Below, piece by piece: positions 1 through 64,000 of a stretch of 64,000 bases of DNA (its first letter is position 1; every line of letters starts with the position of its first letter). The stretch is from Cellulomonas sp. KRMCY2. Its GTDB lineage: Bacteria > Actinomycetota > Actinomycetes > Actinomycetales > Cellulomonadaceae. The notes under the pieces are model-generated. The model saw only the letters and a list, made by a program, of their open reading frames with translations. It was not told where the DNA came from and made no database searches. The stretch lies in the NCBI RefSeq assembly GCF_000526515.1, contig NZ_JAGF01000001.1, positions 2,356,001-2,420,000 on the forward strand, in the 5' to 3' direction. The position numbers and the translations under genes are program-made.

Positions 1-35
1 GTCACATCCGGGCGCCGAGGGTGGCACGAGTCAGG

Positions 36-284
36 CTAGACCTCCACCGGGACCGGGTAGACCTCGGTGGCCGGGTGACCGGCGCGCTCATGGATGCGCT
101 TGACCGCCTCGGCACTGGGTGCCTCCGAAACGCACCAGACCATCCCGGAGTCAGGGTCACCCCACGCCCTCTGGAAGTCGACCCCCTCGTCACCCTGGAT
201 GTCGAGGTCCGCCTGATGCGCGGCTTTTAGGGCCTCGGGGGTGATGCCGTGCATCCCGTGGTGAACGTCCATGAACTTGGGCAT
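36..284 (-). CDS. SCO4226-family nickel-binding / DUF4242 protein
   Basis: This 82-residue cytoplasmic protein matches the DUF4242 (SCO4226-type) family, small ferredoxin-fold proteins some of which bind nickel. The sequence shows the family landmarks: MPKFMDVHHGMHGIT at the start, then a HQADLDIQGDEGV segment, the W-x-D-P-x-S-G motif, and the SEAPSAEAVKRIHERAGHPA segment near the C-terminus. The frame stays open 38 codons further upstream. I chose the ATG at 284 because the family begins there and a GGAGG ribosome site sits 8 bases before it. The physiological role is unknown. It is transcribed in the same direction as the cupin gene 57 bases upstream, so the two may be co-expressed. Confidence 0.85.
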   Translation of the reverse strand: MPKFMDVHHGMHGITPEALKAAHQADLDIQGDEGVDFQRAWGDPDSGMVWCVSEAPSAEAVKRIHERAGHPATEVYPVPVEV

Positions 285-340
285 GGCAAGAACCTCCAGA
301 GGGGCAAGCGGTGCCCGATTAGCACCGGTTCTACTCCGGA

Positions 341-709
341 TCAGGTGCTGTGGGGAGAGGCGTAGGCGGGGGACGCCCCGAAGTCGACGACGACGCATGC
401 CTCGTCCCCTATGACCCAGGCGTCGTGGCCAGGTTCGATGCGCACGACGTCGTTGGGTGCGGCCTCGGCCTCTGTGCCATCGTTCATGACCACGTGCATC
501 CGCCCGGAGAGCACGTAGAGGAAGTGGGGTGACTGGCAGCTGTCGGTGCCGGCGACGGGACGGAGGTGTTCAGACCACCGCCAGCCCGGTTCAAACCGAG
601 CCTTGAGCACCGAACTGCCGGCGAGCGTCACAACCTGCGCCTCACCCTTGTCCGCGAACGGCCGAACGTCATCGGGTGCATCGAAACTCTTCAACTCCAG
701 TCCAGCCAT
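341..709 (-). CDS. Cupin-domain protein
   Basis: This is a 122-residue single-domain cupin. Residues 40-110 hold the beta-barrel signature: a WSEHLRP segment, then HFLYVLSGRMHVVMNDGTE, then a second motif V-x-I-x-P-G-H-D-A-W. The first motif has H (WSEHL) and a later HF, but not the full GxHxH set, so metal binding is uncertain. The start is the ATG at 709, preceded by GGAGG at 7 bases; an in-frame ATG 20 codons upstream has no ribosome site. Small cupins of this kind are sugar- or hydroxylated-metabolite-binding proteins or simple isomerases or dioxygenases. No substrate can be inferred. It lies upstream of the DUF4242 gene on the same strand. Confidence 0.75.
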   Translation of the reverse strand: MAGLELKSFDAPDDVRPFADKGEAQVVTLAGSSVLKARFEPGWRWSEHLRPVAGTDSCQSPHFLYVLSGRMHVVMNDGTEAEAAPNDVVRIEPGHDAWVIGDEACVVVDFGASPAYASPHST

Positions 710-784
710 CAGAAGCCTCCTCGATCGCGTGGTGCACTCGAACCTACGCCGGTGCCCGACATCGAACAATGGGGCTCATCACCA

Positions 785-1157
785 TCCTGAAGGGTGCCCC
801 ACCCGAGCCGACCCCGCTCGAGCCGGGACTCGTCGTCGGCGAGCTCAACCGACCGGGGTCGGACCGCACGCCACACCGTCTTCCACGAGGTTCCCAGCTG
901 GCGCGCCAGGCCAGCGACTGTGGCGTGCTCGTGGCGCAGCTGAGTGATCGCCCAGGTCACGGCCCTGCAGCTAAGCGACCCGCGGGGCGCGACCAGAGTG
1001 GGGTGCTGCTCGACGAACACCCCGACCGGACACCCCGGGTCGGGGCACCGCCACGTGCGCTGGCGCCACCGGACCACCACCGGCACGGCTCCGGGAACGT
1101 CATGCAGCCGGCGCAGCCGCCGTCCACGACCAACCGCGACGACCCCGCACCGCGCTC
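785..1157 (-). pseudogene. ISL3-family transposase, N-terminal fragment
   Basis: Translation of this strand gives a zinc-finger region and helix-turn-helix typical of actinobacterial ISL3 transposases: CGVVAVGRGRRLRRLHDVPG, WRQRTWRCPDPGCPV, and LARQLGTSWKTVWRAVRP, ending at ELADDESRL. The DDE catalytic domain that should follow is missing, and an in-frame stop precedes the fragment. It is a relic of a different ISL3 subgroup from the intact copy near 61 kb. Confidence 0.75.
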
Positions 1158-1250
1158 ACCGGCGAGCCGCGCCCCTACCGGATGTCCGATGAGCCCCGAA
1201 AGCCCTCACCTTCGGCCGCGAAATGCCGATGAAAGTGCTGTGGCTGTGCA

Positions 1251-3533
1251 GTGAAGGCGTCTTGGCGCCGTTATCTGTTCCTCGGCGTCCTGGCCGCCGC
1301 GGGTTGCGTCGCGCTGCCGCTCGGGGTGAGCCGTGATGTCGTCTACTGCCTGATAGGCGTCTCCGGCGCTGCCGCGATCATGGTTGGCGTTCGTAGGTAC
1401 CGGCCGGCCCACCCCGTCGCGTGGTACCTGATGGCTGCCGGTACCGTGACCTGGGTCGCGGCGGACGGGCTGTACGGCTGGTATGAGCACGTGGCGCTGA
1501 TCGAGCCGTTCCCCTCGCCGGCCGACGCGCTCTACCTCACCGCATACCCCCTCTTTGCCGGCGGGCTGTGGGTGCTCGTGCGAAGCCGCGGCCCTGCACG
1601 CGGTTCGGCCGTGCTCCTCGACACCGCAATCCTCATGGTCGGTCTCGGTCTGCTCTCCTGGGTGTTCCTGATCGAGCCGACCTGGACCGCCGACGGTGAG
1701 CCGATGCTCACCCGGGTCGTCGGCGTCGCGTATCCGCTGGGTGACGTGCTGCTCTTCACCATGCTCGTGCGGCTTGCCATGGCGGAGAGGGTGTGGAACA
1801 GCGCGTCCCGTCTGGTCGCGGGTTCGTTCGGCGCATTGTTGGTCGCCGACAGCGTGTTCGCGGCGGGGGTGTTCGTGCCCGCCATCGCCGCCCATACGCA
1901 CCTGCTCGACCTCGGGTGGCTGGTTTCCTACGTGCTGATGGGTGCGGCGGCCCTGCACCCGTCGATGCGCGCACTGTCCGCGCCGGCACCCGAGCGCGCC
2001 GGGAGGCTGTCGGTGCCTCGGATGGTGGCGCTAGCGGCCGCCGTAGCTGTCGGACCGGCCCTCCTCGCCGGCGAAGTGATCGCTGGCGTCCCGCCGCACA
2101 ACGCTGCAGTCCTGATCTCGTCAGGCTTGATGGTGCCGCTCCTTGTTGTCCGAATGGTCCGCATCGTGCGCCAGCTGGAGCACCAAGCGGACCGGCTCGG
2201 TCTGCTCGCGGACACCGACTACGGGACGGGTCTGGCGAACCGCCGACTCTTCGTCGATCGGCTCGACGGGCTCCTCAGCGATGCGCACGGGCAGGTCGCG
2301 GGCTTCCTGTTGATCGACTTGGAGCGGTCCTCCGAGATCAACGACACCCTCGGATCCCGCACGAGCGACGCGATCCTGCACGCGGTCGGCGTCCGGTTGG
2401 GCGAGCTGACCGGCGGGGGCGCCTTGGTGGCGCGGATGGGCAGCAACACGTTCGGGGTCCTGGACCCGTCGATCACCACTGGTGAGCAGGCCTACTGCGA
2501 GGCGGTGCGCATCCGAATGGCCCTGGAGCTCCCCCTGGACCTGGCCGACCTGTCCGTCTCGGTCGAGGTGAGTGTCGGAGCCCTCGTCCTGCCCGAAGAC
2601 GGACCGGAAACGGCGGTCGCGCTACTCCGAGCGGACGCGGCGTTGTCGGCCGCCAGGGCGCGGTCGGACCGGTCAGCGCGCTACGGCATCGAGATGGCGA
2701 AGGGCGGCACGCTCGCGCCCATGGTGATCGCGGAGCTGCGCGAAGCGATCGAACACGCCGACCTCGTCGTGCACTACCAGCCGCAGCTCCAGATCCGCAG
2801 CGGGCGCGTGTTCGGGGTCGAAGCCCTCGTGCGCTGGCAGCACCCGCGCCACGGGCTGCTGGGACCGGACGCCTTCATCCCCGCGGCCGAGCACATCGGA
2901 CTCATCGGCCCCCTCACGCAGTACGTGCTCGACAGCGCGCTGCACCAGTGCGCGCGCTGGCGGCGCGAAGGCCTGGACCTGACGGTCGCAGTGAACCTGT
3001 CGGTACGCAACCTGCTAGCCCCCGGCCTCGTCGGTGACGTGCGCGCGGCCCTTGCTCGACATGGCGTCGAGGCACGATCGCTCGAGCTCGAGATCACCGA
3101 GGGCACCGCGATGGTCGACCTACGGCGCTCGATGCAGGTCCTCAGCGCACTCTCGGAGCTCGGCGTGATGCTCTCGATCGACGACTACGGCACCGGCCAC
3201 AGCTCGCTGGCGTACCTCCAGCGACTGCCGGTCCGGCGGCTGAAGATCGATCGCTCGTTCGTCACCGGAATGATCGACGACGATGCGAGCGCGGCCATCG
3301 TGCGCTCGACCGTCGAGCTGGCACGGGTGCTGCGCCTTGACGTGGTGGCTGAAGGGGTCGAGGACGACGCGACGCTGCTCATGCTCCGAGACATGCGGTG
3401 CTTCGCAGCTCAGGGCTTCGGACTCGGGCGCCCGGTGCCGGCCCCGCTCGTCCCCGAGCTCGTTGCACGCATCCAGGAACGACTTCCCGCAGTCCTCGGA
3501 ACGCACGTGCTCAACAGGGGTCTGTCCGAGTAA
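1251..3533 (+). CDS. Membrane EAL-domain c-di-GMP phosphodiesterase with degenerate GGDEF
   Basis: This 760-residue membrane signalling protein has about eight to nine hydrophobic helices in residues 8-300, then a GGDEF-like domain (about 318-470) and an EAL domain (about 493-745). The GGDEF signature is replaced by GSNTF near residue 396 and the metal-binding DLDRF loop reads DLERS, so cyclase activity is unlikely. The EAL domain keeps its catalytic set: EALVRW at about 523, the Asn of NLSVRN, ELEITEG, DDYGTG at about 644, LKIDRSF, and AEGVE. It is therefore predicted to hydrolyse cyclic di-GMP to pGpG at the inner face of the membrane, with the dead GGDEF domain possibly sensing GTP. The start is the GTG at 1251; a stop codon lies just upstream in frame, which excludes longer starts. 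It stands alone, flanked by IS debris. Confidence 0.88.
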   Translation: MKASWRRYLFLGVLAAAGCVALPLGVSRDVVYCLIGVSGAAAIMVGVRRYRPAHPVAWYLMAAGTVTWVAADGLYGWYEHVALIEPFPSPADALYLTAYPLFAGGLWVLVRSRGPARGSAVLLDTAILMVGLGLLSWVFLIEPTWTADGEPMLTRVVGVAYPLGDVLLFTMLVRLAMAERVWNSASRLVAGSFGALLVADSVFAAGVFVPAIAAHTHLLDLGWLVSYVLMGAAALHPSMRALSAPAPERAGRLSVPRMVALAAAVAVGPALLAGEVIAGVPPHNAAVLISSGLMVPLLVVRMVRIVRQLEHQADRLGLLADTDYGTGLANRRLFVDRLDGLLSDAHGQVAGFLLIDLERSSEINDTLGSRTSDAILHAVGVRLGELTGGGALVARMGSNTFGVLDPSITTGEQAYCEAVRIRMALELPLDLADLSVSVEVSVGALVLPEDGPETAVALLRADAALSAARARSDRSARYGIEMAKGGTLAPMVIAELREAIEHADLVVHYQPQLQIRSGRVFGVEALVRWQHPRHGLLGPDAFIPAAEHIGLIGPLTQYVLDSALHQCARWRREGLDLTVAVNLSVRNLLAPGLVGDVRAALARHGVEARSLELEITEGTAMVDLRRSMQVLSALSELGVMLSIDDYGTGHSSLAYLQRLPVRRLKIDRSFVTGMIDDDASAAIVRSTVELARVLRLDVVAEGVEDDATLLMLRDMRCFAAQGFGLGRPVPAPLVPELVARIQERLPAVLGTHVLNRGLSE

Positions 3534-3592
3534 CGGTGCAAGTGCTGTTTGGCCGGACACGCCGAGCGTGGCTTGGCGGGGAAGCAGGCAGC

Positions 3593-3731
3593 ATGACCGA
3601 GACGATCGAGTCCGTGACGAGGACGGATACGGTGTTGGACAAGCATGCGCAGCGTGAGCATGCGGCGCAGATGGTCGAGCAGGCCCGGGCGGCCGGGATC
3701 GACCTGGTCGGCCCGGGTGGGTTGCTGACCT
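3593..3731 (+). pseudogene. IS256-family transposase, N-terminal stub
   Basis: The first 46 codons from the ATG at 3593 end in MVEQARAAGIDLVGPGGLLT, the characteristic start of IS256-family transposases. The catalytic region is absent. The frame runs straight into an unrelated transposase fragment, so this is a recombination joint between two IS relics. Confidence 0.65.
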
Positions 3732-4254
3732 GGCGGATCGCCGGCTGCCGGGACTACTGGTCCAAGGACGCCCGCCGGTTCCACATCTCCCCGACCGCGA
3801 ACATGCACGACGCGATCGCCGCGGTCGAGCTGGCCCTGGCCGAGGCCGCCGAGCTGTTCGGCCGGCCCCTGCGCGACCTCGCGACCGTCGACGACCAGGG
3901 CAACGTGGTGCCCGTGGTGACGATCGTGACCGACAACGGTGGCGCTCGTTCCGGTTCGAGGCGTTCATCACCACCCACCCCGAGCTGCGCCACGTCCGCA
4001 CCCGGGTCCGCACCCCGGGCCAGAACGGCTCACGCGAACGCGGCTTCGGGTCGCTGAAGTATGAACGGCTGTCCTTCGAAGAGATCCCCGACGCGATCGA
4101 CCTGGCCGCCCACGCCGAGCACTACTGGATCGAGTACAACACCGTCCGACCCCACGAGAACCTCTCCTGGTGCCGCCCGATCGAGGTCCACCTCGGCCTG
4201 GCCGACCCGAAGATCCCCAACTCTCCCGAGCCCCACAACCTGCCATCTGCTTGA
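3732..4254 (+). pseudogene. IS481/IS3-like rve transposase, C-terminal fragment
   Basis: The segment encodes CRDYWSKDARRFHISPTAN, then VPVVTIVTDNGG (second DDE aspartate). After a frameshift near 3948 it continues SFRFEAFITTHPELRHVRTR, TPGQNGSRERGFGSLKYERL (catalytic E) and HYWIEYNTVRPHENLSW, to a stop at 4252. This is the integrase-core end of an IS481/IS3-like transposase that has lost its start and first aspartate. It is fused in frame to the IS256 stub upstream. Confidence 0.7.
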
Positions 4255-4263
4255 CGCGGGACA

Positions 4264-4853
4264 CCCGTACCCAGCACCCTGCTTCTTGTGCCCGTAGGTC
4301 GCTTTGATGGTGTCGTCGATGTCCAGGTAGGCGACCTGGTCGGCGCCGACCAGCAACGGTGACTGCTCGGCCAGGTTCACCAGCACCCTGCGGGCCACCG
4401 CGTCGAGCTGGCGCACGTGGCCGAAGGTGAACGCCCGCAGGAACGTCCCCAACGTCGAGGGCGCCCGACCCGCGGTGAACACCCGGTCCATCCCCCCGTG
4501 GCGCAGCAGGTCCATGTCATCGATGCTGTCCGCGCCCGCGACCATCCCCGCAACCAAGGCGGCGACCTTCACCCCCGGGTTCGCCCCGGCCGAGCCCGGC
4601 ACCCGCACGTGGGCGGCGGCCAGGTCGTGCAACCCGGCCCGCCCGGCCAAGGCCATCACCGGGATCAGTCCCGCGCACGACACCAGGTTCGGGTCATCGA
4701 AACTCGCTGAGAGGTTGTGGCAAACTCGCATCTACCGGATGTCCTTCTTCTCGGTGCGTTGGAACCGTCGATAAGTCCCATCGTCCCAGGTCAGAAGGAC
4801 ATTCGTGCGTCACGACCCGCTCAGAACACCACGCTCATCGGTGGATCCAGGTT
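4264..4853 (-). mobile_element. IS1380 end fragment with transposase N-terminus
   Basis: The transposase reads from the ATG at 4731 (MRVCHNLSASFDDPNLVSC) to HKKQGAGYG near 4265, where homology stops abruptly at the neighbouring IS fragment. About 120 bases of element end follow to a degraded terminal repeat (cggtggatccaggtt, 4839-4853). It matches the better preserved IS1380 at 7133-8752 closely, but only the transposase N-terminal third and the upstream end remain. Confidence 0.8.
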
Positions 4854-4995
4854 GAACCTCTCGAGCGCATGAGGCACCAGACCCCAGGTGGGTCAGCGCA
4901 ACGCACTCACATCAGCGTAAGACGGCTACGCTCGTTCGGTTTTGCCGCGACTGGGACACTCTGGCTGACCTTCATCGGGGACGGGAAACCGTCAT

Positions 4996-6210
4996 TTACT
5001 TGGCCGCCGTTATCAATGCCGCTGGAAGTTTGCGGAGGGTGCTCGCGCCGAGCAGTCCGGTGGTCACGGCGAGTGTGATGAACGCTGCCTGGAATCCGAT
5101 GCTGCCGACGAGGATCCCGGCAAGAGCGGGGCCGGTCATGAGGCCGACGGCGTAGGCGAGGTTGTACAGGCTGTAGGCTCCGCCGAGGGCTGGGGGTCTT
5201 GTTTGCATACCCTGAACGCCGATCAGGGTGCTGGAGGGTGCGGAGAAGAACGCGATCGCCGCACCGAGCAGCACGAGGCCAATGATGATGTGCCAGAGCT
5301 GGTTCCCGAGCCCCAGGACAAGCAGTCCTGTCGTGGCGAGCAGGACGCCGCCGGCGACGAGGTAGCGGGCGTCGATTCTGCCGACGAGGTTGCCCACGAT
5401 CGGGTTGAGGAGGACGCCCACGGTGACGAGCAGGGCGAAGAGAAGTCCGATGCCGAGCGCGTCGACGCTGTACCCCGTGTTCAGGTGTTGCGGGAGTGTC
5501 GGTTCGATCGTGGCGATGATCGCCGCGCTGAGGGCGACTACGCCGATCACCGAGAGGGACCCGGGCACGCGGAGCACGGCCAGAGGGCCGGTGGGGTCAT
5601 CGGTCGGTGCGGGCATCGGTTTGATGAACACGATCCGCAGCACACCGTCAGCCAGGGCGATACCGGTCGCGAGGATGAATGGGGCGGCGGTGCCGAAGTT
5701 GTGGACCAGAAGACCGGATATCGGGGGACCGATGAGGGTGCCGAGGGCGATCATGCTCATCGCGATCCCCATGTATCTTCCCCGCTTGGGAAGCGGGATC
5801 ACCGCGGCGATCAGGGCGAGACTGGCGACCCAGGACATGCCGGCGGCCACACCCTGCAGGATGCGTCCGAGCAGCAGGAGCCAGTACGGCCCGCCGACCG
5901 CGAACAGGAGGGTTGCGGTGGCGAGCCCGATGAGCCCGATCAGGAGCGGACCGCGAGGTCCACGCCGATCGACTATGCGCCCCGCGATGGGAGTAGCGAT
6001 AATCATTGCCGCGGCATAACTGGCGAACAATGCGCCGGTGCCGACGGGTCCGGCCTTGACCGTGGCATCCAAGAGCGGCAGCACCGGAATAGCGAGCCCG
6101 TAGACGAGCATGTCAGTGAACAGGGCGATGCACGCGACGACGACTGCTGCCCGGGGTCGTGTTGCGCCCGAAATGTTGGATGACGTTGCGTTGGGTGGGG
6201 CTGTTGTCAT
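4996..6210 (-). CDS. MFS multidrug-type efflux transporter
   Basis: This is a 404-residue integral membrane protein with the 12-helix pattern of the DHA1 branch of the major facilitator superfamily. Motif A is clear in the loop between helices 2 and 3 (GRIVDRRGPRGP), and a motif C-like stretch (GTLIGPPISGLLV) lies in helix 5. It probably exports a toxic compound by proton antiport. The chosen start is the ATG at 6210 (MTTAPPNATSS); 30 further open codons upstream have no family similarity. It begins 31 bases after the stop of the TetR gene on the same strand. The two thus form a repressor-exporter operon in which the pump substrate is probably also the inducer. Substrate unknown. Confidence 0.85.
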   Translation of the reverse strand: MTTAPPNATSSNISGATRPRAAVVVACIALFTDMLVYGLAIPVLPLLDATVKAGPVGTGALFASYAAAMIIATPIAGRIVDRRGPRGPLLIGLIGLATATLLFAVGGPYWLLLLGRILQGVAAGMSWVASLALIAAVIPLPKRGRYMGIAMSMIALGTLIGPPISGLLVHNFGTAAPFILATGIALADGVLRIVFIKPMPAPTDDPTGPLAVLRVPGSLSVIGVVALSAAIIATIEPTLPQHLNTGYSVDALGIGLLFALLVTVGVLLNPIVGNLVGRIDARYLVAGGVLLATTGLLVLGLGNQLWHIIIGLVLLGAAIAFFSAPSSTLIGVQGMQTRPPALGGAYSLYNLAYAVGLMTGPALAGILVGSIGFQAAFITLAVTTGLLGASTLRKLPAALITAAK

Positions 6211-6241
6211 GAAGGGTCCTCGATTATTGGGTTGGTTCTGT

Positions 6242-6850
6242 CTATGGAGTGGGGACCAGGCCGTAGAGGATGGCCCGGCTGGTGGAGGAAATGGCGGCAC
6301 CGCGTGGTAACAACGCCGCCTCTGTAGCCGCGGTCAAGGTCAGGCCATGGACGAATGTCATGATCACGAACACGGCTTGACTCGCCGACATCCCCTCGCG
6401 CAGCGGACCGCACTCTGTGAGAGTCTGGCTGAGATGCTCCTCCCAGCCGGTGAGAGCGCTTCGTTTTTCCTCAATGCCGGAGGTCAGCTCGACAGCCTGC
6501 GGGGCAACCACCGTGGAGACCACGGTCAGATCGCGAAACGCCTCATCAGTGCCAAGCAGCGTGATATACATCTCCAGAAACGACACGAGCCGTCCTAGCG
6601 GGGAAACGCCGCTTGCGCCCAGGGTGTCTAGGACAGGCTGCATCTGCGTCACCCACTCCTCGTTCAACACCGCCCGCAACAGTGCCTCTTTGCTCTCGAA
6701 GTGGTGGTAGACCGCGCCCCTGGTCAGCCCGGCTCTACGGGCGATCACCACCAACGACCCACCAGCCCAACCGTGGGTGGCGAACTCCCGGAGTGCCGTT
6801 CGGATGATGGTGCGCCGCGTCTCGGCGGCATCTTCTGCGGTTCTTCTCAC
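6242..6850 (-). CDS. TetR-family transcriptional repressor
   Basis: The protein has 202 residues. The N-terminal helix-turn-helix is typical of TetR: RRTIIRTALREFATHGW, then IARRAGLTRGAVYHHFESKEALL, residues 10-55. The C-terminal ligand domain resembles AcrR/TtgR-type regulators of efflux pumps (an SQAVFVIMTFVHGLTL helix near 165-180). The start is taken as the GTG at 6850 because the DNA upstream holds an inverted repeat rather than coding sequence. It precedes the MFS gene by 31 bases on the same strand and very likely represses both genes until a drug-like ligand binds. Confidence 0.88.
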   Translation of the reverse strand: MRRTAEDAAETRRTIIRTALREFATHGWAGGSLVVIARRAGLTRGAVYHHFESKEALLRAVLNEEWVTQMQPVLDTLGASGVSPLGRLVSFLEMYITLLGTDEAFRDLTVVSTVVAPQAVELTSGIEEKRSALTGWEEHLSQTLTECGPLREGMSASQAVFVIMTFVHGLTLTAATEAALLPRGAAISSTSRAILYGLVPTP

Positions 6851-6855
6851 GCTTA

Positions 6856-6883
6856 ACAGACAACCCTGTATGTATAAGTCTGT
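6856..6883. promoter_or_regulatory. TetR-type operator and promoter
   Basis: An inverted repeat (acagac ... gtctgt, 28 bp in total with partly symmetric interior aaccctgtatgtataagt) lies 6 bases upstream of the TetR start. On the minus strand TTGACA (complement of 6881-6886) overlaps its outer half and is a good -35; the -10 is poor. Position and size fit autoregulatory binding of the adjacent TetR protein. Confidence 0.6.
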
Positions 6884-7132
6884 CAAGACAGCTCGTCTCT
6901 GCTCGTGGTGACGGCGCCGAGTTGCGTCGTTGCGCCGTGTGCCCGGCGTGATGCAAGGAGCGGATGCTCCCCGACTACGTGTGATCGACGCGGTGGACTT
7001 CGCCGAGCGCGCCGGACGGTCGCTAGGCAGGCCGCCACCGCTGGGCCCCCCGCACTGTGCCGTTGCCGCCGCCGGGGTGTACTCGCAAGACCGGCACGTT
7101 GTCCGTGACGCTTTGGTCGGCGGTGCCGTGTG

Positions 7133-8752
7133 AGCCTCGATCCACCGGTCGGCTTTCTGGTGACACCTGATCGGGCCGTGGGTGTGTGATTTCTGATTCG
7201 GGCGTGGGTGGGTTGCCGGTCTGTCCGGGTCTTTCACTTCGGGTTCTTGGTTGCGCCGCTGGGGCCGGGTGGTCAGGCCGCGCAGGCGGGTGGTTCGTCG
7301 GCGGCGGTGAACATCGCCTGCCAGGGGTCTTCCCAGGGCCATCGCTCGGGCAGGTGGAGACGGGCCGGCGGGCGGAGCGGGCGATGCGGGCGGGCACGGC
7401 GATGAGCTGGGTCCGGATCGTGGCGGTCGTCGCCCGGGCGTGGAACCTGGAGGCCAGGGTTCCGGCGGCGCGGGTCAGGTTGAACGAGCTCGCCGCCAGC
7501 ACGAGCCAGGCGCCCTTCGCGGCGAACGACCCCGACAGCAGGTGCGCCAGGGGCCCGGCTTTGAGTTCGGCGATGACCTTCTCGATGATGGCGTGGTCGC
7601 GGTGGGTGGCCTCGGCCGCCAGCATCGCCTCACCGGAGTCGGTGAAGACCGCGTGGTGGCGCCAGGTGGTGAACAGGGCGCCTTGCCCGGCCGGGACCGT
7701 CGTGGGGTTCAGGCGCTTGACGCGGCGCACGATCAGCCGGGCGCTGATGTGCTCGGACTTCTTGCGTGAGGTGAACGCGGTGAAGGAGGTCTCGGCGACC
7801 TCGGCGTCAGAGACCCACCGGCCCTCTTGCTCGCCGTAGATCGCGTGGGGGTACTTGATTCCCACCCACGCACAGTCGGGGATCTGGGTGATCACCCTGG
7901 TCACGGCGGGGTCCATGCGGGCGGTGATGGAGAACCGGGCCCCGCCGGTGCGCGCTGCGGCGATGACGTCGTGGTTGCAGTACGCCGAGTCGCAGCGAAC
8001 AGTGACCTGCCCGGTCGCGCCGGCCTTGGCCGCGGTCACCAGCGCGTCAGCAACCAACCGGACCGCGCCCTTGGCGCAGTTCGTCGACCCACCCCCGCAG
8101 CCGGGTCGCGGCGATCACCGGCGACGACAGTGGTGTCGAGCAGGTCGCGAGCAACGCGTTCAAACCCTTGACCTTCGAATACCCGTACCCGGCGCCCTGC
8201 TTCTTGTGCCCGTAGGTCGCCTTGATCGTGTCGTCGATATCCACGAACGCGACCTGGTCGGCGCCCGCCCGGCCAGGTTCACCAGCACCCTGCAGGCCAC
8301 CGCGTCGAGCTGGCGCACGTGGCCGAACGTGAACGCCCCCAAGAACGTGCCCAACGTCGAGGGTGCCCGCCCGGCGGTCAGCACCCAGCCCATCCCACCA
8401 TGGCGCAGCAGGTCCATGGCGTCGATTTCCGCCCCGGCGACCATCCCTGCGACCAGGGCGGCGACCTTCACCCCCGGGTTCGACCCGGCCGACCCCGGGA
8501 CCCGCACATGGGCGGCGGCCAGGTCGTGCAACCCGGCCCGCTCGGCCAAGGCCATGACCGGGACCAGACCCGCGCACGACACCAGGTTCGGGTCATCGAA
8601 ACCCGCTGAGAGGTTGTGGCAAACTCGCATCTACCGGATGTCCCCTTGTCTGGTGCGTTGGAACCCTCGACAAGTCCCATCGTCCCAGGTCAGAAGGACA
8701 TTCGTGCGTCACGACCCGCACCGAAGACCACGCTCATCGGTGGATCGAGGCT
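7133..8752 (-). mobile_element. IS1380-family element with both ends
   Basis: The element is about 1.62 kb and bounded by a 15-bp perfect inverted repeat: agcctcgatccaccg at 7133-7147 and its complement at 8738-8752. It contains one transposase gene, broken by frameshifts, so it cannot move by itself. The same outer end recurs at 4839-4853 (degraded) and 15721-15735, marking two shorter relics of the same element. I did not find a convincing target duplication. Confidence 0.8.
7273..8630 (-). pseudogene. IS1380 transposase, frameshifted
   Basis: The reading starts at the ATG at 8630 (MRVCHNLSAGFDDPNLVSC) and must change frame about three times to reach the natural stop at 7273. The first shift is near 8270 (before GADQVAFVDIDDTIKATYG), the second near 8070 (before VRLVADALVTAAKAG), and the third near 7385 (before LHLPERWPWEDPWQ). 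Conserved pieces include VRCDSAYCNHDVIAAA and AIIEKVIAELKAGPLAHL of the DDE domain. Each piece fits IS1380; the gene is non-functional. Confidence 0.8.
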
Positions 8753-9099
8753 GAGCCGAGGCCGACCGCATGACCCGGGCAAACTTCCCGGCGCTTTGGG
8801 ACTGCACCCTTGTCGTGGCCTCGGCCCCGACCACAGCAGCCACACACGAACGCGTCGACGTTCACCCGGCTTGATGACCCCGCCCTCGGCATCCCACAGC
8901 TCAACCCCGCGTGTCCTGTAACGAGCTGTCAGCACCATCGGCGAATGCGTGACGCGGCACCCGGCAGAGCGGTCGACGACCCGTCCGGTCAGGCAGCGAG
9001 ACCTGATCTCGCCGGGATCGGTGCGGCGTACCGTCCCCTGCCCATGGCGCCCGCTTCGTTTACCTTCCCGTCACATTCACTCCGGCGGGCGATGCGCCC
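8753..9099. other. Intergenic stretch without a supported gene
   Basis: About 350 bases lie between the IS1380 end and the next small gene. A minus-strand frame opens at 8938 (MVLTARYRTRGVELWDAEGG) and runs into the IS end. It could be the start of a gene cut by the IS, but I recognise no family. Confidence 0.3.
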
Positions 9100-9321
9100 G
9101 TGGTCGCCGTGCGTCAGACTCGCAGCGTGGAGGATGTGGCGTGGCGGGTCGATCTGACCGATGAGGACATCCTCGCCGCTAGGAACGCCTGGTGGGATGC
9201 CTACCAACGCGGTGCACCACCGGAGCGTGTTCAGGTGCTCTGGGACGGCTTGGGGCGGCTCTTGAGGCAGCAGGTGACTCAGCTCGTGATCGACTTCAAC
9301 AACGGGCGCGAACTCACCTAG
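9100..9321 (+). CDS. Small hypothetical protein
   Basis: This is a 73-residue frame with no recognised family. The protein is soluble and largely helical: VDLTDEDILAARNAWWDAYQ, GAPPERVQVLWDGLGRLLRQQ, VIDFNNGRELT. It has few rare codons and strong GC bias at third positions, which supports coding. The start is uncertain: GTG at 9100 or GTG at 9109, neither with a strong ribosome site. Its stop overlaps the IS630 remnant on the other strand by 4 bases. It could equally be the tail of an older gene cut by mobile elements. Confidence 0.4.
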   Translation: MVAVRQTRSVEDVAWRVDLTDEDILAARNAWWDAYQRGAPPERVQVLWDGLGRLLRQQVTQLVIDFNNGRELT

Positions 9322-9571
9322 CGGCGTGTAACTGACGTGTCTTGTGTGTTCGTCACCTTGGGGCGGGTGTCCTTGGCGAGGATGGTGTCGGCGTCCTTGA
9401 CCCAGCGGAACGGTTCGCAACGTTCGTTCCAGGCGTCGATGTAGGTGCCGATCGCCGCCTCGAGGTCGGACACGGAGGTGAACGTCCCGCGGCGGATCGC
9501 CTGACGCGTGATGATGCCGAAGAACGTCTCGACGAGGTTGGGTCTGCTGCACGGATAGGTGACAGTCGGGC

Positions 9572-10389
9572 TCAGGCGGCGAGTGCGACCTGAGTGGTCA
9601 TGATGGCCTCGAATTCGATCGGTGTCAGGCGTCCGAGGCGGGCTTGGCGGCGGCGGCGGTGGTAGGTGCGTTCGATCCAGGTGATGATCGCGATCCGCAG
9701 GTCCTGACGGGTGGCCCATCGGCGCCGGTTCAGGACGTTCTTCTGCAGCAGGCTGAAGAAGGACTCCATGGCAGCGTTGTCCCCGGCGGAGGCGACCTGC
9801 CCCATCGAGCCGACCAGGTCGTGGCGATGCAGCCGGCGACCTGCCCGCGACGGGCGACGGCACTGACCAGGGCGTTCACTGCGATTCGGGACTTCATCCG
9901 GTCGCTGATCGAGTACCCGACGATCCGGTTGGAGAACACGTCCTTGATCGCGCAGAGGTAGAGCTTGCCCTCACCGGTGGGGTGCTCGGTGATGTCCCAC
10001 AGCCACAGCTGGTTGGGTCGCTCGGCGCGGAACTGGCGCCGGACGTGGTCGTCGTGCGCGGGTGGGCCGGGCTTCTTGCCGTTCTTGGCACGCTTCTTGC
10101 CGAACACCGACCACCAGCGGTTGTCCCGGCAGATCCGCCACACCCGCCGGTCACAGGCGCGCAAGCCGGCCCTGGCGGCCTCGTCGGCCAGCAACCGATG
10201 ACCGAACTCCGGGTCGTCGTGGTGGGCGTCGAAGAGCACGTTGGCCAGGTATGCCTCCTCGAGCTCGCGGGCACCGACGGGTGCGGCGAGCCAGCGGTAG
10301 TAGGGCTGTCTTGCGAGCTTCAGGACCCGACACGTCACCACGACGGGGATCCCGTCGCCGGCGAGCTCTCTCACGAGCGGGTAGATCAT
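9572..10389 (-). pseudogene. IS3 orfB transposase, internally deleted
   Basis: The frame opens at the ATG at 10389 (MIYPLVRELAGDG) and carries the HTH_21 region (YLANVLFDAHHDDPEFGHRL) and the first catalytic Asp (LWLWDITEHPTGEGKLY). Near 9835 the frame breaks. The HSDRGSQF block with the second Asp is missing, about 60 bases are lost, and reading resumes in another frame as MGQVASAGDNAAMESFFSLL (catalytic Glu) to a stop at 9572. Without the second Asp the enzyme is dead. Its start overlaps the orfA stop as ATGA, the usual IS3 frameshift arrangement. Confidence 0.85.
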
Positions 10390-10685
10390 TTTCCCGGCAG
10401 GTGCGCCTGGGCGAAGTAGGCCGCAGCTCGGCGCAGGATCTCGTTCTCCTGCTCCAGCAGCCGGTTGCGGCGCTTGAGCTCACGCACCTCGGCCGACTCG
10501 CTGACCGTCACGCCAGGGCGGTGACCGTCGGCGACGTCGGCGGCAGCCAACCAGTTGCGCAGACACGAGTCGGAGATCCCGAAGTCCTTCGCGATCTGGG
10601 CGATCGGCGCCTCGCCGCGGCGAGCCACGGCCACGACGTCGTCGCGGAACTCCTTCGGATGGGGTCGTCTTGACACGGTGAACAT
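10386..10685 (-). CDS. IS3 orfA (helix-turn-helix protein)
   Basis: This is the 99-residue OrfA of the IS3 at 9540-10745. It has the HTH_Tnp_1 segment (PKEFRDDVVAVARRGEAPIA, DFGISDSCLRNWL) and a C-terminal leucine-zipper-like stretch (ELKRRNRLLEQENEILRRAA) used for dimerisation. The start is the ATG at 10685 with GAGAGG just upstream. OrfA is intact, but its partner OrfB is not, so the element is inactive on its own. It is homologous to the orfA at 43933. Confidence 0.85.
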   Translation of the reverse strand: MFTVSRRPHPKEFRDDVVAVARRGEAPIAQIAKDFGISDSCLRNWLAAADVADGHRPGVTVSESAEVRELKRRNRLLEQENEILRRAAAYFAQAHLPGK

Positions 10686-10970
10686 CCTCTCAGCGGGGAC
10701 CCTCGTCCCCACAGATCAGGTGTCACCTATCCGTGCAGCAGACCCGTTCATCCACGACCCCGAGGTCGGGGTGCATCGTGATCCGCGGGTTCTTCGCCAG
10801 CCACGCCTTGACCGCAGGGTGCTTGTGGGTGGCGTAGTTGTCGGCGACCACGTGCAGCTTGACCCTCGGGTAGGCCTTGGCGACCTGCTTGAGAAACCGC
10901 AGGAACTCCTCGTGACGGTGCCGGTCGTAGCAGGCGTCAGCGACCTCGCCGGTGGCGATGATGACGCTCG

Positions 10971-11093
10971 TTTGAAGTTCCCCGGTTCTGCTCACTGAAA
11001 TTCCCCACCCGCGTGGCTCCGCCGAGTCGGGCGGGGCTCCCTCAAGGCTGGCGGTCTCTGACCTCCGACCAGCTCAAGGGAGCCCCTCCGCTC
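10971..11093 (+). repeat. IS21 left end with repeated terminal motif
   Basis: Two similar short segments, gaagttccccggttctgctc and tgaaattccccacc, lie in tandem just left of the istA-like gene. This is the usual multiple-repeat architecture of IS21 ends. The IS630 homology stops here, so the IS21 invaded the IS630 relic. Confidence 0.55.
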
Positions 11094-12788
11094 ATGCTCA
11101 CACGGGAGGACGACATCGACGTGCACGCATTGCGCCGCCAGGGGTGGACGATCTCCGCGATCGCCCGTCACCTGGGAAGGGACCGCAAGACCATCCGCGC
11201 TTACCTGTCCGGGGATCGTGAGGCCGGGGTCCGAGCCCGGACCGTCCCGGACTTCTTCGAGGTGTTCGCGCCGTACTGCGCGCAGCGCCTGGCCGATGAC
11301 CCGCATCTGTTGGCCAGGACCTTGTTCGACGAGGTGACCGACCTGGGCTACGACGGGTCGTATCCGACAATGACCCGCCAGATCCGCACCCGCGGGCTGC
11401 GCCCGGCGTGTGAGCCGTGCCGGCCCGCCACGGGCCGCCCGATCGCGGTGATCGACCACCCGCCCGGCGAGGAAACGCAGTGGGACTGGGTCGAGCTGCC
11501 CGACCCGCCTCCCTCGTGGGGATGGGGCGCGCACGCCCACCTGCTCGTCGGGGCGTTGTCGCATTCCGGGGCGTGGCGCGGGGTGCTGTGTGAGTCCGAG
11601 GACCAGCCCCACCTCGTGGACGGTCTGGACCGGATCGCCCGCGCGCTGGGCGGACTGACCCGGGACTGGCGCTTCGACCGGATGGCGACCGTGATCAGCC
11701 CGGGCACGGGCAAGGTGAGCGCGTCGTTCGCCGGGGTCGCCAAGCACTACGGCGTCGTGGTGCGCCCGTGCCCGCCGCGGCGCGGAAACCGCAAGGGCGT
11801 GGTGGAGAAGGCCAACCACGTCGCCGCGCAACGGTTCTGGCGGACCCTGCCCGACAACGTCAGCATCGAGGAAGCCCAGGCACGGCTGGACACGTGGTGC
11901 GCGCGGCGCGCCGACGCCCGGATCCGGTCCACCCAGGCGGGCAAGACGACGGTCGGCGCCTTGACCGCGGCCGAGCTGCTGCGCCCGGTGCCGGCCCCGT
12001 TCCCGGCGACCTTGAGCGTCGAGCGGACCGTCTCGGCGCAGGCGATGGTGTCCTTCCGCGGGAACCGGTACTCCGTCCCACCCGACATCCAGGGCCGTGG
12101 TGCTCTGCGGCGCGAGCTGGTGTGGTGTCTGCGCACCGGGCGCGCGCTGCGCGCGCCGCGGGAGCGGTCGCGGCGCAAGACCTGGGCGCACGTCACGCCC
12201 GAGACGCTGATCAGTGAACGCCCCGCCGAGGTCGAAGACCGCGCCGTCCCCGGGCACTGGGAAGGTGACCTCCTGATCGGGCTGGAGCGATCGGCGATCG
12301 GCACCGTCGTGGAGCGCACCACCCGGTTCACGATGCTGGTGCACCTTCCCCGCGAGGAGGGCTACCGCCACAAGGAGACGCCCAGGAACGGTCCCGCACT
12401 GGGCGGCTACGGGGCGATCACCATGAAGAACGCCCTCGCTACGACGATGTCCACGCTGCCGGCGCAACTGGCCCGTTCACTTACCTGGGACCGCGGCAAG
12501 GAGATGCCCGCCCACGCCCAGTTCAAGGTCGCCACCGGCATCCCGGTGTTCTTCGCCGACCCGCAGTCCCCGTGGCAGCGGGGCACGAACGAGAACACGA
12601 ACGGGCTGCTGCGCCAGTACTTCCCCAAGGGCACCGACCTGTCCCGCTGGAGCGCCGAAGACCTCGAAGCCGTCGCCCACGCGTTGAACACCAGGCCCCG
12701 CAAGACCCTCGGCTGGAAGACCCCCGCCGAAGCCTTCAACGAGCACCTACTCTTGCTCCAACAAGCCGGTGTTGCATCGACCGGTTGA
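11094..12788 (+). CDS. Chimeric IS21 IstA-N / IS30 transposase-C fusion
   Basis: This uninterrupted 564-residue frame joins two unrelated transposases. Residues 1-331 are an IS21 IstA: an HTH (DIDVHALRRQGWTISAIARHL), a DDE-fold start (EETQWDWVELPDP), and GNRKGVVEKANH with the following helix. From about residue 332 (IQGRGALRREL) to the end it is the IS30 transposase C-terminal half: HWEGDLLIGLERSAIGTVVE (first Asp), TWDRGKEM, and PWQRGTNENTNGLLRQYF (Glu). The joint is at 12086, inside acatccaggg, shared with the intact IS30 at 45571. Over the following 700 bases the two loci look identical except for one P/S codon. The ATG at 11094 has GGAG upstream. Function as a transposase is unlikely, but the frame is fully open. 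Confidence 0.8.
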   Translation: MLTREDDIDVHALRRQGWTISAIARHLGRDRKTIRAYLSGDREAGVRARTVPDFFEVFAPYCAQRLADDPHLLARTLFDEVTDLGYDGSYPTMTRQIRTRGLRPACEPCRPATGRPIAVIDHPPGEETQWDWVELPDPPPSWGWGAHAHLLVGALSHSGAWRGVLCESEDQPHLVDGLDRIARALGGLTRDWRFDRMATVISPGTGKVSASFAGVAKHYGVVVRPCPPRRGNRKGVVEKANHVAAQRFWRTLPDNVSIEEAQARLDTWCARRADARIRSTQAGKTTVGALTAAELLRPVPAPFPATLSVERTVSAQAMVSFRGNRYSVPPDIQGRGALRRELVWCLRTGRALRAPRERSRRKTWAHVTPETLISERPAEVEDRAVPGHWEGDLLIGLERSAIGTVVERTTRFTMLVHLPREEGYRHKETPRNGPALGGYGAITMKNALATTMSTLPAQLARSLTWDRGKEMPAHAQFKVATGIPVFFADPQSPWQRGTNENTNGLLRQYFPKGTDLSRWSAEDLEAVAHALNTRPRKTLGWKTPAEAFNEHLLLLQQAGVASTG

Positions 12789-12789
12789 A

Positions 12790-13113
12790 TCCGGTCAATA
12801 CACCTCGATCCGCTACACCGAGCGGCTCGCCGAAGCCGGCCTACAGGCTTCGATCGGGACCGTCGCGGACAGCTACGACAACGCGATGGCCGAGGCCGTC
12901 AACGCGCTGTTCAAGACCGAGCTCGTCTTCTGGGAGGGGCCCTGGAAGGGCGTCGACGACCTCGAGCTCGCGACCCTGGGCTGGGTCGACTGGTTCAACC
13001 ACACCAGGCTGCACTCAGCCCTTGACTACCGGCCACCGGTCGAGGTCGAGAACGAGTACTACCGTCAGATCACCCCCACGCAGCGACCGCTCGTGGGAGA
13101 ACCCGCCCTGTAG
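12790..13113 (+). pseudogene. IS3 orfB C-terminal fragment after the IS30 end
   Basis: Directly after the IS30 right end (ccggt at about 12795) the reading QYTSIRYTERLAEAGLQASI begins and continues YDNAMAEAVNALFKTELV (catalytic Glu) and WFNHTRLHSALDYRPP, to a stop at 13111. This is the last third of an IS3 OrfB, cut exactly between the HSDRGSQ block and QY by IS30. The N-terminal part is not present here. It differs clearly in sequence from the IS3 tail at 46284. Confidence 0.8.
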
Positions 13114-13124
13114 CGAACCCGGGG

Positions 13125-13322
13125 CGCATCAATGTACCGGTCGCGGTTGGCCTGCCGGTGCTCCGCGGCGATGGCAGCGAGGGTTCGCTGGTGCTCCACG
13201 TTCCTCTGGCTCCTCGCGACCAGCCCCGCCCCGATCACGCCGCCAATCAGGGGACCGGTCAGGCTCCAGAGCGTCACGAATCCGTCAACGACTGCTTTGA
13301 CCGCTTGGGAATCTAGGCTCAC
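13125..13322 (-). pseudogene. Truncated small membrane protein
   Basis: The GTG at 13322 opens a frame with one good membrane helix (WSLTGPLIGGVIGAGLVA, residues 19-36) and a charged tail (RSQRNVEHQRTLAAIAAEHR). It runs into the IS3 fragment near 13125, where similarity to any ordinary tail is lost. It is probably the 5' part of a gene cut by the IS. No family recognised. Confidence 0.4.
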
Positions 13323-13491
13323 GGTTCCGACGGTAGCGCCCGGCGCCGCACGTCATGTCGAGACTCTGCGCGGAGCGCCAGTCCGGCTGTTCTCCGGAAC
13401 GGGGAGTCTGAGTCACTGGCGACGGCGACCCGGCGGCAAGAGCGTGGCGTGATGCCGACGACGCGCCCCGGGCAGCCGCGAGAACGGCCGC

Positions 13492-13881
13492 TCAGTAACC
13501 GCAAACGGAATTCCCCCAGCCGATCAGGCCGTCAATCCCCACCTTCAGCCCGTCCACCTCGGGGTCGTCGAGCCAGATCGCCTCAATGTCCGCGTACTCA
13601 CCGGTCCCCTTGGCCAGGCCGTTCAGCGCGTACTGAGTGCCGTCCGCCTCAAACACCAGCCGCCCCGCGCCGACACACCAGATTAGGCCCTCGCTCACGG
13701 TCAATGGCCACTGGTACCCCAGCGCTTCCGCGTTGTCGGCAGATACGTCGTGGGTGTCCCTGGGGTCGCGGGCGCTCAGCAGCGCGGTGCAGGCGACAGG
13801 GATGCCGATGACCAGCGCTGCGACGGTGAGGCACCCGACAAGGAGGGGCTTCCGGTTCTTGGGCACTTCCGATTCCGCCAT
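13492..13881 (-). CDS. DUF2511-like membrane-anchored exported protein
   Basis: This 129-residue protein has a hydrophobic anchor or signal at residues 13-37 (LLVGCLTVAALVIGIPVACT) and an exported domain. The domain resembles the DUF2511 (YebY-like) family: WPLTVSEGLIWCVGAGRLVF, then ADGTQYALNGLAKGTGEY, IEAIWLDDPE and a final IGWGNSVCGY. Two cysteines in the exported part could form a disulphide. Function unknown. The ATG at 13881 starts MAESEVPKNRKP; no strong ribosome site is visible. It sits alone among accessory genes. Confidence 0.7.
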   Translation of the reverse strand: MAESEVPKNRKPLLVGCLTVAALVIGIPVACTALLSARDPRDTHDVSADNAEALGYQWPLTVSEGLIWCVGAGRLVFEADGTQYALNGLAKGTGEYADIEAIWLDDPEVDGLKVGIDGLIGWGNSVCGY

Positions 13882-13958
13882 GGTGCCAAGTTAGGGCACC
13901 TCATCCGGTCCGGGGTGCCCGATGAAGGCGCCGCGACGGTCGCCAAGTCGGGCGGCCG

Positions 13959-14393
13959 TCACTCCAACGAAGTGAGGGTGGCCCAAGCCTCGGCGGCCTC
14001 TGCGCGCACCTCAGGGGCGGTTGTGGTGCGCGGCGCGGTGGAGAGCCACGCCAGGCGCAACGCCTGGCAGACCTGCCCGGCGGGCTTCCCGTCTCGGAGG
14101 CCGTAGAGCACCGCCGTCCCGGCGTCCGTTGCGACGATGGCGGGCACGGAGTCTGGGTCATCGTGGTGGGCGCTGATCCACTCCAAGGAGTCGGCGGTGG
14201 CGTCGCACAGGAGCCACCCGGCGGGTGCCTCGGTGGGGCCGGGTGGCCCGTAGAGGGTCACGATCTGCACGGTTGCGTCGTCGGCGGGGCGGGGGAACCG
14301 GGGAGGGATGTTGAGCGGCCGAGCGTGCGCCTCCGGGGCGCGCCCCTGCGCGCGTGTGGGCTCCGGGTCCATGGGCTGAGTGTCGCGGCCCAT
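13959..14393 (-). CDS. Hypothetical protein in ArdC-like operon
   Basis: A 144-residue soluble protein with no recognised domain. It has a proline- and arginine-rich N-terminus (residues 1-36) and an ordered core containing TVQIVTLYGPPGPTEAPAGW, LLCDATADSLEWISAHHDD and VPAIVATDAGTAVLYGLRDG. Its ATG lies 4 bases after the stop of the 66-residue gene upstream, and both follow the ArdC-like gene, so it is the third cistron of that unit. Proteins of this kind accompany actinobacterial mobile elements. I infer an accessory role but no activity. Confidence 0.55.
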   Translation of the reverse strand: MGRDTQPMDPEPTRAQGRAPEAHARPLNIPPRFPRPADDATVQIVTLYGPPGPTEAPAGWLLCDATADSLEWISAHHDDPDSVPAIVATDAGTAVLYGLRDGKPAGQVCQALRLAWLSTAPRTTTAPEVRAEAAEAWATLTSLE

Positions 14394-14397
14394 GGCG

Positions 14398-14598
14398 TCA
14401 GGCCGCCACGTTCAGGTGAACGGTGAACGGGACCGGGGTGTGGCCCCGGCAGGCAACGACTGGCTGCCCTTCTTCAGCAAGCTCAACTTGATGCAGTCCG
14501 CGCGGGCACTCCAGAACCTCGGTATCGATGTCACGCTCGACCGCGTCGAGGCCAGGTGAGTCGTCGCGCAGTCGACCCGTCAGTTCTCTGCAACTCAC
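14398..14598 (-). CDS. Small hypothetical protein coupled to the ArdC-like gene
   Basis: A 66-residue frame starting with a GTG that overlaps the stop of the upstream ArdC-like gene by 4 bases (GTGA), the pattern of translational coupling. The sequence (DIDTEVLECPRGLHQVELAE, GQPVVACRGHTPVPFTVHLN) matches no family I know. Its last codon is followed 4 bases later by the next start. Evidence for it is the tight packing and even codon bias rather than homology. Confidence 0.45.
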   Translation of the reverse strand: MSCRELTGRLRDDSPGLDAVERDIDTEVLECPRGLHQVELAEEGQPVVACRGHTPVPFTVHLNVAA

Positions 14599-15524
14599 CT
14601 CGCGGGTCCGGGCGCAGCTGCAGTAGGAGCCGGGCCGGGGTGCTGGCCTGCGGGAAGGGCCTCGGGGGCGGGTGGCCAGATGCCGACCCTGTTGTCGCCT
14701 GTGGCGGCGCGTGCCACCGTCACCACCCTCGCCATCGACTCTCGCAGGAGGTCGATGTCACCACCGGACCAGCTCGCGAGGTAGGGGACTGAGTAGGTCG
14801 CGGAGTCGAGGCCGGCCTGAGCGGTGATCAGGTAGGCGATGGACTCGGCTTCGACCTCCGCCTGGCCGCGGCAGGCCGAACTGGTGGCGTAGTCGGTGAA
14901 GCGGTGCTCATGGTCGGCGCGGATGTGGCCGAGCTCGTGGGCAAGGGTCTTGGCGGCTTGGGCGGGCTCGACGTCGTCGGGTACCCGGACGATGCGGTGG
15001 GTGTAGTCGGTGTATCCGTTGGCGCCGTGGCAGGGTCCGCGTTCGACCCGGTACCCATCGGCCGCGATGAGGCCGACGAGGTGGTCCCAGAGGCGGTCGG
15101 GCGCGTCGCCGTGCAGTAGTGGGCGCTCGACGTCGGGCAGAGGCTCCCCATCGGTCTGGGTGACGTCGAAGACATGCACGACTTTGAAGCCGCGCAGCAC
15201 CCGCTTCGCAGCGGGCTCGTCTTCGCTCGGCGATGACGCGGGCCGAGAGTGCGACTCGCGGCCGAGCGCCGCATCGGCCTGGGGTGTCCGTGGGGCGTTG
15301 TCCAGCGGGTGGGTGGGGTAGACGCACGGGGCGAGGATTGCGATGCCGTGCTCGCCCTTGTTCACGTGGCGCCCGAGGGCGTGCCAGGTGCGGAACCCTG
15401 CGACGCGGGTGGCGTCAGGGCGCTGGGCGCCGACCAGCAGGATGTTCGACGGTAGTCGTGGAACCGCGGTGCGGCGGCGAGCATCCGGGCCCACCCGTCG
15501 GAGGTGGCAAGGTCCGCGACCCGC
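14595..15524 (-). pseudogene. ArdC-like antirestriction protein with HExxH domain, broken
   Basis: The C-terminal domain is a zinc-peptidase-like fold with AKTLAHELGHIRADHEHRFT (HELGH metal motif) and FSQAEVEAESIAYLI-like context (here GQAEVEAESIAYLITAQAG). The N-terminal part is the ArdC ssDNA-binding domain: NILLVGAQRPDATRVAGFRT and WHALGRHVNKGEHGIAILAP. Upstream of SNILL the reading needs a 1-base frame change near 15460 to reach RVADLATSDGWARMLAAAPR. There the gene is cut by an IS1380 fragment, so the start is gone. ArdC-type proteins protect incoming plasmid or ICE DNA from restriction, which suggests that a mobile element once occupied this site. Confidence 0.75.
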
Positions 15525-15735
15525 TCGGCCAACGCCATCACCGGGATCAACCCGGCGCACGACACGAGGTTCGGATCATCGAAACCTGCCGAGAGGCTGT
15601 GGCAAGATCGCATCTACCGGATGTCCTTCTTCTCGGTGCGTTGGAGCCCTCGACAGGTCCCATCGTCCCAGGTCAGAAGGACATTCGTGCGTCACGACCC
15701 GCTCAACACACCACATTCACCGGTGGATCGAGGCT
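15525..15735 (-). mobile_element. IS1380 end fragment
   Basis: This relic contains the first 30 codons of the transposase (MRSCHSLSAGFDDPNLVSC from 15613) and the upstream end, down to the terminal repeat cggtggatcgaggct at 15721-15735. It is nearly identical to the same parts of the 4.3-kb and 8.6-kb copies. It is fused through LAER to the ArdC-like gene and removed that gene's start. Confidence 0.8.
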
Positions 15736-15854
15736 GAGACCTCGACCAGCACCGCGCCGCGCGTCAGTGCGCCGATGCCCTTCACCACCGCGGTCCTCTC
15801 GGTTGGGCTGGGCGCGGCCGCAGAGAACCTCGGTACGAGGGTTACGCTCGCGGC

Positions 15855-16412
15855 GTGTCAAAGCAACCCTGGGTGCTCGCCCTGACCGGCGCTCCCGGTG
15901 CCGGGAAGTCCACGACCGCCCGTGAGCTCGCGCGGATCGCCGGTGCCGCCATCCTCGACCAGGACGCGATGACGAATCCACTCGTCGACGTCGTGGCCGG
16001 GCTGATCGGTGCGACCGACTATGACGACGCGTGCCTGGCGGGTCTGGTCCGGCCTGCGCGCTACTCCTGTCTCGCCAGGGTGGCCGCCGACTGCGTGTCC
16101 GCCGGGGTTCCTGCGATCCTCGTCGCACCCTTCACCGCTGAACGGCGCGACGCCGAGCAATGGGCGCGCTGGGAGTCCGAGATCGCAGCGGTCGGCGGGC
16201 GGGCCGTGCTCGGGTGGTTGCGCCTCGACGCGCCAGAGCTCCGCCGCCGCATCTGCGAGCGTGGTCTGAGTCGCGATGCGGCCAAGTTGGCAGACCTCGA
16301 TGCCTACCTCGCAGGCCTCGACCTTGAGCCTCCCCGGGCTCCGCACATCGTCGTGGATGCCGCGGCCGCTCCGGAGAGCCAGGCTCGTCACCTGCGCGCC
16401 GCGCTCGCCTGA
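15855..16412 (+). CDS. P-loop AAA_33-type kinase/ATPase
   Basis: This 185-residue cytoplasmic P-loop protein has Walker A GAPGAGKST at residues 12-20, a lid-like charged region (AELRRRICERGLSRDAAK-type segment near 135-150) and a final IVVDAAAAPESQARHLRAAL. The size and order fit the AAA_33 or gluconate-kinase-like small-molecule kinases. The GTG at 15855 is used; nothing longer fits because the IS1380 end lies upstream. It is followed by the catabolic regulon on the same strand but is separated by a promoter region, so membership is uncertain. Substrate unknown. Confidence 0.7.
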   Translation: MSKQPWVLALTGAPGAGKSTTARELARIAGAAILDQDAMTNPLVDVVAGLIGATDYDDACLAGLVRPARYSCLARVAADCVSAGVPAILVAPFTAERRDAEQWARWESEIAAVGGRAVLGWLRLDAPELRRRICERGLSRDAAKLADLDAYLAGLDLEPPRAPHIVVDAAAAPESQARHLRAALA

Positions 16413-16445
16413 TCCGAGCGTCCGCCGGTCTTGGGCCCGAGCGGG

Positions 16446-16527
16446 TTGACAACCATGTCACCGGTCCTCGATAGTCATATCGCTGCGGATGACATCGATG
16501 ACATCGCAGAAGATGACAACGATGACA
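16446..16527 (+). promoter_or_regulatory. Promoter and operator repeats of the catabolic operon
   Basis: TTGACA (16446-16451) and GATAGT (16470-16475), 18 bases apart, form a plausible promoter with a TGTCACCGG half-site between them. Downstream lie two copies of a 14-mer, TGACATCGATGACA (16490-16503) and TGACAACGATGACA (16514-16527). A third copy occurs near 24.9 kb on the minus strand next to a perfect palindrome with the same half-site. These are likely binding sites for one or both LacI regulators. Confidence 0.6.
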
Positions 16528-16621
16528 TCACCTCAACGGAGAGGACTTCTGGGATGTGCGCACCGCGCCAGTACCCCCTGGCTTCTCGGCGATCCATCGT
16601 CCGGCCGGCCGGGATCACGTC

Positions 16622-17701
16622 ATGACGATCCCGAAGGGTGGCCCGACCCTCAAGGACGTCGCCGAGCTCGCTTCGGTGAGCACCAAGACGGCCTCGCGGG
16701 TGCTCAACGAGCACCCCAAGGTCGCGGTCGCGACGCGAGCCGCCGTCATCCAGGCGATGAGAAGCCTCGACTACCAGCCCGATCCCGCCGCGCGGTCGCT
16801 GCGGGCCGGGACCGACCGCGTCGTCGGTATCGTCATCGACAGCATCGGCGACGTGTTCTTCGCGCAGCTGGTGGCCACCGTTGAGGCGATCCTGGACGCC
16901 GCCGGCTACCGAGTGCTCGTGGCGTCGAGCAACCGTGATCCCGCCCGCGAGCGGGAGACCGTGCAGAACTTCGTCCAGCGCCGCTGCGCCGGCGTCATCC
17001 TGGCCCCCACGGGGCGGGCCTCCCTGGCCGACCTGCGGCTGCGCGACACGCCGATCGTCTTCGTCGACCGCATCGGTGACCTCGATGGGGCGCGGAGCGT
17101 GGTGTCGGACGACTTCGGATTCGGACTCACGGCGACCGATCACCTCATCCGCCACGGACACCGGCGGATCGCCCTGCTCAGCGACGCGCCGCTCGTCGAG
17201 ACCACGCGGCTCCGCCACGAGGGGTTCCGGGCGGCGATGGCCGCTGCTGGGCTCGAAGTCGACGAGCAGCTCGTTCGGGCCGACTGCCCGGGCGCCGCGG
17301 ACGTGATGCGGGTGATTACTTCCCTGCTGGCGCTCGATGAGCCCCCGACGGCGCTCATCTCGACGAACACGCGACTGTCGCTCGGCGTCGTACCTGCGCT
17401 GCACCAGCACGGGCGCACCGACATCGCACTCGTCGCGATCGGGGACTTCGCGATGGCCGAGAGCCTCTCGCCCGCGGTCACGGTCATCGACCACTCACCG
17501 GAGGCGGTCGGTGCCGCTGCGGCACAGGCCATGCTCCTGCGGCTTGACGCCGGGGCAGACCTCCCCCTCGACCGGATCCAGACCGTCCCCGCCCGCCTCA
17601 TCGTGCGCGGTTCGGGCGAGCTCGAGCCACCCGGCCCGGGCCTTTCCCACGGCTCGACGACGCCTCAACCAAGAAGGAGGAGGAATGGCAACCACCGGTA
17701 G
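16622..17701 (+). CDS. LacI-family regulator of the sugar/polyol regulon
   Basis: 359 residues. The N-terminal LacI headpiece is clear (TLKDVAELASVSTKTASRVL, hinge AARSLRAGTDRVVGIV). It is followed by a periplasmic-binding-fold effector domain (VIDSIGDVFFAQLVATVEAI, GVILAPTG, FVDRIGDLDGA, HLIRHGHRRIALLSD). Although the frame is open further upstream, the ATG at 16622 begins where the family begins. Its 3' end overlaps the ATPase gene by 17 bases, so it is the first cistron of the transport operon. It probably represses from the TGACA repeats just upstream and is released by a pathway sugar or sugar phosphate. Confidence 0.88.
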   Translation: MTIPKGGPTLKDVAELASVSTKTASRVLNEHPKVAVATRAAVIQAMRSLDYQPDPAARSLRAGTDRVVGIVIDSIGDVFFAQLVATVEAILDAAGYRVLVASSNRDPARERETVQNFVQRRCAGVILAPTGRASLADLRLRDTPIVFVDRIGDLDGARSVVSDDFGFGLTATDHLIRHGHRRIALLSDAPLVETTRLRHEGFRAAMAAAGLEVDEQLVRADCPGAADVMRVITSLLALDEPPTALISTNTRLSLGVVPALHQHGRTDIALVAIGDFAMAESLSPAVTVIDHSPEAVGAAAAQAMLLRLDAGADLPLDRIQTVPARLIVRGSGELEPPGPGLSHGSTTPQPRRRRNGNHR

Positions 17702-18461
17702 TTCACCGATCTACGAGGCGCGTGGCATCGACCGCGCCTACGGTTCCGTGCTCGCCCTGCAAGGCGCGAACTTCGACGTCTACCCCGGGGAGGTCTCCGC
17801 GCTCATCGGAGACAACGGCGCCGGGAAGTCGACCCTGGTGCGGATCCTCTCCGGCGCCGAGCCAGCCGACAACGGGAGCGTCCTGTTCGAGGGCAAGGAG
17901 ATCACTCTTTCCAGCCCCACCGATGCCCGCAACCGCGGCATCGAGACGGTCTTCCAGGATCTGGCGCTCGCCAACCACTTGGACCCGATCCAGAACATGT
18001 ACCTCGGGCGGGAGGTGATGAAGCCGGGTCTGCTCGGGCTGCTCGGGTTCATGGAGCGCACCCAGATGCGCAACGCCGGCCGCGACGCGTTCGCCAATCT
18101 CGGTGCGACGGTCACGAACTATTCGGGTCCGGTCGGGGGGATGTCCGGCGGGCAGCGTCAGGCTATCGCGGTGGCGCGGGCGGCAACCTGGGCGAGCAAG
18201 GTCATCTTCTTGGACGAACCGACCGCTGCGCTCGGGGTGGTCCAGACCAAGGGCGTGCTCGACCTCATCCGTCGCATCCGCGACAAGGGCATCGGTGTCG
18301 TGCTCATCAGCCACTCGATGCCGCACGTCCTGGAGGTCGCTGACCGCGTCCACGTGCTCCGCCACGGTCGCCGGGTGGCCACGTACGAGGGCGGCACCAC
18401 CAATGTCGAAGAGCTGGTCGGGGCGATGACCGGCGCCCTCGACGGGAGGGAAGCGGCATGA
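17685..18461 (+). CDS. Sugar ABC transporter ATPase (single-domain, FrcA-like)
   Basis: 258 residues, one nucleotide-binding domain. Walker A is GDNGAGKST (about residues 44-52), the signature is MSGGQRQAIAVARA (about 148), Walker B is KVIFLDEPTAALG, and the switch His is in LISHS. Ribose-type CUT2 importers use a tandem ATPase of about 500 residues; this one is half that length, like FrcA of the fructose system, so it should act as a homodimer on the permease. A strong AAGGAGGAGG site precedes the ATG at 17685, inside the end of the LacI gene. The stop overlaps the permease start (ATGA). Confidence 0.9.
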   Translation: MATTGSSPIYEARGIDRAYGSVLALQGANFDVYPGEVSALIGDNGAGKSTLVRILSGAEPADNGSVLFEGKEITLSSPTDARNRGIETVFQDLALANHLDPIQNMYLGREVMKPGLLGLLGFMERTQMRNAGRDAFANLGATVTNYSGPVGGMSGGQRQAIAVARAATWASKVIFLDEPTAALGVVQTKGVLDLIRRIRDKGIGVVLISHSMPHVLEVADRVHVLRHGRRVATYEGGTTNVEELVGAMTGALDGREAA

Positions 18462-19552
18462 GCGTCATGGCAGACGACAAGACACAGCTCGCGCAGGAAC
18501 CAGCCGTCGCGCATCCAGGCCTGGCCGCGCGACTGAGGCAGGGCGTGCGTGCACAGGCGCTCCAGATCGTCCTCGTCTGGCTGGCGATCGTGACCCTCTT
18601 CAGCTTCCTGAGCCCGAACGCCTTCTTCGACCCGGCCAACTTTCGGAACATCGCGATCAGCGTGTCGATCCTTGCTGTGCTCGGCGTCGGCACGACGTTC
18701 ATCATCATCACCGGCGGAATCGACTTGTCGATGGGCTCGGTCCTGGTCTTCAGCGGGGTCGTGTCGTCGATGACGATGGAGCGGGTCGGCGGCGGCGAAG
18801 GCTGGGGTTCCGCGTTCGTCGGGATCGTTGTGGCTTTGGCAGCGGGCCTGGCGTGGGGACTGCTCAACGGGTTCCTGGTCGCCAAGGCGAAGGTCCCGGC
18901 GATGATCGTCACCCTGGGAACGTTCGGGGCCGCTCTCGGCCTCGCCCAGGTGATCACCGGCGGTATCGACCGCCGAGCCGTACCCGCCGTGCTCGTCGAC
19001 ACCATCGGGTTCGGGCGGGTTCTCGGGGTCCCCAGCCTCGTCATCGTCGCGGTCGTCGTCGTCACGAGCGGGATCATCGTGCTCAACCGGACCCGCTTCG
19101 GCCTCCTGACCTGCGGCGTCGGCTCGAACGCCGAGGCATGCCGACGGGTCGGCATCAACGTCGATCGACAGATCGTCCTGGTCTACGGCCTGGCCGGGCT
19201 GCTCGCGGGGCTCGCCGGGCTGCTGAACCTGGCGTTCTTCCGGTCGACGACGATCGCCGGGAACAGCCTGACCAACCTCGACGTCATCGCAGGCGTCGTC
19301 ATCGGGGGCACGAGCCTCTTCGGGGGCGTGGGGACCGTCTTCGGGACGGTGATCGGCTTGCTCATCCCGGCCACCCTGCGCAACGGCTTCGTGATCCTCG
19401 GCGTGCAGCCGTACTGGCAGCAGGTCGTGGTCGGTGCCTTCCTCATCACGGCTGTCTACGCCGACCAGCTGCGTCGGACCGCAAACCTGCGAGGTCACCA
19501 GAAGTCCTCGCTCGTGTCTCGCCTGCTCCACCCCAACCGAAAGGACAAGTAG
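18458..19552 (+). CDS. Sugar ABC transporter permease (CUT2)
   Basis: This 364-residue inner membrane protein of the BPD_transp_2 (ribose/xylose/fructose) family has about nine to ten helices. The family signature TTFIIITGGIDLSMGSVLVF lies at residues 73-95 and GGTSLFGGVGTVFGTVIG in the C-terminal third. The 40-residue hydrophilic N-terminus is normal. It starts by a 4-base overlap with the ATPase stop and ends directly before the binding-protein gene, so the three import components are co-transcribed. It forms the channel as a homodimer. Confidence 0.9.
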   Translation: MSVMADDKTQLAQEPAVAHPGLAARLRQGVRAQALQIVLVWLAIVTLFSFLSPNAFFDPANFRNIAISVSILAVLGVGTTFIIITGGIDLSMGSVLVFSGVVSSMTMERVGGGEGWGSAFVGIVVALAAGLAWGLLNGFLVAKAKVPAMIVTLGTFGAALGLAQVITGGIDRRAVPAVLVDTIGFGRVLGVPSLVIVAVVVVTSGIIVLNRTRFGLLTCGVGSNAEACRRVGINVDRQIVLVYGLAGLLAGLAGLLNLAFFRSTTIAGNSLTNLDVIAGVVIGGTSLFGGVGTVFGTVIGLLIPATLRNGFVILGVQPYWQQVVVGAFLITAVYADQLRRTANLRGHQKSSLVSRLLHPNRKDK

Positions 19553-20572
19553 ATGCGTCACCACAAGTTCGTCACGATCAGTGCGGCCTTCGCCATGGCA
19601 CTGAGCCTTGCCGCCTGCTCGAGCGCCACGCCCGACGAGCCCGGTACCGACGAGCCCGGTACCGACGAGGCGACGTCTGCGCCGGAGGAGGAAGAGACCA
19701 TCGACCTCGCCTTCATCCAGGGCGTGATCGGCGACAACTTCTACATCTCCATGGAGTGCGGTGTCCTTGCCGCCGCCGAGGAGATGGGCGGCATCGAGGT
19801 CAGCGTCCAGGGTCCCCAGAAGTGGGACGCGGCTCTCCAGCAGCCGATCGTCGCCTCCGTGCTCGCCACCGAGCCCGACGCCATCCTCATCGCGCCGAAC
19901 GACGTCAGCGCGCTGCAGCGTCCCCTCGAGGAGGCGGCGGGCGCGAGCGAGGTCGTCCTCGTGGACACCACCGTCGAGGACCCGTCCTTCGCGGTCAGCG
20001 AGATCTCTTCGGACAACGTCGGTGGCGGCGCAGCTGCCTTCGCGGCGATCCAGGAGCTCGTGCCGGACGGTGGAAAGGTGCTGGTCATCGACAACCAGCC
20101 CGGCATCTCGACGTCTGACGCTCGCGTCCAGGGCTTCGAGGGGGCGGTCGCGGAGGACTCGAGCTTCGAGTACGTCGGGGTGCAGTACGCGCAGAACCAG
20201 CCTGCCCGTGCTGCGGACATCGTGACCTCGACGTTGCAGCGGTTCCCGGACCTCAAGGCGATCTTCGCGACGAACCTGTTCAGCGCCGAGGGCGCTGCGA
20301 CGGGCATCGCCCAGGCGGGGATGGAAGGCAAGGTCCAGGTCGTGGGCTTTGACGCTGGCCCTGCCCAGGTCGACGCGCTCCGCGCCGGGACCGTCCAGGC
20401 GATCATCGCCCAGCAGCCGTACGACATCGGCTACCAGGGCGTGCAGCAGGCCGTGGCCGCCCTGCGCGGCGAGGCGACCGAGTCGAAGATCCAGACCGGC
20501 TTCACCATCATCACGCTCGCCAACCTCGACTCCGAGGAGGGCCAGGCGGCCCTCTACGCGTCCGGGTGCTGA
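19553..20572 (+). CDS. Sugar-binding lipoprotein of CUT2 importer
   Basis: 339 residues. The signal peptide ends in a lipobox (SLAAC, Cys22), followed by an acidic linker with repeated EPGTDEPGTDE. The mature part is a type I periplasmic-binding fold: LAFIQGVIGDNFYISMECGV, ILIAPNDVSALQRPL, EVVLVDTTV, VQVVGFDAGP, AIIAQQPYDIGYQGVQ. That last segment is typical of ribose/fructose/polyol-binding proteins. It is anchored outside the membrane and delivers substrate to the permease. AAGGA precedes the ATG. A strong hairpin follows the gene, as is common for highly expressed binding proteins. Confidence 0.9.
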   Translation: MRHHKFVTISAAFAMALSLAACSSATPDEPGTDEPGTDEATSAPEEEETIDLAFIQGVIGDNFYISMECGVLAAAEEMGGIEVSVQGPQKWDAALQQPIVASVLATEPDAILIAPNDVSALQRPLEEAAGASEVVLVDTTVEDPSFAVSEISSDNVGGGAAAFAAIQELVPDGGKVLVIDNQPGISTSDARVQGFEGAVAEDSSFEYVGVQYAQNQPARAADIVTSTLQRFPDLKAIFATNLFSAEGAATGIAQAGMEGKVQVVGFDAGPAQVDALRAGTVQAIIAQQPYDIGYQGVQQAVAALRGEATESKIQTGFTIITLANLDSEEGQAALYASGC

Positions 20573-20588
20573 CGCTCTGACGTGCCAG

Positions 20589-20631
20589 CGGTGGGTACCG
20601 CCCGAGGTGGAGCCTCGGGCGGTACCCACCG
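20589..20631 (+). terminator. Strong hairpin after the binding-protein gene
   Basis: A 19-bp perfect stem (ggtgggtaccgcccgagg and its complement) closes a 5-base loop, 17 bases after the binding-protein stop. No T-run follows. It probably stabilises the upstream mRNA and attenuates read-through into the kinase gene rather than ending all transcripts. Confidence 0.7.
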
Positions 20632-20695
20632 GCATGGACACCAGTCAGGCATCTCGCACCTTCGGTGCACCCAGCACACCTTGAAGGAGACATTC

Positions 20696-22063
20696 GTGGC
20701 CGACCTGGTTGCGGGGCTCGACCTCGGCAGTACCGGCATCAAGATCCTCATCGCCGATCGGCAGGGGCAGGAGGTCCTTCTCCGACAGGTGAGCACGCCG
20801 TGGCGGGATTGCCCGCACGGCGCCACGGAGCTCGACGCCGACGACCTGCTCGCCAGCGTGCGGGCGCTGCTCGCCGACGTCGCGGACGGCCTGGCCGAGG
20901 TCACGGGAGATGCGGGCGCCAGGATCTCCGCTCTGGCGGTGTCCGGCATGGGAGAGACCGGCTTCCTGCTGGGCAGCGGCCTGGAGGTCGTCTCACCGGG
21001 GATCGCCTGGTTCGACCCTCGCGGCGCGGATCAGGTGCGCAACCTGCCCGCGGCGCTGCGCGAGCAGTTCGCCGGCCGGACCGGCCTGCCGTTGGGCGCC
21101 CAGGTGACGGTCGCCAAGCTGCTCCTGCTGCGCGACGAGGGACTGACGCTCGCCGGCACCCGCTGGGCCAACCTTCCGGAGTTCGTCGCCGCGTCCCTCG
21201 GGGCCCGCCTCGTCGGTGACGTCTCGCTCGTCTCCCGGACCGGCCTGCTCGACCAAGACACGGGCCGACCATGGCCCGAGATGCTCGCGTACCTGGGCGT
21301 CGATGCGACCTTCCTTCCTCCGCTCGTCCCGTCCGGAGCCGACCTGGGCGCTGCGTCGGGTGTCCTCGTGCCAGCCGCGCTCCAGGGCGCGCGCCTCACC
21401 GTCGCCGGGCACGACCACCTGGTCTCGGCCGTCAGCGGCGGGCTCACCGAGAGCGACCGCTACCACGTCTCGATGGGCACGGCCGAGGTCCTGCTGCGCG
21501 TCGTGGACTCACCGCTCGATTACGACGCGCGCAGCCGCCTCGGCGCCGCCCTCATCAACTGCGTGCACCACGTGGTCCCGGGGAAGCACGTGCTTGTCGC
21601 GGGCGTCAAGACCGGACTGCTCATGCGCCGGGCGCTCCAGCTCGTCGGTATCACGGACGCCGCCGGGCGGGATGCGCTCGACGCCGCCGTCCTGGCGCTG
21701 GACCGGAGCCCTGGCCTAGTCGAGGGCGCCGTTGAGGTCCACGGAGCGCGCAACGACGACGGCATGCTGTCGCTGACCATCCGGGCTGATGGCGTCACGC
21801 CGGCGGAGGTCTTCCGTGCCGTGCTCCGGCACGGCAACGAGGAGATCAGCCGACTCATCGAGGTCATGGACCACGAGGTACGGCCCGCGCGGTCGACCCT
21901 CCTCACCGGTGGCTGGGTGGGGATGCAGAGCGTCTGCGGGGCCCGAGCGGAGGTCCTGCCGGGCATGAACGTCTCGACGCGTAGCCAGGACACCGCGTTC
22001 GGTGCGGCGATGTTCGCCGCTCGCCTCGGTGCGACCGACCGCGCGTTGTCGGCGGAGCACTGA
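20696..22063 (+). CDS. FGGY-family carbohydrate kinase
   Basis: 455 residues of the xylulose/glycerol kinase superfamily. The N-terminal phosphate loop GLDLGSTGIKILIADRQG begins at residue 6. The sugar-site region SGMGETGFLLG, GIAWFDPRG, and the second-domain loops TVAGHDHLVSAVSGG and LLTGGWVGMQSVCGARAEVL follow. It phosphorylates a sugar or ketose with ATP in the cytoplasm. The start is the GTG at 20696, after a GAAGGAG site; the upstream open frame covers only the hairpin. It follows the transporter and precedes the aldolase, so its product should feed the aldolase, perhaps a ketohexose phosphate. Confidence 0.88.
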   Translation: MADLVAGLDLGSTGIKILIADRQGQEVLLRQVSTPWRDCPHGATELDADDLLASVRALLADVADGLAEVTGDAGARISALAVSGMGETGFLLGSGLEVVSPGIAWFDPRGADQVRNLPAALREQFAGRTGLPLGAQVTVAKLLLLRDEGLTLAGTRWANLPEFVAASLGARLVGDVSLVSRTGLLDQDTGRPWPEMLAYLGVDATFLPPLVPSGADLGAASGVLVPAALQGARLTVAGHDHLVSAVSGGLTESDRYHVSMGTAEVLLRVVDSPLDYDARSRLGAALINCVHHVVPGKHVLVAGVKTGLLMRRALQLVGITDAAGRDALDAAVLALDRSPGLVEGAVEVHGARNDDGMLSLTIRADGVTPAEVFRAVLRHGNEEISRLIEVMDHEVRPARSTLLTGGWVGMQSVCGARAEVLPGMNVSTRSQDTAFGAAMFAARLGATDRALSAEH

Positions 22064-22124
22064 CACAGCCCCCGGCCCGGGCACCGCGTTCGGGCCACCA
22101 CCACCGATCACGACTGGAGCATCC

Positions 22125-23012
22125 ATGAACCCCCTGACCACCCCCGAGCACCGAGGGTTCGGCGCCATCTGCACCGACGCCGGCCACCTGCTCATCGTCG
22201 CTGCCGACCAGCGCAACGGCATGAAGGCCGTGATGAATCACCCGGACGGCGCCGGGGCCATCACGCACGACGAGCTCCTCGCGGCCAAGGCCGACCTGGT
22301 GCGCCACCTCGGCAACCACGCCCCCGCGATCCTCCTCGACCCGGAGATCGCCCTCCCGCAGGTCGTGGACAACGGCACTCTGGCACGCGGCACGGCACTC
22401 GTGGTCGGCATGGACGCCTCGGGTTTCGAGACGGTCGACGGCCTGCGGTACACGCGGATCGTGCCCGGCACCACCGCGAAGAAGGTGCGTGACCTCGGTG
22501 GCGACGCCGCCAAGATGCTCTGGTACGTCCGCGCCGACAAGCAGGGCCCGGACTCGCGGGTGGCCGACGAGATGCGTGAGTTCGTCAGCGCCTGCACGGC
22601 CGAGGGCCTGCTGCTCATCGTCGAGATCCTCACCTACCGTCTCGAGGACGAGTCCGCGGAGGAGTACGCGGAGCGCTTCCCCGGGCTGATCATCGACGCC
22701 GCTGCCCTTGCCGTGGCCTGCGGTGCGAAGGTCCTCAAGCTGCCGTACCCGGGCAGCGCGCAGGCGTGCGCGGCCGTGACGGCTGCCGCGGACGGGGTGC
22801 CGTGGGCGGTCCTGTCCGCCGGCGTCGACCACGCGACCTTCATCGAGCAGGTCACCACGGCCGTGGCCAACGGTGCGGCCGGCGCGATGGCCGGCCGTTC
22901 GCTGTGGAAGGACAGCCTGGCGATGACGACGCAGGAGCGGGAGGCGCTGCTCACCGAGCGGGCTCAGCCCCGACTGCGCGAGCTCGCCGCGGCGGTCGAC
23001 GGCCCGCGCTGA
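22125..23012 (+). CDS. LacD-type class I aldolase (tagatose-bisphosphate aldolase-like)
   Basis: 295 residues. The TIM-barrel landmarks of the LacD/sulfofructose-phosphate aldolase family are visible: LLIVAADQRNGMK, ILLDPEIALPQ, WYVRADKQG, LLIVEILTYRLEDE, KVLKLPYPGS, WAVLSAGVDHATF and AGRSLWKDSL. A lysine at residue 205 lies in the LKLPYP strand, the place of the Schiff-base lysine in LacD as I recall it. It should cleave a ketohexose (bis)phosphate to triose phosphates. The ATG at 22125 has GGAG 8 bases upstream. It ends convergently 23 bases from the second LacI gene. Confidence 0.85.
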   Translation: MNPLTTPEHRGFGAICTDAGHLLIVAADQRNGMKAVMNHPDGAGAITHDELLAAKADLVRHLGNHAPAILLDPEIALPQVVDNGTLARGTALVVGMDASGFETVDGLRYTRIVPGTTAKKVRDLGGDAAKMLWYVRADKQGPDSRVADEMREFVSACTAEGLLLIVEILTYRLEDESAEEYAERFPGLIIDAAALAVACGAKVLKLPYPGSAQACAAVTAAADGVPWAVLSAGVDHATFIEQVTTAVANGAAGAMAGRSLWKDSLAMTTQEREALLTERAQPRLRELAAAVDGPR

Positions 23013-23035
23013 GCGTCGCGGCCCCGGGACCACAC

Positions 23036-24028
23036 CTAGCGCGGCGGGCCCGGGAACCAGCACGACTCGCGCTCGACCAGGCTCACCGGAAGGCTCTGAC
23101 GGCGGCGGTGCCTGCGGCCCGGGTGCTCGAGACGATCGAGCACCCGGGCGGTGGCGAGCTCCCCGAGGCGCGAGGGGTTCTGGTCGAGCACGGTGACCGT
23201 CGGCGCGAGGGCGTCCGAGAGCGGGAAGTCCCCGAAAGACACCAGCGCCATGCCCAGCCCGGGCAGGAGCGGTGCGAGTGCGATGGTGCACCGCGCGTTC
23301 GAGCTGAACAGCGCGGTCGGTGGGTCCGGCATCGACGCGAGCCGAGTGACGGCCGCCGCCGCTCCGGCCCGGGTCGCGCCGTCCATCGCCACGAGCTCCG
23401 GCCGCCAGGGCAGGCCGGCGTCGCTCAGGGCGCGGCGGTAGCCGGCGAGCCGCAGAGCGGTCGTGGGCAGCCGCAGGGTGTCGCCCAGGAACGCGACCGC
23501 CGCATGCCCGTGACCGACGAGGTGAGCGGCACCGGCGTGCGCCCCGCCGTCGTCGTCCGACGTGAAAGAGTCGGCCGACACCCGGGCGGGGCGCCGGTCG
23601 ACGAACACCGTCGGGGTGGTCGCGAGCCACGGCCGCAGATAGGCCTGATCGTCCGAGACCGGGGCGAGAATCAGGCCGCTCAGGCGCCGACTGAGCAGCG
23701 CAGTGACCCTGGTCCGCTCCTCCTGCGGGTCCTCGCCGGTCCCGGCGACGATCGTGAGCATGCCGTGCTCCGCGGCGGTGCGATCGACCTGGCGCACGAT
23801 GGCCGCGAAGAACGGGTCCTCGATGTCCGGGACGACGACCCCGATGACGGGTGACCTGCCGTCCCGGAAGGTCGTCGCGAGGGTGTTGGGCAGGTATCCC
23901 AGCCGGCGGATCGCTGCCTCGACCCTCGCGCGGGTCTCAGGTGCGACGTGCGGGTCGTCGTTGTGGACGCGCGACACCGTCTTGACGGAGACCCCTGCCT
24001 CCGCGGCGACGTCCTGCATCCGGACCAC
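23036..24028 (-). CDS. Second LacI-family regulator
   Basis: 330 residues. The LacI headpiece is MQDVAAEAGVSVKTVSRVHN with hinge LATTFRDGRSPVIGVVVPDI. The effector domain has PFFAAIVRQVDRTAAEHG, LSGLILAPVSDDQAY, VFVDRRP and VGHGHAAVAFLGD. The headpiece differs from that of the regulator at 16622 in the recognition helix (VSVKTVSRV against VSTKTASRV), but the two are similar enough to bind related sites. It is transcribed away from the TGACA-rich promoter region at 24.9 kb, downstream of the SDR gene by 80 bases. The GTG at 24028 is used; an ATG three codons later is an alternative. Confidence 0.88.
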   Translation of the reverse strand: MVRMQDVAAEAGVSVKTVSRVHNDDPHVAPETRARVEAAIRRLGYLPNTLATTFRDGRSPVIGVVVPDIEDPFFAAIVRQVDRTAAEHGMLTIVAGTGEDPQEERTRVTALLSRRLSGLILAPVSDDQAYLRPWLATTPTVFVDRRPARVSADSFTSDDDGGAHAGAAHLVGHGHAAVAFLGDTLRLPTTALRLAGYRRALSDAGLPWRPELVAMDGATRAGAAAAVTRLASMPDPPTALFSSNARCTIALAPLLPGLGMALVSFGDFPLSDALAPTVTVLDQNPSRLGELATARVLDRLEHPGRRHRRRQSLPVSLVERESCWFPGPPR

Positions 24029-24108
24029 GGTCGACTCCTGTCACCTGAGACCAGCATCGTGCAGAGCATCCGGAACCGGCTCGCGACCTCGGCGGAGGCT
24101 GCCCCGGC

Positions 24109-24837
24109 TCAGCGGCAGGTGTACCCGCCGTCGATCGGCAGGTGCACCCCGGAGATCATCGACGACGCGTCGCTGAGCAAGAAGACAACGGGCCCGGCCA
24201 CGTCGTCCTGGGTCGCCCACCGGCCGAGCGGCATCTGCTCGAGGAAGGGCCCACCGATCTCGGGCCGGCCCCAGTAGAACTCGGACATCTCGGTCATGAC
24301 GACGGTCGGGTGCACGCTGTTGACCCGGATGCCGTAGGGGCCGAGCTCGAGCGCGCTGACGCGCGTGATCGAGTCCACGGCGGCCTTGGAGGCCGCGTAC
24401 GAGACGTGGTTGGGCAGGGCGACCAGCGAGGCCTGGCTGGAGACGTTGACGATCGCCCCACCCGCACCCAGCCGGATCAGCGTCCGCGCGGCGTACTTGG
24501 TGACCAGCAGCGTGCCACGGGCGTTGATGGCCATGACCCGGTCGAAGACCGAGATGTCGGTCTCCATCGGGGTGGCGATCTCCCCGCCGAACCCACCGCA
24601 GTTCACCACTCCCCACAGGTCGAGGTCCCCGAGGGCCGCGGCGACCTCGTCCTCCGACGTCAGGTCGAACGGCAGGGTGCGGCACCCCGTCTCTTTCGCG
24701 ATCGGCTCGAGGCCGTCCTGGGTCCGGCCGCTGGCCACGACGTCTGCGCCCGCGGCCACCAGGTGCCGGACTATCGCACCGCCGATCCCGCCGGCTGCGC
24801 CGGTCACCAGGATGGTCCGACCCTCGAATCCCGTCAT
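24109..24837 (-). CDS. SDR-family oxidoreductase (xylulose/carbonyl reductase-like)
   Basis: 242 residues, classical short-chain dehydrogenase. The nucleotide motif TGAAGGIGGAIV lies at residues 12-23, the structural NAG region appears as VVNCGGFGG, the catalytic Ser is in NVSSQASL, and the Tyr and Lys are in YAASKAAVD. The GRTQDGLEPIA segment after strand 2 suggests NADP(H). Closest in pattern to L-xylulose reductase or carbonyl reductase type enzymes acting on polyols and ketoses. The ATG at 24837 is preferred: the GAGGA site lies in the 7 codons that a GTG start at 24858 would add. It is divergent from the kinase gene across the operator region. Confidence 0.85.
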   Translation of the reverse strand: MTGFEGRTILVTGAAGGIGGAIVRHLVAAGADVVASGRTQDGLEPIAKETGCRTLPFDLTSEDEVAAALGDLDLWGVVNCGGFGGEIATPMETDISVFDRVMAINARGTLLVTKYAARTLIRLGAGGAIVNVSSQASLVALPNHVSYAASKAAVDSITRVSALELGPYGIRVNSVHPTVVMTEMSEFYWGRPEIGGPFLEQMPLGRWATQDDVAGPVVFLLSDASSMISGVHLPIDGGYTCR

Positions 24838-24931
24838 GGCTGGGTGTCCTCTCGTCACGGTGCTGCCGGCGAGCTCTGGCGCGTCGCCGTTGGTGCTGCC
24901 AGGTCAGATGGTGCCACAACGTGGGCGTCCA

Positions 24932-24984
24932 TGTCACCGATGTCATGCGGCCATCTTGACACCGGTGTCATTGGATCCTTAGCG
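24932..24984. promoter_or_regulatory. Divergent promoter region with LacI-type palindrome
   Basis: TGACACCGGTGTCA at 24957-24970 is a perfect 14-bp palindrome with the central CG of LacI-family operators. It overlaps a rightward TTGACA -35 (24956-24961) with TAGCGT 18 bases downstream. A second site at 24932-24945 reads TGACATCGGTGACA on the minus strand, the same 14-mer form as at 16.5 kb. It should control both the SDR-lacI unit and the kinase-dehydrogenase unit. Confidence 0.65.
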
Positions 24985-25048
24985 TGATCTCGAGCCGGGT
25001 GCCACATCGTGGGTGCGCCCCTGGCGCCAGGCCGAAGGAGGCGATCGG

Positions 25049-25732
25049 GTGCACCCCGAGCCAGACGATGCCGCGGCCGTGTCGCTCCGTGTCGGCGAGC
25101 TCGTGCGACGGGCCGAGTGGCTCGTCGACCAACGCCCGCGCACCATCTTGGGCATCGTCGGAGCGCCCGGCTCAGGCAAGTCGACGTTGTGCCAGGCTCT
25201 CAGCGCGGCCCTTGGGACGCGGGCCGTGATCGTCGGGATGGACGGGTTCCACCTCGCCGATCCGGTGCTCGAGGACCTCGGGCGTCGCGATCGAAAGGGA
25301 GCCCCCGACACGTTCGACGTCGCGGGCTATGTCGCCCTGCTGGACCGCCTGCGGGGCGCGCAGGACGACGTGGTCTACGCGCCCGAGTTCGACCGGTCCC
25401 TTGAGGCGGCGATCGCCGGCGCCGTGCCCGTCCCCGCCGCCGTCCAACTGGTGATCACGGAGGGCAACTACCTCCTGCACGCGGCCGACGGCTGGTCCTC
25501 GGTGCGGGCCAGGCTCGACGAGGTCTGGTTCCTGGACGTGCCCCCGGCGGAGCGGATCCGTCGCCTCGTCGCCCGCCGGCTCTCCTTCGGCGACCCGGAG
25601 CCCGCTGCGCGGGCATGGGTGCTCGGTGTGGACGAGGCGAATGCCGTCGTGGTCGAGGCCGGGCGTGACGCCGCCGACCTGGTCGTCCAGCTGCACACCG
25701 AACCCCCCGGGGGACCAACGGCCATCGCCTGA
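25049..25732 (+). CDS. P-loop kinase (FrcK / nucleoside-kinase-like)
   Basis: 227 residues. Walker A is GAPGSGKSTLCQAL, and the uridine-kinase/CoaA-like landmarks follow: VIVGMDGFHLADPVLEDLGR, RKGAPDTFDVAGYVALLDRL, VVYAPEFDR, LVITEGNYLL and a DEVWFLDVPPAERIRRLVARR lid. This is the family annotated as FrcK in fructose ABC transporter clusters and probably phosphorylates a sugar or sugar phosphate. The GTG at 25049 is chosen because AAGGAGG lies 8 bases upstream; a longer start at 25013 has none. The polyol dehydrogenase gene follows 21 bases after it. Confidence 0.85.
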   Translation: MHPEPDDAAAVSLRVGELVRRAEWLVDQRPRTILGIVGAPGSGKSTLCQALSAALGTRAVIVGMDGFHLADPVLEDLGRRDRKGAPDTFDVAGYVALLDRLRGAQDDVVYAPEFDRSLEAAIAGAVPVPAAVQLVITEGNYLLHAADGWSSVRARLDEVWFLDVPPAERIRRLVARRLSFGDPEPAARAWVLGVDEANAVVVEAGRDAADLVVQLHTEPPGGPTAIA

Positions 25733-25753
25733 TGGCCCGTCGAAGGAGACGTC

Positions 25754-27205
25754 ATGACGATGCTCGAGCCAGGTGCCCTTGCGGCACTCGCATCCAGAGT
25801 CCAGGTTCCCCGGTACGACCGGTCGGCCGTCACGGTCGGGGTCGTCCACATCGGGGTCGGCGGCTTCCACCGCGCGCACCAAGCCCTCTACCTGGACGAC
25901 GTCCTCGCCGGGGGCGACCTCGCCTGGGGCATCTGCGGTGTCGGCCTCATGCCCGCCGACGTCGCAGCCCGGGACGCTGCTGCCGCACAGGGGGGTCTGT
26001 ACACCCTCATGACGGTCGACCCGGACGGTGCCCTCACGTCCCGCGTGATCGGCAGCCTCGTGCAGTACCTGTACGGCCCCGACGACCCCGAGGCTGTGCT
26101 GAACGTCCTTGCGGACCCGGCCACCCGGATCGTCTCCTTGACGATCACCGAGGGTGGCTACGGCGTCAACGACGCGACGGGGCTCTTCGCACCCCAGGAC
26201 AGCGCGACGCTCGCCGACATCGAGCAGGGCGGCCCGCCGCGCAGCGCGCTCGGGTATCTGACCGAGGGTCTTCGGCGGCGGCGCGAGGCCGGGATCCCCG
26301 CCTTCGCGGTGCTCTCCTGCGACAACATCCAGGGCAACGGGCATGTCGCCCGCGTGGCACTGACCTCGTTCGCGAGCCGTCGCGACGCGGATCTCGCCGA
26401 CTGGATCGGCCGCGAGGTGGCCTTCCCCTCCTCCATGGTCGACCGGATCACCCCCGTGCCCGACGACGCGACGCGCGAGCTCGCGCGCAAGGTCCTCGGG
26501 ATCGACGACGCCTGGCCCGTACGCTCGGAGAGCTTCCGCCAGTGGGTGGTCGAGGACTCGTTCAGCCACGGGCGGCCCGACTTCGCCGCTGCGGGCGTCC
26601 AGCTGGTCGAGGACGTCGAGCCGTACGAGCACATGAAGCTCCGACTGCTCAACGGCTCGCATCAGGTGATGGCCCACGTCGGGCTCCTGGCCGGCTTCAC
26701 GTGGGTCCACGACGCCTGTCGCGACCCGCTCGTCGTCGCGCTGCTGCGCCGCTACATGCAGACCGAGGCGATCCCGACGCTGGGCCCGGTCCCGGGCATC
26801 GAGCTCGGCGCCTACTGCGACCAGCTCCTGGAGCGGTTCGCGAGCGAGCAGGTCCAGGACACGCTCGCGCGCCAGGTCGTCGACTCGTCCGCCCGGGTCC
26901 CGAAGTTCCTCCTTCCGGTCGTGGCGGAGCAGCTGCGTCTCGGTGGCCCGATCGACTGCTGCGCCGTGGTCCTCGCGGCCTGGAGCCTTCGCCTTGAGCG
27001 AGCCGTCGCCCCGGCGCCGGACCCGCAGCACGACGCGCTCCTCGCGGCGACCCTCAACGAGCAGGGGACACCCGGAGCGATGCTGGACGTGGCCTCCGTC
27101 TTCGGCGACCTGGGCGCGAACCCTCGCCTGCGCAGCGCCTACGTCGAGGCACGCATCGCGCTCGGCGCGCGGGGGGCCATGGCGGTCCTCGCGGCCCTGG
27201 TGTAG
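25754..27205 (+). CDS. Mannitol dehydrogenase family polyol oxidoreductase
   Basis: 483 residues, the usual length of the long-chain polyol dehydrogenases (mannitol, arabitol, fructuronate, altronate types). The N-terminal Rossmann signature is VVHIGVGGFHRAHQALYLDD (residues 33-52). Then come SLTITEGGYGVND, VLSCDNIQGNGHVARVALTS, a YEHMKLRLLNGSHQVMAHVG block with the catalytic Lys, and KFLLPVVAEQL. It oxidises a polyol to a ketose with NAD(P). GAAGGAG precedes the ATG. It is the last gene of the rightward unit and defines the regulon as polyol or ketose metabolism; the exact substrate is not readable. Confidence 0.9.
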   Translation: MTMLEPGALAALASRVQVPRYDRSAVTVGVVHIGVGGFHRAHQALYLDDVLAGGDLAWGICGVGLMPADVAARDAAAAQGGLYTLMTVDPDGALTSRVIGSLVQYLYGPDDPEAVLNVLADPATRIVSLTITEGGYGVNDATGLFAPQDSATLADIEQGGPPRSALGYLTEGLRRRREAGIPAFAVLSCDNIQGNGHVARVALTSFASRRDADLADWIGREVAFPSSMVDRITPVPDDATRELARKVLGIDDAWPVRSESFRQWVVEDSFSHGRPDFAAAGVQLVEDVEPYEHMKLRLLNGSHQVMAHVGLLAGFTWVHDACRDPLVVALLRRYMQTEAIPTLGPVPGIELGAYCDQLLERFASEQVQDTLARQVVDSSARVPKFLLPVVAEQLRLGGPIDCCAVVLAAWSLRLERAVAPAPDPQHDALLAATLNEQGTPGAMLDVASVFGDLGANPRLRSAYVEARIALGARGAMAVLAALV

Positions 27206-27445
27206 ACCGACCTAGGTTCGCCGCCTTCGTCGAACCCGGTGGGCGATCTGGTCGTCTCGTTCGGGGATCGTCGCGGCGATCCCGCGGGTGCGCAGCCAGG
27301 CGCGGTTCGCCTTGGAGGGGTAGCCCTTGTCGGCCAGGACCCTGTCCGGGCGGGTGCGTGGGCGGCCGGCCCGGGCCCGCGGGACGCGGACCTGGTCGAG
27401 CGTGGCGGCCATAATCGTGCGGATCGCTCGACCGTCGCCGACACC
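27206..27445 (-). pseudogene. IS5-family transposase fragment
   Basis: The segment reads AIRTIMAATLDQVRVPRARA, PDRVLADKGYPSKANRAWLR and GIAATIPERDDQIAHR, a block of IS5-type (DDE) transposases containing the second half of the catalytic core. It stops in a shifted frame just next to the dehydrogenase gene and has no start. A relic. Confidence 0.75.
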
Positions 27446-27451
27446 GTCGGT

Positions 27452-27655
27452 TCAGCGGTTGATCCACCGTTGCATGGCCTCGGGGTACCTGTCGCCGGCT
27501 GTGGCGATGCGGTCGCTGGCATCCGTGAGCTCGGCGAGGTCGCTCGCGCTCAGCGTCACGTCGAGTGCTCCGACGTTCTCCAGCACACGGTGGGGCTTGG
27601 TGGTGCCGGGGATCGGCACGATCCAATGCGCGACGGCAAGGACGACGGCCACATG
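27452..27655 (-). pseudogene. Aldo/keto reductase C-terminal fragment
   Basis: The reading VVLAVAHWIVPIPGTTKPHR, VLENVGALDVTLSASDLAEL and DRYPEAMQRWINR ends in a proper stop at 27452 and matches the NADP-binding end of aldo/keto reductases. The preceding two thirds of the gene are missing upstream of about 27655, so it is not functional. Confidence 0.75.
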
Positions 27656-27882
27656 CGAAAGGCGCTCACATGGGTCGGCGGTCTGGCGACGAGTACGGCA
27701 GCAGGGGCGTTGGGCCAGATGCTCGCAGCCGCAGCGATCGCTCTTCTTGGTGGGGGCGGCTGAGGATCCGGTCGAGCTGGGATCTGATGAGGATGCGTCC
27801 CGAGTGCTGCGACGGAGCCCTCGACACCCCTGAACACTCGGCCTAGACTCGTACTGCCGCACCCGGACGGGTGTTGGAAGTG
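27656..27882. other. Non-coding remnant stretch
   Basis: Between the reductase fragment and the hairpin I see only a short hydrophobic frame (27653-27763, MRKALTWVGGLATSTAAGAL) without ribosome site or family. Probably debris from the insertions on both sides. Confidence 0.3.
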
Positions 27883-27923
27883 AGGCCCGGTGCTACCCGC
27901 CCCTGATGGCGGGACCCGGGCCT
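27883..27923 (-). terminator. Hairpin downstream of the DUF3800 gene
   Basis: aggcccgg and acccgcc pair with ggcggg and ccgggcct around a 6-base loop, with a small bulge. It lies 10 bases beyond the DUF3800 stop and probably ends the int-DUF3800 transcript. No T-run is present. Confidence 0.5.
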
Positions 27924-27932
27924 TCGCGCTGC

Positions 27933-28505
27933 CTAGGGCACGCCGGGGATGCTGATGCGGATCAGCCGGTCCCCCAGGGCTTGCGTGTACCGCCCGTCCC
28001 CTCTGGCTCGAGCGCTCTCGGCGCCGGCCACGGCGTCGGCGATCCAGAGCAGTGGCTCGGCCTTGGTCGCGAAGGAGAACCGGAGCCCGGGTCCGATCCG
28101 CATTGATGCTCGGAGGCCTTCGATGCGGGTCCCGTCGCGTCTGTCGAGCACGTGAGTGCGGCTCTCGAGGACGACGTCGTGCACCGGTGGATCGAGCACC
28201 TGGAGTTGTGCCAGGAGCGACTCGGTGCACCTGGCACGGGCGCGTTCTTGGCGGCGTGGTGGCACCGGCCGACTGACCACCACGATCTGCAGGTCGCTCG
28301 TCGCCGCGATCAGCTCGAGCATCGCAGTTCGTGAGCGGTCGAACTCGCCGTGCCAGTGGAAGGCGTCCCGGCGACGGCGACGCACGGCACGGACCGAGGC
28401 GCGAACGTCGTCGAGCACTTCCTCTCGGACGACGACGGCGGCCAGCAGGTAGTGCCGGGTCTCCACGATGTAGCTCTCGTCGACGAAGGCGTACCGGTCG
28501 CTCAT
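27933..28505 (-). CDS. DUF3800-like protein downstream of integrase
   Basis: 190 residues. The N-terminal AFVDESYIVETRHYLLAAVV resembles the DUF3800 start (a conserved D-E-S in an RNase-H-like strand followed by a hydrophobic strand). DAFHWHGEFDRSR and the C-terminal LLWIADAVAGAESARARGDG fit the later conserved Asp/His positions. Function of the family is unknown; it is common in prophages and defence regions. Its ATG overlaps the integrase stop (ATGA at 28502-28505), so the two are translationally coupled and belong to the same mobile element. Confidence 0.6.
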   Translation of the reverse strand: MSDRYAFVDESYIVETRHYLLAAVVVREEVLDDVRASVRAVRRRRRDAFHWHGEFDRSRTAMLELIAATSDLQIVVVSRPVPPRRQERARARCTESLLAQLQVLDPPVHDVVLESRTHVLDRRDGTRIEGLRASMRIGPGLRFSFATKAEPLLWIADAVAGAESARARGDGRYTQALGDRLIRISIPGVP

Positions 28506-29623
28506 GGCGTCGACCGCCGGCGCACAGCCTCGAACGCCGTCAGGGCCTTGTCGTCGGCGTCGGGCAGGGTGTGCAGGTACTTCTGCGTCGTCATGATCTG
28601 GGAGTGACCCATGCGTTCCATGACCGTCTTGAGGTCGGCGCCGCCGGCCAAGAGCCACGAGGCATGGGCGTGGCGTAGGTCGTGGACGCGGACGTGGAAG
28701 TCGATGCCAGAGCGTTCGAGCGCAGGCAGCCACACCTTGGTCCGAAAGGTGTTGCGTGAGATCGGCCGGCCGCCGGCGGTCTCGGTCGAAGCGAAGATCA
28801 GGTCGTCGCGGTTCAGGCCCAGCTGTTCGATCCGGCGTGCGATCGACCGCAGCAGGGTCTCACTCACGCGCAGGGTGCGGAACTCGTTGTCCTTGGGGTA
28901 GTCCTTGACGATCATGCGTTCGCCAGTGGGGGAGTGCTTGCGCGAGACCTCGACGATCGTCTGCTCGACGGAGATTGTCTTGCGCAGGAAGTCGATGTGC
29001 CTCGGTCGCAGGGCGATGAGCTCGCCCCAGCGAAGTCCGGTCTCGATGTCGGTCATCACGAGAACCTGGAACCGGTCGGGCATCTGCGACAAGAGCTGGT
29101 CGTACTCCTCGGGGGTGAGGATGCGCGCCTTCCGTGGCGGGATCTTCGGCAGCTCGATGCTCTCGCACGGGTTGGTCACGATGATGCGGTCGCGTACCGC
29201 CCGCTTGAAGACCGAGTGCAGCATGACGTGGTACTTGCGCACCGACGTCGGCGACAGTCCCGATCCAACGGCCGCGGTCACCCAGTCCTGCACGAATGAC
29301 GGCAGGATCTCGGCCATCGGCCGGTCCCCGAAGAACGGCAGGAAGTGCTTGTCGAGGTAGGAGCGGTAACCGGCGAGGGTGGAGACCTCCACTTGCCGGG
29401 ACGGCAGCCATACGTTCTCGACGTAGTCGCGGAACGTGATCCGCCCCGACGCTTGGTCGATCCATCCGCCCGTCTCGACCTTCGACTCCGACCGGCGTGC
29501 CGCTCGCAGCGCGGCCCGCTCCGAGGTGAAGGTCCCGGCCGAGCGCTGACGCCCGGTCGGGTCGCGATACATGGCAGTGAACATGGCGCCCTTGGCGCGC
29601 TGACGCACTCGCACCGACGGCAC
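28502..29623 (-). CDS. int: Tyrosine recombinase (integrase 1)
   Basis: 373 residues. It has an AP2-like/SAM N-terminal part (SVRVRQRAKGAMFTAMYRD), a core-binding domain (TFRDYVENVWLPSRQVEVST) and the catalytic domain: Arg in TGLRWGELIALR, then HDLRHAHASWLLAGG (H-x-x-R), then MERMGHSQIMTTQKYLH with the His and the Tyr nucleophile near residue 347. The GTG at 29623 is chosen because a near-perfect AAGGAGGTGATT site precedes it. It reads away from the tRNA-derived repeat 200 bases to its right. It is related to, but clearly different from, the integrase at 54220; both probably use the same tRNA site. Confidence 0.92.
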   Translation of the reverse strand: MPSVRVRQRAKGAMFTAMYRDPTGRQRSAGTFTSERAALRAARRSESKVETGGWIDQASGRITFRDYVENVWLPSRQVEVSTLAGYRSYLDKHFLPFFGDRPMAEILPSFVQDWVTAAVGSGLSPTSVRKYHVMLHSVFKRAVRDRIIVTNPCESIELPKIPPRKARILTPEEYDQLLSQMPDRFQVLVMTDIETGLRWGELIALRPRHIDFLRKTISVEQTIVEVSRKHSPTGERMIVKDYPKDNEFRTLRVSETLLRSIARRIEQLGLNRDDLIFASTETAGGRPISRNTFRTKVWLPALERSGIDFHVRVHDLRHAHASWLLAGGADLKTVMERMGHSQIMTTQKYLHTLPDADDKALTAFEAVRRRSTP

Positions 29624-29662
29624 GGAATCACCTCCTTCGCCACAACCCATCACGCGACCCAG

Positions 29663-29691
29663 TGGTCAACCGTGGTCAACGGATGGTCAAC
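29663..29691. repeat. Triple TGGTCAAC direct repeat (integrase arm-type sites)
   Basis: TGGTCAAC occurs at 29663, 29673 and 29684, at one helical turn spacing, between the integrase 1 start and the tRNA-derived att site. Position and spacing fit arm-type recombinase or excisionase sites, or an int autoregulatory operator. Confidence 0.5.
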
Positions 29692-29823
29692 ATTGCTTGC
29701 CGTTTACCAGCGAACTCGGGCGGATGCTGACGGACACTAGAAACCTACCGTGACCTGCGGCGTTATCCCAGATTACCGCACGCGGCCTGGCGCGTCGAGC
29801 ACCGCTCAGGACCCCAAGAATGC

Positions 29824-29921
29824 GGCTCATAACCCAGAGGTCGCAGGTTCAAATCCTGCCCCCGCTACAAGTGAAGTCGCAGGTCAGAGGCTCTTTCGAT
29901 CTTCGGATCGAGGGGGCCTCT
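29824..29921 (+). other. att site: tRNA-Met 3' fragment plus terminator hairpin
   Basis: Bases 29824-29868 are the anticodon loop (CTCATAA, anticodon CAU), variable region, T-arm (ggttcaaatcc) and acceptor strand of a tRNA-Met. No matching 5' half is present upstream, so this is not a tRNA gene. A hairpin follows at 29886-29921 (agaggctc ... gggcctct, loop ttcg). The same unit recurs at 55503-55600 with one difference in the 45-base core. This is the expected product of integration into a tRNA 3' end. Confidence 0.85.
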
Positions 29922-29929
29922 TGCTTGCT

Positions 29930-29949
29930 CGTAAGCAGTTTGTAAGCAG
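29930..29949. repeat. GTAAGCAG arm-type repeats at left end of element 2
   Basis: gtaagcag occurs twice, at 29931 and 29942 (11-base spacing), just inside the left att. The same pair with the same spacing lies at 55366-55385 beside the integrase at the right end. Such matched arm sites at both ends are expected for one tyrosine-recombinase element. Confidence 0.6.
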
Positions 29950-30319
29950 GCGACGTCCACGGATCGACCTGGATGTCGGAGGACGCAGGTGGGCGCCATG
30001 AGCCGTGTCGTTCACCGTCCGGCTACCTGGGCAGCGAGATGCGGTCGCCGGACGGGCGGCGCGAACCAGGTCTACGTCCAGGCCGCCACCCTCACCGGAG
30101 ATCAGGTCTCCGACGACGCTGTCCTTATCAACGCCAAGCTGACCCGAGCGCATGTGCCGGTGCCCCATGAAGACCTAGTCGATGTCGGCAGCCACTACGC
30201 GAGGGTTCGACCAGAATCGCGCGCCGCCGCGCTCGGCGTTGAGGGTATGTTGCTGCGTTCGGCGCCCTTGGTGGGACTGCCGCGCGAGACCGGACATACA
30301 CCGATCCGGCGTGAGGTCG
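29950..30319. other. Left-end stretch without a supported gene
   Basis: A plus frame (ATG 29998 to 30333) is open, but its product has no recognisable fold or family and no clear ribosome site. I leave it unassigned. Confidence 0.3.
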
Positions 30320-30412
30320 TAGGTGGGCCATGACGGGGGCCAGACCCGCGCACGAAACTTGGGTTCGCCTCACCGAAGACGGAACGCTGTGAGAGGCTCG
30401 CACTTGCCAACC
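30320..30412 (-). pseudogene. Diverged IS1380-like transposase start relic
   Basis: The minus strand reads VRASHSVPSSVRRTQVSCAG, then LAPVMAH, recognisably parallel to RVCHNLSASFDDPNLVSCAG of the IS1380 copies, with the DNA segment gggccagacccgcgcacga nearly shared. Much older than the other relics. Confidence 0.45.
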
Positions 30413-30660
30413 CCACCGGCAGGTCCATGCCCAGGGCAACCTGCACCCGGGACTGCTCCCCGCGACGGGCCATCGCGATAGCGTCACTCCGGAACCGAAG
30501 CTGGGGCCGTCCCGGTCGTGCCCCTGGCCGCGCGGACTGCCGTGTGCCACCATCGTGTGTCGGAGACGTTCGCCCATGGCTGAGGAGCCGCGAAGCCGCC
30601 TAGGCCCGGACTTCAGGGAAGTCGGAGTAGGCTACTGGCTATAGAGGGAGGTGACAGGCC

Positions 30661-30702
30661 TTGATCGAAATCCGTTTTGAAGAAGAGGATGAGGACGTCT
30701 AG
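30661..30702 (+). CDS. 13-codon micro-ORF with strong ribosome site
   Basis: TTG at 30661 opens a 13-residue frame, MIEIRFEEEDEDV, preceded by gggaggtgacaggcc, a near-perfect Shine-Dalgarno at normal spacing, and followed 14 bases later by a textbook terminator. Upstream there is an AT-richer stretch suitable for a promoter. The product would be a very acidic peptide. It could be a short expressed peptide or the translated part of a small RNA. No homology known to me. Confidence 0.45.
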   Translation: MIEIRFEEEDEDV

Positions 30703-30716
30703 ATCTCGCTGTGTCC

Positions 30717-30746
30717 AAGACGCCGAGGCAGGCCTCGGCGTCTTTT
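30717..30746. terminator. Rho-independent bidirectional terminator
   Basis: A 12-bp stem (aagacgccgagg and its complement) with loop cagg is followed by tttt on the plus strand and by an equivalent T-run on the minus strand. It ends the micro-ORF transcript to the right and the DUF4760 transcript to the left. Confidence 0.85.
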
Positions 30747-30753
30747 GCATTTC

Positions 30754-31470
30754 CTAGTGGCGTCGCAAGCGAGCTGTCACGTACGCCTGGTCGATGGCTC
30801 GCGCCCGCTTCAAGAGGCTCTGCGACTTGAGGCGTTGGACGAGTCCCTCAAGTTCGACAAAGGCAAACTCGAACGCGACTGCAGGGTTCTCCGCATTTCG
30901 CCTGTTTAGTACGTACTGTTCCCAGCGCTCAAAGCAGTACGTAATCGTGGTGCCGCCGAGCCTTCGCAGTGTCGTGAGGTCAAGGACCCCCATCTCGACA
31001 CCCACCGCGAGTCGCTCAAGGCCGTTGAGCGTGCTGCGAATTGCCTCGGCAAGAGAGCGTTGCTCCTCAGCTGAGACGGGCTCTTGGAGTGCAGGCAGCA
31101 CTGTCTCGTCGACTAGTGCTTTGCCTTGAGCGGCGGTCAAGCTACCAGTCCCAATCAGCCTCGTTACGGTCTTGCGGTGCGCGAGCGAGTCTGACGACCA
31201 CGTGTGCCAGGCGTCGATCGTCGCCGCGCGCTTCCCGCGCTGCCAGTTCGCCGTCGTGCTCGCCGCAGCCACCGCCAGGCTCAGGAGGGCGATGGTCGCA
31301 GCAACGACGGGAGCCGCCGTTACGAGGTTGGTCCCGACGGTTCGGGTCCGTAGTGCCACTGCCACTGCCCCCACCGCGATCGGAACGGTCAAGAAGAGAG
31401 CGATCACGCCGAGAACGCGGGCGGTCGGAGACCAGAAGCGCGGGCTGTTCATCTTCCGATTCAAGCGCAT
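30754..31470 (-). CDS. DUF4760-like membrane protein
   Basis: 238 residues. Two membrane helices at the N-terminus (LGVIALFLTVPIAVGAVAVA and VVAATIALLSLAVAAAST) are followed by a cytoplasmic domain. Its pattern (KRAATIDAWHTWSSDS, LNGLERLAVGVEMGVLDLTT, ITYCFERWEQYVLNRR) resembles DUF4760, a family of unknown function often found near mobile DNA. An ATG at 31470 or at 31452 may be used. It ends at the bidirectional terminator. It is the first recognisable cargo gene inside the left att, next to the IS21. Confidence 0.6.
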   Translation of the reverse strand: MRLNRKMNSPRFWSPTARVLGVIALFLTVPIAVGAVAVALRTRTVGTNLVTAAPVVAATIALLSLAVAAASTTANWQRGKRAATIDAWHTWSSDSLAHRKTVTRLIGTGSLTAAQGKALVDETVLPALQEPVSAEEQRSLAEAIRSTLNGLERLAVGVEMGVLDLTTLRRLGGTTITYCFERWEQYVLNRRNAENPAVAFEFAFVELEGLVQRLKSQSLLKRARAIDQAYVTARLRRH

Positions 31471-31609
31471 GTCGGGTGGCTAGCGCGAGGGGCGACCTTG
31501 TCAAGGGCCATTGAGTTCTGCCCAGGGGCGGTCGTGAAACCTGCCCGGTGATGGCCATGGGATCTGCCCAGTGCTGACCATCACCGGCAGGGTGCTCAGT
31601 TCAACGGAC

Positions 31610-32410
31610 TCACCCCTGGCCCGCGAGGGCCTGGGCCTGGCGGACGCTTTCGCCGCTGGTTTGGCAGACGTGGGCGTGGTGCAGGAGCCGGTCGACGGTC
31701 GCGGTGGCGAGGGTCTTGGGCATGAGCTCGTCGAACGCGGCGGGGTGCAGGTTGGACGAGATCGCGACGGACCGTTTCTCGTAGGCGGCGTCGACGAGCC
31801 GGAAGGGGCCCTCGGCGGCGTCCTGAGAAACCGGCAACAGGCCGATGTCATCGCAGACGACGAGGTCGGCGCGCAGGACCCGGGCGATGGCTTTCGTGAC
31901 GGAGTCGTCGGCGCGGTGGCGGCGCAGCAGCGTGCCGAGGTCTTCCAGGGTGAACCAGGCCACCCGTAGTCCTTGCTCGACAGCGTGCTGGCCGAGGGCC
32001 TCGAGCAGGAACGTCTTGCCCGTGCCGGACGGCCCGCAGACCACGAGGTTCTCGCGGCGGTGGACCCATTCCACGGTGCGCAGCGCTTGCTGGGTCGGGG
32101 CCGGGATCGAGGACGCGCCCGGGTTCCAGGCGTCGAACGTCTTGCCGGTCGGGAACGCTGCGGCGGCCCGCCGGGTCGCCAGCGCGGAGCGTTCCCGGCC
32201 GGCGGCTTCCTCGGTGAGCAGGGCGCGGAGCACCTCGACCGGTTCCCACCGTTGGGCCTTCGCCGTGGCGATCACGTCCGGTGCGTGCCGGCGGATGTGG
32301 GGCAGCCGTAGCCGGTGCAGGAGCGCCTGGACGTCGGCGGGCATCGCTGGCGCGGCCGGGACCCCGGCGACCGGCACGGATGTGTCGCGCGTGCGGGTCG
32401 GGGTGCTCAT
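31610..32410 (-). CDS. istB: IS21 IstB ATPase
   Basis: 266 residues, the AAA+ helper of IS21 transposition. The N-terminal helical part (DVQALLHRLRLPHIRRHAPD) is followed by Walker A GPSGTGKTFLLEALG near residues 126-140, Walker B LVVCDDIGLLP, and the sensor/arginine region SVAISSNLHPAAFDELMP and ATATVDRLLHHAHV. It selects target DNA and activates IstA. The ATG overlaps the istA stop (ATGA). It appears intact, but its istA partner is frameshifted. Confidence 0.9.
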   Translation of the reverse strand: MSTPTRTRDTSVPVAGVPAAPAMPADVQALLHRLRLPHIRRHAPDVIATAKAQRWEPVEVLRALLTEEAAGRERSALATRRAAAAFPTGKTFDAWNPGASSIPAPTQQALRTVEWVHRRENLVVCGPSGTGKTFLLEALGQHAVEQGLRVAWFTLEDLGTLLRRHRADDSVTKAIARVLRADLVVCDDIGLLPVSQDAAEGPFRLVDAAYEKRSVAISSNLHPAAFDELMPKTLATATVDRLLHHAHVCQTSGESVRQAQALAGQG

Positions 32411-33937
32411 GCGGTCAGCTCCGCCGCGGCCGGCGCACCGAGGGTGGCCCAGCCTGCGGTGCCCTGGGTCAGGGACCGGTCCTCGCCTGCCTGGCTGACG
32501 GGCCCGGCCGCCGTGGTGGTCGCGTGGTGGTCCAGGATCGAGGCGAGGTCGGCCTCGGCGAACCGGGCATGGACCGCCGCGTGCCCCAGCGCCCAGTCGA
32601 CCTCCGCCCGGGAGAACAGCTTCGCGAGCTCGACGGCCTGGCCCATCTTCACGCGCATCTTCGTCGTGCCCGCCGCGGCGGCCTCAGCCAACCAGACCCT
32701 CGCGCCGTCACCGAGGGACAAGAACGCGGCCTCGGACACGGTCCGGGCCAACGGGACCCGGCCGAGTGCTCCCGCAGGTGAGGGCGGGAAATGGGCGTCG
32801 ATGATCCGTGGGCTGCCCGGCGTCGCGCGGGCGTGGCGGGCGACCTCGCGCGGGCCGGTGGGCCCGACGTGGACGATGACGACCTGCTCGTCGGAGCCGC
32901 GCCCGTGCACCCGCACCCTGACCGCCGCCCCGAGCAACACGTGCGGCACGGAGTACTGCCCCGAGTCGAACGTGACCATCGGCATCTTCGCCGGGACCAC
33001 ACGCGTGAGGCCGAACGCGAGCGTGTGCGGATCGGCCGGGACCGGGTGCAACCGGACGCGTTCCTCGGCGAGCATTACGTCCGGGGCCCGCCGGGTGACG
33101 CGGTGCTCACGGGCATTGACCTGCGCGCAGAACGCCTCGCACGCGTCCTCCAGGTCCGCGAACGATGCGTACTCCTCCAGCAGGTTCGTGTCCTTGGGGA
33201 CCAGGTCCGCCTTGGCGACCTTCACCGACGACTCGCTGCCGCCCTTGGACGCGGGGTCCACCGGCACGCACGTGTGTGTGCAACGTGACGCCGTAGTGGC
33301 GGGCGAACGCGACCATCGCCGGGTTGCGGACCGCCATGCCCGCGACGTGCTCGACCGTGACCGTCTTCTCGTTATCCGTCGGGACATACGTCGGTGCCCC
33401 GCCGATCCGGCGCATCGTCACGTCCAGGGCCGCCATCACCGACGGTGACGTCTTGTCCCTGATCGCCAGCACCACCCGGAACCTCGACCACGCCAACCAC
33501 GCGACGAACAACGTCGTCTTGGCCCCGTCGATCGTGGGCCCGTCGCCGAAGTCGTACTGGATCCACATCCCCGGCTCGGTGACCCACGGGCGGTGCACCC
33601 GGGTCCGCCCGACCCGGTAGTTCGCCTTCACGACCGCGACCGCCCGGCGCGTGGTGCGCTCCGAGCCGGTGAACCCCAACGCGACGAGCTTGTCGTGGGC
33701 CACGTCGGCGCGGACCTTGCCCTTCGACCTCTCGACCCACTCCTCGACCTTGGCCAAGTGAGCGTCGATCAGCTGCGGGCGCGGTGCGTAACGATCAGAC
33801 AATCCGCCCGCGTCGCGGGCCGCGACATACCGGGCCACGGTGTGGTGAGAGACCCCGGCCAGTTCCCCGGCATCACGCAACGACCCGGTCAAGTCGAATG
33901 CTTCCAACATGTTCATGATCTCCTCGGCAGACTTCAC
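32407..33937 (-). pseudogene. istA: IS21 IstA transposase with CA-run frameshift
   Basis: The N-terminal frame (from ATG 33937: MKSAEEIMNMLEAFDLTGSL) has the HTH, WVTEPGMWIQYDFGDGPTID (first Asp region) and YVPTDNEKTVT (second Asp). It then leaves frame at a cacacacac run near 33275. The C-terminal frame continues TCVPVDPASKGGSESSVKVA (catalytic Glu) to the stop at 32407. Restoring one CA unit would join the two frames. The element is thus inactive unless slippage rescues it. Confidence 0.8.
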
Positions 33938-34192
33938 GGTGTCCCTCCTGGGGGCGAACGGCGCATCAGCACCGCCAACCGCACCCCAGGAGGGGCCTCA
34001 ACCGCGGGAAGCGGCGAGGCGAACGACGTCGTGTCGGGCAGATCTCATGACCGCCAGCGGGCAACATTCATGTCCGCCACCAGGCAGCTATTTGGCCGTC
34101 TCCGGGCAGTTTCTCGTGGCCGCTGTCACCACCTCACGTCGCCCCCATCGGGCCGGTCACGCCCACTCTGCTGGACACGAGTGTCGCGCGGG

Positions 34193-35075
34193 TCACGGAA
34201 TGGATCTACTGCGCACCAACTGGAATGCGGCGAACGCCTTCTGGTCGGCGTCGGGCAGGGTGTGCAGGTACTTCTGGGTGGTCATGATCTGGGCGTGGCC
34301 CATGCGCTCCATCACGGACTTCAGGTCCGCGCCGCCGGCCAGGAGCCAGGAGGCGTGGGCGTGGCGCAGGTCGTGCATGCGGACGGGGAAGTCGATGCCG
34401 GCGCGTTCGACGGCCGGACGCCAGTAGCGGGCTCGGAAGGTGGATCGTGACAGGGGGCTGCCCTCGGCGATCTCTCGTGAGGGGAACAGCAGGTCGTCTC
34501 GGCTCAAGCCGAGGGTGGCGATCCGTGCGGCGATGGCCTCGACAAGTGCTGATGAGACGGCCAGGGTGCGGGGTTCGTCGTCCTTGGGGTAGGGCTTGAA
34601 GATCATTCGTTGGCCGGTGGGGGAGTCCTTGCTGGAGACCTCGACGATGGTCTCCTGGACGGTGATGGTGCGACGTAGGAAGTCGATGTGCAGGGGGCGC
34701 AGGGCTACGAGCTCGCCCCAGCGCAGCCCGGTCTCGATCCCGGTGAGCACCAGGACCTTGAACCGGTCGGGCACCGCGGCCAGGACCGCGTCGAACTCGT
34801 CGGGGGTCAGGATCCGCGACTTCGTGGTGATGACCTTGGGCAGCTCGGTGGCCTCGCAGGGGTTGTAGGCCAGGATCCTGTCGCGCACGGCCCGGGCGAA
34901 GACCGAGTGGAGCATGACGTGGTACTTGGTGATGGACCGGGGAGACAGGCCCTGCGCGGCGGCGAGGGTGACCCACTCCTGGACGGTCGACGGCATGATC
35001 CGAGCCAGGCGCATGGGCCCGAAGAAGGGCACGAAGTGGTTGCGCAGGTAGGACCGGTACCCGGCGCGAGTGCTC
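34193..35075 (-). pseudogene. Integrase 2 fragment (catalytic domain only)
   Basis: From the joint at about 35072 the reading STRAGYRSYLRNHFVPFFGP continues through TGLRWGELVALR, HDLRHAHASWLLAGG and the TTQKYLH Tyr region to a stop at 34193. Over this length the DNA is almost identical to the intact integrase at 54220-55095, but the first ~95 residues are missing. They are replaced by the end of the gene at 35074. The last residues also differ (FQLVRSRSIP). Confidence 0.85.
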
Positions 35076-35511
35076 AGTCCCGGAGAAGCAGAGAGACGCC
35101 GCCGTTCGCCGAGGCGATCGCGTACGAAGCAGCCCACAGTTGGACTTCAGGGCTCCGGAGCCCCAGTTCGAACCCGTGTGGCGCGAGCTGCATGCGAGCG
35201 AAGAGGAAAGCCTCCTCGAACTTCCCTACCCAGGCGGTGCAGAGCGTGTCCATCGCGACATCACCGAAGGGCCGCGAGACGGTTTCGGTCAACAGGGCCA
35301 GGCCCGACCGGTCGAGCGTGTCGCGGAAGATCGCAGCCTCGTCGGGGCGGAGCGTCCTGAGGGCAGCATCGCTCGCGGCCGTGTGGCACCGGCTGAGGGT
35401 CTTGGCGTCCGCCTGGCGGGTCGGCTTCGCGCTTCGGAGGGAAGCGCGGTACGCGGCAAGGTAGCGGCGCTCGGCTGACCGGACACGCCGCTGAAGGAGC
35501 CAGTCGCTCAT
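35074..35511 (-). CDS. Hypothetical protein beside integrase fragment
   Basis: 145 residues, soluble, mostly helical, no recognised domain: RRVRSAERRYLAAYRASLRS, LRPDEAAIFRDTLDRSGLAL, VAMDTLCTAWVGKFEEAFLF, then ASYAIASANGGVSLLLRD. The ATG at 35511 is plausible, although the ribosome site is weak. Its stop lies exactly where integrase homology ends, so the 3' end may be an altered product of that recombination. Codon bias supports coding. Confidence 0.5.
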   Translation of the reverse strand: MSDWLLQRRVRSAERRYLAAYRASLRSAKPTRQADAKTLSRCHTAASDAALRTLRPDEAAIFRDTLDRSGLALLTETVSRPFGDVAMDTLCTAWVGKFEEAFLFARMQLAPHGFELGLRSPEVQLWAASYAIASANGGVSLLLRD

Positions 35512-35886
35512 GGTCGCTAGGCTACTGAGCGGCTAGCCCGCGCAGGCGACTTTCGGTGACCACGGTCGAGTAACCGCGGCCGTGACCCGCGGCCCGATCG
35601 GCCCGGTGATGCGCGCCGACTGTTGACGATCAACTGTTCAGTCGACGTACCGCGCCCACGCGTCTGCACGCAATCAGGCCCGCCCTGGTCACCCGCAGCG
35701 ACAGCGAGGCTCCTCCGAGGTTGAAGCGGAGGAACCCCGCTAGATCGTCTCAGCCCAGCCAGGCGGACTCGGTCACGCCTTCAGGGCACCTGGGTCCCAC
35801 CCGTATGGGCGATTCGCTAGCGATCTTGGATGGATAGCGTGTGGTTGGCGGGGCAGGGGGCTCCGCGGCACAGCCGCTGGAGAACA
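35512..35886 (+). promoter_or_regulatory. Upstream region of the giant secreted protein gene
   Basis: No gene is visible. The stretch probably contains the promoter of the 35887 gene, but I cannot point to convincing -35/-10 boxes. A short palindromic element ttgacgatcaactgttcagtc lies around 35625-35645 (gttgacgatcaac). Confidence 0.35.
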
Positions 35887-38800
35887 ATGTCGATCCCACG
35901 TGCTCTCGTCCGCAGCCTCGTCTCGGTAGTCACCGTTGCGTTGCTGACCACGACCGCCATCCCACCGGCCGGGGCGGTCGACGATCTCGACGGCACGGGG
36001 TCGTCGGGATCGGACCTCACCGCAGCCGCGGCACCCTCGCCGGCGGAGTTGTCCGTGACCGAGTCGGGTCCCGTGATCTCCACACTTAGCCCGCCCGTGG
36101 CAGTGCCGGGTGCATCGGTGGTAGTCGACGGCGCTGGCTTCGCTGCGGAGCTCTCGGAGAACACCGTCACCGTCAACGGCCAGTCGGCCGTGGTCACGGC
36201 GGCGACCACGTCGCAGCTGGAGATCCTGGTCCCAGCCGCTGCCGGGTCCGGACCGGTCGCCGTGACCGCTGGCGGGACCACGGTCGTGTCGGAGTTGGAC
36301 CTCTATATCGTCCCGTCGGGGTTCACGCCCGATCTCGTCGCCGTCACGGGGCGCCTCGTGTCGGGCGAGCCAGTCACGGTTGCGTTGGGGGCGCCCAACC
36401 AGATCGCCCTGCTGACCGTCCCGCTCACGACCGACGATCGTCTGGCGGTCCAGATCAGCGGGAGCACCTTCGGGTCTTCCACGTCCAGCGCGCGGGTGAG
36501 CGTGCGGCGGCCCGACGGGTCGCTCCTCGTTGGTGCAACGGGCTTCGGCAGCTCGGGCCTGTGGATCGACTCGACAGCCGTGCCCGTCGACGGCACCTAC
36601 ACGATCCTCGTGGATCCGCAGGGAGTGGCCGTGGGTTCAGCCTCGGTGACGGCACACGGGGTGCCGGCGGATGTGGTTGTGGACGCGTCGCCCGGTGGTG
36701 CCCCGGTGGTGGTGGGCACGTCGGTTCCGGGTCAGAACGGTGCGGTGGTCTTCTCTGGTGTGGCGGGTCAGCGGGTGGCGTTGTCGCTGGTCGGGTCGAC
36801 CTTCGGGACGGCGTCGACGGCGTTGACGTTGGTTAAGCCTGATGGGTCGGTGTTGGTCTCGGCGTCCTTCGCGGCGGCCACGGCGTTCGTCGATGCGGTG
36901 ACGTTGCCGGTCAGTGGGGACTACAAGCTGGTGGTCAACCCGGCCAAGGCCGCGATCGGGCAGGTCGAGGTGTCGGTGTTGGATGCCTCTGAGGCGGTGG
37001 TGGCCGGTGCTGCCGATGGTGGGCTCCTGACGGTGGCGACGTCGGTGGCGGGTCAGAACGGTGCGGTGGTGTTCTCTGGTGTGGCGGGTCAGCGGGTTGC
37101 GATTGAGGTCGTGGACTCGACGTATGGGATCTCGACGTCGTCGCTGTATCTGTCGCTGGTCGGTCCGGGTGGGACCAGCGTGGTGGTCGCGACGAAGTCG
37201 GCGAAGGGCACGTTCATCGAGCCGGTGGTGCTGGCGGCCGGTGGTGAGTACCGGGTTGTGGTCGATCCGACCGGGGTGCTGACCGGGACCGTGGGGCTGC
37301 GGTTGCACGGGGTGCCGGCGGATGTGGTTGTGGACGCGTCGCCCGGTGGTGCCCCGGTGGTGGTGGGCACGTCGGTTCCGGGTCAGAACGGTGCGGTGGT
37401 CTTCTCTGGTGTGGCGGGTCAGCGGGTGGCGTTGTCGCTGGTCGGGTCGACCTTCGGGACGGCGTCGACGGCGTTGACGTTGGTTAAGCCTGATGGGTCG
37501 GTGTTGGTCTCGGCGTCCTTCGCGGCGGCCACGGCGTTCGTCGATGCGGTGACGTTGCCGGTCAGTGGGGACTACAAGCTGGTGGTCAACCCGGCCAAGG
37601 CCGCGATCGGGCAGGTCGAGGTGTCGGTGTTGGATGCCTCTGAGGCGGTGGTGGCCGGTGCTGCCGATGGTGGGCTCCTGACGGTGGCGACGTCGGTGGC
37701 GGGTCAGAACGGTGCGGTGGTGTTCTCTGGTGTGGCGGGTCAGCGGGTTGCGATTGAGGTCGTGGACTCGACGTATGGGATCTCGACGTCGTCGCTGTAT
37801 CTGTCGCTGGTCGGTCCGGGTGGGACCAGCGTGGTGGTCGCGACGAAGTCGGCGAAGGGCACGTTCATCGAGCCGGTGGTGCTGGCGGCCGGTGGTGAGT
37901 ACCGGGTTGTGGTCGATCCGACCGGGGTGCTGACCGGGACCGTGGGGCTGCGGTTGCACGGGGTGCCGGCGGATGTGGTTGTGGACGCGTCGCCCGGTGG
38001 TGCCCCGGTGGTGGTGGGCACGTCGGTTCCGGGTCAGAACGGTGCGGTGGTCTTCTCTGGTGTGGCGGGTCAGCGGGTGGCGTTGTCGCTGGTCGGGTCG
38101 ACCTTCGGGACGGCGTCGACGGCGTTGACGTTGGTTAAGCCTGATGGGTCGGTGTTGGTCTCGGCGTCCTTCGCGGCGGCCACGGCGTTCGTCGATGCGG
38201 TGACGTTGCCGGTCAGTGGGGACTACAAGCTGGTGGTCAACCCGGCCAAGGCCGCGATCGGGCAGGTCGAGGTGTCGGTGTTGGATGCCTCTGAGGCGGT
38301 GGTGGCCGGTGCTGCCGATGGTGGGCTCCTGACGGTGGCGACGTCGGTGGCGGGTCAGAACGGTGCGGTGGTGTTCTCTGGTGTGGCGGGTCAGCGGGTT
38401 GCGATTGAGGTCGTGGACTCGACGTATGGGATCTCGACGTCGTCGCTGTATCTGTCGCTGGTCGGTCCGGGTGGGACCAGCGTGGTGGTCGCGACGAAGT
38501 CGGCGAAGGGCACGTTCATCGAGCCGGTGGTGCTGGCGGCCGGTGGTGAGTACCGGGTTGTGGTCGATCCGACCGGGGTGCTGACCGGGACCGTGGGGCT
38601 GCGGTTGCACGGGGTGCCGGCGGATGTGGTTGTGGACGCGTCGCCCGGTGGTGCCCCGGTGGTGGTGGGCACGTCGGTTCCGGGTCAGAACGGTGCGGTG
38701 GTCTTCTCTGGTGTGGCGGGTCAGCGGGTGGCGTTGTCGCTGGTCGGGTCGACCTTCGGGACGGCGTCGACGGCGTTGACGTTGGTTAAGCCTGATGGGT

Positions 38801-41800
38801 CGGTGTTGGTCTCGGCGTCCTTCGCGGCGGCCACGGCGTTCGTCGATGCGGTGACGTTGCCGGTCAGTGGGGACTACAAGCTGGTGGTCAACCCGGCCAA
38901 GGCCGCGATCGGGCAGGTCGAGGTCGAGATTGTCGACGTCGACGTCGCGGTCGTCTATGAGATCGTGCCTGGCGGCGAAGAAGTCACCGTTGAGACGACC
39001 TCGCCCGGGAAGTACATCCGCCTCGATACGGAGCTCACGGCAGGCGTTGTGTACGGACTGCGGATCGACGCGGCGAGTGGTCGGACGACGGTGACGGTCC
39101 GCAACGCTGCCGGGAACACGGTCGTGACCAACGACAGCTCGAGCCTGGACCGGACGATCGCGTTCACCGCGCCCTCCGATGGGATCTACACGATCACCGT
39201 CGACCCGCTGGGCGCCGTCGTGGGGTCCTGGCGTTGTGCGTTGTTCAGCGGTGTGGGAGCGCCGAAGATCGGTCTGCCCCTGAGCCCCAGTGGTTGGTAC
39301 TCGGTCCATTCCATGACCGTGACCTGGCCGACGGCAAGCGCGGAGACCATCGTGGGCTACGCCGTCGTGCAGGACGACGACCCGGCGACCGAGCCCACCG
39401 AGACGACCCACACGGCCGCCTCCGGGACCATCGAGGTCCCGGAAGGGGAGAGCTGGGTGCACGTGCGCGGTGTGCTCGCTGACGGGACCCTCGGCCCGAC
39501 CGCGCACGCGCGGATCATGGTCGACACGGTGCCGCCGGAGCTCGGGCCACTGACCACCGTGTCCCATCCCGATGTCGCCGTCCTGTACGGGGATCGGACG
39601 GTACAGCTCACCTGGACCGAGCCAGAGGACGCCTCCGGGATCGCCGGATACAGCATCGGGGCCTCGAAGAGCCCGTCGAGCGCACCCGACGCGACGTTTG
39701 ACACCGTGGCCACCGGGCACGCCTTCGAGCTCGACTCCAACGGTCTGTGGTATCTACGGGTTCGCCCCGTCGACATCGCCGGCAATGTCGGTGAGGCGCA
39801 GGCCTACGAGGTCAACGTGGACGGGGACGCACCCGCGGCCCCGCTGGTGACGGGCACCCACGAGGACGGTGTCGAGTCGAGTAGCCGCACCCTTGTGGCG
39901 GAGTTCGCTCCCGGTGATGACGACGTCGTGTCTCGGTGGTCGGCAGTGGTGGACCAAGACCCGGGCACGGTGCCGAACCCTGCAGCGGGTCATGTCGAGC
40001 CGCGGCTCGTCGCCACGCTGGAGCCTGGGGTGTGGTGGCTGCACGTCTCTGCGGGTGACGCGCTCGGTCGGTGGGGCGAGCCGACGCACGTCCAGGTCGT
40101 CGTGACCGCCACGGATGTCGCCGTCCTGCAGGCCGCGGACTCCTGGGTCTGGACGAGCACGTCCATCGGCGTCGCGTGCGAGGTGGACGTCGCAGGTATG
40201 CAGCTCGTGACCTTCGACGGTGACGGGGCCGTCCAGGCCGTGGGGCCGCTCGTGCCTGGTGACGGTGCGTGTTTGGTCACCTGGGACCCGACGACTTTGT
40301 TGGACGGACAGCGCGTCTGGCCTGACGGCGCCTACGACTTGGCCGTCGCAGACGCCGACGGGAACGAGGTCTCTGCGCGTGTGCCGGTGACCGTAGCGGT
40401 CACGTCGACCGCGGTCGACCGAGTGATCTCTGAGTACCGGGCGGGCATCATCAGCGCGACCGAGCTCGTCGACCTGCTCGTTCGCATGCTGACCAGCCCG
40501 ACGAGCGTGCCGACCAGGTACCTGGCGGGGGCGAGCGAGGGTGGAATGACGACGGCGATCATCCTGCAGGCGCTGGGCCTCCTCGACCCGGAGCTGCGTG
40601 ACGCGTTCATCGCCGCCCTCACCCCTGAGCAGCCGGCCCCGACGCCCGCTTTCCGGACCCCGACCCAGACACCCCGGACAGCGACTGAGGGGGTACCGGA
40701 CTGCGTCTCGTTGGATGACTCCCCGCCGGGTTGTGTCGTGAACTTCCCAGGCTTCAGCATCACGTACATGCACGCCATGGTCGGCGTCCCGGACGACTTC
40801 CAGGGCATCCCTCCTCGCGTACAGACGGTCTATGACGCGCTCGCCTACGCGAAGTTGACGTTCGAGGGCATGGGTTTCGCCACTCCCGACCGGACGATCT
40901 CCGTGAACCTCGTGGACGACCTGTTCCTCAAGCCCGGTGGTGGCGTCTCGTTGCCCTCCGGGGTCATCAACATGAACGTGACCAACAGCGTCGAGTACTA
41001 CCTGCCGATGCACGAGTACTTCCACCAGGTGCAGTACGAGTACTTCAACGGATGGGACACCGCGAGCGAGCCGTACTGGTGGATGGAGGCCACGGCCGAG
41101 TGGGCCGCACACCGCGCGCAGGAGCAACTCGGGTTCCCTGGCAACAAGGTGAGTTCATACGCCGCAAATCTGAAGGGATTCCTCTCGTCCGGGGCCCCGC
41201 TGCACATAGCGCAGTCGGCGGTCTTGTCACCAGGTGGGAACGAGTACGGTGCCTTCGTCCTTCCTGAGTACCTCGAGGACCGATTCGGCGGAGACGAGGC
41301 CATCCGCTGGACCTGGGACCGCATCGGAGACGGGTACTTCGGGATCCGCCCGCTCGACGCGGTGGACGACTACGTCCAGACACAAGGCTCGACCTACGCC
41401 GAGGCCATCGAAGAGTTCCGGCTGTGGACCTACGTGCTTGCCGACACTGGCAGCAATATCGGCTTCAGCGATGACGACGCCAAAGCGGACGAGTTCTGGC
41501 GTCAGCGGCTGATGGACGGACCCGGAAGCGACAACTACTTCCGTCGCGTCACGGCGACAGCCGCGATCGATCCGGTAACAGGGGTGGCGGACGGCAGCGT
41601 CCGTGCCGCGGCGAGCAACACCGCCTACATCGAGATCGACAAACCCGCCGGTGTCGGTGGCACTGTGGTGGTGACCGTGACTCGGAAGCCTCATCCCCGC
41701 GAGAGCGCGGGTCTTTCCGGCGCACGCGCCTCGGTCATCCCCGTCTCCAACTACCCGACCTTGTGCGGGAACGCTGAGGCACTGACGCCCGTCGACGCTG

Positions 41801-42843
41801 GCGAGCCCCCGCCGTCGTTGATGGCGGTCGACGCTGGCGACCCCTCGCCGTCGTTGATGTCGGTTGACGGTGGCGAGTCCCTGCAAGGCTCGTTCCAACT
41901 CGCACCGGGGTGCTCCACGCTCACCCTCGCCATCACCAACACCAGCAAGGACTCGGTATTCAAGGACTTCGACTGGTCGGTGGCGTTCGAGCCGACGTGG
42001 ACAGTCCTCAGCAACGGCGTCATCGAGGTTGGGGTCAACCGGAACGGGTCGATCATTTCGGACGGCGTGGGTGTGCGCCGCGCCGGGGACCCGGGCAGCG
42101 ACGTGCTCTCGTGGGGGTGCGCCTGTGCGGCCTGGGGGATCGCGGACGGGACAACCAGCGGGTGGGCGGACACCAACTTCAGTTCCGTGCCCCAAGGGAT
42201 GCTGGGCGTGTCCGGCTTTGCCGCCGACGGGCGGACCGCCGCCGTGGACGCGTCACTCGCGGCATTCGTGGGCTCGACAGTCCAGAGGAGCCTCGACGTC
42301 CAACTGAGCTACCGACCGTCGGCGAGCCCGAGCCTGTACGCCATCGATGTCCAGGTCGAGCGAACCGCGATGACGCCCACCAGCGGAAGGATCCTGTTCG
42401 AGACGGCACTGGACTTCGACGTCCCGCCCGACGTACACAGTGAGCGCGTGACCTGGGACTCTGCGACCGGGGAGGTGCCCGCGTTCGTCGACTACCTCGG
42501 GCGCAACGGCTTCCACAACGGCAACCCGCTCACTCAGCCCAGCAGCCTCGGCGGACCCGTGGTGCTGGGCGAGCCCTACGGACCGAGCGACCAGGGCACA
42601 GTGATCCGGCTCGACCTCGGTGAGCTCGCAGTCGGCGACAGGGTCGGGTTCACTGTGTATGTGGGGGTGGCAACCGGTTCGTCAAGTGCTGCCGCGGCGG
42701 TGGACGCTGTGGACCCGGCTCTGTACGCACTTGCCGAGCCGGGTGCGGGGCCCGACGTCCCAGGAGGTGTGATCGGTATCTTCGGGGTCTCCGACCTCAG
42801 TCGCCTGCCGGTGTCGCCGACACCTGGGCCGGACCCGGTGTGA
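35887..42843 (+). CDS. Giant secreted repeat protein with HExxH metallopeptidase-like domain
   Basis: 2318 residues. The ATG at 35887 (GGAG upstream) starts a Sec signal peptide (LVSVVTVALLTTTAIPPAGA). An IPT/TIG-like domain follows (residues 55-135). Then come seven copies of a ~108-residue beta domain of PPC type, arranged as a 217-residue two-domain unit repeated 3.5 times with apparently identical DNA. Two or three Ig/FN3-like domains (about 1130-1430) precede the catalytic-looking region. That region has YLPMHEYFHQVQYEYF, a true HExxH near 1709, with a downstream WWMEATAEW glutamate as in gluzincins. Near 1975 an 11-residue DAGEPPPSLMA-like unit occurs three times. No cell-wall anchor or C-terminal helix is visible, so it should be released. 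Likely a secreted zinc protease or adhesin; substrate unknown. Confidence 0.75.
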   Translation: MSIPRALVRSLVSVVTVALLTTTAIPPAGAVDDLDGTGSSGSDLTAAAAPSPAELSVTESGPVISTLSPPVAVPGASVVVDGAGFAAELSENTVTVNGQSAVVTAATTSQLEILVPAAAGSGPVAVTAGGTTVVSELDLYIVPSGFTPDLVAVTGRLVSGEPVTVALGAPNQIALLTVPLTTDDRLAVQISGSTFGSSTSSARVSVRRPDGSLLVGATGFGSSGLWIDSTAVPVDGTYTILVDPQGVAVGSASVTAHGVPADVVVDASPGGAPVVVGTSVPGQNGAVVFSGVAGQRVALSLVGSTFGTASTALTLVKPDGSVLVSASFAAATAFVDAVTLPVSGDYKLVVNPAKAAIGQVEVSVLDASEAVVAGAADGGLLTVATSVAGQNGAVVFSGVAGQRVAIEVVDSTYGISTSSLYLSLVGPGGTSVVVATKSAKGTFIEPVVLAAGGEYRVVVDPTGVLTGTVGLRLHGVPADVVVDASPGGAPVVVGTSVPGQNGAVVFSGVAGQRVALSLVGSTFGTASTALTLVKPDGSVLVSASFAAATAFVDAVTLPVSGDYKLVVNPAKAAIGQVEVSVLDASEAVVAGAADGGLLTVATSVAGQNGAVVFSGVAGQRVAIEVVDSTYGISTSSLYLSLVGPGGTSVVVATKSAKGTFIEPVVLAAGGEYRVVVDPTGVLTGTVGLRLHGVPADVVVDASPGGAPVVVGTSVPGQNGAVVFSGVAGQRVALSLVGSTFGTASTALTLVKPDGSVLVSASFAAATAFVDAVTLPVSGDYKLVVNPAKAAIGQVEVSVLDASEAVVAGAADGGLLTVATSVAGQNGAVVFSGVAGQRVAIEVVDSTYGISTSSLYLSLVGPGGTSVVVATKSAKGTFIEPVVLAAGGEYRVVVDPTGVLTGTVGLRLHGVPADVVVDASPGGAPVVVGTSVPGQNGAVVFSGVAGQRVALSLVGSTFGTASTALTLVKPDGSVLVSASFAAATAFVDAVTLPVSGDYKLVVNPAKAAIGQVEVEIVDVDVAVVYEIVPGGEEVTVETTSPGKYIRLDTELTAGVVYGLRIDAASGRTTVTVRNAAGNTVVTNDSSSLDRTIAFTAPSDGIYTITVDPLGAVVGSWRCALFSGVGAPKIGLPLSPSGWYSVHSMTVTWPTASAETIVGYAVVQDDDPATEPTETTHTAASGTIEVPEGESWVHVRGVLADGTLGPTAHARIMVDTVPPELGPLTTVSHPDVAVLYGDRTVQLTWTEPEDASGIAGYSIGASKSPSSAPDATFDTVATGHAFELDSNGLWYLRVRPVDIAGNVGEAQAYEVNVDGDAPAAPLVTGTHEDGVESSSRTLVAEFAPGDDDVVSRWSAVVDQDPGTVPNPAAGHVEPRLVATLEPGVWWLHVSAGDALGRWGEPTHVQVVVTATDVAVLQAADSWVWTSTSIGVACEVDVAGMQLVTFDGDGAVQAVGPLVPGDGACLVTWDPTTLLDGQRVWPDGAYDLAVADADGNEVSARVPVTVAVTSTAVDRVISEYRAGIISATELVDLLVRMLTSPTSVPTRYLAGASEGGMTTAIILQALGLLDPELRDAFIAALTPEQPAPTPAFRTPTQTPRTATEGVPDCVSLDDSPPGCVVNFPGFSITYMHAMVGVPDDFQGIPPRVQTVYDALAYAKLTFEGMGFATPDRTISVNLVDDLFLKPGGGVSLPSGVINMNVTNSVEYYLPMHEYFHQVQYEYFNGWDTASEPYWWMEATAEWAAHRAQEQLGFPGNKVSSYAANLKGFLSSGAPLHIAQSAVLSPGGNEYGAFVLPEYLEDRFGGDEAIRWTWDRIGDGYFGIRPLDAVDDYVQTQGSTYAEAIEEFRLWTYVLADTGSNIGFSDDDAKADEFWRQRLMDGPGSDNYFRRVTATAAIDPVTGVADGSVRAAASNTAYIEIDKPAGVGGTVVVTVTRKPHPRESAGLSGARASVIPVSNYPTLCGNAEALTPVDAGEPPPSLMAVDAGDPSPSLMSVDGGESLQGSFQLAPGCSTLTLAITNTSKDSVFKDFDWSVAFEPTWTVLSNGVIEVGVNRNGSIISDGVGVRRAGDPGSDVLSWGCACAAWGIADGTTSGWADTNFSSVPQGMLGVSGFAADGRTAAVDASLAAFVGSTVQRSLDVQLSYRPSASPSLYAIDVQVERTAMTPTSGRILFETALDFDVPPDVHSERVTWDSATGEVPAFVDYLGRNGFHNGNPLTQPSSLGGPVVLGEPYGPSDQGTVIRLDLGELAVGDRVGFTVYVGVATGSSSAAAAVDAVDPALYALAEPGAGPDVPGGVIGIFGVSDLSRLPVSPTPGPDPV
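36655..38924 (+). repeat. 651-bp tandem repeat array (3.5 copies)
   Basis: Units start at 36655, 37306, 37957 and 38608 (last one partial, diverging after 38924). Each encodes 217 residues. I see no base differences between units, implying recent amplification or strong homogenisation. Confidence 0.9.
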
Positions 42844-42907
42844 GCAAGTGCAGACAGTGCCGTGGAGATGCACTAACGGTGCCCGTGAGCGGACTAGAGG
42901 TGGCTAG

Positions 42908-43243
42908 ATGAGGCGTCGACTCAAGGCTTGTGCAGGAAGCGTCGCGCTGGCAGGGCTGCTCAGTGGGTGCATGTTCTCCTACGACGCGCCGCGTCCGTCG
43001 GTGGTCTATCACAACAACCTCGACGAAGGGGTCCTCGTCAGCATCGAAGGCACGGCGTTCGAGCCCGCGCAACCGGTCCGTACTCGGAGTGACGTGGCCT
43101 ACGAGCTGGACGAGTGCGCTGGGACCGCCATCGTGGTGGAGACCCAGGACGGTGAGCCGGTGGGCCGGGTCGACGAGCCGGCCTGCCCGGGCTGGGCGCT
43201 GACGATCAACGAAGACGGCACCCTGGAGTACGCCGAAAGTTAG
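42908..43243 (+). CDS. Small lipoprotein
   Basis: 111 residues with a lipoprotein signal: MRRRLKACAGSVALAGLLSG followed by Cys21. The mature part (VVYHNNLDEGVLVSIEGTAF, VAYELDECAGTAIVVETQDG, ACPGWALTINEDGTLEY) looks like a small beta protein with a pair of cysteines. No family recognised. AGAGGTGG precedes the ATG. It lies 64 bases after the giant protease-like gene and may be expressed with it, perhaps as a surface partner or protective protein. That role is inference only. Confidence 0.65.
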   Translation: MRRRLKACAGSVALAGLLSGCMFSYDAPRPSVVYHNNLDEGVLVSIEGTAFEPAQPVRTRSDVAYELDECAGTAIVVETQDGEPVGRVDEPACPGWALTINEDGTLEYAES

Positions 43244-43371
43244 TTGCCGCCCGGGCGGTCAAGTACGCCGTTCCGAGGTGGCGGATCGATATCGGACTCG
43301 TCTTCGTAGGCTGCAGGGCGGTCAGCCCGACCTATCGGGTTGAGCCCCTCGGCCCTTGACCGCGCACCCGA

Positions 43372-43875
43372 CGAAGCAGGATCAAGATCCCCGGACACGT
43401 CGGGCGTTCTCGGCGCACAGTGCGGCCACAAGATCACTTCGGAGAGTCCCGGGAGCTCGCTCGCCGAGACGCCGACGACCATGACCTCACGGCGGACAAG
43501 TCCTTACGGAGCGGATCGCCCGCGTATCGACTGGAACGCGGCGAAGGCCTTCTGGTCGGCGTCGGGCAGGGTGTGCAGGTACTTCTGGGTGGTCATGATC
43601 TGGGCGTGGCCCATGCGCTCCATCACGGACTTCAAGTCGGCACCGCCGGCCAGGAGCCAGGACGCGTGGGCGTGGCGTAGGTCGTGCATGCGGACGGGGA
43701 AGTCGATGCCAGCGCGTTCGACGGCGGGGCGCCAGTAGCGGGCTCGGAAGGTCGAGCGTGACAGGGGGCTGCCCCCGGCGATCTCCCGCGATGGGAACAG
43801 CAGGTCGTCCCGGCTCAAGCCGAGAGTGGCGATCCGGGCGGCTATGGCCTCGACCAGTGCTGAGGAGACGGCGGG
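43372..43875. repeat. Duplicated integrase-downstream segment (copy also at 54087-54600)
   Basis: From gaagcaggatc onward this DNA parallels 54087-54600. It includes about 130 non-coding bases and the integrase 3' end. It marks a decayed second copy of the same integrative element. Confidence 0.75.
43504..43875 (-). pseudogene. Integrase C-terminal fragment
   Basis: Reads VSSALVEAIAARIATLGLSR, SRDDLLFPSREIAGGSPLSR, HDLRHAHASWLLAGG and QKYLHTLPDADQKAF to a TAA at 43504. It is cut at about 43875 by the IS3 left end. Closely similar to the matching part of the 54220 integrase, with scattered substitutions. Confidence 0.85.
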
Positions 43876-43932
43876 ACTGCTGAGGGTTTGGTTGACACCT
43901 GGTCTGTGGGGGCGGGAGCCCTCGCTGGAAGG

Positions 43933-44226
43933 ATGTCGATCGTGTCCAGAGTTCATCCGAAGGAGTTCCGCGCGGACGTCGTGGCTGTGGCCAGGCGCGG
44001 TGATGCTCCGATCGCTCAGATCGCCAGGGACTTCGGGATCTCCGACTCGTGTCTGCGCAACTGGCTGCATGCCGCCGACGTCGAGGACGGTCACCGTCCC
44101 GGCCAGAGCGCGGCGGAGTCCGCTGAGCTGCGCGAGCTCAAGCGTCGCAACCGGTTGTTGGAGCAGGAGAACGAGGTCCTGCGCCGGGCGGCGGCCTACT
44201 TGTCGCAGGCGTCGCTCCCAAAATGA
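43933..44226 (+). CDS. IS3 orfA
   Basis: 97 residues with the HTH (VHPKEFRADVVAVARRGDAP, DFGISDSCLRNWL) and leucine-zipper tail (ELKRRNRLLEQENEVLRRAA). Close homologue of the orfA at 10386. The ATG at 43933 follows gaagg closely; other GTG starts nearby are possible. Its stop overlaps the orfB ATG (ATGA at 44223-44226). The orfB partner is broken, so the element is dead. Confidence 0.8.
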   Translation: MSIVSRVHPKEFRADVVAVARRGDAPIAQIARDFGISDSCLRNWLHAADVEDGHRPGQSAAESAELRELKRRNRLLEQENEVLRRAAAYLSQASLPK

Positions 44227-44826
44227 TCTTCCCGCTGGTCCTGAGCTGGCCGCGGCCGGTGCCCCTGTGCGGGTGCCGGTCGCGGTGACCTGCCGGGTGC
44301 TGGGGTTCTCCCGGCAGGCGTACTACTCCTGGCTGGCTGACCCGGTCAGCGCCCGGGACCTGGTCGACGCGTATGCGACCAACGCCGCGATCGACGCCCA
44401 CCGCGATGACCCGGAGTTCGGTTACCGGTTCATCGCCGACGAGCTGATCGAGGCCGGCCACCAGGTCTCCGAGCGGCGGGTCTGGCGGCTGTGCTCAGTC
44501 GCGGGGGTGTTCTCGGTGCACTCGGTCAAGCGCGGCAAGGGCCGCCGGCCCGGTCCGCCGGTCCACGACGACCTGGTCGAGCGGAACTTCACCGCCACCG
44601 CCCCGAACCGGTTGTGGCTGACGGACATCACCGAGCACGCCACGAGCGAAGGCAAGAGCTACTGCTGTGCGGTCAAGGACGTGTTCTCCAACCGGATCGT
44701 GGGGTAGTCGATCAGCGACCGGATGAAGTCCCAGCTCGCCGTGGACGCCCTGAACTCCGCGGTGGCCCGCCGCGGCGGACGGGCCGCGGTCGCCGGTTGC
44801 GTGGTTCACTCCGACCGCGGATCGCA

Positions 44827-46281
44827 AGGCGGATTCAATCGGTCGTCGCAACACCTCGAGGTCTCGGAGGTGTTCGATGGTTCGTCGGCAGCGGGCAGCG
44901 GATCGGGCGGTTCGGCCGAAGTTGAGGTCGCCCGGTCATCCGAAGTTCCAGCGCGAGGTCGAGACCGGGTTCTGGGTCGAGATCGTCAAGGGGCTGTTGC
45001 CCATCGAGGCGGCGGCCGCGGTCGGTGTGTCGCAGCCGGTCGGGCAGCGGTGGTTCCACGACGGTGGCGGCATGCCCCCGTTCGACCTCAAGGCGCAACC
45101 GTCGGGCCGCTACCTGTCCTTCGCTGAGCGCGAGGAGATCGCGCTGCTCAGGGCCCAGTGCCAGGGCGTGCGCGAGATCGCCCGGGCGGTCGGCCGTGAC
45201 CCGGGGACGATCTCTCGTGAGCTGCGCCGCAACGCGGCGACCCGTGGCGGGAAGGTCGAGTACCGGGCGTCGGTCGCGCAGTGGAAGGCCGATCTCGCCG
45301 CCCGTCGACCGAAGACCGCCAAGCTGGTCGCCGATCCGCGGCTGCACGCCTATGTCCAGGAGCGCCTGTCGGGGCAGGTCCGCCGGCCCGACGGGACCAC
45401 GGTCAGCGGGCCGGTGCCGCCGCGGTTCACCGGCAACCACAAGTCCCACCGCCGGGACCGGGTCTGGGTGCGGGCGTGGAGCCCGGAGCAGATCGCGAAC
45501 CGGATCAGGGTCGACTTCCCTGAGGATGAGTCCATGCGGATCAGCCATGAGGCGATCTACCAGGCGCTCTACATCCAGGGCCGTGGTGCTCTGCGGCGCG
45601 AGCTGGTGTGGTGTCTGCGCACCGGGCGCGCGCTGCGCGCGCCGCGGGAGCGGTCGCGGCGCAAGACCTGGGCGCACGTCACGCCCGAGACGCTGATCAG
45701 TGAACGCCCCGCCGAGGTCGAAGACCGCGCCGTCCCCGGGCACTGGGAAGGTGACCTCCTGATCGGGCTGGAGCGATCGGCGATCGGCACCGTCGTGGAG
45801 CGCACCACCCGGTTCACGATGCTGGTGCACCTTCCCCGCGAGGAGGGCTACCGCCACAAGGAGACGCCCAGGAACGGTCCCGCACTGGGCGGCTACGGGG
45901 CGATCACCATGAAGAACGCCCTCGCTACGACGATGTCCACGCTGCCGGCGCAACTGGCCCGTTCACTTACCTGGGACCGCGGCAAGGAGATGTCCGCCCA
46001 CGCCCAGTTCAAGGTCGCCACCGGCATCCCGGTGTTCTTCGCCGACCCGCAGTCCCCGTGGCAGCGGGGCACGAACGAGAACACGAACGGGCTGCTGCGC
46101 CAGTACTTCCCCAAGGGCACCGACCTGTCCCGCTGGAGCGCCGAAGACCTCGAAGCCGTCGCCCACGCGTTGAACACCAGGCCCCGCAAGACCCTCGGCT
46201 GGAAGACCCCCGCCGAAGCCTTCAACGAGCACCTACTCTTGCTCCAACAAGCCGGTGTTGCATCGACCGGTTGAATCCGGT
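44827..46281 (+). mobile_element. IS30-family element
   Basis: About 1455 bp. The ends aggcggattcaatcggtcg and (complement of right end) accggattcaaccggtcg form imperfect inverted repeats of about 26 bases. A 2-bp duplication (ca) flanks it. It carries one intact transposase. Confidence 0.8.
44877..46274 (+). CDS. IS30 transposase
   Basis: 465 residues, full length and open. The N-terminal part has two HTH-like regions (PIEAAAAVGVSQPVGQRWFH and LSFAEREEIALLRAQCQGVR, IARAVGRDPGTISRELRRNA). The DDE core follows: HWEGDLLIGLERSAIGTVVE (Asp), LARSLTWDRGKEM (Asp), and QRGTNENTNGLLRQYFPKGT (Glu). It recognises its own 26-base ends. It looks functional and its 3' half is nearly identical to the chimera at 12087-12788, so it has been active or recombining recently. 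Confidence 0.9.
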   Translation: MVRRQRAADRAVRPKLRSPGHPKFQREVETGFWVEIVKGLLPIEAAAAVGVSQPVGQRWFHDGGGMPPFDLKAQPSGRYLSFAEREEIALLRAQCQGVREIARAVGRDPGTISRELRRNAATRGGKVEYRASVAQWKADLAARRPKTAKLVADPRLHAYVQERLSGQVRRPDGTTVSGPVPPRFTGNHKSHRRDRVWVRAWSPEQIANRIRVDFPEDESMRISHEAIYQALYIQGRGALRRELVWCLRTGRALRAPRERSRRKTWAHVTPETLISERPAEVEDRAVPGHWEGDLLIGLERSAIGTVVERTTRFTMLVHLPREEGYRHKETPRNGPALGGYGAITMKNALATTMSTLPAQLARSLTWDRGKEMSAHAQFKVATGIPVFFADPQSPWQRGTNENTNGLLRQYFPKGTDLSRWSAEDLEAVAHALNTRPRKTLGWKTPAEAFNEHLLLLQQAGVASTG

Positions 46282-46771
46282 CAGTACCTCGCGGTTCGAT
46301 ACACCCAGCGGCTGGCCGAGGCCGGCGCCGTCGCCTCGGTCGGGTCCACCGGCGACTCCTACGACAACGCCCTGGCCGAGGCGTTCAACTCGTTGTTCAA
46401 GGCCGAGCTGGTTCGCAACAAGGGCCCCTGGAAGAACATCGACGACCTGGAGATCGCCGTCGCCGAATACATCGACTGGTTCAACCACCGGCGCCTGCAC
46501 GGGGAGATCGGACTGATCCCACCAGTCGAGCAGGAGGACACCTACTACCGTCAGAACAACGCCCCGGCGACCGCCGGAGCGTCAGTTGCGAGCCTCCACT
46601 GAAGTCGGCACGAGACACTTCCTCACGAGCGGTACCGGCCCGTGTCGGCCACGCCGGCCGGTCCTGAGGCATTCGGGTGATCTTCCGACGAAGTGCCGCG
46701 CGGCGGGGTAGGAGACCACTAGCCTCCAGGACGGGGAGTCACAAGCGGCGGCCCTGGACTTGACAGGGGGC

Positions 46772-49700
46772 ATGACCGTGCGCGGTTTGCTGGCGATTCG
46801 TCTTCGGGTTGTAGCTCGGGCTGTGGTGGTGACGCTTCTCCTCGGGATGCTGGTCGGCGTTGTGCCGGCGGCCCCGGCGGCCCTGGCTGTTGCGGATGAG
46901 GGGCCGTGGTCTGGGACGCTCGCATTGTCAGCGGCACGTTCTGAGGTCGATGCGAATGATGCGTCGACGACCTTCACGGTGGCGGTGAGCAAGGATGTGG
47001 TTTCGCCGTACTACTTGACGGTCTATGACGACACCGGGCGTCAGGTGTTCGACTGTGCTGGTTCCTCGACCTGCAAGGGTGGGGCGACGTTCACCGCCTG
47101 GACGCCGAACAACGCCACCCGGACCTACACCGCCTACGTGGCCCTGGACCGACCCATGACCGGGCCCCCCGTCAACGACGTGCGTGGGGCGTCGAGTGTG
47201 TCGGTGGCGAATCTGGGGTGGACCGGGACTCTTGAGCTGTCGGCGGACCGGACCGACGTCGATGCGAACAACGCGGCGACGGTCTTTACGGTCACGCCGA
47301 GCATGGATGTGGTTTCGCCGTACTACTTGACGGTCTATGACGACACCGGGCGTCAGGTGTTCGACTGTGCTGGTTCCTCGACCTGCAAGGGTGGGGCGAC
47401 GTTCACCGCCTGGACGCCGAACAACGCCACCCGGACCTACACCGCCTACGTGGCCCTGGACCGACCCATGACCGGGCCCCCGGTCAACGACGTCCGCTCA
47501 CCGGTGGCAGTCACGGTGGGGAATCTTGGGTGGACCGGGTCGACCACGCTGACCGCCGACTCGCCGTACGCCGATGCGAATGATGCGTCGACGACCTTCA
47601 CGGTGGCGGTGAGCAAGGATGTGGTTTCGCCGTACTACTTGACGGTCTATGACGACACCGGGCGTCAGGTGTTCGACTGTGCTGGTTCCTCGACCTGCAA
47701 GGGTGGGGCGACGTTCACCGCCTGGACGCCGAACAACGCCACCCGGACCTACACCGCCTACGTGGCCCTGGACCGACCCATGACCGGGCCCCCCGTCAAC
47801 GACGTGCGTGGGGCGTCGAGTGTGTCGGTGGCGAATCTGGGGTGGACCGGGACTCTTGAGCTGTCGGCGGACCGGACCGACGTCGATGCGAACAACGCGG
47901 CGACGGTCTTTACGGTCACGCCGAGCATGGATGTGGTTTCGCCGTACTACTTGACGGTCTATGACGACACCGGGCGTCAGGTGTTCGACTGTGCTGGTTC
48001 CTCGACCTGCAAGGGTGGGGCGACGTTCACCGCCTGGACGCCGAACAACGCCACCCGGACCTACACCGCCTACGTGGCCCTGGACCGACCCATGACCGGG
48101 CCCCCGGTCAACGACGTCCGCTCACCGGTGGCAGTCACGGTGGGGAATCTTGGGTGGACCGGGTCGACCACGCTGACCGCCGACTCGCCGTACGCCGATG
48201 CGAATGATGCGTCGACGACCTTCACGGTGGCGGTGAGCAAGGATGTGGTTTCGCCGTACTACTTGACGGTCTATGACGACACCGGGCGTCAGGTGTTCGA
48301 CTGTGCTGGTTCCTCGACCTGCAAGGGTGGGGCGACGTTCACCGCCTGGACGCCGAACAACGCCACCCGGACCTACACCGCCTACGTGGCCCTGGACCGA
48401 CCCATGACCGGGCCCCCCGTCAACGACGTGCGTGGGGCGTCGAGTGTGTCGGTGGCGAATCTGGGGTGGACCGGGACTCTTGAGCTGTCGGCGGACCGGA
48501 CCGACGTCGATGCGAACAACGCGGCGACGGTCTTTACGGTCACGCCGAGCATGGATGTGGTTTCGCCGTACTACTTGACGGTCTATGACGACACCGGGCG
48601 TCAGGTGTTCGACTGTGCTGGTTCCTCGACCTGCAAGGGTGGGGCGACGTTCACCGCCTGGACGCCGAACAACGCCACCCGGACCTACACCGCCTACGTG
48701 GCCCTGGACCGACCCATGACCGGGCCCCCGGTCAACGACGTCCGCTCACCGGTGGCAGTCACGGTCCGAAACCACGGCTGGACAGGCTCAGTCGCGCTCC
48801 TGCAACGGCAGTCGAGCCCGACGAGCCGCACCATGACCGTGACGCCGAGCAAGGATGTGGTTTCGCCGTACTACTTGACGGTCTATGACGACACCGGGCG
48901 TCAGGTGTTCGACTGTGCTGGTTCCTCGACCTGCAAGGGTGGGGCGACGTTCACCGCCTGGACGCCCAGCAACGCCACCCGGACCTACACCGCCTACGTG
49001 GCCCAAGACCGACCCATGACCGGGCCCCCCATCAACGACGTGCGGGCGATCAGTGGGGTCTACAGCACGGCGGGTCGTGGGCCGACGGAGTCCGGCGAGA
49101 CCGCTGCGGGGTACAACTTGTCCCAGGCATGTAACGACCGGTGCGCCGGCGACCCCGTCAACACCACGACCGGTGAGTTCTTCGAGACGACCACTGACCT
49201 GGCGGTTCCTGGGTCCGGTCCGGGGTTGGCGTTCACCCGTTCCTACGGTGTGAGTCGCACCGACGTGGCCGGGACGCTGGGCCGCGGTTGGACGGACAGC
49301 TTCGCGATGCGCTTGTCGATCCGAGTCGGTGCGGTTGGCAACTCGTTGGAGACGGCGTCTCAGGTCCAGGTCACACAGGAGAACGGCAGCGTGATCACGT
49401 TCTCGCGGCTGTGGAACGGCACCTATGTCGGCCCTGACCGTACGTTCGCCTCCCTGGTTCGGGACACGGACGGGACCTACGTGTTGACCCGGAACGGTCA
49501 GCAACGGTTCACCTTCGACGCCCAGGGTCGCCTTGCCACGCTGGCCGACGCCAACAACAACACGGTGACCCTGTCCTACGACGGTGATCAGCTTGCCGCG
49601 GCCGCCGACGACAAGGGTCGCTCCCTGCAGCTGACATGGTCCGAAGATCGGATCGCGTCGGTCACCGATCAGACCGGTCGGAGTGTCACCTACACCTACT

Positions 49701-52700
49701 CCGCGGCCGGTGACCTGACCCGTGTGGTTGGTCCCGATGGTTCGGTCAAGGTCTACTCCTATGACACCGCCCACCGGGTCGTTTCGATGATCCACCCAGA
49801 TGGTGGGATCACGCGCAACGACTACGACGTGGCGTCGCGGGTGATCAAGCAGACCGACCCGCTTGGGCGCGTCCTGACGTTCGCCTATGGCGACGGCCAG
49901 ACCACGATCACCGAACCGACCGGTTCGGTGGGGATCGAACGCTACGTCGATGGCCAGGTGCTCTCTAGAACGACGGCGGCCGGGACCGACCTGGAGGCCA
50001 CAACCTTCTTCACCTACGGGGCCACCAACCAGGTCGAGTCCACCACCGACCCGCTGGGCCGGGTGGTCCGGTTCACCCATGACGCTCGGGGCAATCGCAC
50101 GTCGGTGACCGACCCGCTGGGACGGATCTCGACCACGACCTTTGACCAGTGGAACAACCCGCTGACGGTGACCAACGCTGCAGGGGAGACCACGTCGTTC
50201 GCGTATGACGAGCACGGAAACCTGACCGGCAGCACCGGCCCGGATGGTGCGGTCTCGACGATGACGGTCAACCCGGACGGGACGATCGCAACTGCGACCG
50301 ACCCGTTGGGTCGCGTGACAAGCTTCGCTTATGACACCAACGGCTACCTGGCGACGGTCACCGGTCCGGATGGGGCCGCGTTGGTGACCCAGTTCGACGA
50401 GCTCGGGCGGGTGGTGGCGACGACCGATCCGCGCGGCACCGCACCTGGCGCCTCGCCCGCGGAGTACACCACGACGTTCAGCTACGACGCGGCCGGCCGC
50501 CGCACCTCGGGCACCGACCCGTTGGGTGCCGTCGTTGCCACGGCCTATGACGCCGCCGGGCGACCGACCACTGTCACTGACGCGCTGGGGGCCCAAAGCC
50601 TGCGCGAGTACGACGCCGCCGGTCAGCTGGTCGCGGTGGTTGATGCCGCGGGTGGCCGCACGACCATGACCTATGACGGTGCCGGGCGCATGCTGACCGT
50701 CACCGACGCCCTCGGGGCCACGACCAGCACGGAGTACGACGCCCTGGGGCGGGCGGTTGGGCTGACCGACGCCCTGGGCCGGATCAGTCGGACCGAGTAC
50801 GACGCCGGGGACCGGGTCGTGGCCACGGTAGCGCCCTCCGGTGCGCGGACCACCTACACCTACGACGTCGCCGACCAGCTCCTGACCGTCGCCGACCCCC
50901 TGGGCGGTCAGACGGTCACGACCTACGACCCGGCAGGCCGCCCTGTGACGGTCACCGATGCCGACGGGCGTGCCGTCACCGGCACCTATGACGACGCCGG
51001 CAGGCCGGTCGCCTTGGAGCGGGCCGACGGCAGCACCGTGGCGTGGGCCTATGACGCTTCCGGGCAGATCACCGCCTACACCGACGCCGCCGGGACCCCC
51101 ACGACCTACACCTACGACACCGCCGGCAGACGGGCCACATCGACCGATGCCGCCGGACGCACCACCGCCTATGCCTATGACCGGGCGGGCCTGCTGGCCA
51201 CCGTCACCTACCCCGACGCCCAGCACGCCTCGTACTCCTATGACGCAGCGGGTCAGGTAGTGGGCATCGACTACTCCGACACCACACCGGACGTGACCTA
51301 CACCTACGACGCCGCTGGGCGGGCCACGGCCGTGACCGACGGGACCGGGCAGACCGACTACTCCTACGACGTGCTCGGCCAGGTCCTGGACGTCACTCGC
51401 GGCGCGACCACCGTCGGGTATGGGTGGGACAACGTCGGGCAGCTGACGGACCTGACCTACCCCAGCGGCCAGAGCGTTCAGCGCACCTACGACGCGGCCG
51501 GGCAGCTGACCACGCTCACCGACTGGGCCGACCGGGTGTTCACCTACACCTGGACCGACGACGGGCAGGTCGACCAGCTCACCTACCCCAACGGGGTCAC
51601 CACCGACTACGAGCAGGACGCGACCGGGCAGGTTCTGGGCATCACCACTTCCAATGACACCGGGATCGACCTGCTCGAGCTCGCCTACTCCTACACCGAC
51701 GCCGGGCTGATGGCCGACCAGACCACCACCCGCTCCACCGAAGCCCGCGCCCCACCGACCGCCACGACCAGCACCTCGACCTTCACCTGGGACCCGCTGG
51801 CCCGGATCGCCCAGATCAGCGGAGACCAGGCCGGGACATTCACCTTCGACACCACAGGGTCGCTGACGGCCCTGGCCGACGGGCGCACCCTGACCTACGA
51901 CCCCGCCGGTCAGGTCACCGGCCTGACCAACCCCACCGCAATCACCGTCACGGCGTTCGGGTACGACGGACGGGGCAACCGGACCACAACCGCAACCACT
52001 GGGGTGGCCGGCACCGCAACGACCACCGCGGCCTACGACCTGGCCAACCGGCTCACGTCACTGACCAGCCCCGACGGCGTGACGACCAGCTACACCTACA
52101 ACGCAGCAGGGCTCCGCGCCTCGGCGACCACCGGCACCGGGCCTGACGCCGTCGAGGACTTCACCTGGGACTCTGCCGCGCCCATCCCGCTGCTACTGGC
52201 CGACGCCAGGTTCACCTACCTCTACGGAGCCGGAACGGCGCCCCTGGCTCAGGTCGCCCTGGACGACGGGCACGTCGAGTACCTGCACACCGACCTGATC
52301 GGCTCGATCCGCACCACCACCGACACCAACGGCCAGGTCACCGCCGACGCCAACTACGACACCTACGGCCAACCACTGACCATCACCAACAGCCCGGTCA
52401 GCGACGTCACACGCTTCGGATACGCCGGGGAGTACACCGACCCCACCGGCTACATCTACCTCCGCAACCGCTACTACGACCCAACCACCGCACAGTTCCT
52501 AACTCGAGACCCACTGGAAGACCGGACCCTCGACCCCTACGGCTACACCAGCGGCAACCCTCTCCAGTTCATCGACCCGTTGGGGCTGTTTTCTTGGAAT
52601 CCGCTGGACTGGGACCCCGATGTGCTCGACACGGTCTCAGCAATCGCAGGCGGTGCGGCGGCAATCCTGGTGGTGACAGGAGTAGGGGCACCGGTCGCGG

Positions 52701-53008
52701 CCGTCCTCGGCGGAGTGGCCATGGCCACCTCAGCTGTCGCAACGGTCAACCGAGTCCGACAAGGGGACGATTTCATTGACATCGCGCTGTCTGGCGTGGG
52801 CGCTGTCACTGGTGCCGGCGGACTGGCTGCAAGGGCCGTCGCCAAGGGTTCCGTCGCCGCCGCGCGGGCGGCATCCGCCTACACTCGCGGAGCCGGGTCC
52901 GCGGGACGTGCAGTCGACGATGTGCTGGAGACCTTCGACGTGCTGGGCTACACACCTCTGACGTTCCTGGATGGAGCTCGCGCCCTCTGGTGTGAAGGAG
53001 TGATCTAG
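46772..53008 (+). CDS. RHS/YD-repeat secreted polymorphic-toxin-like protein
   Basis: 2078 residues. The signal peptide (VVARAVVVTLLLGMLVGVVP, cleavage near AALA) is followed by seven ~100-residue domains sharing DVVSPYYLTVYDDTGRQVFD and CKGGATFTAW, arranged as a 208-residue pair repeated three times plus one. Next come a DUF6531-type start (DPVNTTTGEFFETTTDLAVP, about 790), some 40 YD repeats (about 930-1860), and the RHS core signature (YDPTTAQFLTRDPLEDRTLD, about 1900) ending in DPLGL. The last ~140 residues form the variable tip. It has two hydrophobic stretches (AIAGGAAAILVVTGVGAPVA, IALSGVGAVTGAGGLAARAV) and no nuclease motif that I recognise. Start: ATG 46772, or GTG 46778, which is better spaced from the AGGGGG site. 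Confidence 0.85.
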   Translation: MTVRGLLAIRLRVVARAVVVTLLLGMLVGVVPAAPAALAVADEGPWSGTLALSAARSEVDANDASTTFTVAVSKDVVSPYYLTVYDDTGRQVFDCAGSSTCKGGATFTAWTPNNATRTYTAYVALDRPMTGPPVNDVRGASSVSVANLGWTGTLELSADRTDVDANNAATVFTVTPSMDVVSPYYLTVYDDTGRQVFDCAGSSTCKGGATFTAWTPNNATRTYTAYVALDRPMTGPPVNDVRSPVAVTVGNLGWTGSTTLTADSPYADANDASTTFTVAVSKDVVSPYYLTVYDDTGRQVFDCAGSSTCKGGATFTAWTPNNATRTYTAYVALDRPMTGPPVNDVRGASSVSVANLGWTGTLELSADRTDVDANNAATVFTVTPSMDVVSPYYLTVYDDTGRQVFDCAGSSTCKGGATFTAWTPNNATRTYTAYVALDRPMTGPPVNDVRSPVAVTVGNLGWTGSTTLTADSPYADANDASTTFTVAVSKDVVSPYYLTVYDDTGRQVFDCAGSSTCKGGATFTAWTPNNATRTYTAYVALDRPMTGPPVNDVRGASSVSVANLGWTGTLELSADRTDVDANNAATVFTVTPSMDVVSPYYLTVYDDTGRQVFDCAGSSTCKGGATFTAWTPNNATRTYTAYVALDRPMTGPPVNDVRSPVAVTVRNHGWTGSVALLQRQSSPTSRTMTVTPSKDVVSPYYLTVYDDTGRQVFDCAGSSTCKGGATFTAWTPSNATRTYTAYVAQDRPMTGPPINDVRAISGVYSTAGRGPTESGETAAGYNLSQACNDRCAGDPVNTTTGEFFETTTDLAVPGSGPGLAFTRSYGVSRTDVAGTLGRGWTDSFAMRLSIRVGAVGNSLETASQVQVTQENGSVITFSRLWNGTYVGPDRTFASLVRDTDGTYVLTRNGQQRFTFDAQGRLATLADANNNTVTLSYDGDQLAAAADDKGRSLQLTWSEDRIASVTDQTGRSVTYTYSAAGDLTRVVGPDGSVKVYSYDTAHRVVSMIHPDGGITRNDYDVASRVIKQTDPLGRVLTFAYGDGQTTITEPTGSVGIERYVDGQVLSRTTAAGTDLEATTFFTYGATNQVESTTDPLGRVVRFTHDARGNRTSVTDPLGRISTTTFDQWNNPLTVTNAAGETTSFAYDEHGNLTGSTGPDGAVSTMTVNPDGTIATATDPLGRVTSFAYDTNGYLATVTGPDGAALVTQFDELGRVVATTDPRGTAPGASPAEYTTTFSYDAAGRRTSGTDPLGAVVATAYDAAGRPTTVTDALGAQSLREYDAAGQLVAVVDAAGGRTTMTYDGAGRMLTVTDALGATTSTEYDALGRAVGLTDALGRISRTEYDAGDRVVATVAPSGARTTYTYDVADQLLTVADPLGGQTVTTYDPAGRPVTVTDADGRAVTGTYDDAGRPVALERADGSTVAWAYDASGQITAYTDAAGTPTTYTYDTAGRRATSTDAAGRTTAYAYDRAGLLATVTYPDAQHASYSYDAAGQVVGIDYSDTTPDVTYTYDAAGRATAVTDGTGQTDYSYDVLGQVLDVTRGATTVGYGWDNVGQLTDLTYPSGQSVQRTYDAAGQLTTLTDWADRVFTYTWTDDGQVDQLTYPNGVTTDYEQDATGQVLGITTSNDTGIDLLELAYSYTDAGLMADQTTTRSTEARAPPTATTSTSTFTWDPLARIAQISGDQAGTFTFDTTGSLTALADGRTLTYDPAGQVTGLTNPTAITVTAFGYDGRGNRTTTATTGVAGTATTTAAYDLANRLTSLTSPDGVTTSYTYNAAGLRASATTGTGPDAVEDFTWDSAAPIPLLLADARFTYLYGAGTAPLAQVALDDGHVEYLHTDLIGSIRTTTDTNGQVTADANYDTYGQPLTITNSPVSDVTRFGYAGEYTDPTGYIYLRNRYYDPTTAQFLTRDPLEDRTLDPYGYTSGNPLQFIDPLGLFSWNPLDWDPDVLDTVSAIAGGAAAILVVTGVGAPVAAVLGGVAMATSAVATVNRVRQGDDFIDIALSGVGAVTGAGGLAARAVAKGSVAAARAASAYTRGAGSAGRAVDDVLETFDVLGYTPLTFLDGARALWCEGVI
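46949..48765 (+). repeat. 624-bp tandem repeats in the RHS gene
   Basis: Units begin at 46949, 47573 and 48197 and each encodes 208 residues. The core block recurs within each unit and once more at about 48850. The copies look identical at the DNA level until they diverge after 48765. Confidence 0.9.
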
Positions 53009-53554
53009 ATGCCGACGTCGGACGTCCGGTTCATCAGGGAGAGCGCCCTCGCCTGGCGAGCGCTGCACCGCATTTCAAGGGTGTTCGTGACCAAAGCGAT
53101 CGTGGCGCGTGACGTCCGCGGCCGGTCACGCGAGCAGCTCGCCGCGGACATCGTCAACGACGGTCTCGGGCCGCGCGCATCGGTATGGGGTCGTGACCAC
53201 GCGGTCGAAATGCTCACGTACGCGGTTCCCATCGTTGCGACCGCGGCATACGTCCCGCTGCTGGTAGGCGCCCTACTCGTGCGGCCGATCTTCGGTGGCC
53301 CTGCAACGGGGAACGTTCTCGCCCTAGCGGCAGCTGTCCTCTTTCCGGTGCTCGGGCTCGTGGTTCCGTTGTCGGTACGGTTTGCTCGGGCACGCCATCA
53401 ACTACGCGCATGGGAAGCTAGGGGCGAGCCTGAGGACGAGCAGCCCGTCGACGGCTCGCTCCCGCGCGGGGTCGATGCCGTCATTGGCATGTCAATAGGC
53501 GGGGTGCTCAGCATCATGATGATCGCCGGAGTGATCCTTGGACCGTCCCGCTAG
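53009..53554 (+). CDS. Three-helix membrane protein, candidate immunity protein for the RHS tip
   Basis: 181 residues. It begins at the base after the RHS stop, so it is translationally linked. After a charged N-terminal region (residues 1-60) there are three membrane helices: LTYAVPIVATAAYVPLLVGA, VLALAAAVLFPVLGLVVPLS and VIGMSIGGVLSIMMIAGVIL. No family recognised. Genes placed directly after an RHS toxin tip usually encode its immunity protein. A membrane immunity protein would fit a membrane-acting tip, which the two hydrophobic stretches of the RHS C-terminus suggest. This is inference from position. Confidence 0.6.
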   Translation: MPTSDVRFIRESALAWRALHRISRVFVTKAIVARDVRGRSREQLAADIVNDGLGPRASVWGRDHAVEMLTYAVPIVATAAYVPLLVGALLVRPIFGGPATGNVLALAAAVLFPVLGLVVPLSVRFARARHQLRAWEARGEPEDEQPVDGSLPRGVDAVIGMSIGGVLSIMMIAGVILGPSR

Positions 53555-54219
53555 TGACTTCAGGACGACTGTCGCCGTGACCACCGACAACACCCGTCCG
53601 AGGGCAACCCGCGCCGTCGGGACCATCCGCCGCAGCGAAGGCTCAAGCGCGTGAGCTCCGGAGACGACCAGGCGGCGAACTCAGAACGCAGCGATTCGGC
53701 GAATCACGCCGTGGCTGACGCTCTCACCGGTCCACGGCAGTTGCCCATTACCCAGGCAGGCGCGTCTTCGATCTGAGCCCCTGACCGCCGAGGACCTGGA
53801 GTCTCTCGCCCCATCACTACGGCCCCAAGTGGGGCCACATCAGGCTGTCACTCTCAGCGGGCCTCGGGTGTCGATGAGCGAGCCGTCTCGTTCGGCCAGC
53901 ACATCGGTGATCGAGCCGCGCCCGAGCGCCCGGGGCCGGGCAAGCGACCGTGCCCTCTGACACGGGCCTGGACCGGACGGCCCGTCAGTTGGGCCGCGTC
54001 CCTCGGTGAGGCGCCCTTCGTGAGGCCCTTGACCTCAACGAGCCCGACCGACCCCGCAGCCATGGGGGCGCTGCAGTTCTGGGCCCGATGAAGCAGGATC
54101 GAGACCTCGGACACGCCGGGTGTTCTCGGTGCACAGTGTGGCGACAAGATCACTTCAGGGAGTCCCGGGAGTTCGCTCTCCGGGATGCCGACGACTGTGA
54201 CCTCACGGCGGACGTGTTC
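53555..54219. other. Non-coding stretch left of integrase 3
   Basis: About 660 bases without a convincing gene. From 54087 it is homologous to 43372-43503. Frames present are short and rich in arginine and proline and look like chance. Confidence 0.5.
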
Positions 54220-55344
54220 TTACGGGGTGGATCGACCGCGTATTGACTCGAATGCGGCGAGGGCCTTCTGGTCGGCGTCGGGCAGGGTGTGCAGGTACTT
54301 CTGGGTGGTCATGATCTGGGCGTGGCCCATGCGCTCCATCACGGACTTCAGGTCCGCGCCGCCGGCCAGGAGCCAGGAGGCGTGGGCGTGGCGCAGGTCG
54401 TGCATGCGGACGGGGAAGTCGATGCCGGCGCGTTCGACGGCCGGACGCCAGTAGCGGGCTCGGAAGGTGGATCGTGACAGGGGGCTGCCCTCGGCGATCT
54501 CTCGTGAGGGGAACAGCAGGTCGTCTCGGCTCAAGCCGAGGGTGGCGATCCGTGCGGCGATGGCCTCGACAAGTGCTGATGAGACGGCCAGGGTGCGGGG
54601 TTCGTCGTCCTTGGGGTAGGGCTTGAAGATCATTCGTTGGCCGGTGGGGGAGTCCTTGCTGGAGACCTCGACGATGGTCTCCTGGACGGTGATGGTGCGA
54701 CGTAGGAAGTCGATGTGCAGGGGGCGCAGGGCTACGAGCTCGCCCCAGCGCAGCCCGGTCTCGATCCCGGTGAGCACCAGGACCTTGAACCGGTCGGGCA
54801 CCGCGGCCAGGACCGCGTCGAACTCGTCGGGGGTCAGGATCCGCGACTTCGTGGTGATGACCTTGGGCAGCTCGGTGGCCTCGCAGGGGTTGTAGGCCAG
54901 GATCCTGTCGCGCACGGCCCGGGCGAAGACCGAGTGGAGCATGACGTGGTACTTGGTGATGGACCGGGGAGACAGGCCCTGCGCGGCGGCGAGGGTGACC
55001 CACTCCTGGACGGTCGACGGCATGATCCGAGCCAGGCGCATGGGCCCGAAGAAGGGCACGAAGTGGTTGCGCAGGTAGGACCGGTACCCGGCCCTGGTGC
55101 TGACCTCGAGGTGCCGCGACGGCAGCCAGACCTCCTGGGCGTACTGCTGGAACGTGATCTGGCCGGCCGCCCGATCGACCCACGTGCCGTCGGTGACCTT
55201 GTCGTCTTGCCGGCCGGCAGCGCGCTCGGCCTCGCGCTTGGTGTTGAAGGTGCCCGCGGAGCGGATCTTGCCGTGGCGGTCCCGGTAGACGGCGGTGAAC
55301 CGCGACTTGTCGCCTCGGACGGGTCGCTCGACCACCCAGCCCAT
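54220..55344 (-). CDS. int: Tyrosine recombinase (integrase 3, element 2)
   Basis: 374 residues, complete. The N-terminal arm-binding-like part (RFTAVYRDRHGKIRSAGTFN) is followed by a SAM-like core-binding domain (FQQYAQEVWLPSRHLEVSTR). The catalytic domain has TGLRWGELVALR, HDLRHAHASWLLAGG and MERMGHAQIMTTQKYLHTLP (Tyr). The ATG at 55344 is chosen because GGAGGTGG precedes it; the longer open frame upstream covers the arm repeats. It lies 160 bases left of the second tRNA-derived att and is about two thirds identical to integrase 1 by eye. It should catalyse integration and excision of the 29.8-55.5 kb interval. Confidence 0.92.
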   Translation of the reverse strand: MGWVVERPVRGDKSRFTAVYRDRHGKIRSAGTFNTKREAERAAGRQDDKVTDGTWVDRAAGQITFQQYAQEVWLPSRHLEVSTRAGYRSYLRNHFVPFFGPMRLARIMPSTVQEWVTLAAAQGLSPRSITKYHVMLHSVFARAVRDRILAYNPCEATELPKVITTKSRILTPDEFDAVLAAVPDRFKVLVLTGIETGLRWGELVALRPLHIDFLRRTITVQETIVEVSSKDSPTGQRMIFKPYPKDDEPRTLAVSSALVEAIAARIATLGLSRDDLLFPSREIAEGSPLSRSTFRARYWRPAVERAGIDFPVRMHDLRHAHASWLLAGGADLKSVMERMGHAQIMTTQKYLHTLPDADQKALAAFESIRGRSTP

Positions 55345-55365
55345 CGCCGCCACCTCCAGCGTCCT

Positions 55366-55385
55366 CGTAAGCAGTTCGTAAGCAG
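55366..55385. repeat. GTAAGCAG arm-type repeats beside integrase 3
   Basis: cgtaagcag occurs at 55366 and 55377, 11 bases apart, just upstream of integrase 3. The same pair lies at 29930-29949 near the left att, as expected for the two arms of one attP. Confidence 0.6.
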
Positions 55386-55502
55386 ACATGCCTGGATCCG
55401 GGTGGATCGTGGCGTATCTCAGTGGACCCCGATACCGCCTCTGACCTGGGCAAACGCTCAGATCGATGCTAGTCGGAACCTCGCGAATGGCAAGGTGCTC
55501 CC

Positions 55503-55600
55503 GGCTCATAACCCAGAGGTCGCAGGTTCAAATCCTACCCCCGCTACCAATGTAAGTGCAGGTCAGAGGCCCTTTCGATCTTCGGATCGAGAGGGCCTCT
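55503..55600 (+). other. att site: second tRNA-Met 3' fragment plus hairpin
   Basis: Bases 55503-55547 repeat the 29824-29868 tRNA segment with one substitution, and the hairpin 55565-55600 (agaggccctttcgatc, loop ttcg) repeats 29886-29921. Again no tRNA 5' half is present. In direct orientation with the first copy, it bounds a 25.7-kb element. Confidence 0.85.
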
Positions 55601-55608
55601 GGCGTTCG

Positions 55609-55629
55609 TGTCAACGAGATGTCAACGAG
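55609..55629. repeat. TGTCAACGAG repeats right of att
   Basis: TGTCAACGAG occurs at 55609 and 55620 (11-base spacing) just beyond the second att. It resembles the TGGTCAAC arms beside integrase 1, suggesting that another element of that type begins here. Confidence 0.45.
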
Positions 55630-55673
55630 GGCTGCCTGCGGACGCCTGCGGACTGGCGCGCACTGGGACGGTC

Positions 55674-55749
55674 TCGGATGCTCGGATGCTCGGATGCTCG
55701 GATGCTCGGATGCTCGGATGCTCGGATGCTCGGATGCTCGGATGCTCGG
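55674..55749 (+). repeat. (CGGATGCT)9 microsatellite upstream of the ApeA-like gene
   Basis: Nine perfect 8-base units occupy 55676-55747, ending about 24 bases before the ApeA-like ATG. Unit length is not a multiple of 3, so copy-number change alters both the spacing of upstream signals and the frame of any upstream start. Confidence 0.9.
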
Positions 55750-55770
55750 GTCACAGGGCAGGATGCTTGC

Positions 55771-57198
55771 ATGGAGATCGGGGAGGTCCACCACCTGCGC
55801 TGGTTCCATCCGGGTCGCGATCCTGAACGAGGCGTTCCCGGGTCGTACAAGGTGGACGACGCAGGCAGGATCGAGGTGAGGCTGTACGAGAACTGGGACG
55901 ACCAGGGCTCGCTGGCCCTCATGCCTGCAGAGGACTTCCCGACGATCCTCTACGGCGAGGTGTTCCGCGAGGCAGTGACGCTTGTCGGTTGCCGCGACCT
56001 TGGCGGCAAGACGACGGTTACGAGCCAGCAGGACGTCCGGATCGGTGTGGACTACGGCGTCGAGGGGTTCGTCTACCTATCCGAAGACGAACTGGCACTC
56101 ACCGAAGTGCGCTTCTGCTTCACAGACCAGGAGGCGTGGACGGGTTGGAGTCCGCACCAGGTGGAGCAGTCGCGCGGAGCCAATGGCCTTGAGCGCGCCT
56201 CCGTCCGCTTCGAGCGCCCGCCGGATCTGGAGGTGGGGGTCGACGGTGGACTGCTGCAGCTGCAGGACGACTCGTACCTCCATGAGGACTCGGTGACGCG
56301 CCGGACGACCCTGCAGATTCGAAGCCGGTTTGCCTACCGGTTTGACGAGCCCGTGCCCATCCCGGAGATTATGACCCGGTACGCCTACCCGCTCCAGATT
56401 CTGCTCCTCACAGCCACTGGGAACATGCCTGGCGCGATGTCGATCGTGGGGACCAACCCCGCCTGGTTCGCGCACGGGAAACCGGCCACCGTTCACAGCG
56501 AGTGGGTCTCGATTAGGCGTTACCACGGCGGACCCAGGGGTCTTGCCCCCGGTAGCCTTCGATACCTGCATCTGCTGGACGACTTCGACTTCGTAGCCCA
56601 ACTGCCTCAGGTCCTGGAGGCGGTCGCGCGCCACCGCCTCGCTTTCGAGAGGTACGCGGAGATGCTCTCCGAGCACTCCGTCGGTGACCTGTCACGGTTC
56701 GTCGCAATGACCCGCGTCATCGATGCGTTCGATCGGTCGAGACACCCGGATAAGAAGCGAACGGGACGCTTCAAGGAACCTGTTATGCGCCTCGATGATG
56801 AGGCCGGCGGCTTCGTTGGTCGGCTGGTGGGCAGGGTGCCCGATTGGGGGTTCTACATCGCGGAACTCAGGAACGTGGTGCTGCACGGTGTCGAGAGGAC
56901 GCGAGATCTCGTGCCGGATCCCCGCCCGCTCTTTGCAGCCACGGAGGCGCTCGAACTGCTCTTCGAGATGCACGTTCTAGTCGAGTTCGGCTTCACGGTC
57001 GAGCGCGCCGCGGCGCTCGTCGAACGGCGACACCCGTTCTGGGCACGCCGCAAGACCATCGACGAGTGTTTCCCCGTGCTGGTGGGATTCGTCGGTCGGG
57101 ACTCCAGGGCTGGGCCGCGGGAGGGCGCGAGTCCGTCAGCGTGCGCCCCCGTCGAGGGGGTGGCCTCAGACGGCGGAGGTGTCACGCCCTCCGGGTGA
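55771..57198 (+). CDS. apeA: ApeA-like HEPN abortive-infection protein
   Basis: 475 residues. The N-terminal half fits the ApeA N-terminal domain (HHLRWFHPGRDPERGVPGSY, LTFS-like KVDDAGRIEVRLYE, ILYGEVFREAVTLVGCRDLG). A long middle region follows (YAYPLQILLLTATGNMPGAM, LHLLDDFDFVAQLPQVLEAV). The C-terminal Apea-like HEPN domain carries AELRNVVLHGVER near residues 365-377, the R-N-x-x-x-H active motif. ApeA is known as a single-gene anti-phage system acting by abortive infection, presumably through HEPN RNase activity. The ATG at 55771 begins where the family begins; the open frame upstream runs through the 8-base repeats. The ribosome site is weak (cagga). Confidence 0.78.
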   Translation: MEIGEVHHLRWFHPGRDPERGVPGSYKVDDAGRIEVRLYENWDDQGSLALMPAEDFPTILYGEVFREAVTLVGCRDLGGKTTVTSQQDVRIGVDYGVEGFVYLSEDELALTEVRFCFTDQEAWTGWSPHQVEQSRGANGLERASVRFERPPDLEVGVDGGLLQLQDDSYLHEDSVTRRTTLQIRSRFAYRFDEPVPIPEIMTRYAYPLQILLLTATGNMPGAMSIVGTNPAWFAHGKPATVHSEWVSIRRYHGGPRGLAPGSLRYLHLLDDFDFVAQLPQVLEAVARHRLAFERYAEMLSEHSVGDLSRFVAMTRVIDAFDRSRHPDKKRTGRFKEPVMRLDDEAGGFVGRLVGRVPDWGFYIAELRNVVLHGVERTRDLVPDPRPLFAATEALELLFEMHVLVEFGFTVERAAALVERRHPFWARRKTIDECFPVLVGFVGRDSRAGPREGASPSACAPVEGVASDGGGVTPSG

Positions 57199-57262
57199 TG
57201 ACTGGGTCCGCATCGGCGCGACAGCGCAGGGTGCGGTCGGTGGCGGCTGACAGACTCGCATT

Positions 57263-58879
57263 GTGGTCGACCAACCGAAGACACTTGGCCGCTTCGTCCT
57301 GCGGGCGCGGCGCATCGCGGCGCACTCCCTGGCGAGCGACCGGCAGGCTCTGCTGTCTCTGAGCGAGTTCACGTTGACGGGCCACATCGAGCTGGACGGC
57401 ACGATGCAGATGCGTCGCGCGTTGCCGGACGAGGAAGCCTTCGAGTCGCTGGCCGCGCGGGTACGCCCGGTGCTGGTCAAGACGGAGTCGGTCCACCACG
57501 GGCGGGTCCTCGAAGCCATACAGGCCGCCATCGACGCAACCGAGTCGGAGATCCCCGAGGGCCTTCTGGTCCGGCTCGCAGGTCTGCAGAACGAGTGGCC
57601 TAAGTTCGACCTCGATAGCACCAACGTTCTGCGGTTTGCCATGCAATCCGCCAAGACCGACGGTTCCGAGAGCACTCCACAGGTGTCCGATACCCAGCTG
57701 GCGGCTGCATGGCTCTACGGCGATCTGGTCCATGTCGACACGCGCGGGGACAAGAGCGATGGTCAGCTGTTCCCGGTCAAGGAGCGCTACTCCGCTGCGG
57801 TCACCTACTTCGCTCACGCGGTGGTGCTCACCCTGATGACCTTGGATCTGGTGGTGGCGCTGCATGAGCTTGGAGTGATCGCCCTCGACGAAGACTCGCT
57901 CCGAGAGGATGTCGTGATCGGCGCTGATGAACTCGTGGATGAGGGTGTGGCCTACGTCGGTCCGGTTGGCTCCCCCATGCCGAGCCTCGACATCGCGATT
58001 CAGGAGCCTCCCGAGGGCTTCCGCCCCTTTACGGTCACGGAGCTCTTGCGACAGGTGCCGGCCGGCCAGGTCCAGGTCGTGCTCACCGCACACGGCTCCA
58101 AGGTCGGTGAGTACGAGGCTGCTGTGTCTCGGCGCGGGGAGAAAGACGGTCGGCTGCACTGGGAGGCTCTCGTGGCAGGCGCTGTGACCTTCGAAGTGTC
58201 CTTCGGCGTGGAGGATGAGGAGATCAGGGACAGCCGCTTCGAGGGCATCACGTCACACGCCACGACGAACCGGATGAAGCTCGCCGAGGCGATGCTGGCC
58301 CGCGAGATGGCGACCAGCAGCGAGATCAGCTTCTACGTCGCGGGCCAGAAGTTCTTCGCCCTCGACGTGCCCCCACACGCGGCGGAGGAAGTGACGTACA
58401 TCGATGTCTCCATCGACAGCCTCTACGACCTCGTCGTCATTGAGACCATCACACGCCAAGCTCTGAGACCGATGACCGGTGCCTACAGGAGCGCCGACCG
58501 GGCGCTGTTGCGCCGCACCCGCCTTCTCTGGGAGGGACGGGTCGTTCCGTTCCGATCGGGCCCTCTGTCGACCACTGCACCAGCAGGTGTTGTTCCCCAG
58601 GTGATCGTGATGCCGGCGACCAACCATTCGATCGCCGACACGGAGGTTCCCGTACCCACGACCTTCATCCGGCACCCGCTCATGGCTCCGGAGTCGGTCA
58701 CCGAAGTGCCAGGCAGCGATCCACCGAAGGATCACATGAACATGGTGGTCCCGCGAGACGAGCCGTTCGTCGCCTGGGCACCCGAGAAGCGACAGATCGC
58801 TGGTGACAACGACCTACTAGAACCGACGCCTTGGGGCCTGTCCCACTTCGACGAGCAGGCATTCCTCGGCGAGGGCTGA
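57263..58879 (+). CDS. Unrecognised 538-residue protein next to ApeA-like gene
   Basis: 538 residues, soluble. I recognise no domain. The N-terminal 230 residues look helical (FVLRARRIAAHSLASDRQAL, RALPDEEAFESLAARVRPVL, GRVLEAIQAAIDATESEIPE), with one hydrophobic helix (AVVLTLMTLDLVVALHELGV). The middle (270-420) looks like beta structure (VQVVLTAHGSKVGEYEAAVS, ISFYVAGQKFFALDVPPHAA). The tail is proline-rich. GTG start at 57263, 64 bases after the ApeA-like stop, same strand. The pairing suggests a defence-island neighbour, but there is no sequence evidence of activity. Confidence 0.7.
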   Translation: MVDQPKTLGRFVLRARRIAAHSLASDRQALLSLSEFTLTGHIELDGTMQMRRALPDEEAFESLAARVRPVLVKTESVHHGRVLEAIQAAIDATESEIPEGLLVRLAGLQNEWPKFDLDSTNVLRFAMQSAKTDGSESTPQVSDTQLAAAWLYGDLVHVDTRGDKSDGQLFPVKERYSAAVTYFAHAVVLTLMTLDLVVALHELGVIALDEDSLREDVVIGADELVDEGVAYVGPVGSPMPSLDIAIQEPPEGFRPFTVTELLRQVPAGQVQVVLTAHGSKVGEYEAAVSRRGEKDGRLHWEALVAGAVTFEVSFGVEDEEIRDSRFEGITSHATTNRMKLAEAMLAREMATSSEISFYVAGQKFFALDVPPHAAEEVTYIDVSIDSLYDLVVIETITRQALRPMTGAYRSADRALLRRTRLLWEGRVVPFRSGPLSTTAPAGVVPQVIVMPATNHSIADTEVPVPTTFIRHPLMAPESVTEVPGSDPPKDHMNMVVPRDEPFVAWAPEKRQIAGDNDLLEPTPWGLSHFDEQAFLGEG

Positions 58880-58996
58880 AGGTGCGCATGGCCCCATGGC
58901 GACCACTCGGATCTTTGTGCACGTCCGACGCCGCTCGCCCGTCAGTCGACACGTCACCCCGCGACACGGGAACCCGCGGCTCGCGCTCGAGGTGGG

Positions 58997-59245
58997 TCAG
59001 GTCGTCAGCGCGCGGACGACGTCAACTTCGGGCAGGTCCAGTGCGTCGGCGAGGAGCCGGGTCAGCAGGGCCATAGTGGGGATCAGGTGGTAGACGCTGA
59101 ACTCGATCCGGGGAGCGTCTGTGCGGTCTTCGTCGCGCCACAGGGCGGCCCAGTAGCACTCGAGGAGTGGGTTGTAGCCCCAGATCGACTGCTCGGCCCA
59201 GCCGGGCAGGTTGATGTCGCGCACGAACTCGTCGGCGAGGCTCAT
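58997..59245 (-). CDS. Small hypothetical protein, last gene of coupled operon
   Basis: 82 residues. A W-rich segment (LPGWAEQSIWGYNPLLECYW, AALWRDEDRTDAPRIEFSVY) is followed by a leucine-rich end (PTMALLTRLLADALDLPEVD). No known family. Its ATG overlaps the stop of the 449-residue gene by 4 bases (ATGA), so it is coupled to it. This gene order is one I associate with actinobacterial integrative elements, but I cannot name a function. Confidence 0.6.
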   Translation of the reverse strand: MSLADEFVRDINLPGWAEQSIWGYNPLLECYWAALWRDEDRTDAPRIEFSVYHLIPTMALLTRLLADALDLPEVDVVRALTT

Positions 59246-60591
59246 GCGTCCACCTGCAAGCCGATCGGCTCGACGTCGACGACCCGGTCCGCCTGGGCGT
59301 GGACGAGTGCCGGCCCGAGCGCGGGGGTTGGGCTCGGGTGACTGCGAAGGTCCTGGTAGAGCCTGCTGACCTCGTCGAGTTGACGCTCCGGTGCGGGCGC
59401 GAGCCTGCCGTCCAAGCGCGCACGTACCAATTCCGGGTGGTCGGTGATCTCGTCGCCGGTCAGTGCCCGTGCGGGGACGTAGACGGTGCTGGTGCGGGTG
59501 ATCTTGGCGAAGGTCCGGGCGTTGTGGTCGGCGACCTCGGTCATCAGTGCGACCGCTCCGCCGAGGGCGGCGCCCGTCCGGCGGATGGTCGGGTCCGCCT
59601 CACGCGCCCTTCCCGGGCCCGACAGAGGCGCCACGGCGGGCAAGAGGCGCGCGAGTGCGGTCAAGTCGGCGCGGACGAGGTCGTCGTGCGGGACTGGGCT
59701 GACCAGCGCGGCGAGCTTGCTGCCCAGGGTTTGCCAGCTCCGACCGCGTGCGACGAGCGTGCTGGCTGGGCCGGTGGGGCCGGCGTGGAACGCGGCGGCG
59801 TGGGCGTGCACGGCGATGCCGATCGTGGCGAGGTCGCGCAGGGTGGCCACGGAGCGGTCGGGTGAGTTCACCAGTTCCCAGGCCCGTTGTCGCACGCGGG
59901 CGAGGCGGTCGGTGAGCTCGATGAGGACGTCGCCGGTGCGCACGCGGGAGGCGATCAGGCCGATGTCGGGCAGGGGGCGTGGGTCGCGTGACTCGGTTGC
60001 TCGGGCGAGGTCTCGGGCGGCGAGGGTGACGTGCTGCATGCCGGGCAACCACGAACGAACGGTGGTCCACGGGACTCCGGTCTGCCCGACGCGGAGTGCC
60101 AGCGCGTCCTCCACCGAGGCCGTGGTCAGGGCGAGGGCAGCGACCTGGGCCAGCGCGGCGTCGCGGGCGTCGGCCGCCTCAAGGACGTGGGCATTCGGGG
60201 AGCGCGGCGAACCGGCGAGGTCGTGGTGGACCGAGACGAGGTCGGTGGCGGCCCGGATGGCCTGGGCAGCTCGACCCCAGGCGCCATGAGGGCCGGCGAT
60301 CAGTGACGGGTGGGGCCGTTCGACGCCGATAGTCTCGGTGATCGTCGCGGCGAGGTGGAGCGCGGCGGCTTCGACGGGGTCGGGGTGCAGGGCTGAGCGC
60401 ACCCCTGCGGCGCGGCCGGGACCGATCAATGCCCACACGTGGGCCTCGAGGGCGGACAGGACGGCGTGCCGGTCCGTGACGACGGACAGGGCACTGTTGC
60501 GATCGTCCATCCGGACGGACGTCGAACGCCGACCGTCCTCGATCAACGTCGTGGCCTGAGCGATCAGGTCCCGGTAGGCCGCGGGCGTCAT
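59242..60591 (-). CDS. Helical hypothetical protein of mobile-element type
   Basis: 449 residues, alanine-rich and almost entirely helical (QATTLIEDGRRSTSVRMDDR, LHLAATITETIGVERPHPSL, VLEAADARDAALAQVAALAL, LPDIGLIASRVRTGDVLIEL). No catalytic motif or membrane helix is visible. The ATG overlaps the stop of an upstream, IS-truncated gene (ATGA), and the stop overlaps the next gene, making a three-gene coupled unit. Unknown function; by context a conjugative or integrative element accessory. Confidence 0.7.
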   Translation of the reverse strand: MTPAAYRDLIAQATTLIEDGRRSTSVRMDDRNSALSVVTDRHAVLSALEAHVWALIGPGRAAGVRSALHPDPVEAAALHLAATITETIGVERPHPSLIAGPHGAWGRAAQAIRAATDLVSVHHDLAGSPRSPNAHVLEAADARDAALAQVAALALTTASVEDALALRVGQTGVPWTTVRSWLPGMQHVTLAARDLARATESRDPRPLPDIGLIASRVRTGDVLIELTDRLARVRQRAWELVNSPDRSVATLRDLATIGIAVHAHAAAFHAGPTGPASTLVARGRSWQTLGSKLAALVSPVPHDDLVRADLTALARLLPAVAPLSGPGRAREADPTIRRTGAALGGAVALMTEVADHNARTFAKITRTSTVYVPARALTGDEITDHPELVRARLDGRLAPAPERQLDEVSRLYQDLRSHPSPTPALGPALVHAQADRVVDVEPIGLQVDA

Positions 60592-60709
60592 GGCCGGGGC
60601 CCGAGGATCTTCTCCCGCGCACGACGCAGAGCGGCCTCCACGTCGGCCAGGGTCAGGACGTCGGCAATCGTCAGGTCCGCGTCGAACAGGTCCGAGGCGC
60701 GGTTCAGCG
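60588..60709 (-). pseudogene. C-terminal remnant of an IS-truncated gene
   Basis: The last ~40 codons (LNRASDLFDADLTIADVLTL, EAALRRAREKILGPRP) remain with their stop at 60588. The rest is replaced by the ISL3 element beginning near 60710. The original gene would have been the first of the coupled operon. Confidence 0.6.
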
Positions 60710-62095
60710 GCTCTTCACGATCCGGGGTGTAGTCGGGGTCTGAAGCCGCCTGCTTCCAGGAGTGATCGGGCGATGTAGTGGGTGAGGTTGCGGAAGCCGA
60801 GGGCGGAGCCGCGGAGGTGTTCGAGGCGGCCGTTGATCGCCTCCGTCGGCCCGTTGCTCGTGCCGGGACGGTCGAAGTAGGCCAGGACGTCAACGGCGCG
60901 CTTCTTCAGGGTGCGCCCGAGGGTGATGATCTCGCTCAGGGCGGCGGGAACGCCGCTGCTGACCGAGGCGATCAGCTTCTCCATCAGCGCACGGCCGGTG
61001 GCGCGGTCGGGGTGGCGGTAGGCGGCGATCATCCGCTGGTAGATCCCCCAGGTGGCTTCGACTTCGACGTGCTCGTCGGCTGCGAACAACGCCTCGATCC
61101 GTGCCGTCTGCTTCTCGGTGAGCAGGTCAGCCCCGGTGTGCAGGGTCCGCCTGGCCCGGTAGAGCGGATCGCTGGCGCGTCCGCGGTGGCCGTGGAGCTC
61201 CTGCTGGACCCGGCGCCGGCAGCGGTCCAGAGCGTCGCCGGCCAGGCGGACGACGTGGAAGGGGTCCATCACCGCGACGGCGTCGGGCAGTTCCTCGCTG
61301 GTGGCGGTCTTGAACCCGGTGAAGCCGTCCATCGCGACGACCTCGACGCCGGCCCGCCAGGACTCACCTCGCTCGGCGAGCCAGGTCTTGAACGCCTGCT
61401 TCGAGCGACCCTCGACCATGTCCAGCAACCGCGCCGGGCCGGTGCCCTCGCGGATCGCAGTGAGGTCGATGATCACGGTGACGTACTTGTCCCCGCGCCG
61501 GGTGTGCCTCCAGACGTGCTCATCGACTCCTACGGCGCGCACACCCTCGAACCGGCCCGGATCGTCGATCAGGACCCGGCGCCCCTCGGCCAAGACCGCA
61601 GTATTGGCGGCGTCCCACGAGACCGCGAGACCCTCGGCGATACGGGACACGGTCAAGTGCTGCACCACCAGCCCCTCAAGAGCCCACCGCAGCGCCCGGC
61701 GAGACAACTTCGCCCTGGGCTCGGCCGCCCTCGAGGCGTCCTGCCGCCAGACGTGGCCGCACCCCGAACACCGGTAGCGCCGCAGCCTGACCTCCAGCAC
61801 CGTGGGGCGCCACCCGAACGGTTCATGCGCGAGCCGACGAGTGACCGTGTCCCTCGCCGCCTCCTCGCACCCACACCGCCGGCACCACGCATCCGGCTCC
61901 ACGACACGACAGGCCAACACCGCCCGGCCGAGCTCGACGCGCTGTCCAACCACGACGAGGCCGAGCTCGTCCAGGCGCGCGAACGTGGTCAGGTCAGGGG
62001 CAGCGAAGGTAGCGTCAGGCACGTCGAGGTCTTCCCGGTGGGCAGTGTGAGAACTTCCATCTTCGGAAGACCTCGACCCCTACCCGCTCAGCGAC
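60710..62095 (-). mobile_element. ISL3-family element
   Basis: An intact ISL3 transposase gene with the left end at about 60710 (ggctcttcacgatccgggg, of the ISL3 type). The right end is placed around 62095 only approximately, because I could not align a matching inverted repeat there. Confidence 0.65.
60715..62022 (-). CDS. ISL3 transposase
   Basis: 435 residues, complete. An N-terminal zinc ribbon (CRRCGCEEAARDTVTRRLAH, RYRCSGCGHVWRQD), an HTH (LTVSRIAEGLAVSWDAANTA), and a DDE_Tnp_ISL3 core (VRAVGVDEHVWRHTRRGDKY, EVVAMDGFTGFKTATSEELP, AVAVMDPFHVVRLAGDALDR, RPGTSNGPTEAINGRLEHLR) are all in order with catalytic acids present. Probably active. Start at ATG 62022. It interrupts the coupled operon on its left. 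Confidence 0.9.
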   Translation of the reverse strand: MPDATFAAPDLTTFARLDELGLVVVGQRVELGRAVLACRVVEPDAWCRRCGCEEAARDTVTRRLAHEPFGWRPTVLEVRLRRYRCSGCGHVWRQDASRAAEPRAKLSRRALRWALEGLVVQHLTVSRIAEGLAVSWDAANTAVLAEGRRVLIDDPGRFEGVRAVGVDEHVWRHTRRGDKYVTVIIDLTAIREGTGPARLLDMVEGRSKQAFKTWLAERGESWRAGVEVVAMDGFTGFKTATSEELPDAVAVMDPFHVVRLAGDALDRCRRRVQQELHGHRGRASDPLYRARRTLHTGADLLTEKQTARIEALFAADEHVEVEATWGIYQRMIAAYRHPDRATGRALMEKLIASVSSGVPAALSEIITLGRTLKKRAVDVLAYFDRPGTSNGPTEAINGRLEHLRGSALGFRNLTHYIARSLLEAGGFRPRLHPGS

Positions 62096-62157
62096 GCGCC
62101 CACCCCGACTCCACCCTCATCTGCGAAGAGCCCGATAGTCTCACCCCGAACAGGCGG

Positions 62158-62379
62158 ATGACGCGACGAGAGGCTCAACTGTTGGCAATCTCCGACGACA
62201 CCGCCGCTGGATGTCGCCACCTCTTCGCAGACCAACGGCGGCGGATGAACCACTACTGGTTCGGAGATGCGCCGAAGGCCCTGCGGGCTGGAGTCGAGCT
62301 CCAAGTTGCGATCATCGCGGCTTCCTACGGTCTAGACGTGGACGACGAACTGGCACGGGCTCACCCACGAGACGATTAG
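62158..62379 (+). CDS. Small hypothetical protein
   Basis: 73 residues (MTRREAQLLAISDDTAAGCR, HLFADQRRRMNHYWFGDAPK, GVELQVAIIAASYGLDVDDE). No family recognised. ATG at 62158 with aggcgg upstream. The frame is open much further upstream, but that part is antisense to the ISL3 transposase and is not coding. Evidence is modest: plausible ribosome site and balanced composition. Confidence 0.45.
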   Translation: MTRREAQLLAISDDTAAGCRHLFADQRRRMNHYWFGDAPKALRAGVELQVAIIAASYGLDVDDELARAHPRDD

Positions 62380-62466
62380 CGCGGCACCAACTCTCGAGAT
62401 GCTGCGGCCCGCACGCGAGGGACGCTCATTGGCCCGTCCGGACCGGAACCCTGAGAGGCGGCAATA

Positions 62467-63510
62467 GTGAACCACGATGGGCCGCAGGAATCGCTCGGCC
62501 TTAACGTCGTCAAGGTACTCGGCGCTCTGGCGCTCCTCGCCCTAACAGTCGTATTCGGGTGGCCTCGGCTGGCCGCCTATCTAGCTCGCGACACGGTTGT
62601 TGACCAAGGCCCGCGAGGCTTGGTGGTGGTAGCAACGAGGGGCGGGGCGGCGGACCTGACCCTGCACGTCCGAATAGACGTCGACCGCGACGGCGCAGCC
62701 ACGATGGTGCTGTACGTGACGGAGGAGGACGTGACGTACGGCGAGGCTGGAACGACGACCAGCGTCTCGTACTCTGTTTCCTTCGCTGGTGAATCGCTTG
62801 ATTCCGGCGTGACATGCGGCACAAGCCAAGACCCCATCGCGCGCCAGGTGTTCACCAACCTCGCTGTCGGAGCTCAGAAGGCGATTGAGATCGACGCGCA
62901 CGGTGGTTCAGCGTCGGCCCTGAACTACAACGGTGACGTTTCGACCGCCGACATGACCGGGCGTGTGTTCCCTGAGTTCCGAGGAACACTGTGGACGCTG
63001 GACGACGCGGATGGGTATGCGGAACGGACACCGATCGAAGGTTCGACGGATACTTGGGCCGAGTCGTGTTCCCTGCCTTACGCCGCGCTCTGGCGAGACG
63101 AGTCCACTGGTGGTCGGGCCACAGGTCGGCGCACACTGCTTCCGCCGCAGGTCGACTGGACGTCACTTGACTCGACAACCGACCACCAGGCCAAGCTCGA
63201 CGTCAGGATTCACGTCGACCGCGCGCACGGCATCGAACTGGCGGAGGCATACCCCGCACCAGATGTGCAGGACGATAGCTGGCTGTACAAGTCATCCGTG
63301 ACGTGGGCCGGGACCCTCGGTGGCGAGGCGAACGTGGGCTTCACGGACAACCCGGTATGGATCTTTGCCGATCGCGACGAGGGAGACACGAGAGACACCG
63401 TTCTGATGTGGGCAGGCGTTGCGCTGGGGCTGGTCGCGGCTCTCATCGTCGCCGTCGTGTCGCGACTGCTCGATGTTGCCTGGATTGTGACCCGACGAAG
63501 CCGTACCTGA
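62467..63510 (+). CDS. Bitopic membrane protein of unknown function
   Basis: 347 residues. One helix near the N-terminus (VLGALALLALTVVFGWPRLA), a long extracytoplasmic region (residues 45-310) and a C-terminal helix (VLMWAGVALGLVAALIVAVV) with a positively charged tail. The outer region contains repeated beta-like stretches (LTLHVRIDVDRDGAATMVLY, TSVSYSVSFAGESL, AGTLGGEANVGFTDNPVWIF) and three cysteines. No family recognised. The GTG at 62467 has gagaggcgg upstream. Nothing nearby suggests a role. Confidence 0.65.
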   Translation: MNHDGPQESLGLNVVKVLGALALLALTVVFGWPRLAAYLARDTVVDQGPRGLVVVATRGGAADLTLHVRIDVDRDGAATMVLYVTEEDVTYGEAGTTTSVSYSVSFAGESLDSGVTCGTSQDPIARQVFTNLAVGAQKAIEIDAHGGSASALNYNGDVSTADMTGRVFPEFRGTLWTLDDADGYAERTPIEGSTDTWAESCSLPYAALWRDESTGGRATGRRTLLPPQVDWTSLDSTTDHQAKLDVRIHVDRAHGIELAEAYPAPDVQDDSWLYKSSVTWAGTLGGEANVGFTDNPVWIFADRDEGDTRDTVLMWAGVALGLVAALIVAVVSRLLDVAWIVTRRSRT

Positions 63511-63514
63511 AAGC

Positions 63515-63645
63515 ACGAACCCCCAGGGTGATGACCTCGTTCAGGGCGCGGGGGACACTGTGGCTCACGGAGTCGATCAGCTCGCGCATGAGCTGACGAC
63601 CGCGTTCGCGGTCAGGCTCGCGGTAGGCGGCGATCATGTTCTGTG
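63515..63645 (-). pseudogene. ISL3 transposase fragment
   Basis: Reads QNMIAAYREPDRERGRQLMR and ELIDSVSHSVPRALNEVITL, the block YQRMIAAYRHPDRATGR...SEIITLG of the intact ISL3 at 61 kb in a diverged form. It is joined to the monooxygenase fragment to its right. Confidence 0.7.
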
Positions 63646-63649
63646 GATG

Positions 63650-63929
63650 CTTCGCGGCGGCGGTCAGTGCTATCCGGTGTCCGCTCGAGCTCACGTGAGC
63701 GGCTGCCTGGGGCTGGCCTCCATGGCGCACCCTTGCCCTCAAGCCGAGCTCATGGACGAGTTCGAGGGTCGATGGGTGAATGGTGTCGCCGCGGAAGTCC
63801 CGGAAGAAGTCTGGGTACTTCTCGCAGACGACGACGTCGATTCCTTGTCGTGCAAGCAAGAGCCCGGCCATCATGCCAGCGGGGGCCGTCGCCGACGACG
63901 CAGACGGTGGTTTCGATGGTGAGCGTCAC
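63650..63929 (-). pseudogene. FAD-dependent monooxygenase N-terminal fragment
   Basis: GTG 63929 starts VTLTIETTVCVVGDGP. One extra C in a ccccc run near 63890 shifts the frame. The other frame continues GMMAGLLLARQGIDVVVCEK, YPDFFRDFRGDTIHPSTLEL and VHELGL, the FAD-binding start of PheA/UbiH-type hydroxylases (GxGPAGxxxGxxLARxG and the DTIHPST substrate-side motif). It is then cut by the ISL3 fragment. Doubly inactivated. Confidence 0.75.
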
Positions 63930-64000
63930 CGTGGTCTCCTATGTGCGAGCGCGGAACACGGCCACGCCGACGGTGAGTGCGAGGATGGCTGCCAAGGATT

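Follow-up and report, generated by a model that had tools for sequence, protein, structure and literature searches.

Closest described systems

The described systems closest to this locus, each compared here through excerpts of the cited paper, include: (i) the tandem ssrA islands of Dehalococcoides (PMC3146451), (ii) accretions of integrative mobilizable elements (IMEs) and CIMEs (PMC5704250), (iii) the tRNA islands of Islander (PMC4383910), and (iv) the AICEs of actinobacteria (PMC3218068). The Dehalococcoides islands resemble the present row of units (E1, E2 and E3, numbered outward from the tRNA gene) in that many islands lie behind one RNA gene with co-oriented half-sites, an integration module is found in only some of them, and the excerpts of PMC3146451 report no transfer genes of their own. 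By contrast, those islands rely on a serine recombinase at tmRNA, whereas the units described here have tyrosine integrases at a tRNA, an element-borne hairpin, unit-specific repeats and, in E1, a relaxase.

In the accretions of PMC5704250, as here, site-specific insertion stacks beside a decayed element. With a TrwC relaxase, an integrase (int1) and no T4SS family or other mating apparatus among its scanned ORFs, E1 would fit an IME as outlined in that source. The CIME class retains its att sites but has lost its integration and transfer genes; E2 has an open integrase (int2) and, thus, strictly does not count as a CIME, while E3, with a frameshifted integrase gene, comes nearer. The Islander islands combine a tRNA fragment with an integrase, and each tandem member has both (PMC4383910). 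Here, the displaced tRNA fragment shares the orientation of the intact gene and the integrase gene lies within the unit; E1 and E2 each have their own fragment and integrase, whereas the integrase of E3 is broken. Rows of at least three are rare in the Islander excerpts, at 4 compared to 125 of two or more. The AICEs likewise have tyrosine integrases at tRNA 3' ends, including a tandem pair in a tRNA-Lys (Fean5518/Fean5534) and, separately, a single element (Faln5456) in a tRNA-Met; they carry transfer genes of the FtsK/TraB type and replication genes, whereas none is detected among the 69 ORFs scanned here (PMC3218068, excerpts). The row is best read as an accretion of IMEs and decayed passengers, a kind already known; a search of open PMC text found no literature on these particular arrays.

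Organization of the array

The window is the whole stretch of DNA analyzed, 64,000 nt in length (genome 2,356,001-2,420,000); positions marked 'genome' are contig coordinates. Features of the window are collected in Table 1.

Table 1. Features of the window, in window coordinates, with the basis of each assignment.
Feature	Position	Strand	Basis
E1, right-hand part	1..29823		half-site positions; E1 starts at intact tRNA, genome 2318379
int1, tyrosine integrase of E1	28502..29653	-	Phage_integrase PF00589; catalytic residues; longest ORF 383 aa
E1 integrase-side direct repeats, TGGTCAAC type	29662..29691	+	match E1 left end at intact tRNA
Half-site E1/E2, tRNA 3' half	29824..29868	+	similarity to intact tRNA
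Element-type terminator hairpin behind E1/E2 half-site	29869..29924	+	sequence comparison
E2 left-end direct repeats, GTAAGCAG type	29929..29949	+	sequence comparison
DUF4760 gene	30754..31470	-	PF15956
Genes we take to be IS21-type: istB, with istA split into two pieces that overlap	31610..33937	-	IstB PF01695, Mu-transposase C domain
Truncated copy resembling int2 (98.4% identity), lacking the att-proximal part	34195..35074	-	sequence comparison
Giant protein 1, with internal repeats and with TIG and PPC domains	35887..42843	+	domain search
Another truncated copy resembling int2 (90.7% identity to int2 plus downstream side)	43367..43872	-	sequence comparison
DNA presumed IS3-type, interrupted by a presumed IS30-type transposase gene (44922-46274)	43873..46602	+	domains, sequence
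Giant protein 2: RHS-repeat protein	46823..53008	+	PF05593 (19 stretches), PF20148
Small ORF immediately following giant protein 2	53009..53554	+	Pfam and PADLOC: no match
int2, tyrosine integrase of E2	54220..55509	-	PF00589; catalytic residues; 429-aa ORF
E2 integrase-side direct repeats, GTAAGCAG type	55366..55385	+	sequence comparison
Half-site E2/E3, tRNA 3' half	55503..55547	+	similarity to intact tRNA
Element-type terminator hairpin behind E2/E3 half-site	55548..55603	+	sequence comparison
E3 left-end direct repeats, TGTCAACGA type	55609..55629	+	unlike E3 right end
ApeA-like HEPN gene, left end of E3	55771..57198	+	PF18862, PF18739; weak PDC-S58

ARAGORN detects no tRNA gene in the whole window, and a full tRNA-Met gene resides 37.6 kb to its left (genome 2318349-2318423). 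Judged by its features, this gene is probably the initiator tRNA-fMet, and it looks to be the only full copy in the genome. Three half-sites and one decayed end follow on its 3' side, all in the same orientation, and delimit E1 (67.4 kb), E2 (25.7 kb), E3 (35.9 kb) and then a 57.1-kb stretch; the third half-site lies at genome 2447381 and the decayed end at genome 2504499. The two half-sites that bound E2 are spaced 25,679 bp apart and share 92% identity over 103 bp, including the hairpin; in both, the likeness to the intact tRNA begins in the anticodon stem and a 5' half is missing. The int1 and int2 ORFs are open and retain R, HxxR, H and Y, the catalytic motif of tyrosine integrases; the int2 start likely lies near 55344, as suggested by its relatives.

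The original prediction, made from the window, is borne out in these respects: two repeats about 25.7 kb apart, each with the 3' half of a tRNA-Met and a hairpin and neither with a 5' half, a complete tyrosine recombinase at each, an intact tRNA-Met to the left, and additional att copies. Its accretion site of at least two tandem elements is supported and refined to three delimited units and a decayed stretch. E2 (29824-55547) is very probably one unit of a tandem integrative-element array at the 3' half of the initiator tRNA.

Each unit has a left end composed of its own tRNA 3' half, terminator hairpin and direct repeats, and a right end composed of an integrase and, as a rule, the same repeats. 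In the mechanism proposed for such an array, insertion would involve strand exchange within the anticodon stem-loop, with the crossover probably in the loop. Together, the incoming 3' half and terminator would restore a complete tRNA gene; the previous half would be displaced outward to become the next half-site, reusable as a target.

Unit ends and an apparent arm-site code

Direct repeats are common to both ends of E2 and, likewise, to both ends of E1. Pairing of ends was compared to permutation for 17 units, after 20 were assembled and three repeat copies of a 13.8-kb lineage (G013, G017, G122) were removed; G144, G210 and G096, with no right half-site detected, were left out. The observed score is 250, compared to a permuted mean of 171.3 (sd 13.7), and none of 100,000 permutations is as good. 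E1 scores 27 and E2 23, and no other right end scores higher for either. The true partner is without a higher rival in 4/17 units (E1, E2, G008 and one of G016); in most others of the set the same repeat class recurs in further units. Three of the 17 (E3, the 13.8-kb unit and a G016 unit) are unpaired, their best match not being the repeat at all.

Of the 26 named loci at which int2 has a relative, 18 have a tRNA-Met 3' half within 250 bp of the integrase. The other eight include one with only an 18-base core (L107), two with a half-site 1.4-1.7 kb away (L109, L113) and five with none, of which four are at a contig end (L112, L114-L116) and one is an integrase fragment (L117). Among 22 integrases, the N-terminal domain covaries with the direct repeats while the tRNA core is common to the units, a result obtained with near-identical integrases included and with only partial control for phylogeny. 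These 22 remain from 27 non-redundant integrases after removal of two in which the length range contained no start codon and three for which no repeats were read (L107, L170, L183). An apparent arm-site code, in which the N-terminal domain is matched to the repeats and the core is shared, is new here.

We tentatively suggest, as one possibility, that the row is addressable, with one tRNA core and with each integrase reading the repeats of its own unit via a fast-evolving N-terminal domain. Units could then be excised singly or in blocks without cross-talk, and several islands at the same site could coexist where rows are thought to be unstable. E3 and the 13.8-kb unit, with their non-matching ends, would be hybrids that arose through recombination within a row, and their movement would depend on two integrases or on a neighbour. 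As rows of islands at one site are inherently unstable according to PMC3218068 (excerpts), the repeat code, if it holds, provides a direct test of how islands with the same target keep apart.

Filled and empty sites in related genomes

The original prediction looked to related genomes for an empty site, and empty and filled sites are both found. Two native hairpins, those of G012 and G002, are seen again on the right side of the last half-sites in G013 and in G015, G011, G017, G008 and G122. In G007, G018 and G003 an element-type hairpin without repeats stands behind the tRNA, and in the genome of the present row (G000) the one exact pattern searched did not find a native hairpin. No nucleotide-collinear right flank of the array is detected in G007, G018 or G012. 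An 826-aa gene (genome 2457530) was considered as an empty-site marker; it lies behind the tRNA in G007 and G018 on the opposite strand and, therefore, was not used.

A sister unit of 13.8 kb that begins with a half-site of this kind occurs in three species with 99.75-99.95% identity; the core DNA of these species next to the tRNA shares 80.4-86.4% identity. By this comparison, the unit plainly moved recently between species, despite its non-matching ends. This finding bears on whether the row is instead a fossil, in which the insertions are old and fixed, int1 and int2 have fallen out of use and the half-sites are mere scars. The frameshifted integrase of E3, the decayed end at genome 2504499, and the truncated integrases and IS-type genes within E2 would all fit a fossil row; however, int1 and int2 are open with their catalytic residues, E1 and E2 each retain matching ends, and a sister unit has travelled, such that a fossil is conceivable but somewhat doubtful. 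The units may still be active today.

The row offers a clean natural example of how mobile islands stack at an apparently single-copy initiator tRNA gene, here in an environmental actinobacterium. Unit ends can be paired from sequence alone and a sister unit is caught moving between species; both the ends and the interspecies travel are readable here with unusual clarity.

Composite nature of E2

Two truncated int2-like copies, missed in the first reading, lie within the 25.7-kb interval. The two giant ORFs and the IS-type genes that the original prediction placed there are present. Its 25.7-kb integrative element stands in that the ends are paired by direct repeats, and is refined in that E2 is composite, since it holds two earlier integrase ends. 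Within E2, earlier units have most likely lost their att-proximal ends and become cargo between the outer ends. Internal duplication, with an integrase end copied by homologous recombination, would account for the same content without separate insertions. The copy at 34195-35074 is as close to int2 as a recent duplicate would be; by contrast, the second copy shares only 90.7% identity, and multi-unit rows with divergent integrases occur in G011, G013, G017 and G122. Growth by duplication is, thus, unlikely compared to the accumulation of separate units. E2 as a whole is not found in other genomes; for giant protein 1, relatives of the C-terminal part occur in only 5 further genomes out of 221, at just 32-52% identity.

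Transfer genes and cargo

Relatives of the E1 relaxase lie 4-6 kb behind the tRNA in G011, G017, G013, G009 and G023; none is found on the tRNA-carrying contig for the G008 and G015 units, and no relaxase is detected among the scanned ORFs of E2. Transfer of the units would be conjugative, with the relaxase of E1, the unit nearest the tRNA, acting in cis. A prophage or self-transmissible conjugative element (ICE or AICE) is highly improbable: AICEs typically have tyrosine integrases that use tRNA 3' ends (PMC3218068, excerpts), but FtsK, VirB4, coupling-protein and capsid families are absent from the 69 row ORFs scanned with Pfam (a subset of all ORFs), the sole phage-named match besides integrases (Terminase_5, 22 bits) sits inside an IS-type transposase, and int2 has no relatives in viral contigs, plasmids (E 1e-60) or phages (E 1e-40).

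The ApeA-like gene at the left end of E3 is a candidate anti-phage gene; among ten proteins run through PADLOC, its weak ApeA-like match is the only one. E1 holds the one thiC match of this genome, a gene matched in only 3/19 genomes of the genus; thus, useful cargo rides such rows.

A tandem array behind an initiator tRNA gene

The two half-sites of the window (a tRNA-Met 3' half followed by an element-type terminator hairpin) bound E2, the second of three tandem units (E1, E2 and E3) of the source genome G000 (complete, 4.495 Mb), in which the window occupies bases 2356001-2420000. The half-sites are spaced 25,679 bp apart and, together with the hairpin, are 92% identical over 103 aligned bp. 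Their similarity to the intact tRNA gene begins within the anticodon stem, no tRNA is detected in the window by ARAGORN, and each half-site is preceded by a minus-strand ORF, open in both cases, for a tyrosine integrase. The original prediction of tRNA-Met 3'-half direct repeats with hairpins about 25.7 kb apart, lacking a tRNA 5' half and each flanked by a tyrosine recombinase, is borne out, and the intact tRNA-Met suggested to lie left of the window is found there with more att copies behind it. Of its eight matches in G000, seven are listed, and among these the gene is the sole full-length one; the unlisted match is weaker. Its anticodon stem contains three GC pairs and its first acceptor pair is mismatched, hallmarks by which it is identified as an initiator tRNA-fMet.

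The successive distances behind the tRNA are 67.4 (E1), 25.7 (E2), 35.9 (E3) and 57.1 kb (to a decayed end), and the E3 integrase is frameshifted, with pieces spread over several frames. Three delimited units and a decayed end agree with the proposed accretion of at least two tandem elements. The row is a further member of published kinds of tandem and tRNA island arrays, which include rows of islands behind a single RNA gene (PMC3146451), IME/CIME accretion (PMC5704250), tRNA islands in which rows of three or more are few (4) (PMC4383910), and AICEs with one tandem pair in tRNA-Lys and a separate element in tRNA-Met (PMC3218068).

Features of the array and of other G000 loci
Feature	Window	Genome	Remark
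Complete tRNA-Met		2318349-2318423	left of window; same strand as half-sites
Tyrosine recombinase of different type, then small HTH gene		2337584-2339034	inside E1; L014:17584-19034
thiC		2351465-2353087	in E1, left of window; L015:11462-13090
Half-site E1/E2	29824-29868	2385824	tRNA similarity
Truncated int2-like copy	34195-35074		98.4% to int2 (E2 integrase)
Truncated int2-like copy	43367-43872		90.7% to int2
RHS-repeat giant protein	46823-53554		interval includes small unannotated ORF directly behind the giant protein
Half-site E2/E3	55503-55547	2411503	tRNA similarity
Tandem run of 10-base unit	55675-55752		directly behind E3 left end
ApeA-like HEPN gene	55771-57198		directly behind half-site, left end of E3
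Third half-site		2447381	right of window
Decayed end		2504499	integrase fragment joined to hairpin
tRNA-Pro(CGG) island		1851622-1866759	L130, L131
tRNA-Pro(GGG) locus		3804119-3840652	L021-L023

Pairing of the unit ends

Integrase and half-site are usually separated by two direct repeats with a spacing of about 11 bp, of the type called arm-type sites. The repeats of E1 (TGGTCAAC) and E2 (GTAAGCAG) are also present directly behind the hairpin at the opposite end of the respective unit. Summed over 17 non-redundant units of the family, the match between the two ends scores 250 versus a permuted mean of 171.3 (sd 13.7), and 0 of 100,000 permutations reach the observed value. No other end outscores the true partner for E1 (27) or E2 (23); these are two of just 4 units among the 17 for which this is so, because repeat classes recur among units. 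The ends of E2 pair by their repeats, and the boundaries proposed for the 25.7-kb interval are thus those of a genuine unit. Unpaired ends are noted for E3 (8), a 13.8-kb sister unit at the same tRNA (7) and one unit of G016 (9, a match that is not the repeat); E3 appears to be a hybrid.

Across 22 integrases compared, conservation is lowest in the N-terminal domain (mean identity 54% versus 77% for the catalytic part). N-terminal similarity tracks repeat similarity (r 0.58), including when the catalytic part is held fixed (0.49; 0 of 10,000 permutations), whereas similarity in the catalytic part shows no such relation once the N-terminus is controlled for (0.13; 2175 of 10,000). This pattern fits an N-terminal domain that would read the repeats of its unit, with a core site common to all; as the integrases are related sequences and the repeats were identified visually, the covariation is a lead rather than proof.

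Empty and filled sites in relatives

Comparison of relatives for an empty site, as the prediction had proposed, identifies G012 and G002, in which the intact tRNA is followed by native hairpins that differ from that of the element; the site is filled in others. At E 1e-90, int2 has no relative in G012, and G002 has a partial one on a contig other than that of the tRNA. The G012 hairpin type, slightly altered, is found right of the last half-site in G013, and the G002 type is similarly placed in G015, G011, G017, G008 and G122. Native hairpins beyond the last half-sites indicate that each unit arrives with a tRNA 3' half and a terminator of its own, displacing the native terminator to the far end of the row. 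The native hairpin pattern searched for is not found in G000, and thus its row is without a clean right end. In G007, G018 and G003, an element-type hairpin without repeats follows the tRNA and may be a scar.

Named genomes with int2-related integrases include several Actinotalea and Cellulomonas, plus other actinobacteria, with a tRNA-Met 3' half no more than 250 bp upstream of the integrase at 18 of 26 loci. From these relatives, the host is presumed to belong to the Cellulomonadaceae. Among 221 genomes of the family, int2 relatives (E up to 1e-90) occupy 29 places in 19 genomes, and a tRNA 3' half followed by an element-like hairpin (long match, E up to 4.6e-21) is present in 51, as counted by hand from the matches. 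The row at this tRNA comprises three units in G013, two in each of G011, G017 and G122, and a single unit in G008 and in G015; G023 has one plus the beginning of another.

For the 13.8-kb unit, in which the match starts at the half-site, identity is 99.95% for G011 versus G013 (12.9 kb, to the end of the retrieved sequence), 99.76% for G011 versus G017 (13.9 kb) and 99.78% for G013 versus G017 (13.0 kb), compared with 80.4-86.4% among the three in the DNA to the left of the tRNA. In G122, of a different genus, the ends are the same and 92-96% of the backbone is present, broken into pieces with extra DNA interspersed. Ten ORFs scanned from this unit include efflux transporters, a glutathione peroxidase, dehydrogenases and a thioesterase, with no relaxase among them.

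Transfer and cargo

At 11 kb beyond the tRNA, E1 encodes a TrwC relaxase; relatives are found 4-6 kb beyond the tRNA in G011, G017, G013, G009 and G023, but none is on the tRNA contig in G008 or G015. The 69 row ORFs scanned, part of the row's total, include no T4SS, FtsK or capsid family, and a weak Terminase_5 match is inside a transposase. E1 is thus probably an IME relying on a helper system, and E2 may be able to ride along with it.

Both truncated int2-like copies within E2 are missing the part that faces the half-site. Presumed IS3-type DNA borders the end of the second copy and is itself split by a gene assigned here to the IS30 type. E2 would therefore comprise at least three ancestral units, fused through loss of inner ends. 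The giant proteins and several IS originally noted for the interval are present: the cargo includes two giant proteins, one of TIG/PPC type and one with RHS repeats that is followed by a small ORF, together with a DUF4760 gene and IS21-type genes, in addition to the IS3- and IS30-type DNA. The RHS gene and the small ORF are arranged like a polymorphic toxin and immunity gene pair. Relatives of the C-terminal part of the TIG/PPC protein (32-52% identity) occur in five other genomes of the 221; E2 in full is not found in the other genomes compared.

The thiC of E1 is the sole thiC match of the genome and is adjoined by thiamine-pathway genes (kinase, synthase) and a metE-like gene; of 19 genomes in the genus, just 3 have a thiC match. 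Elsewhere in G000, two copies of the 3' half of an intact tRNA-Pro(GGG) lie about 17 kb from that gene; position 3804119 holds a decayed tRNA 3' half that is followed by an element-type hairpin, and an integrase motif scan of this locus detects none. A second island consists of an intact tRNA-Pro(CGG), an adjoining integrase-like ORF and, at a distance of about 15 kb, a copy of the tRNA 3' half.
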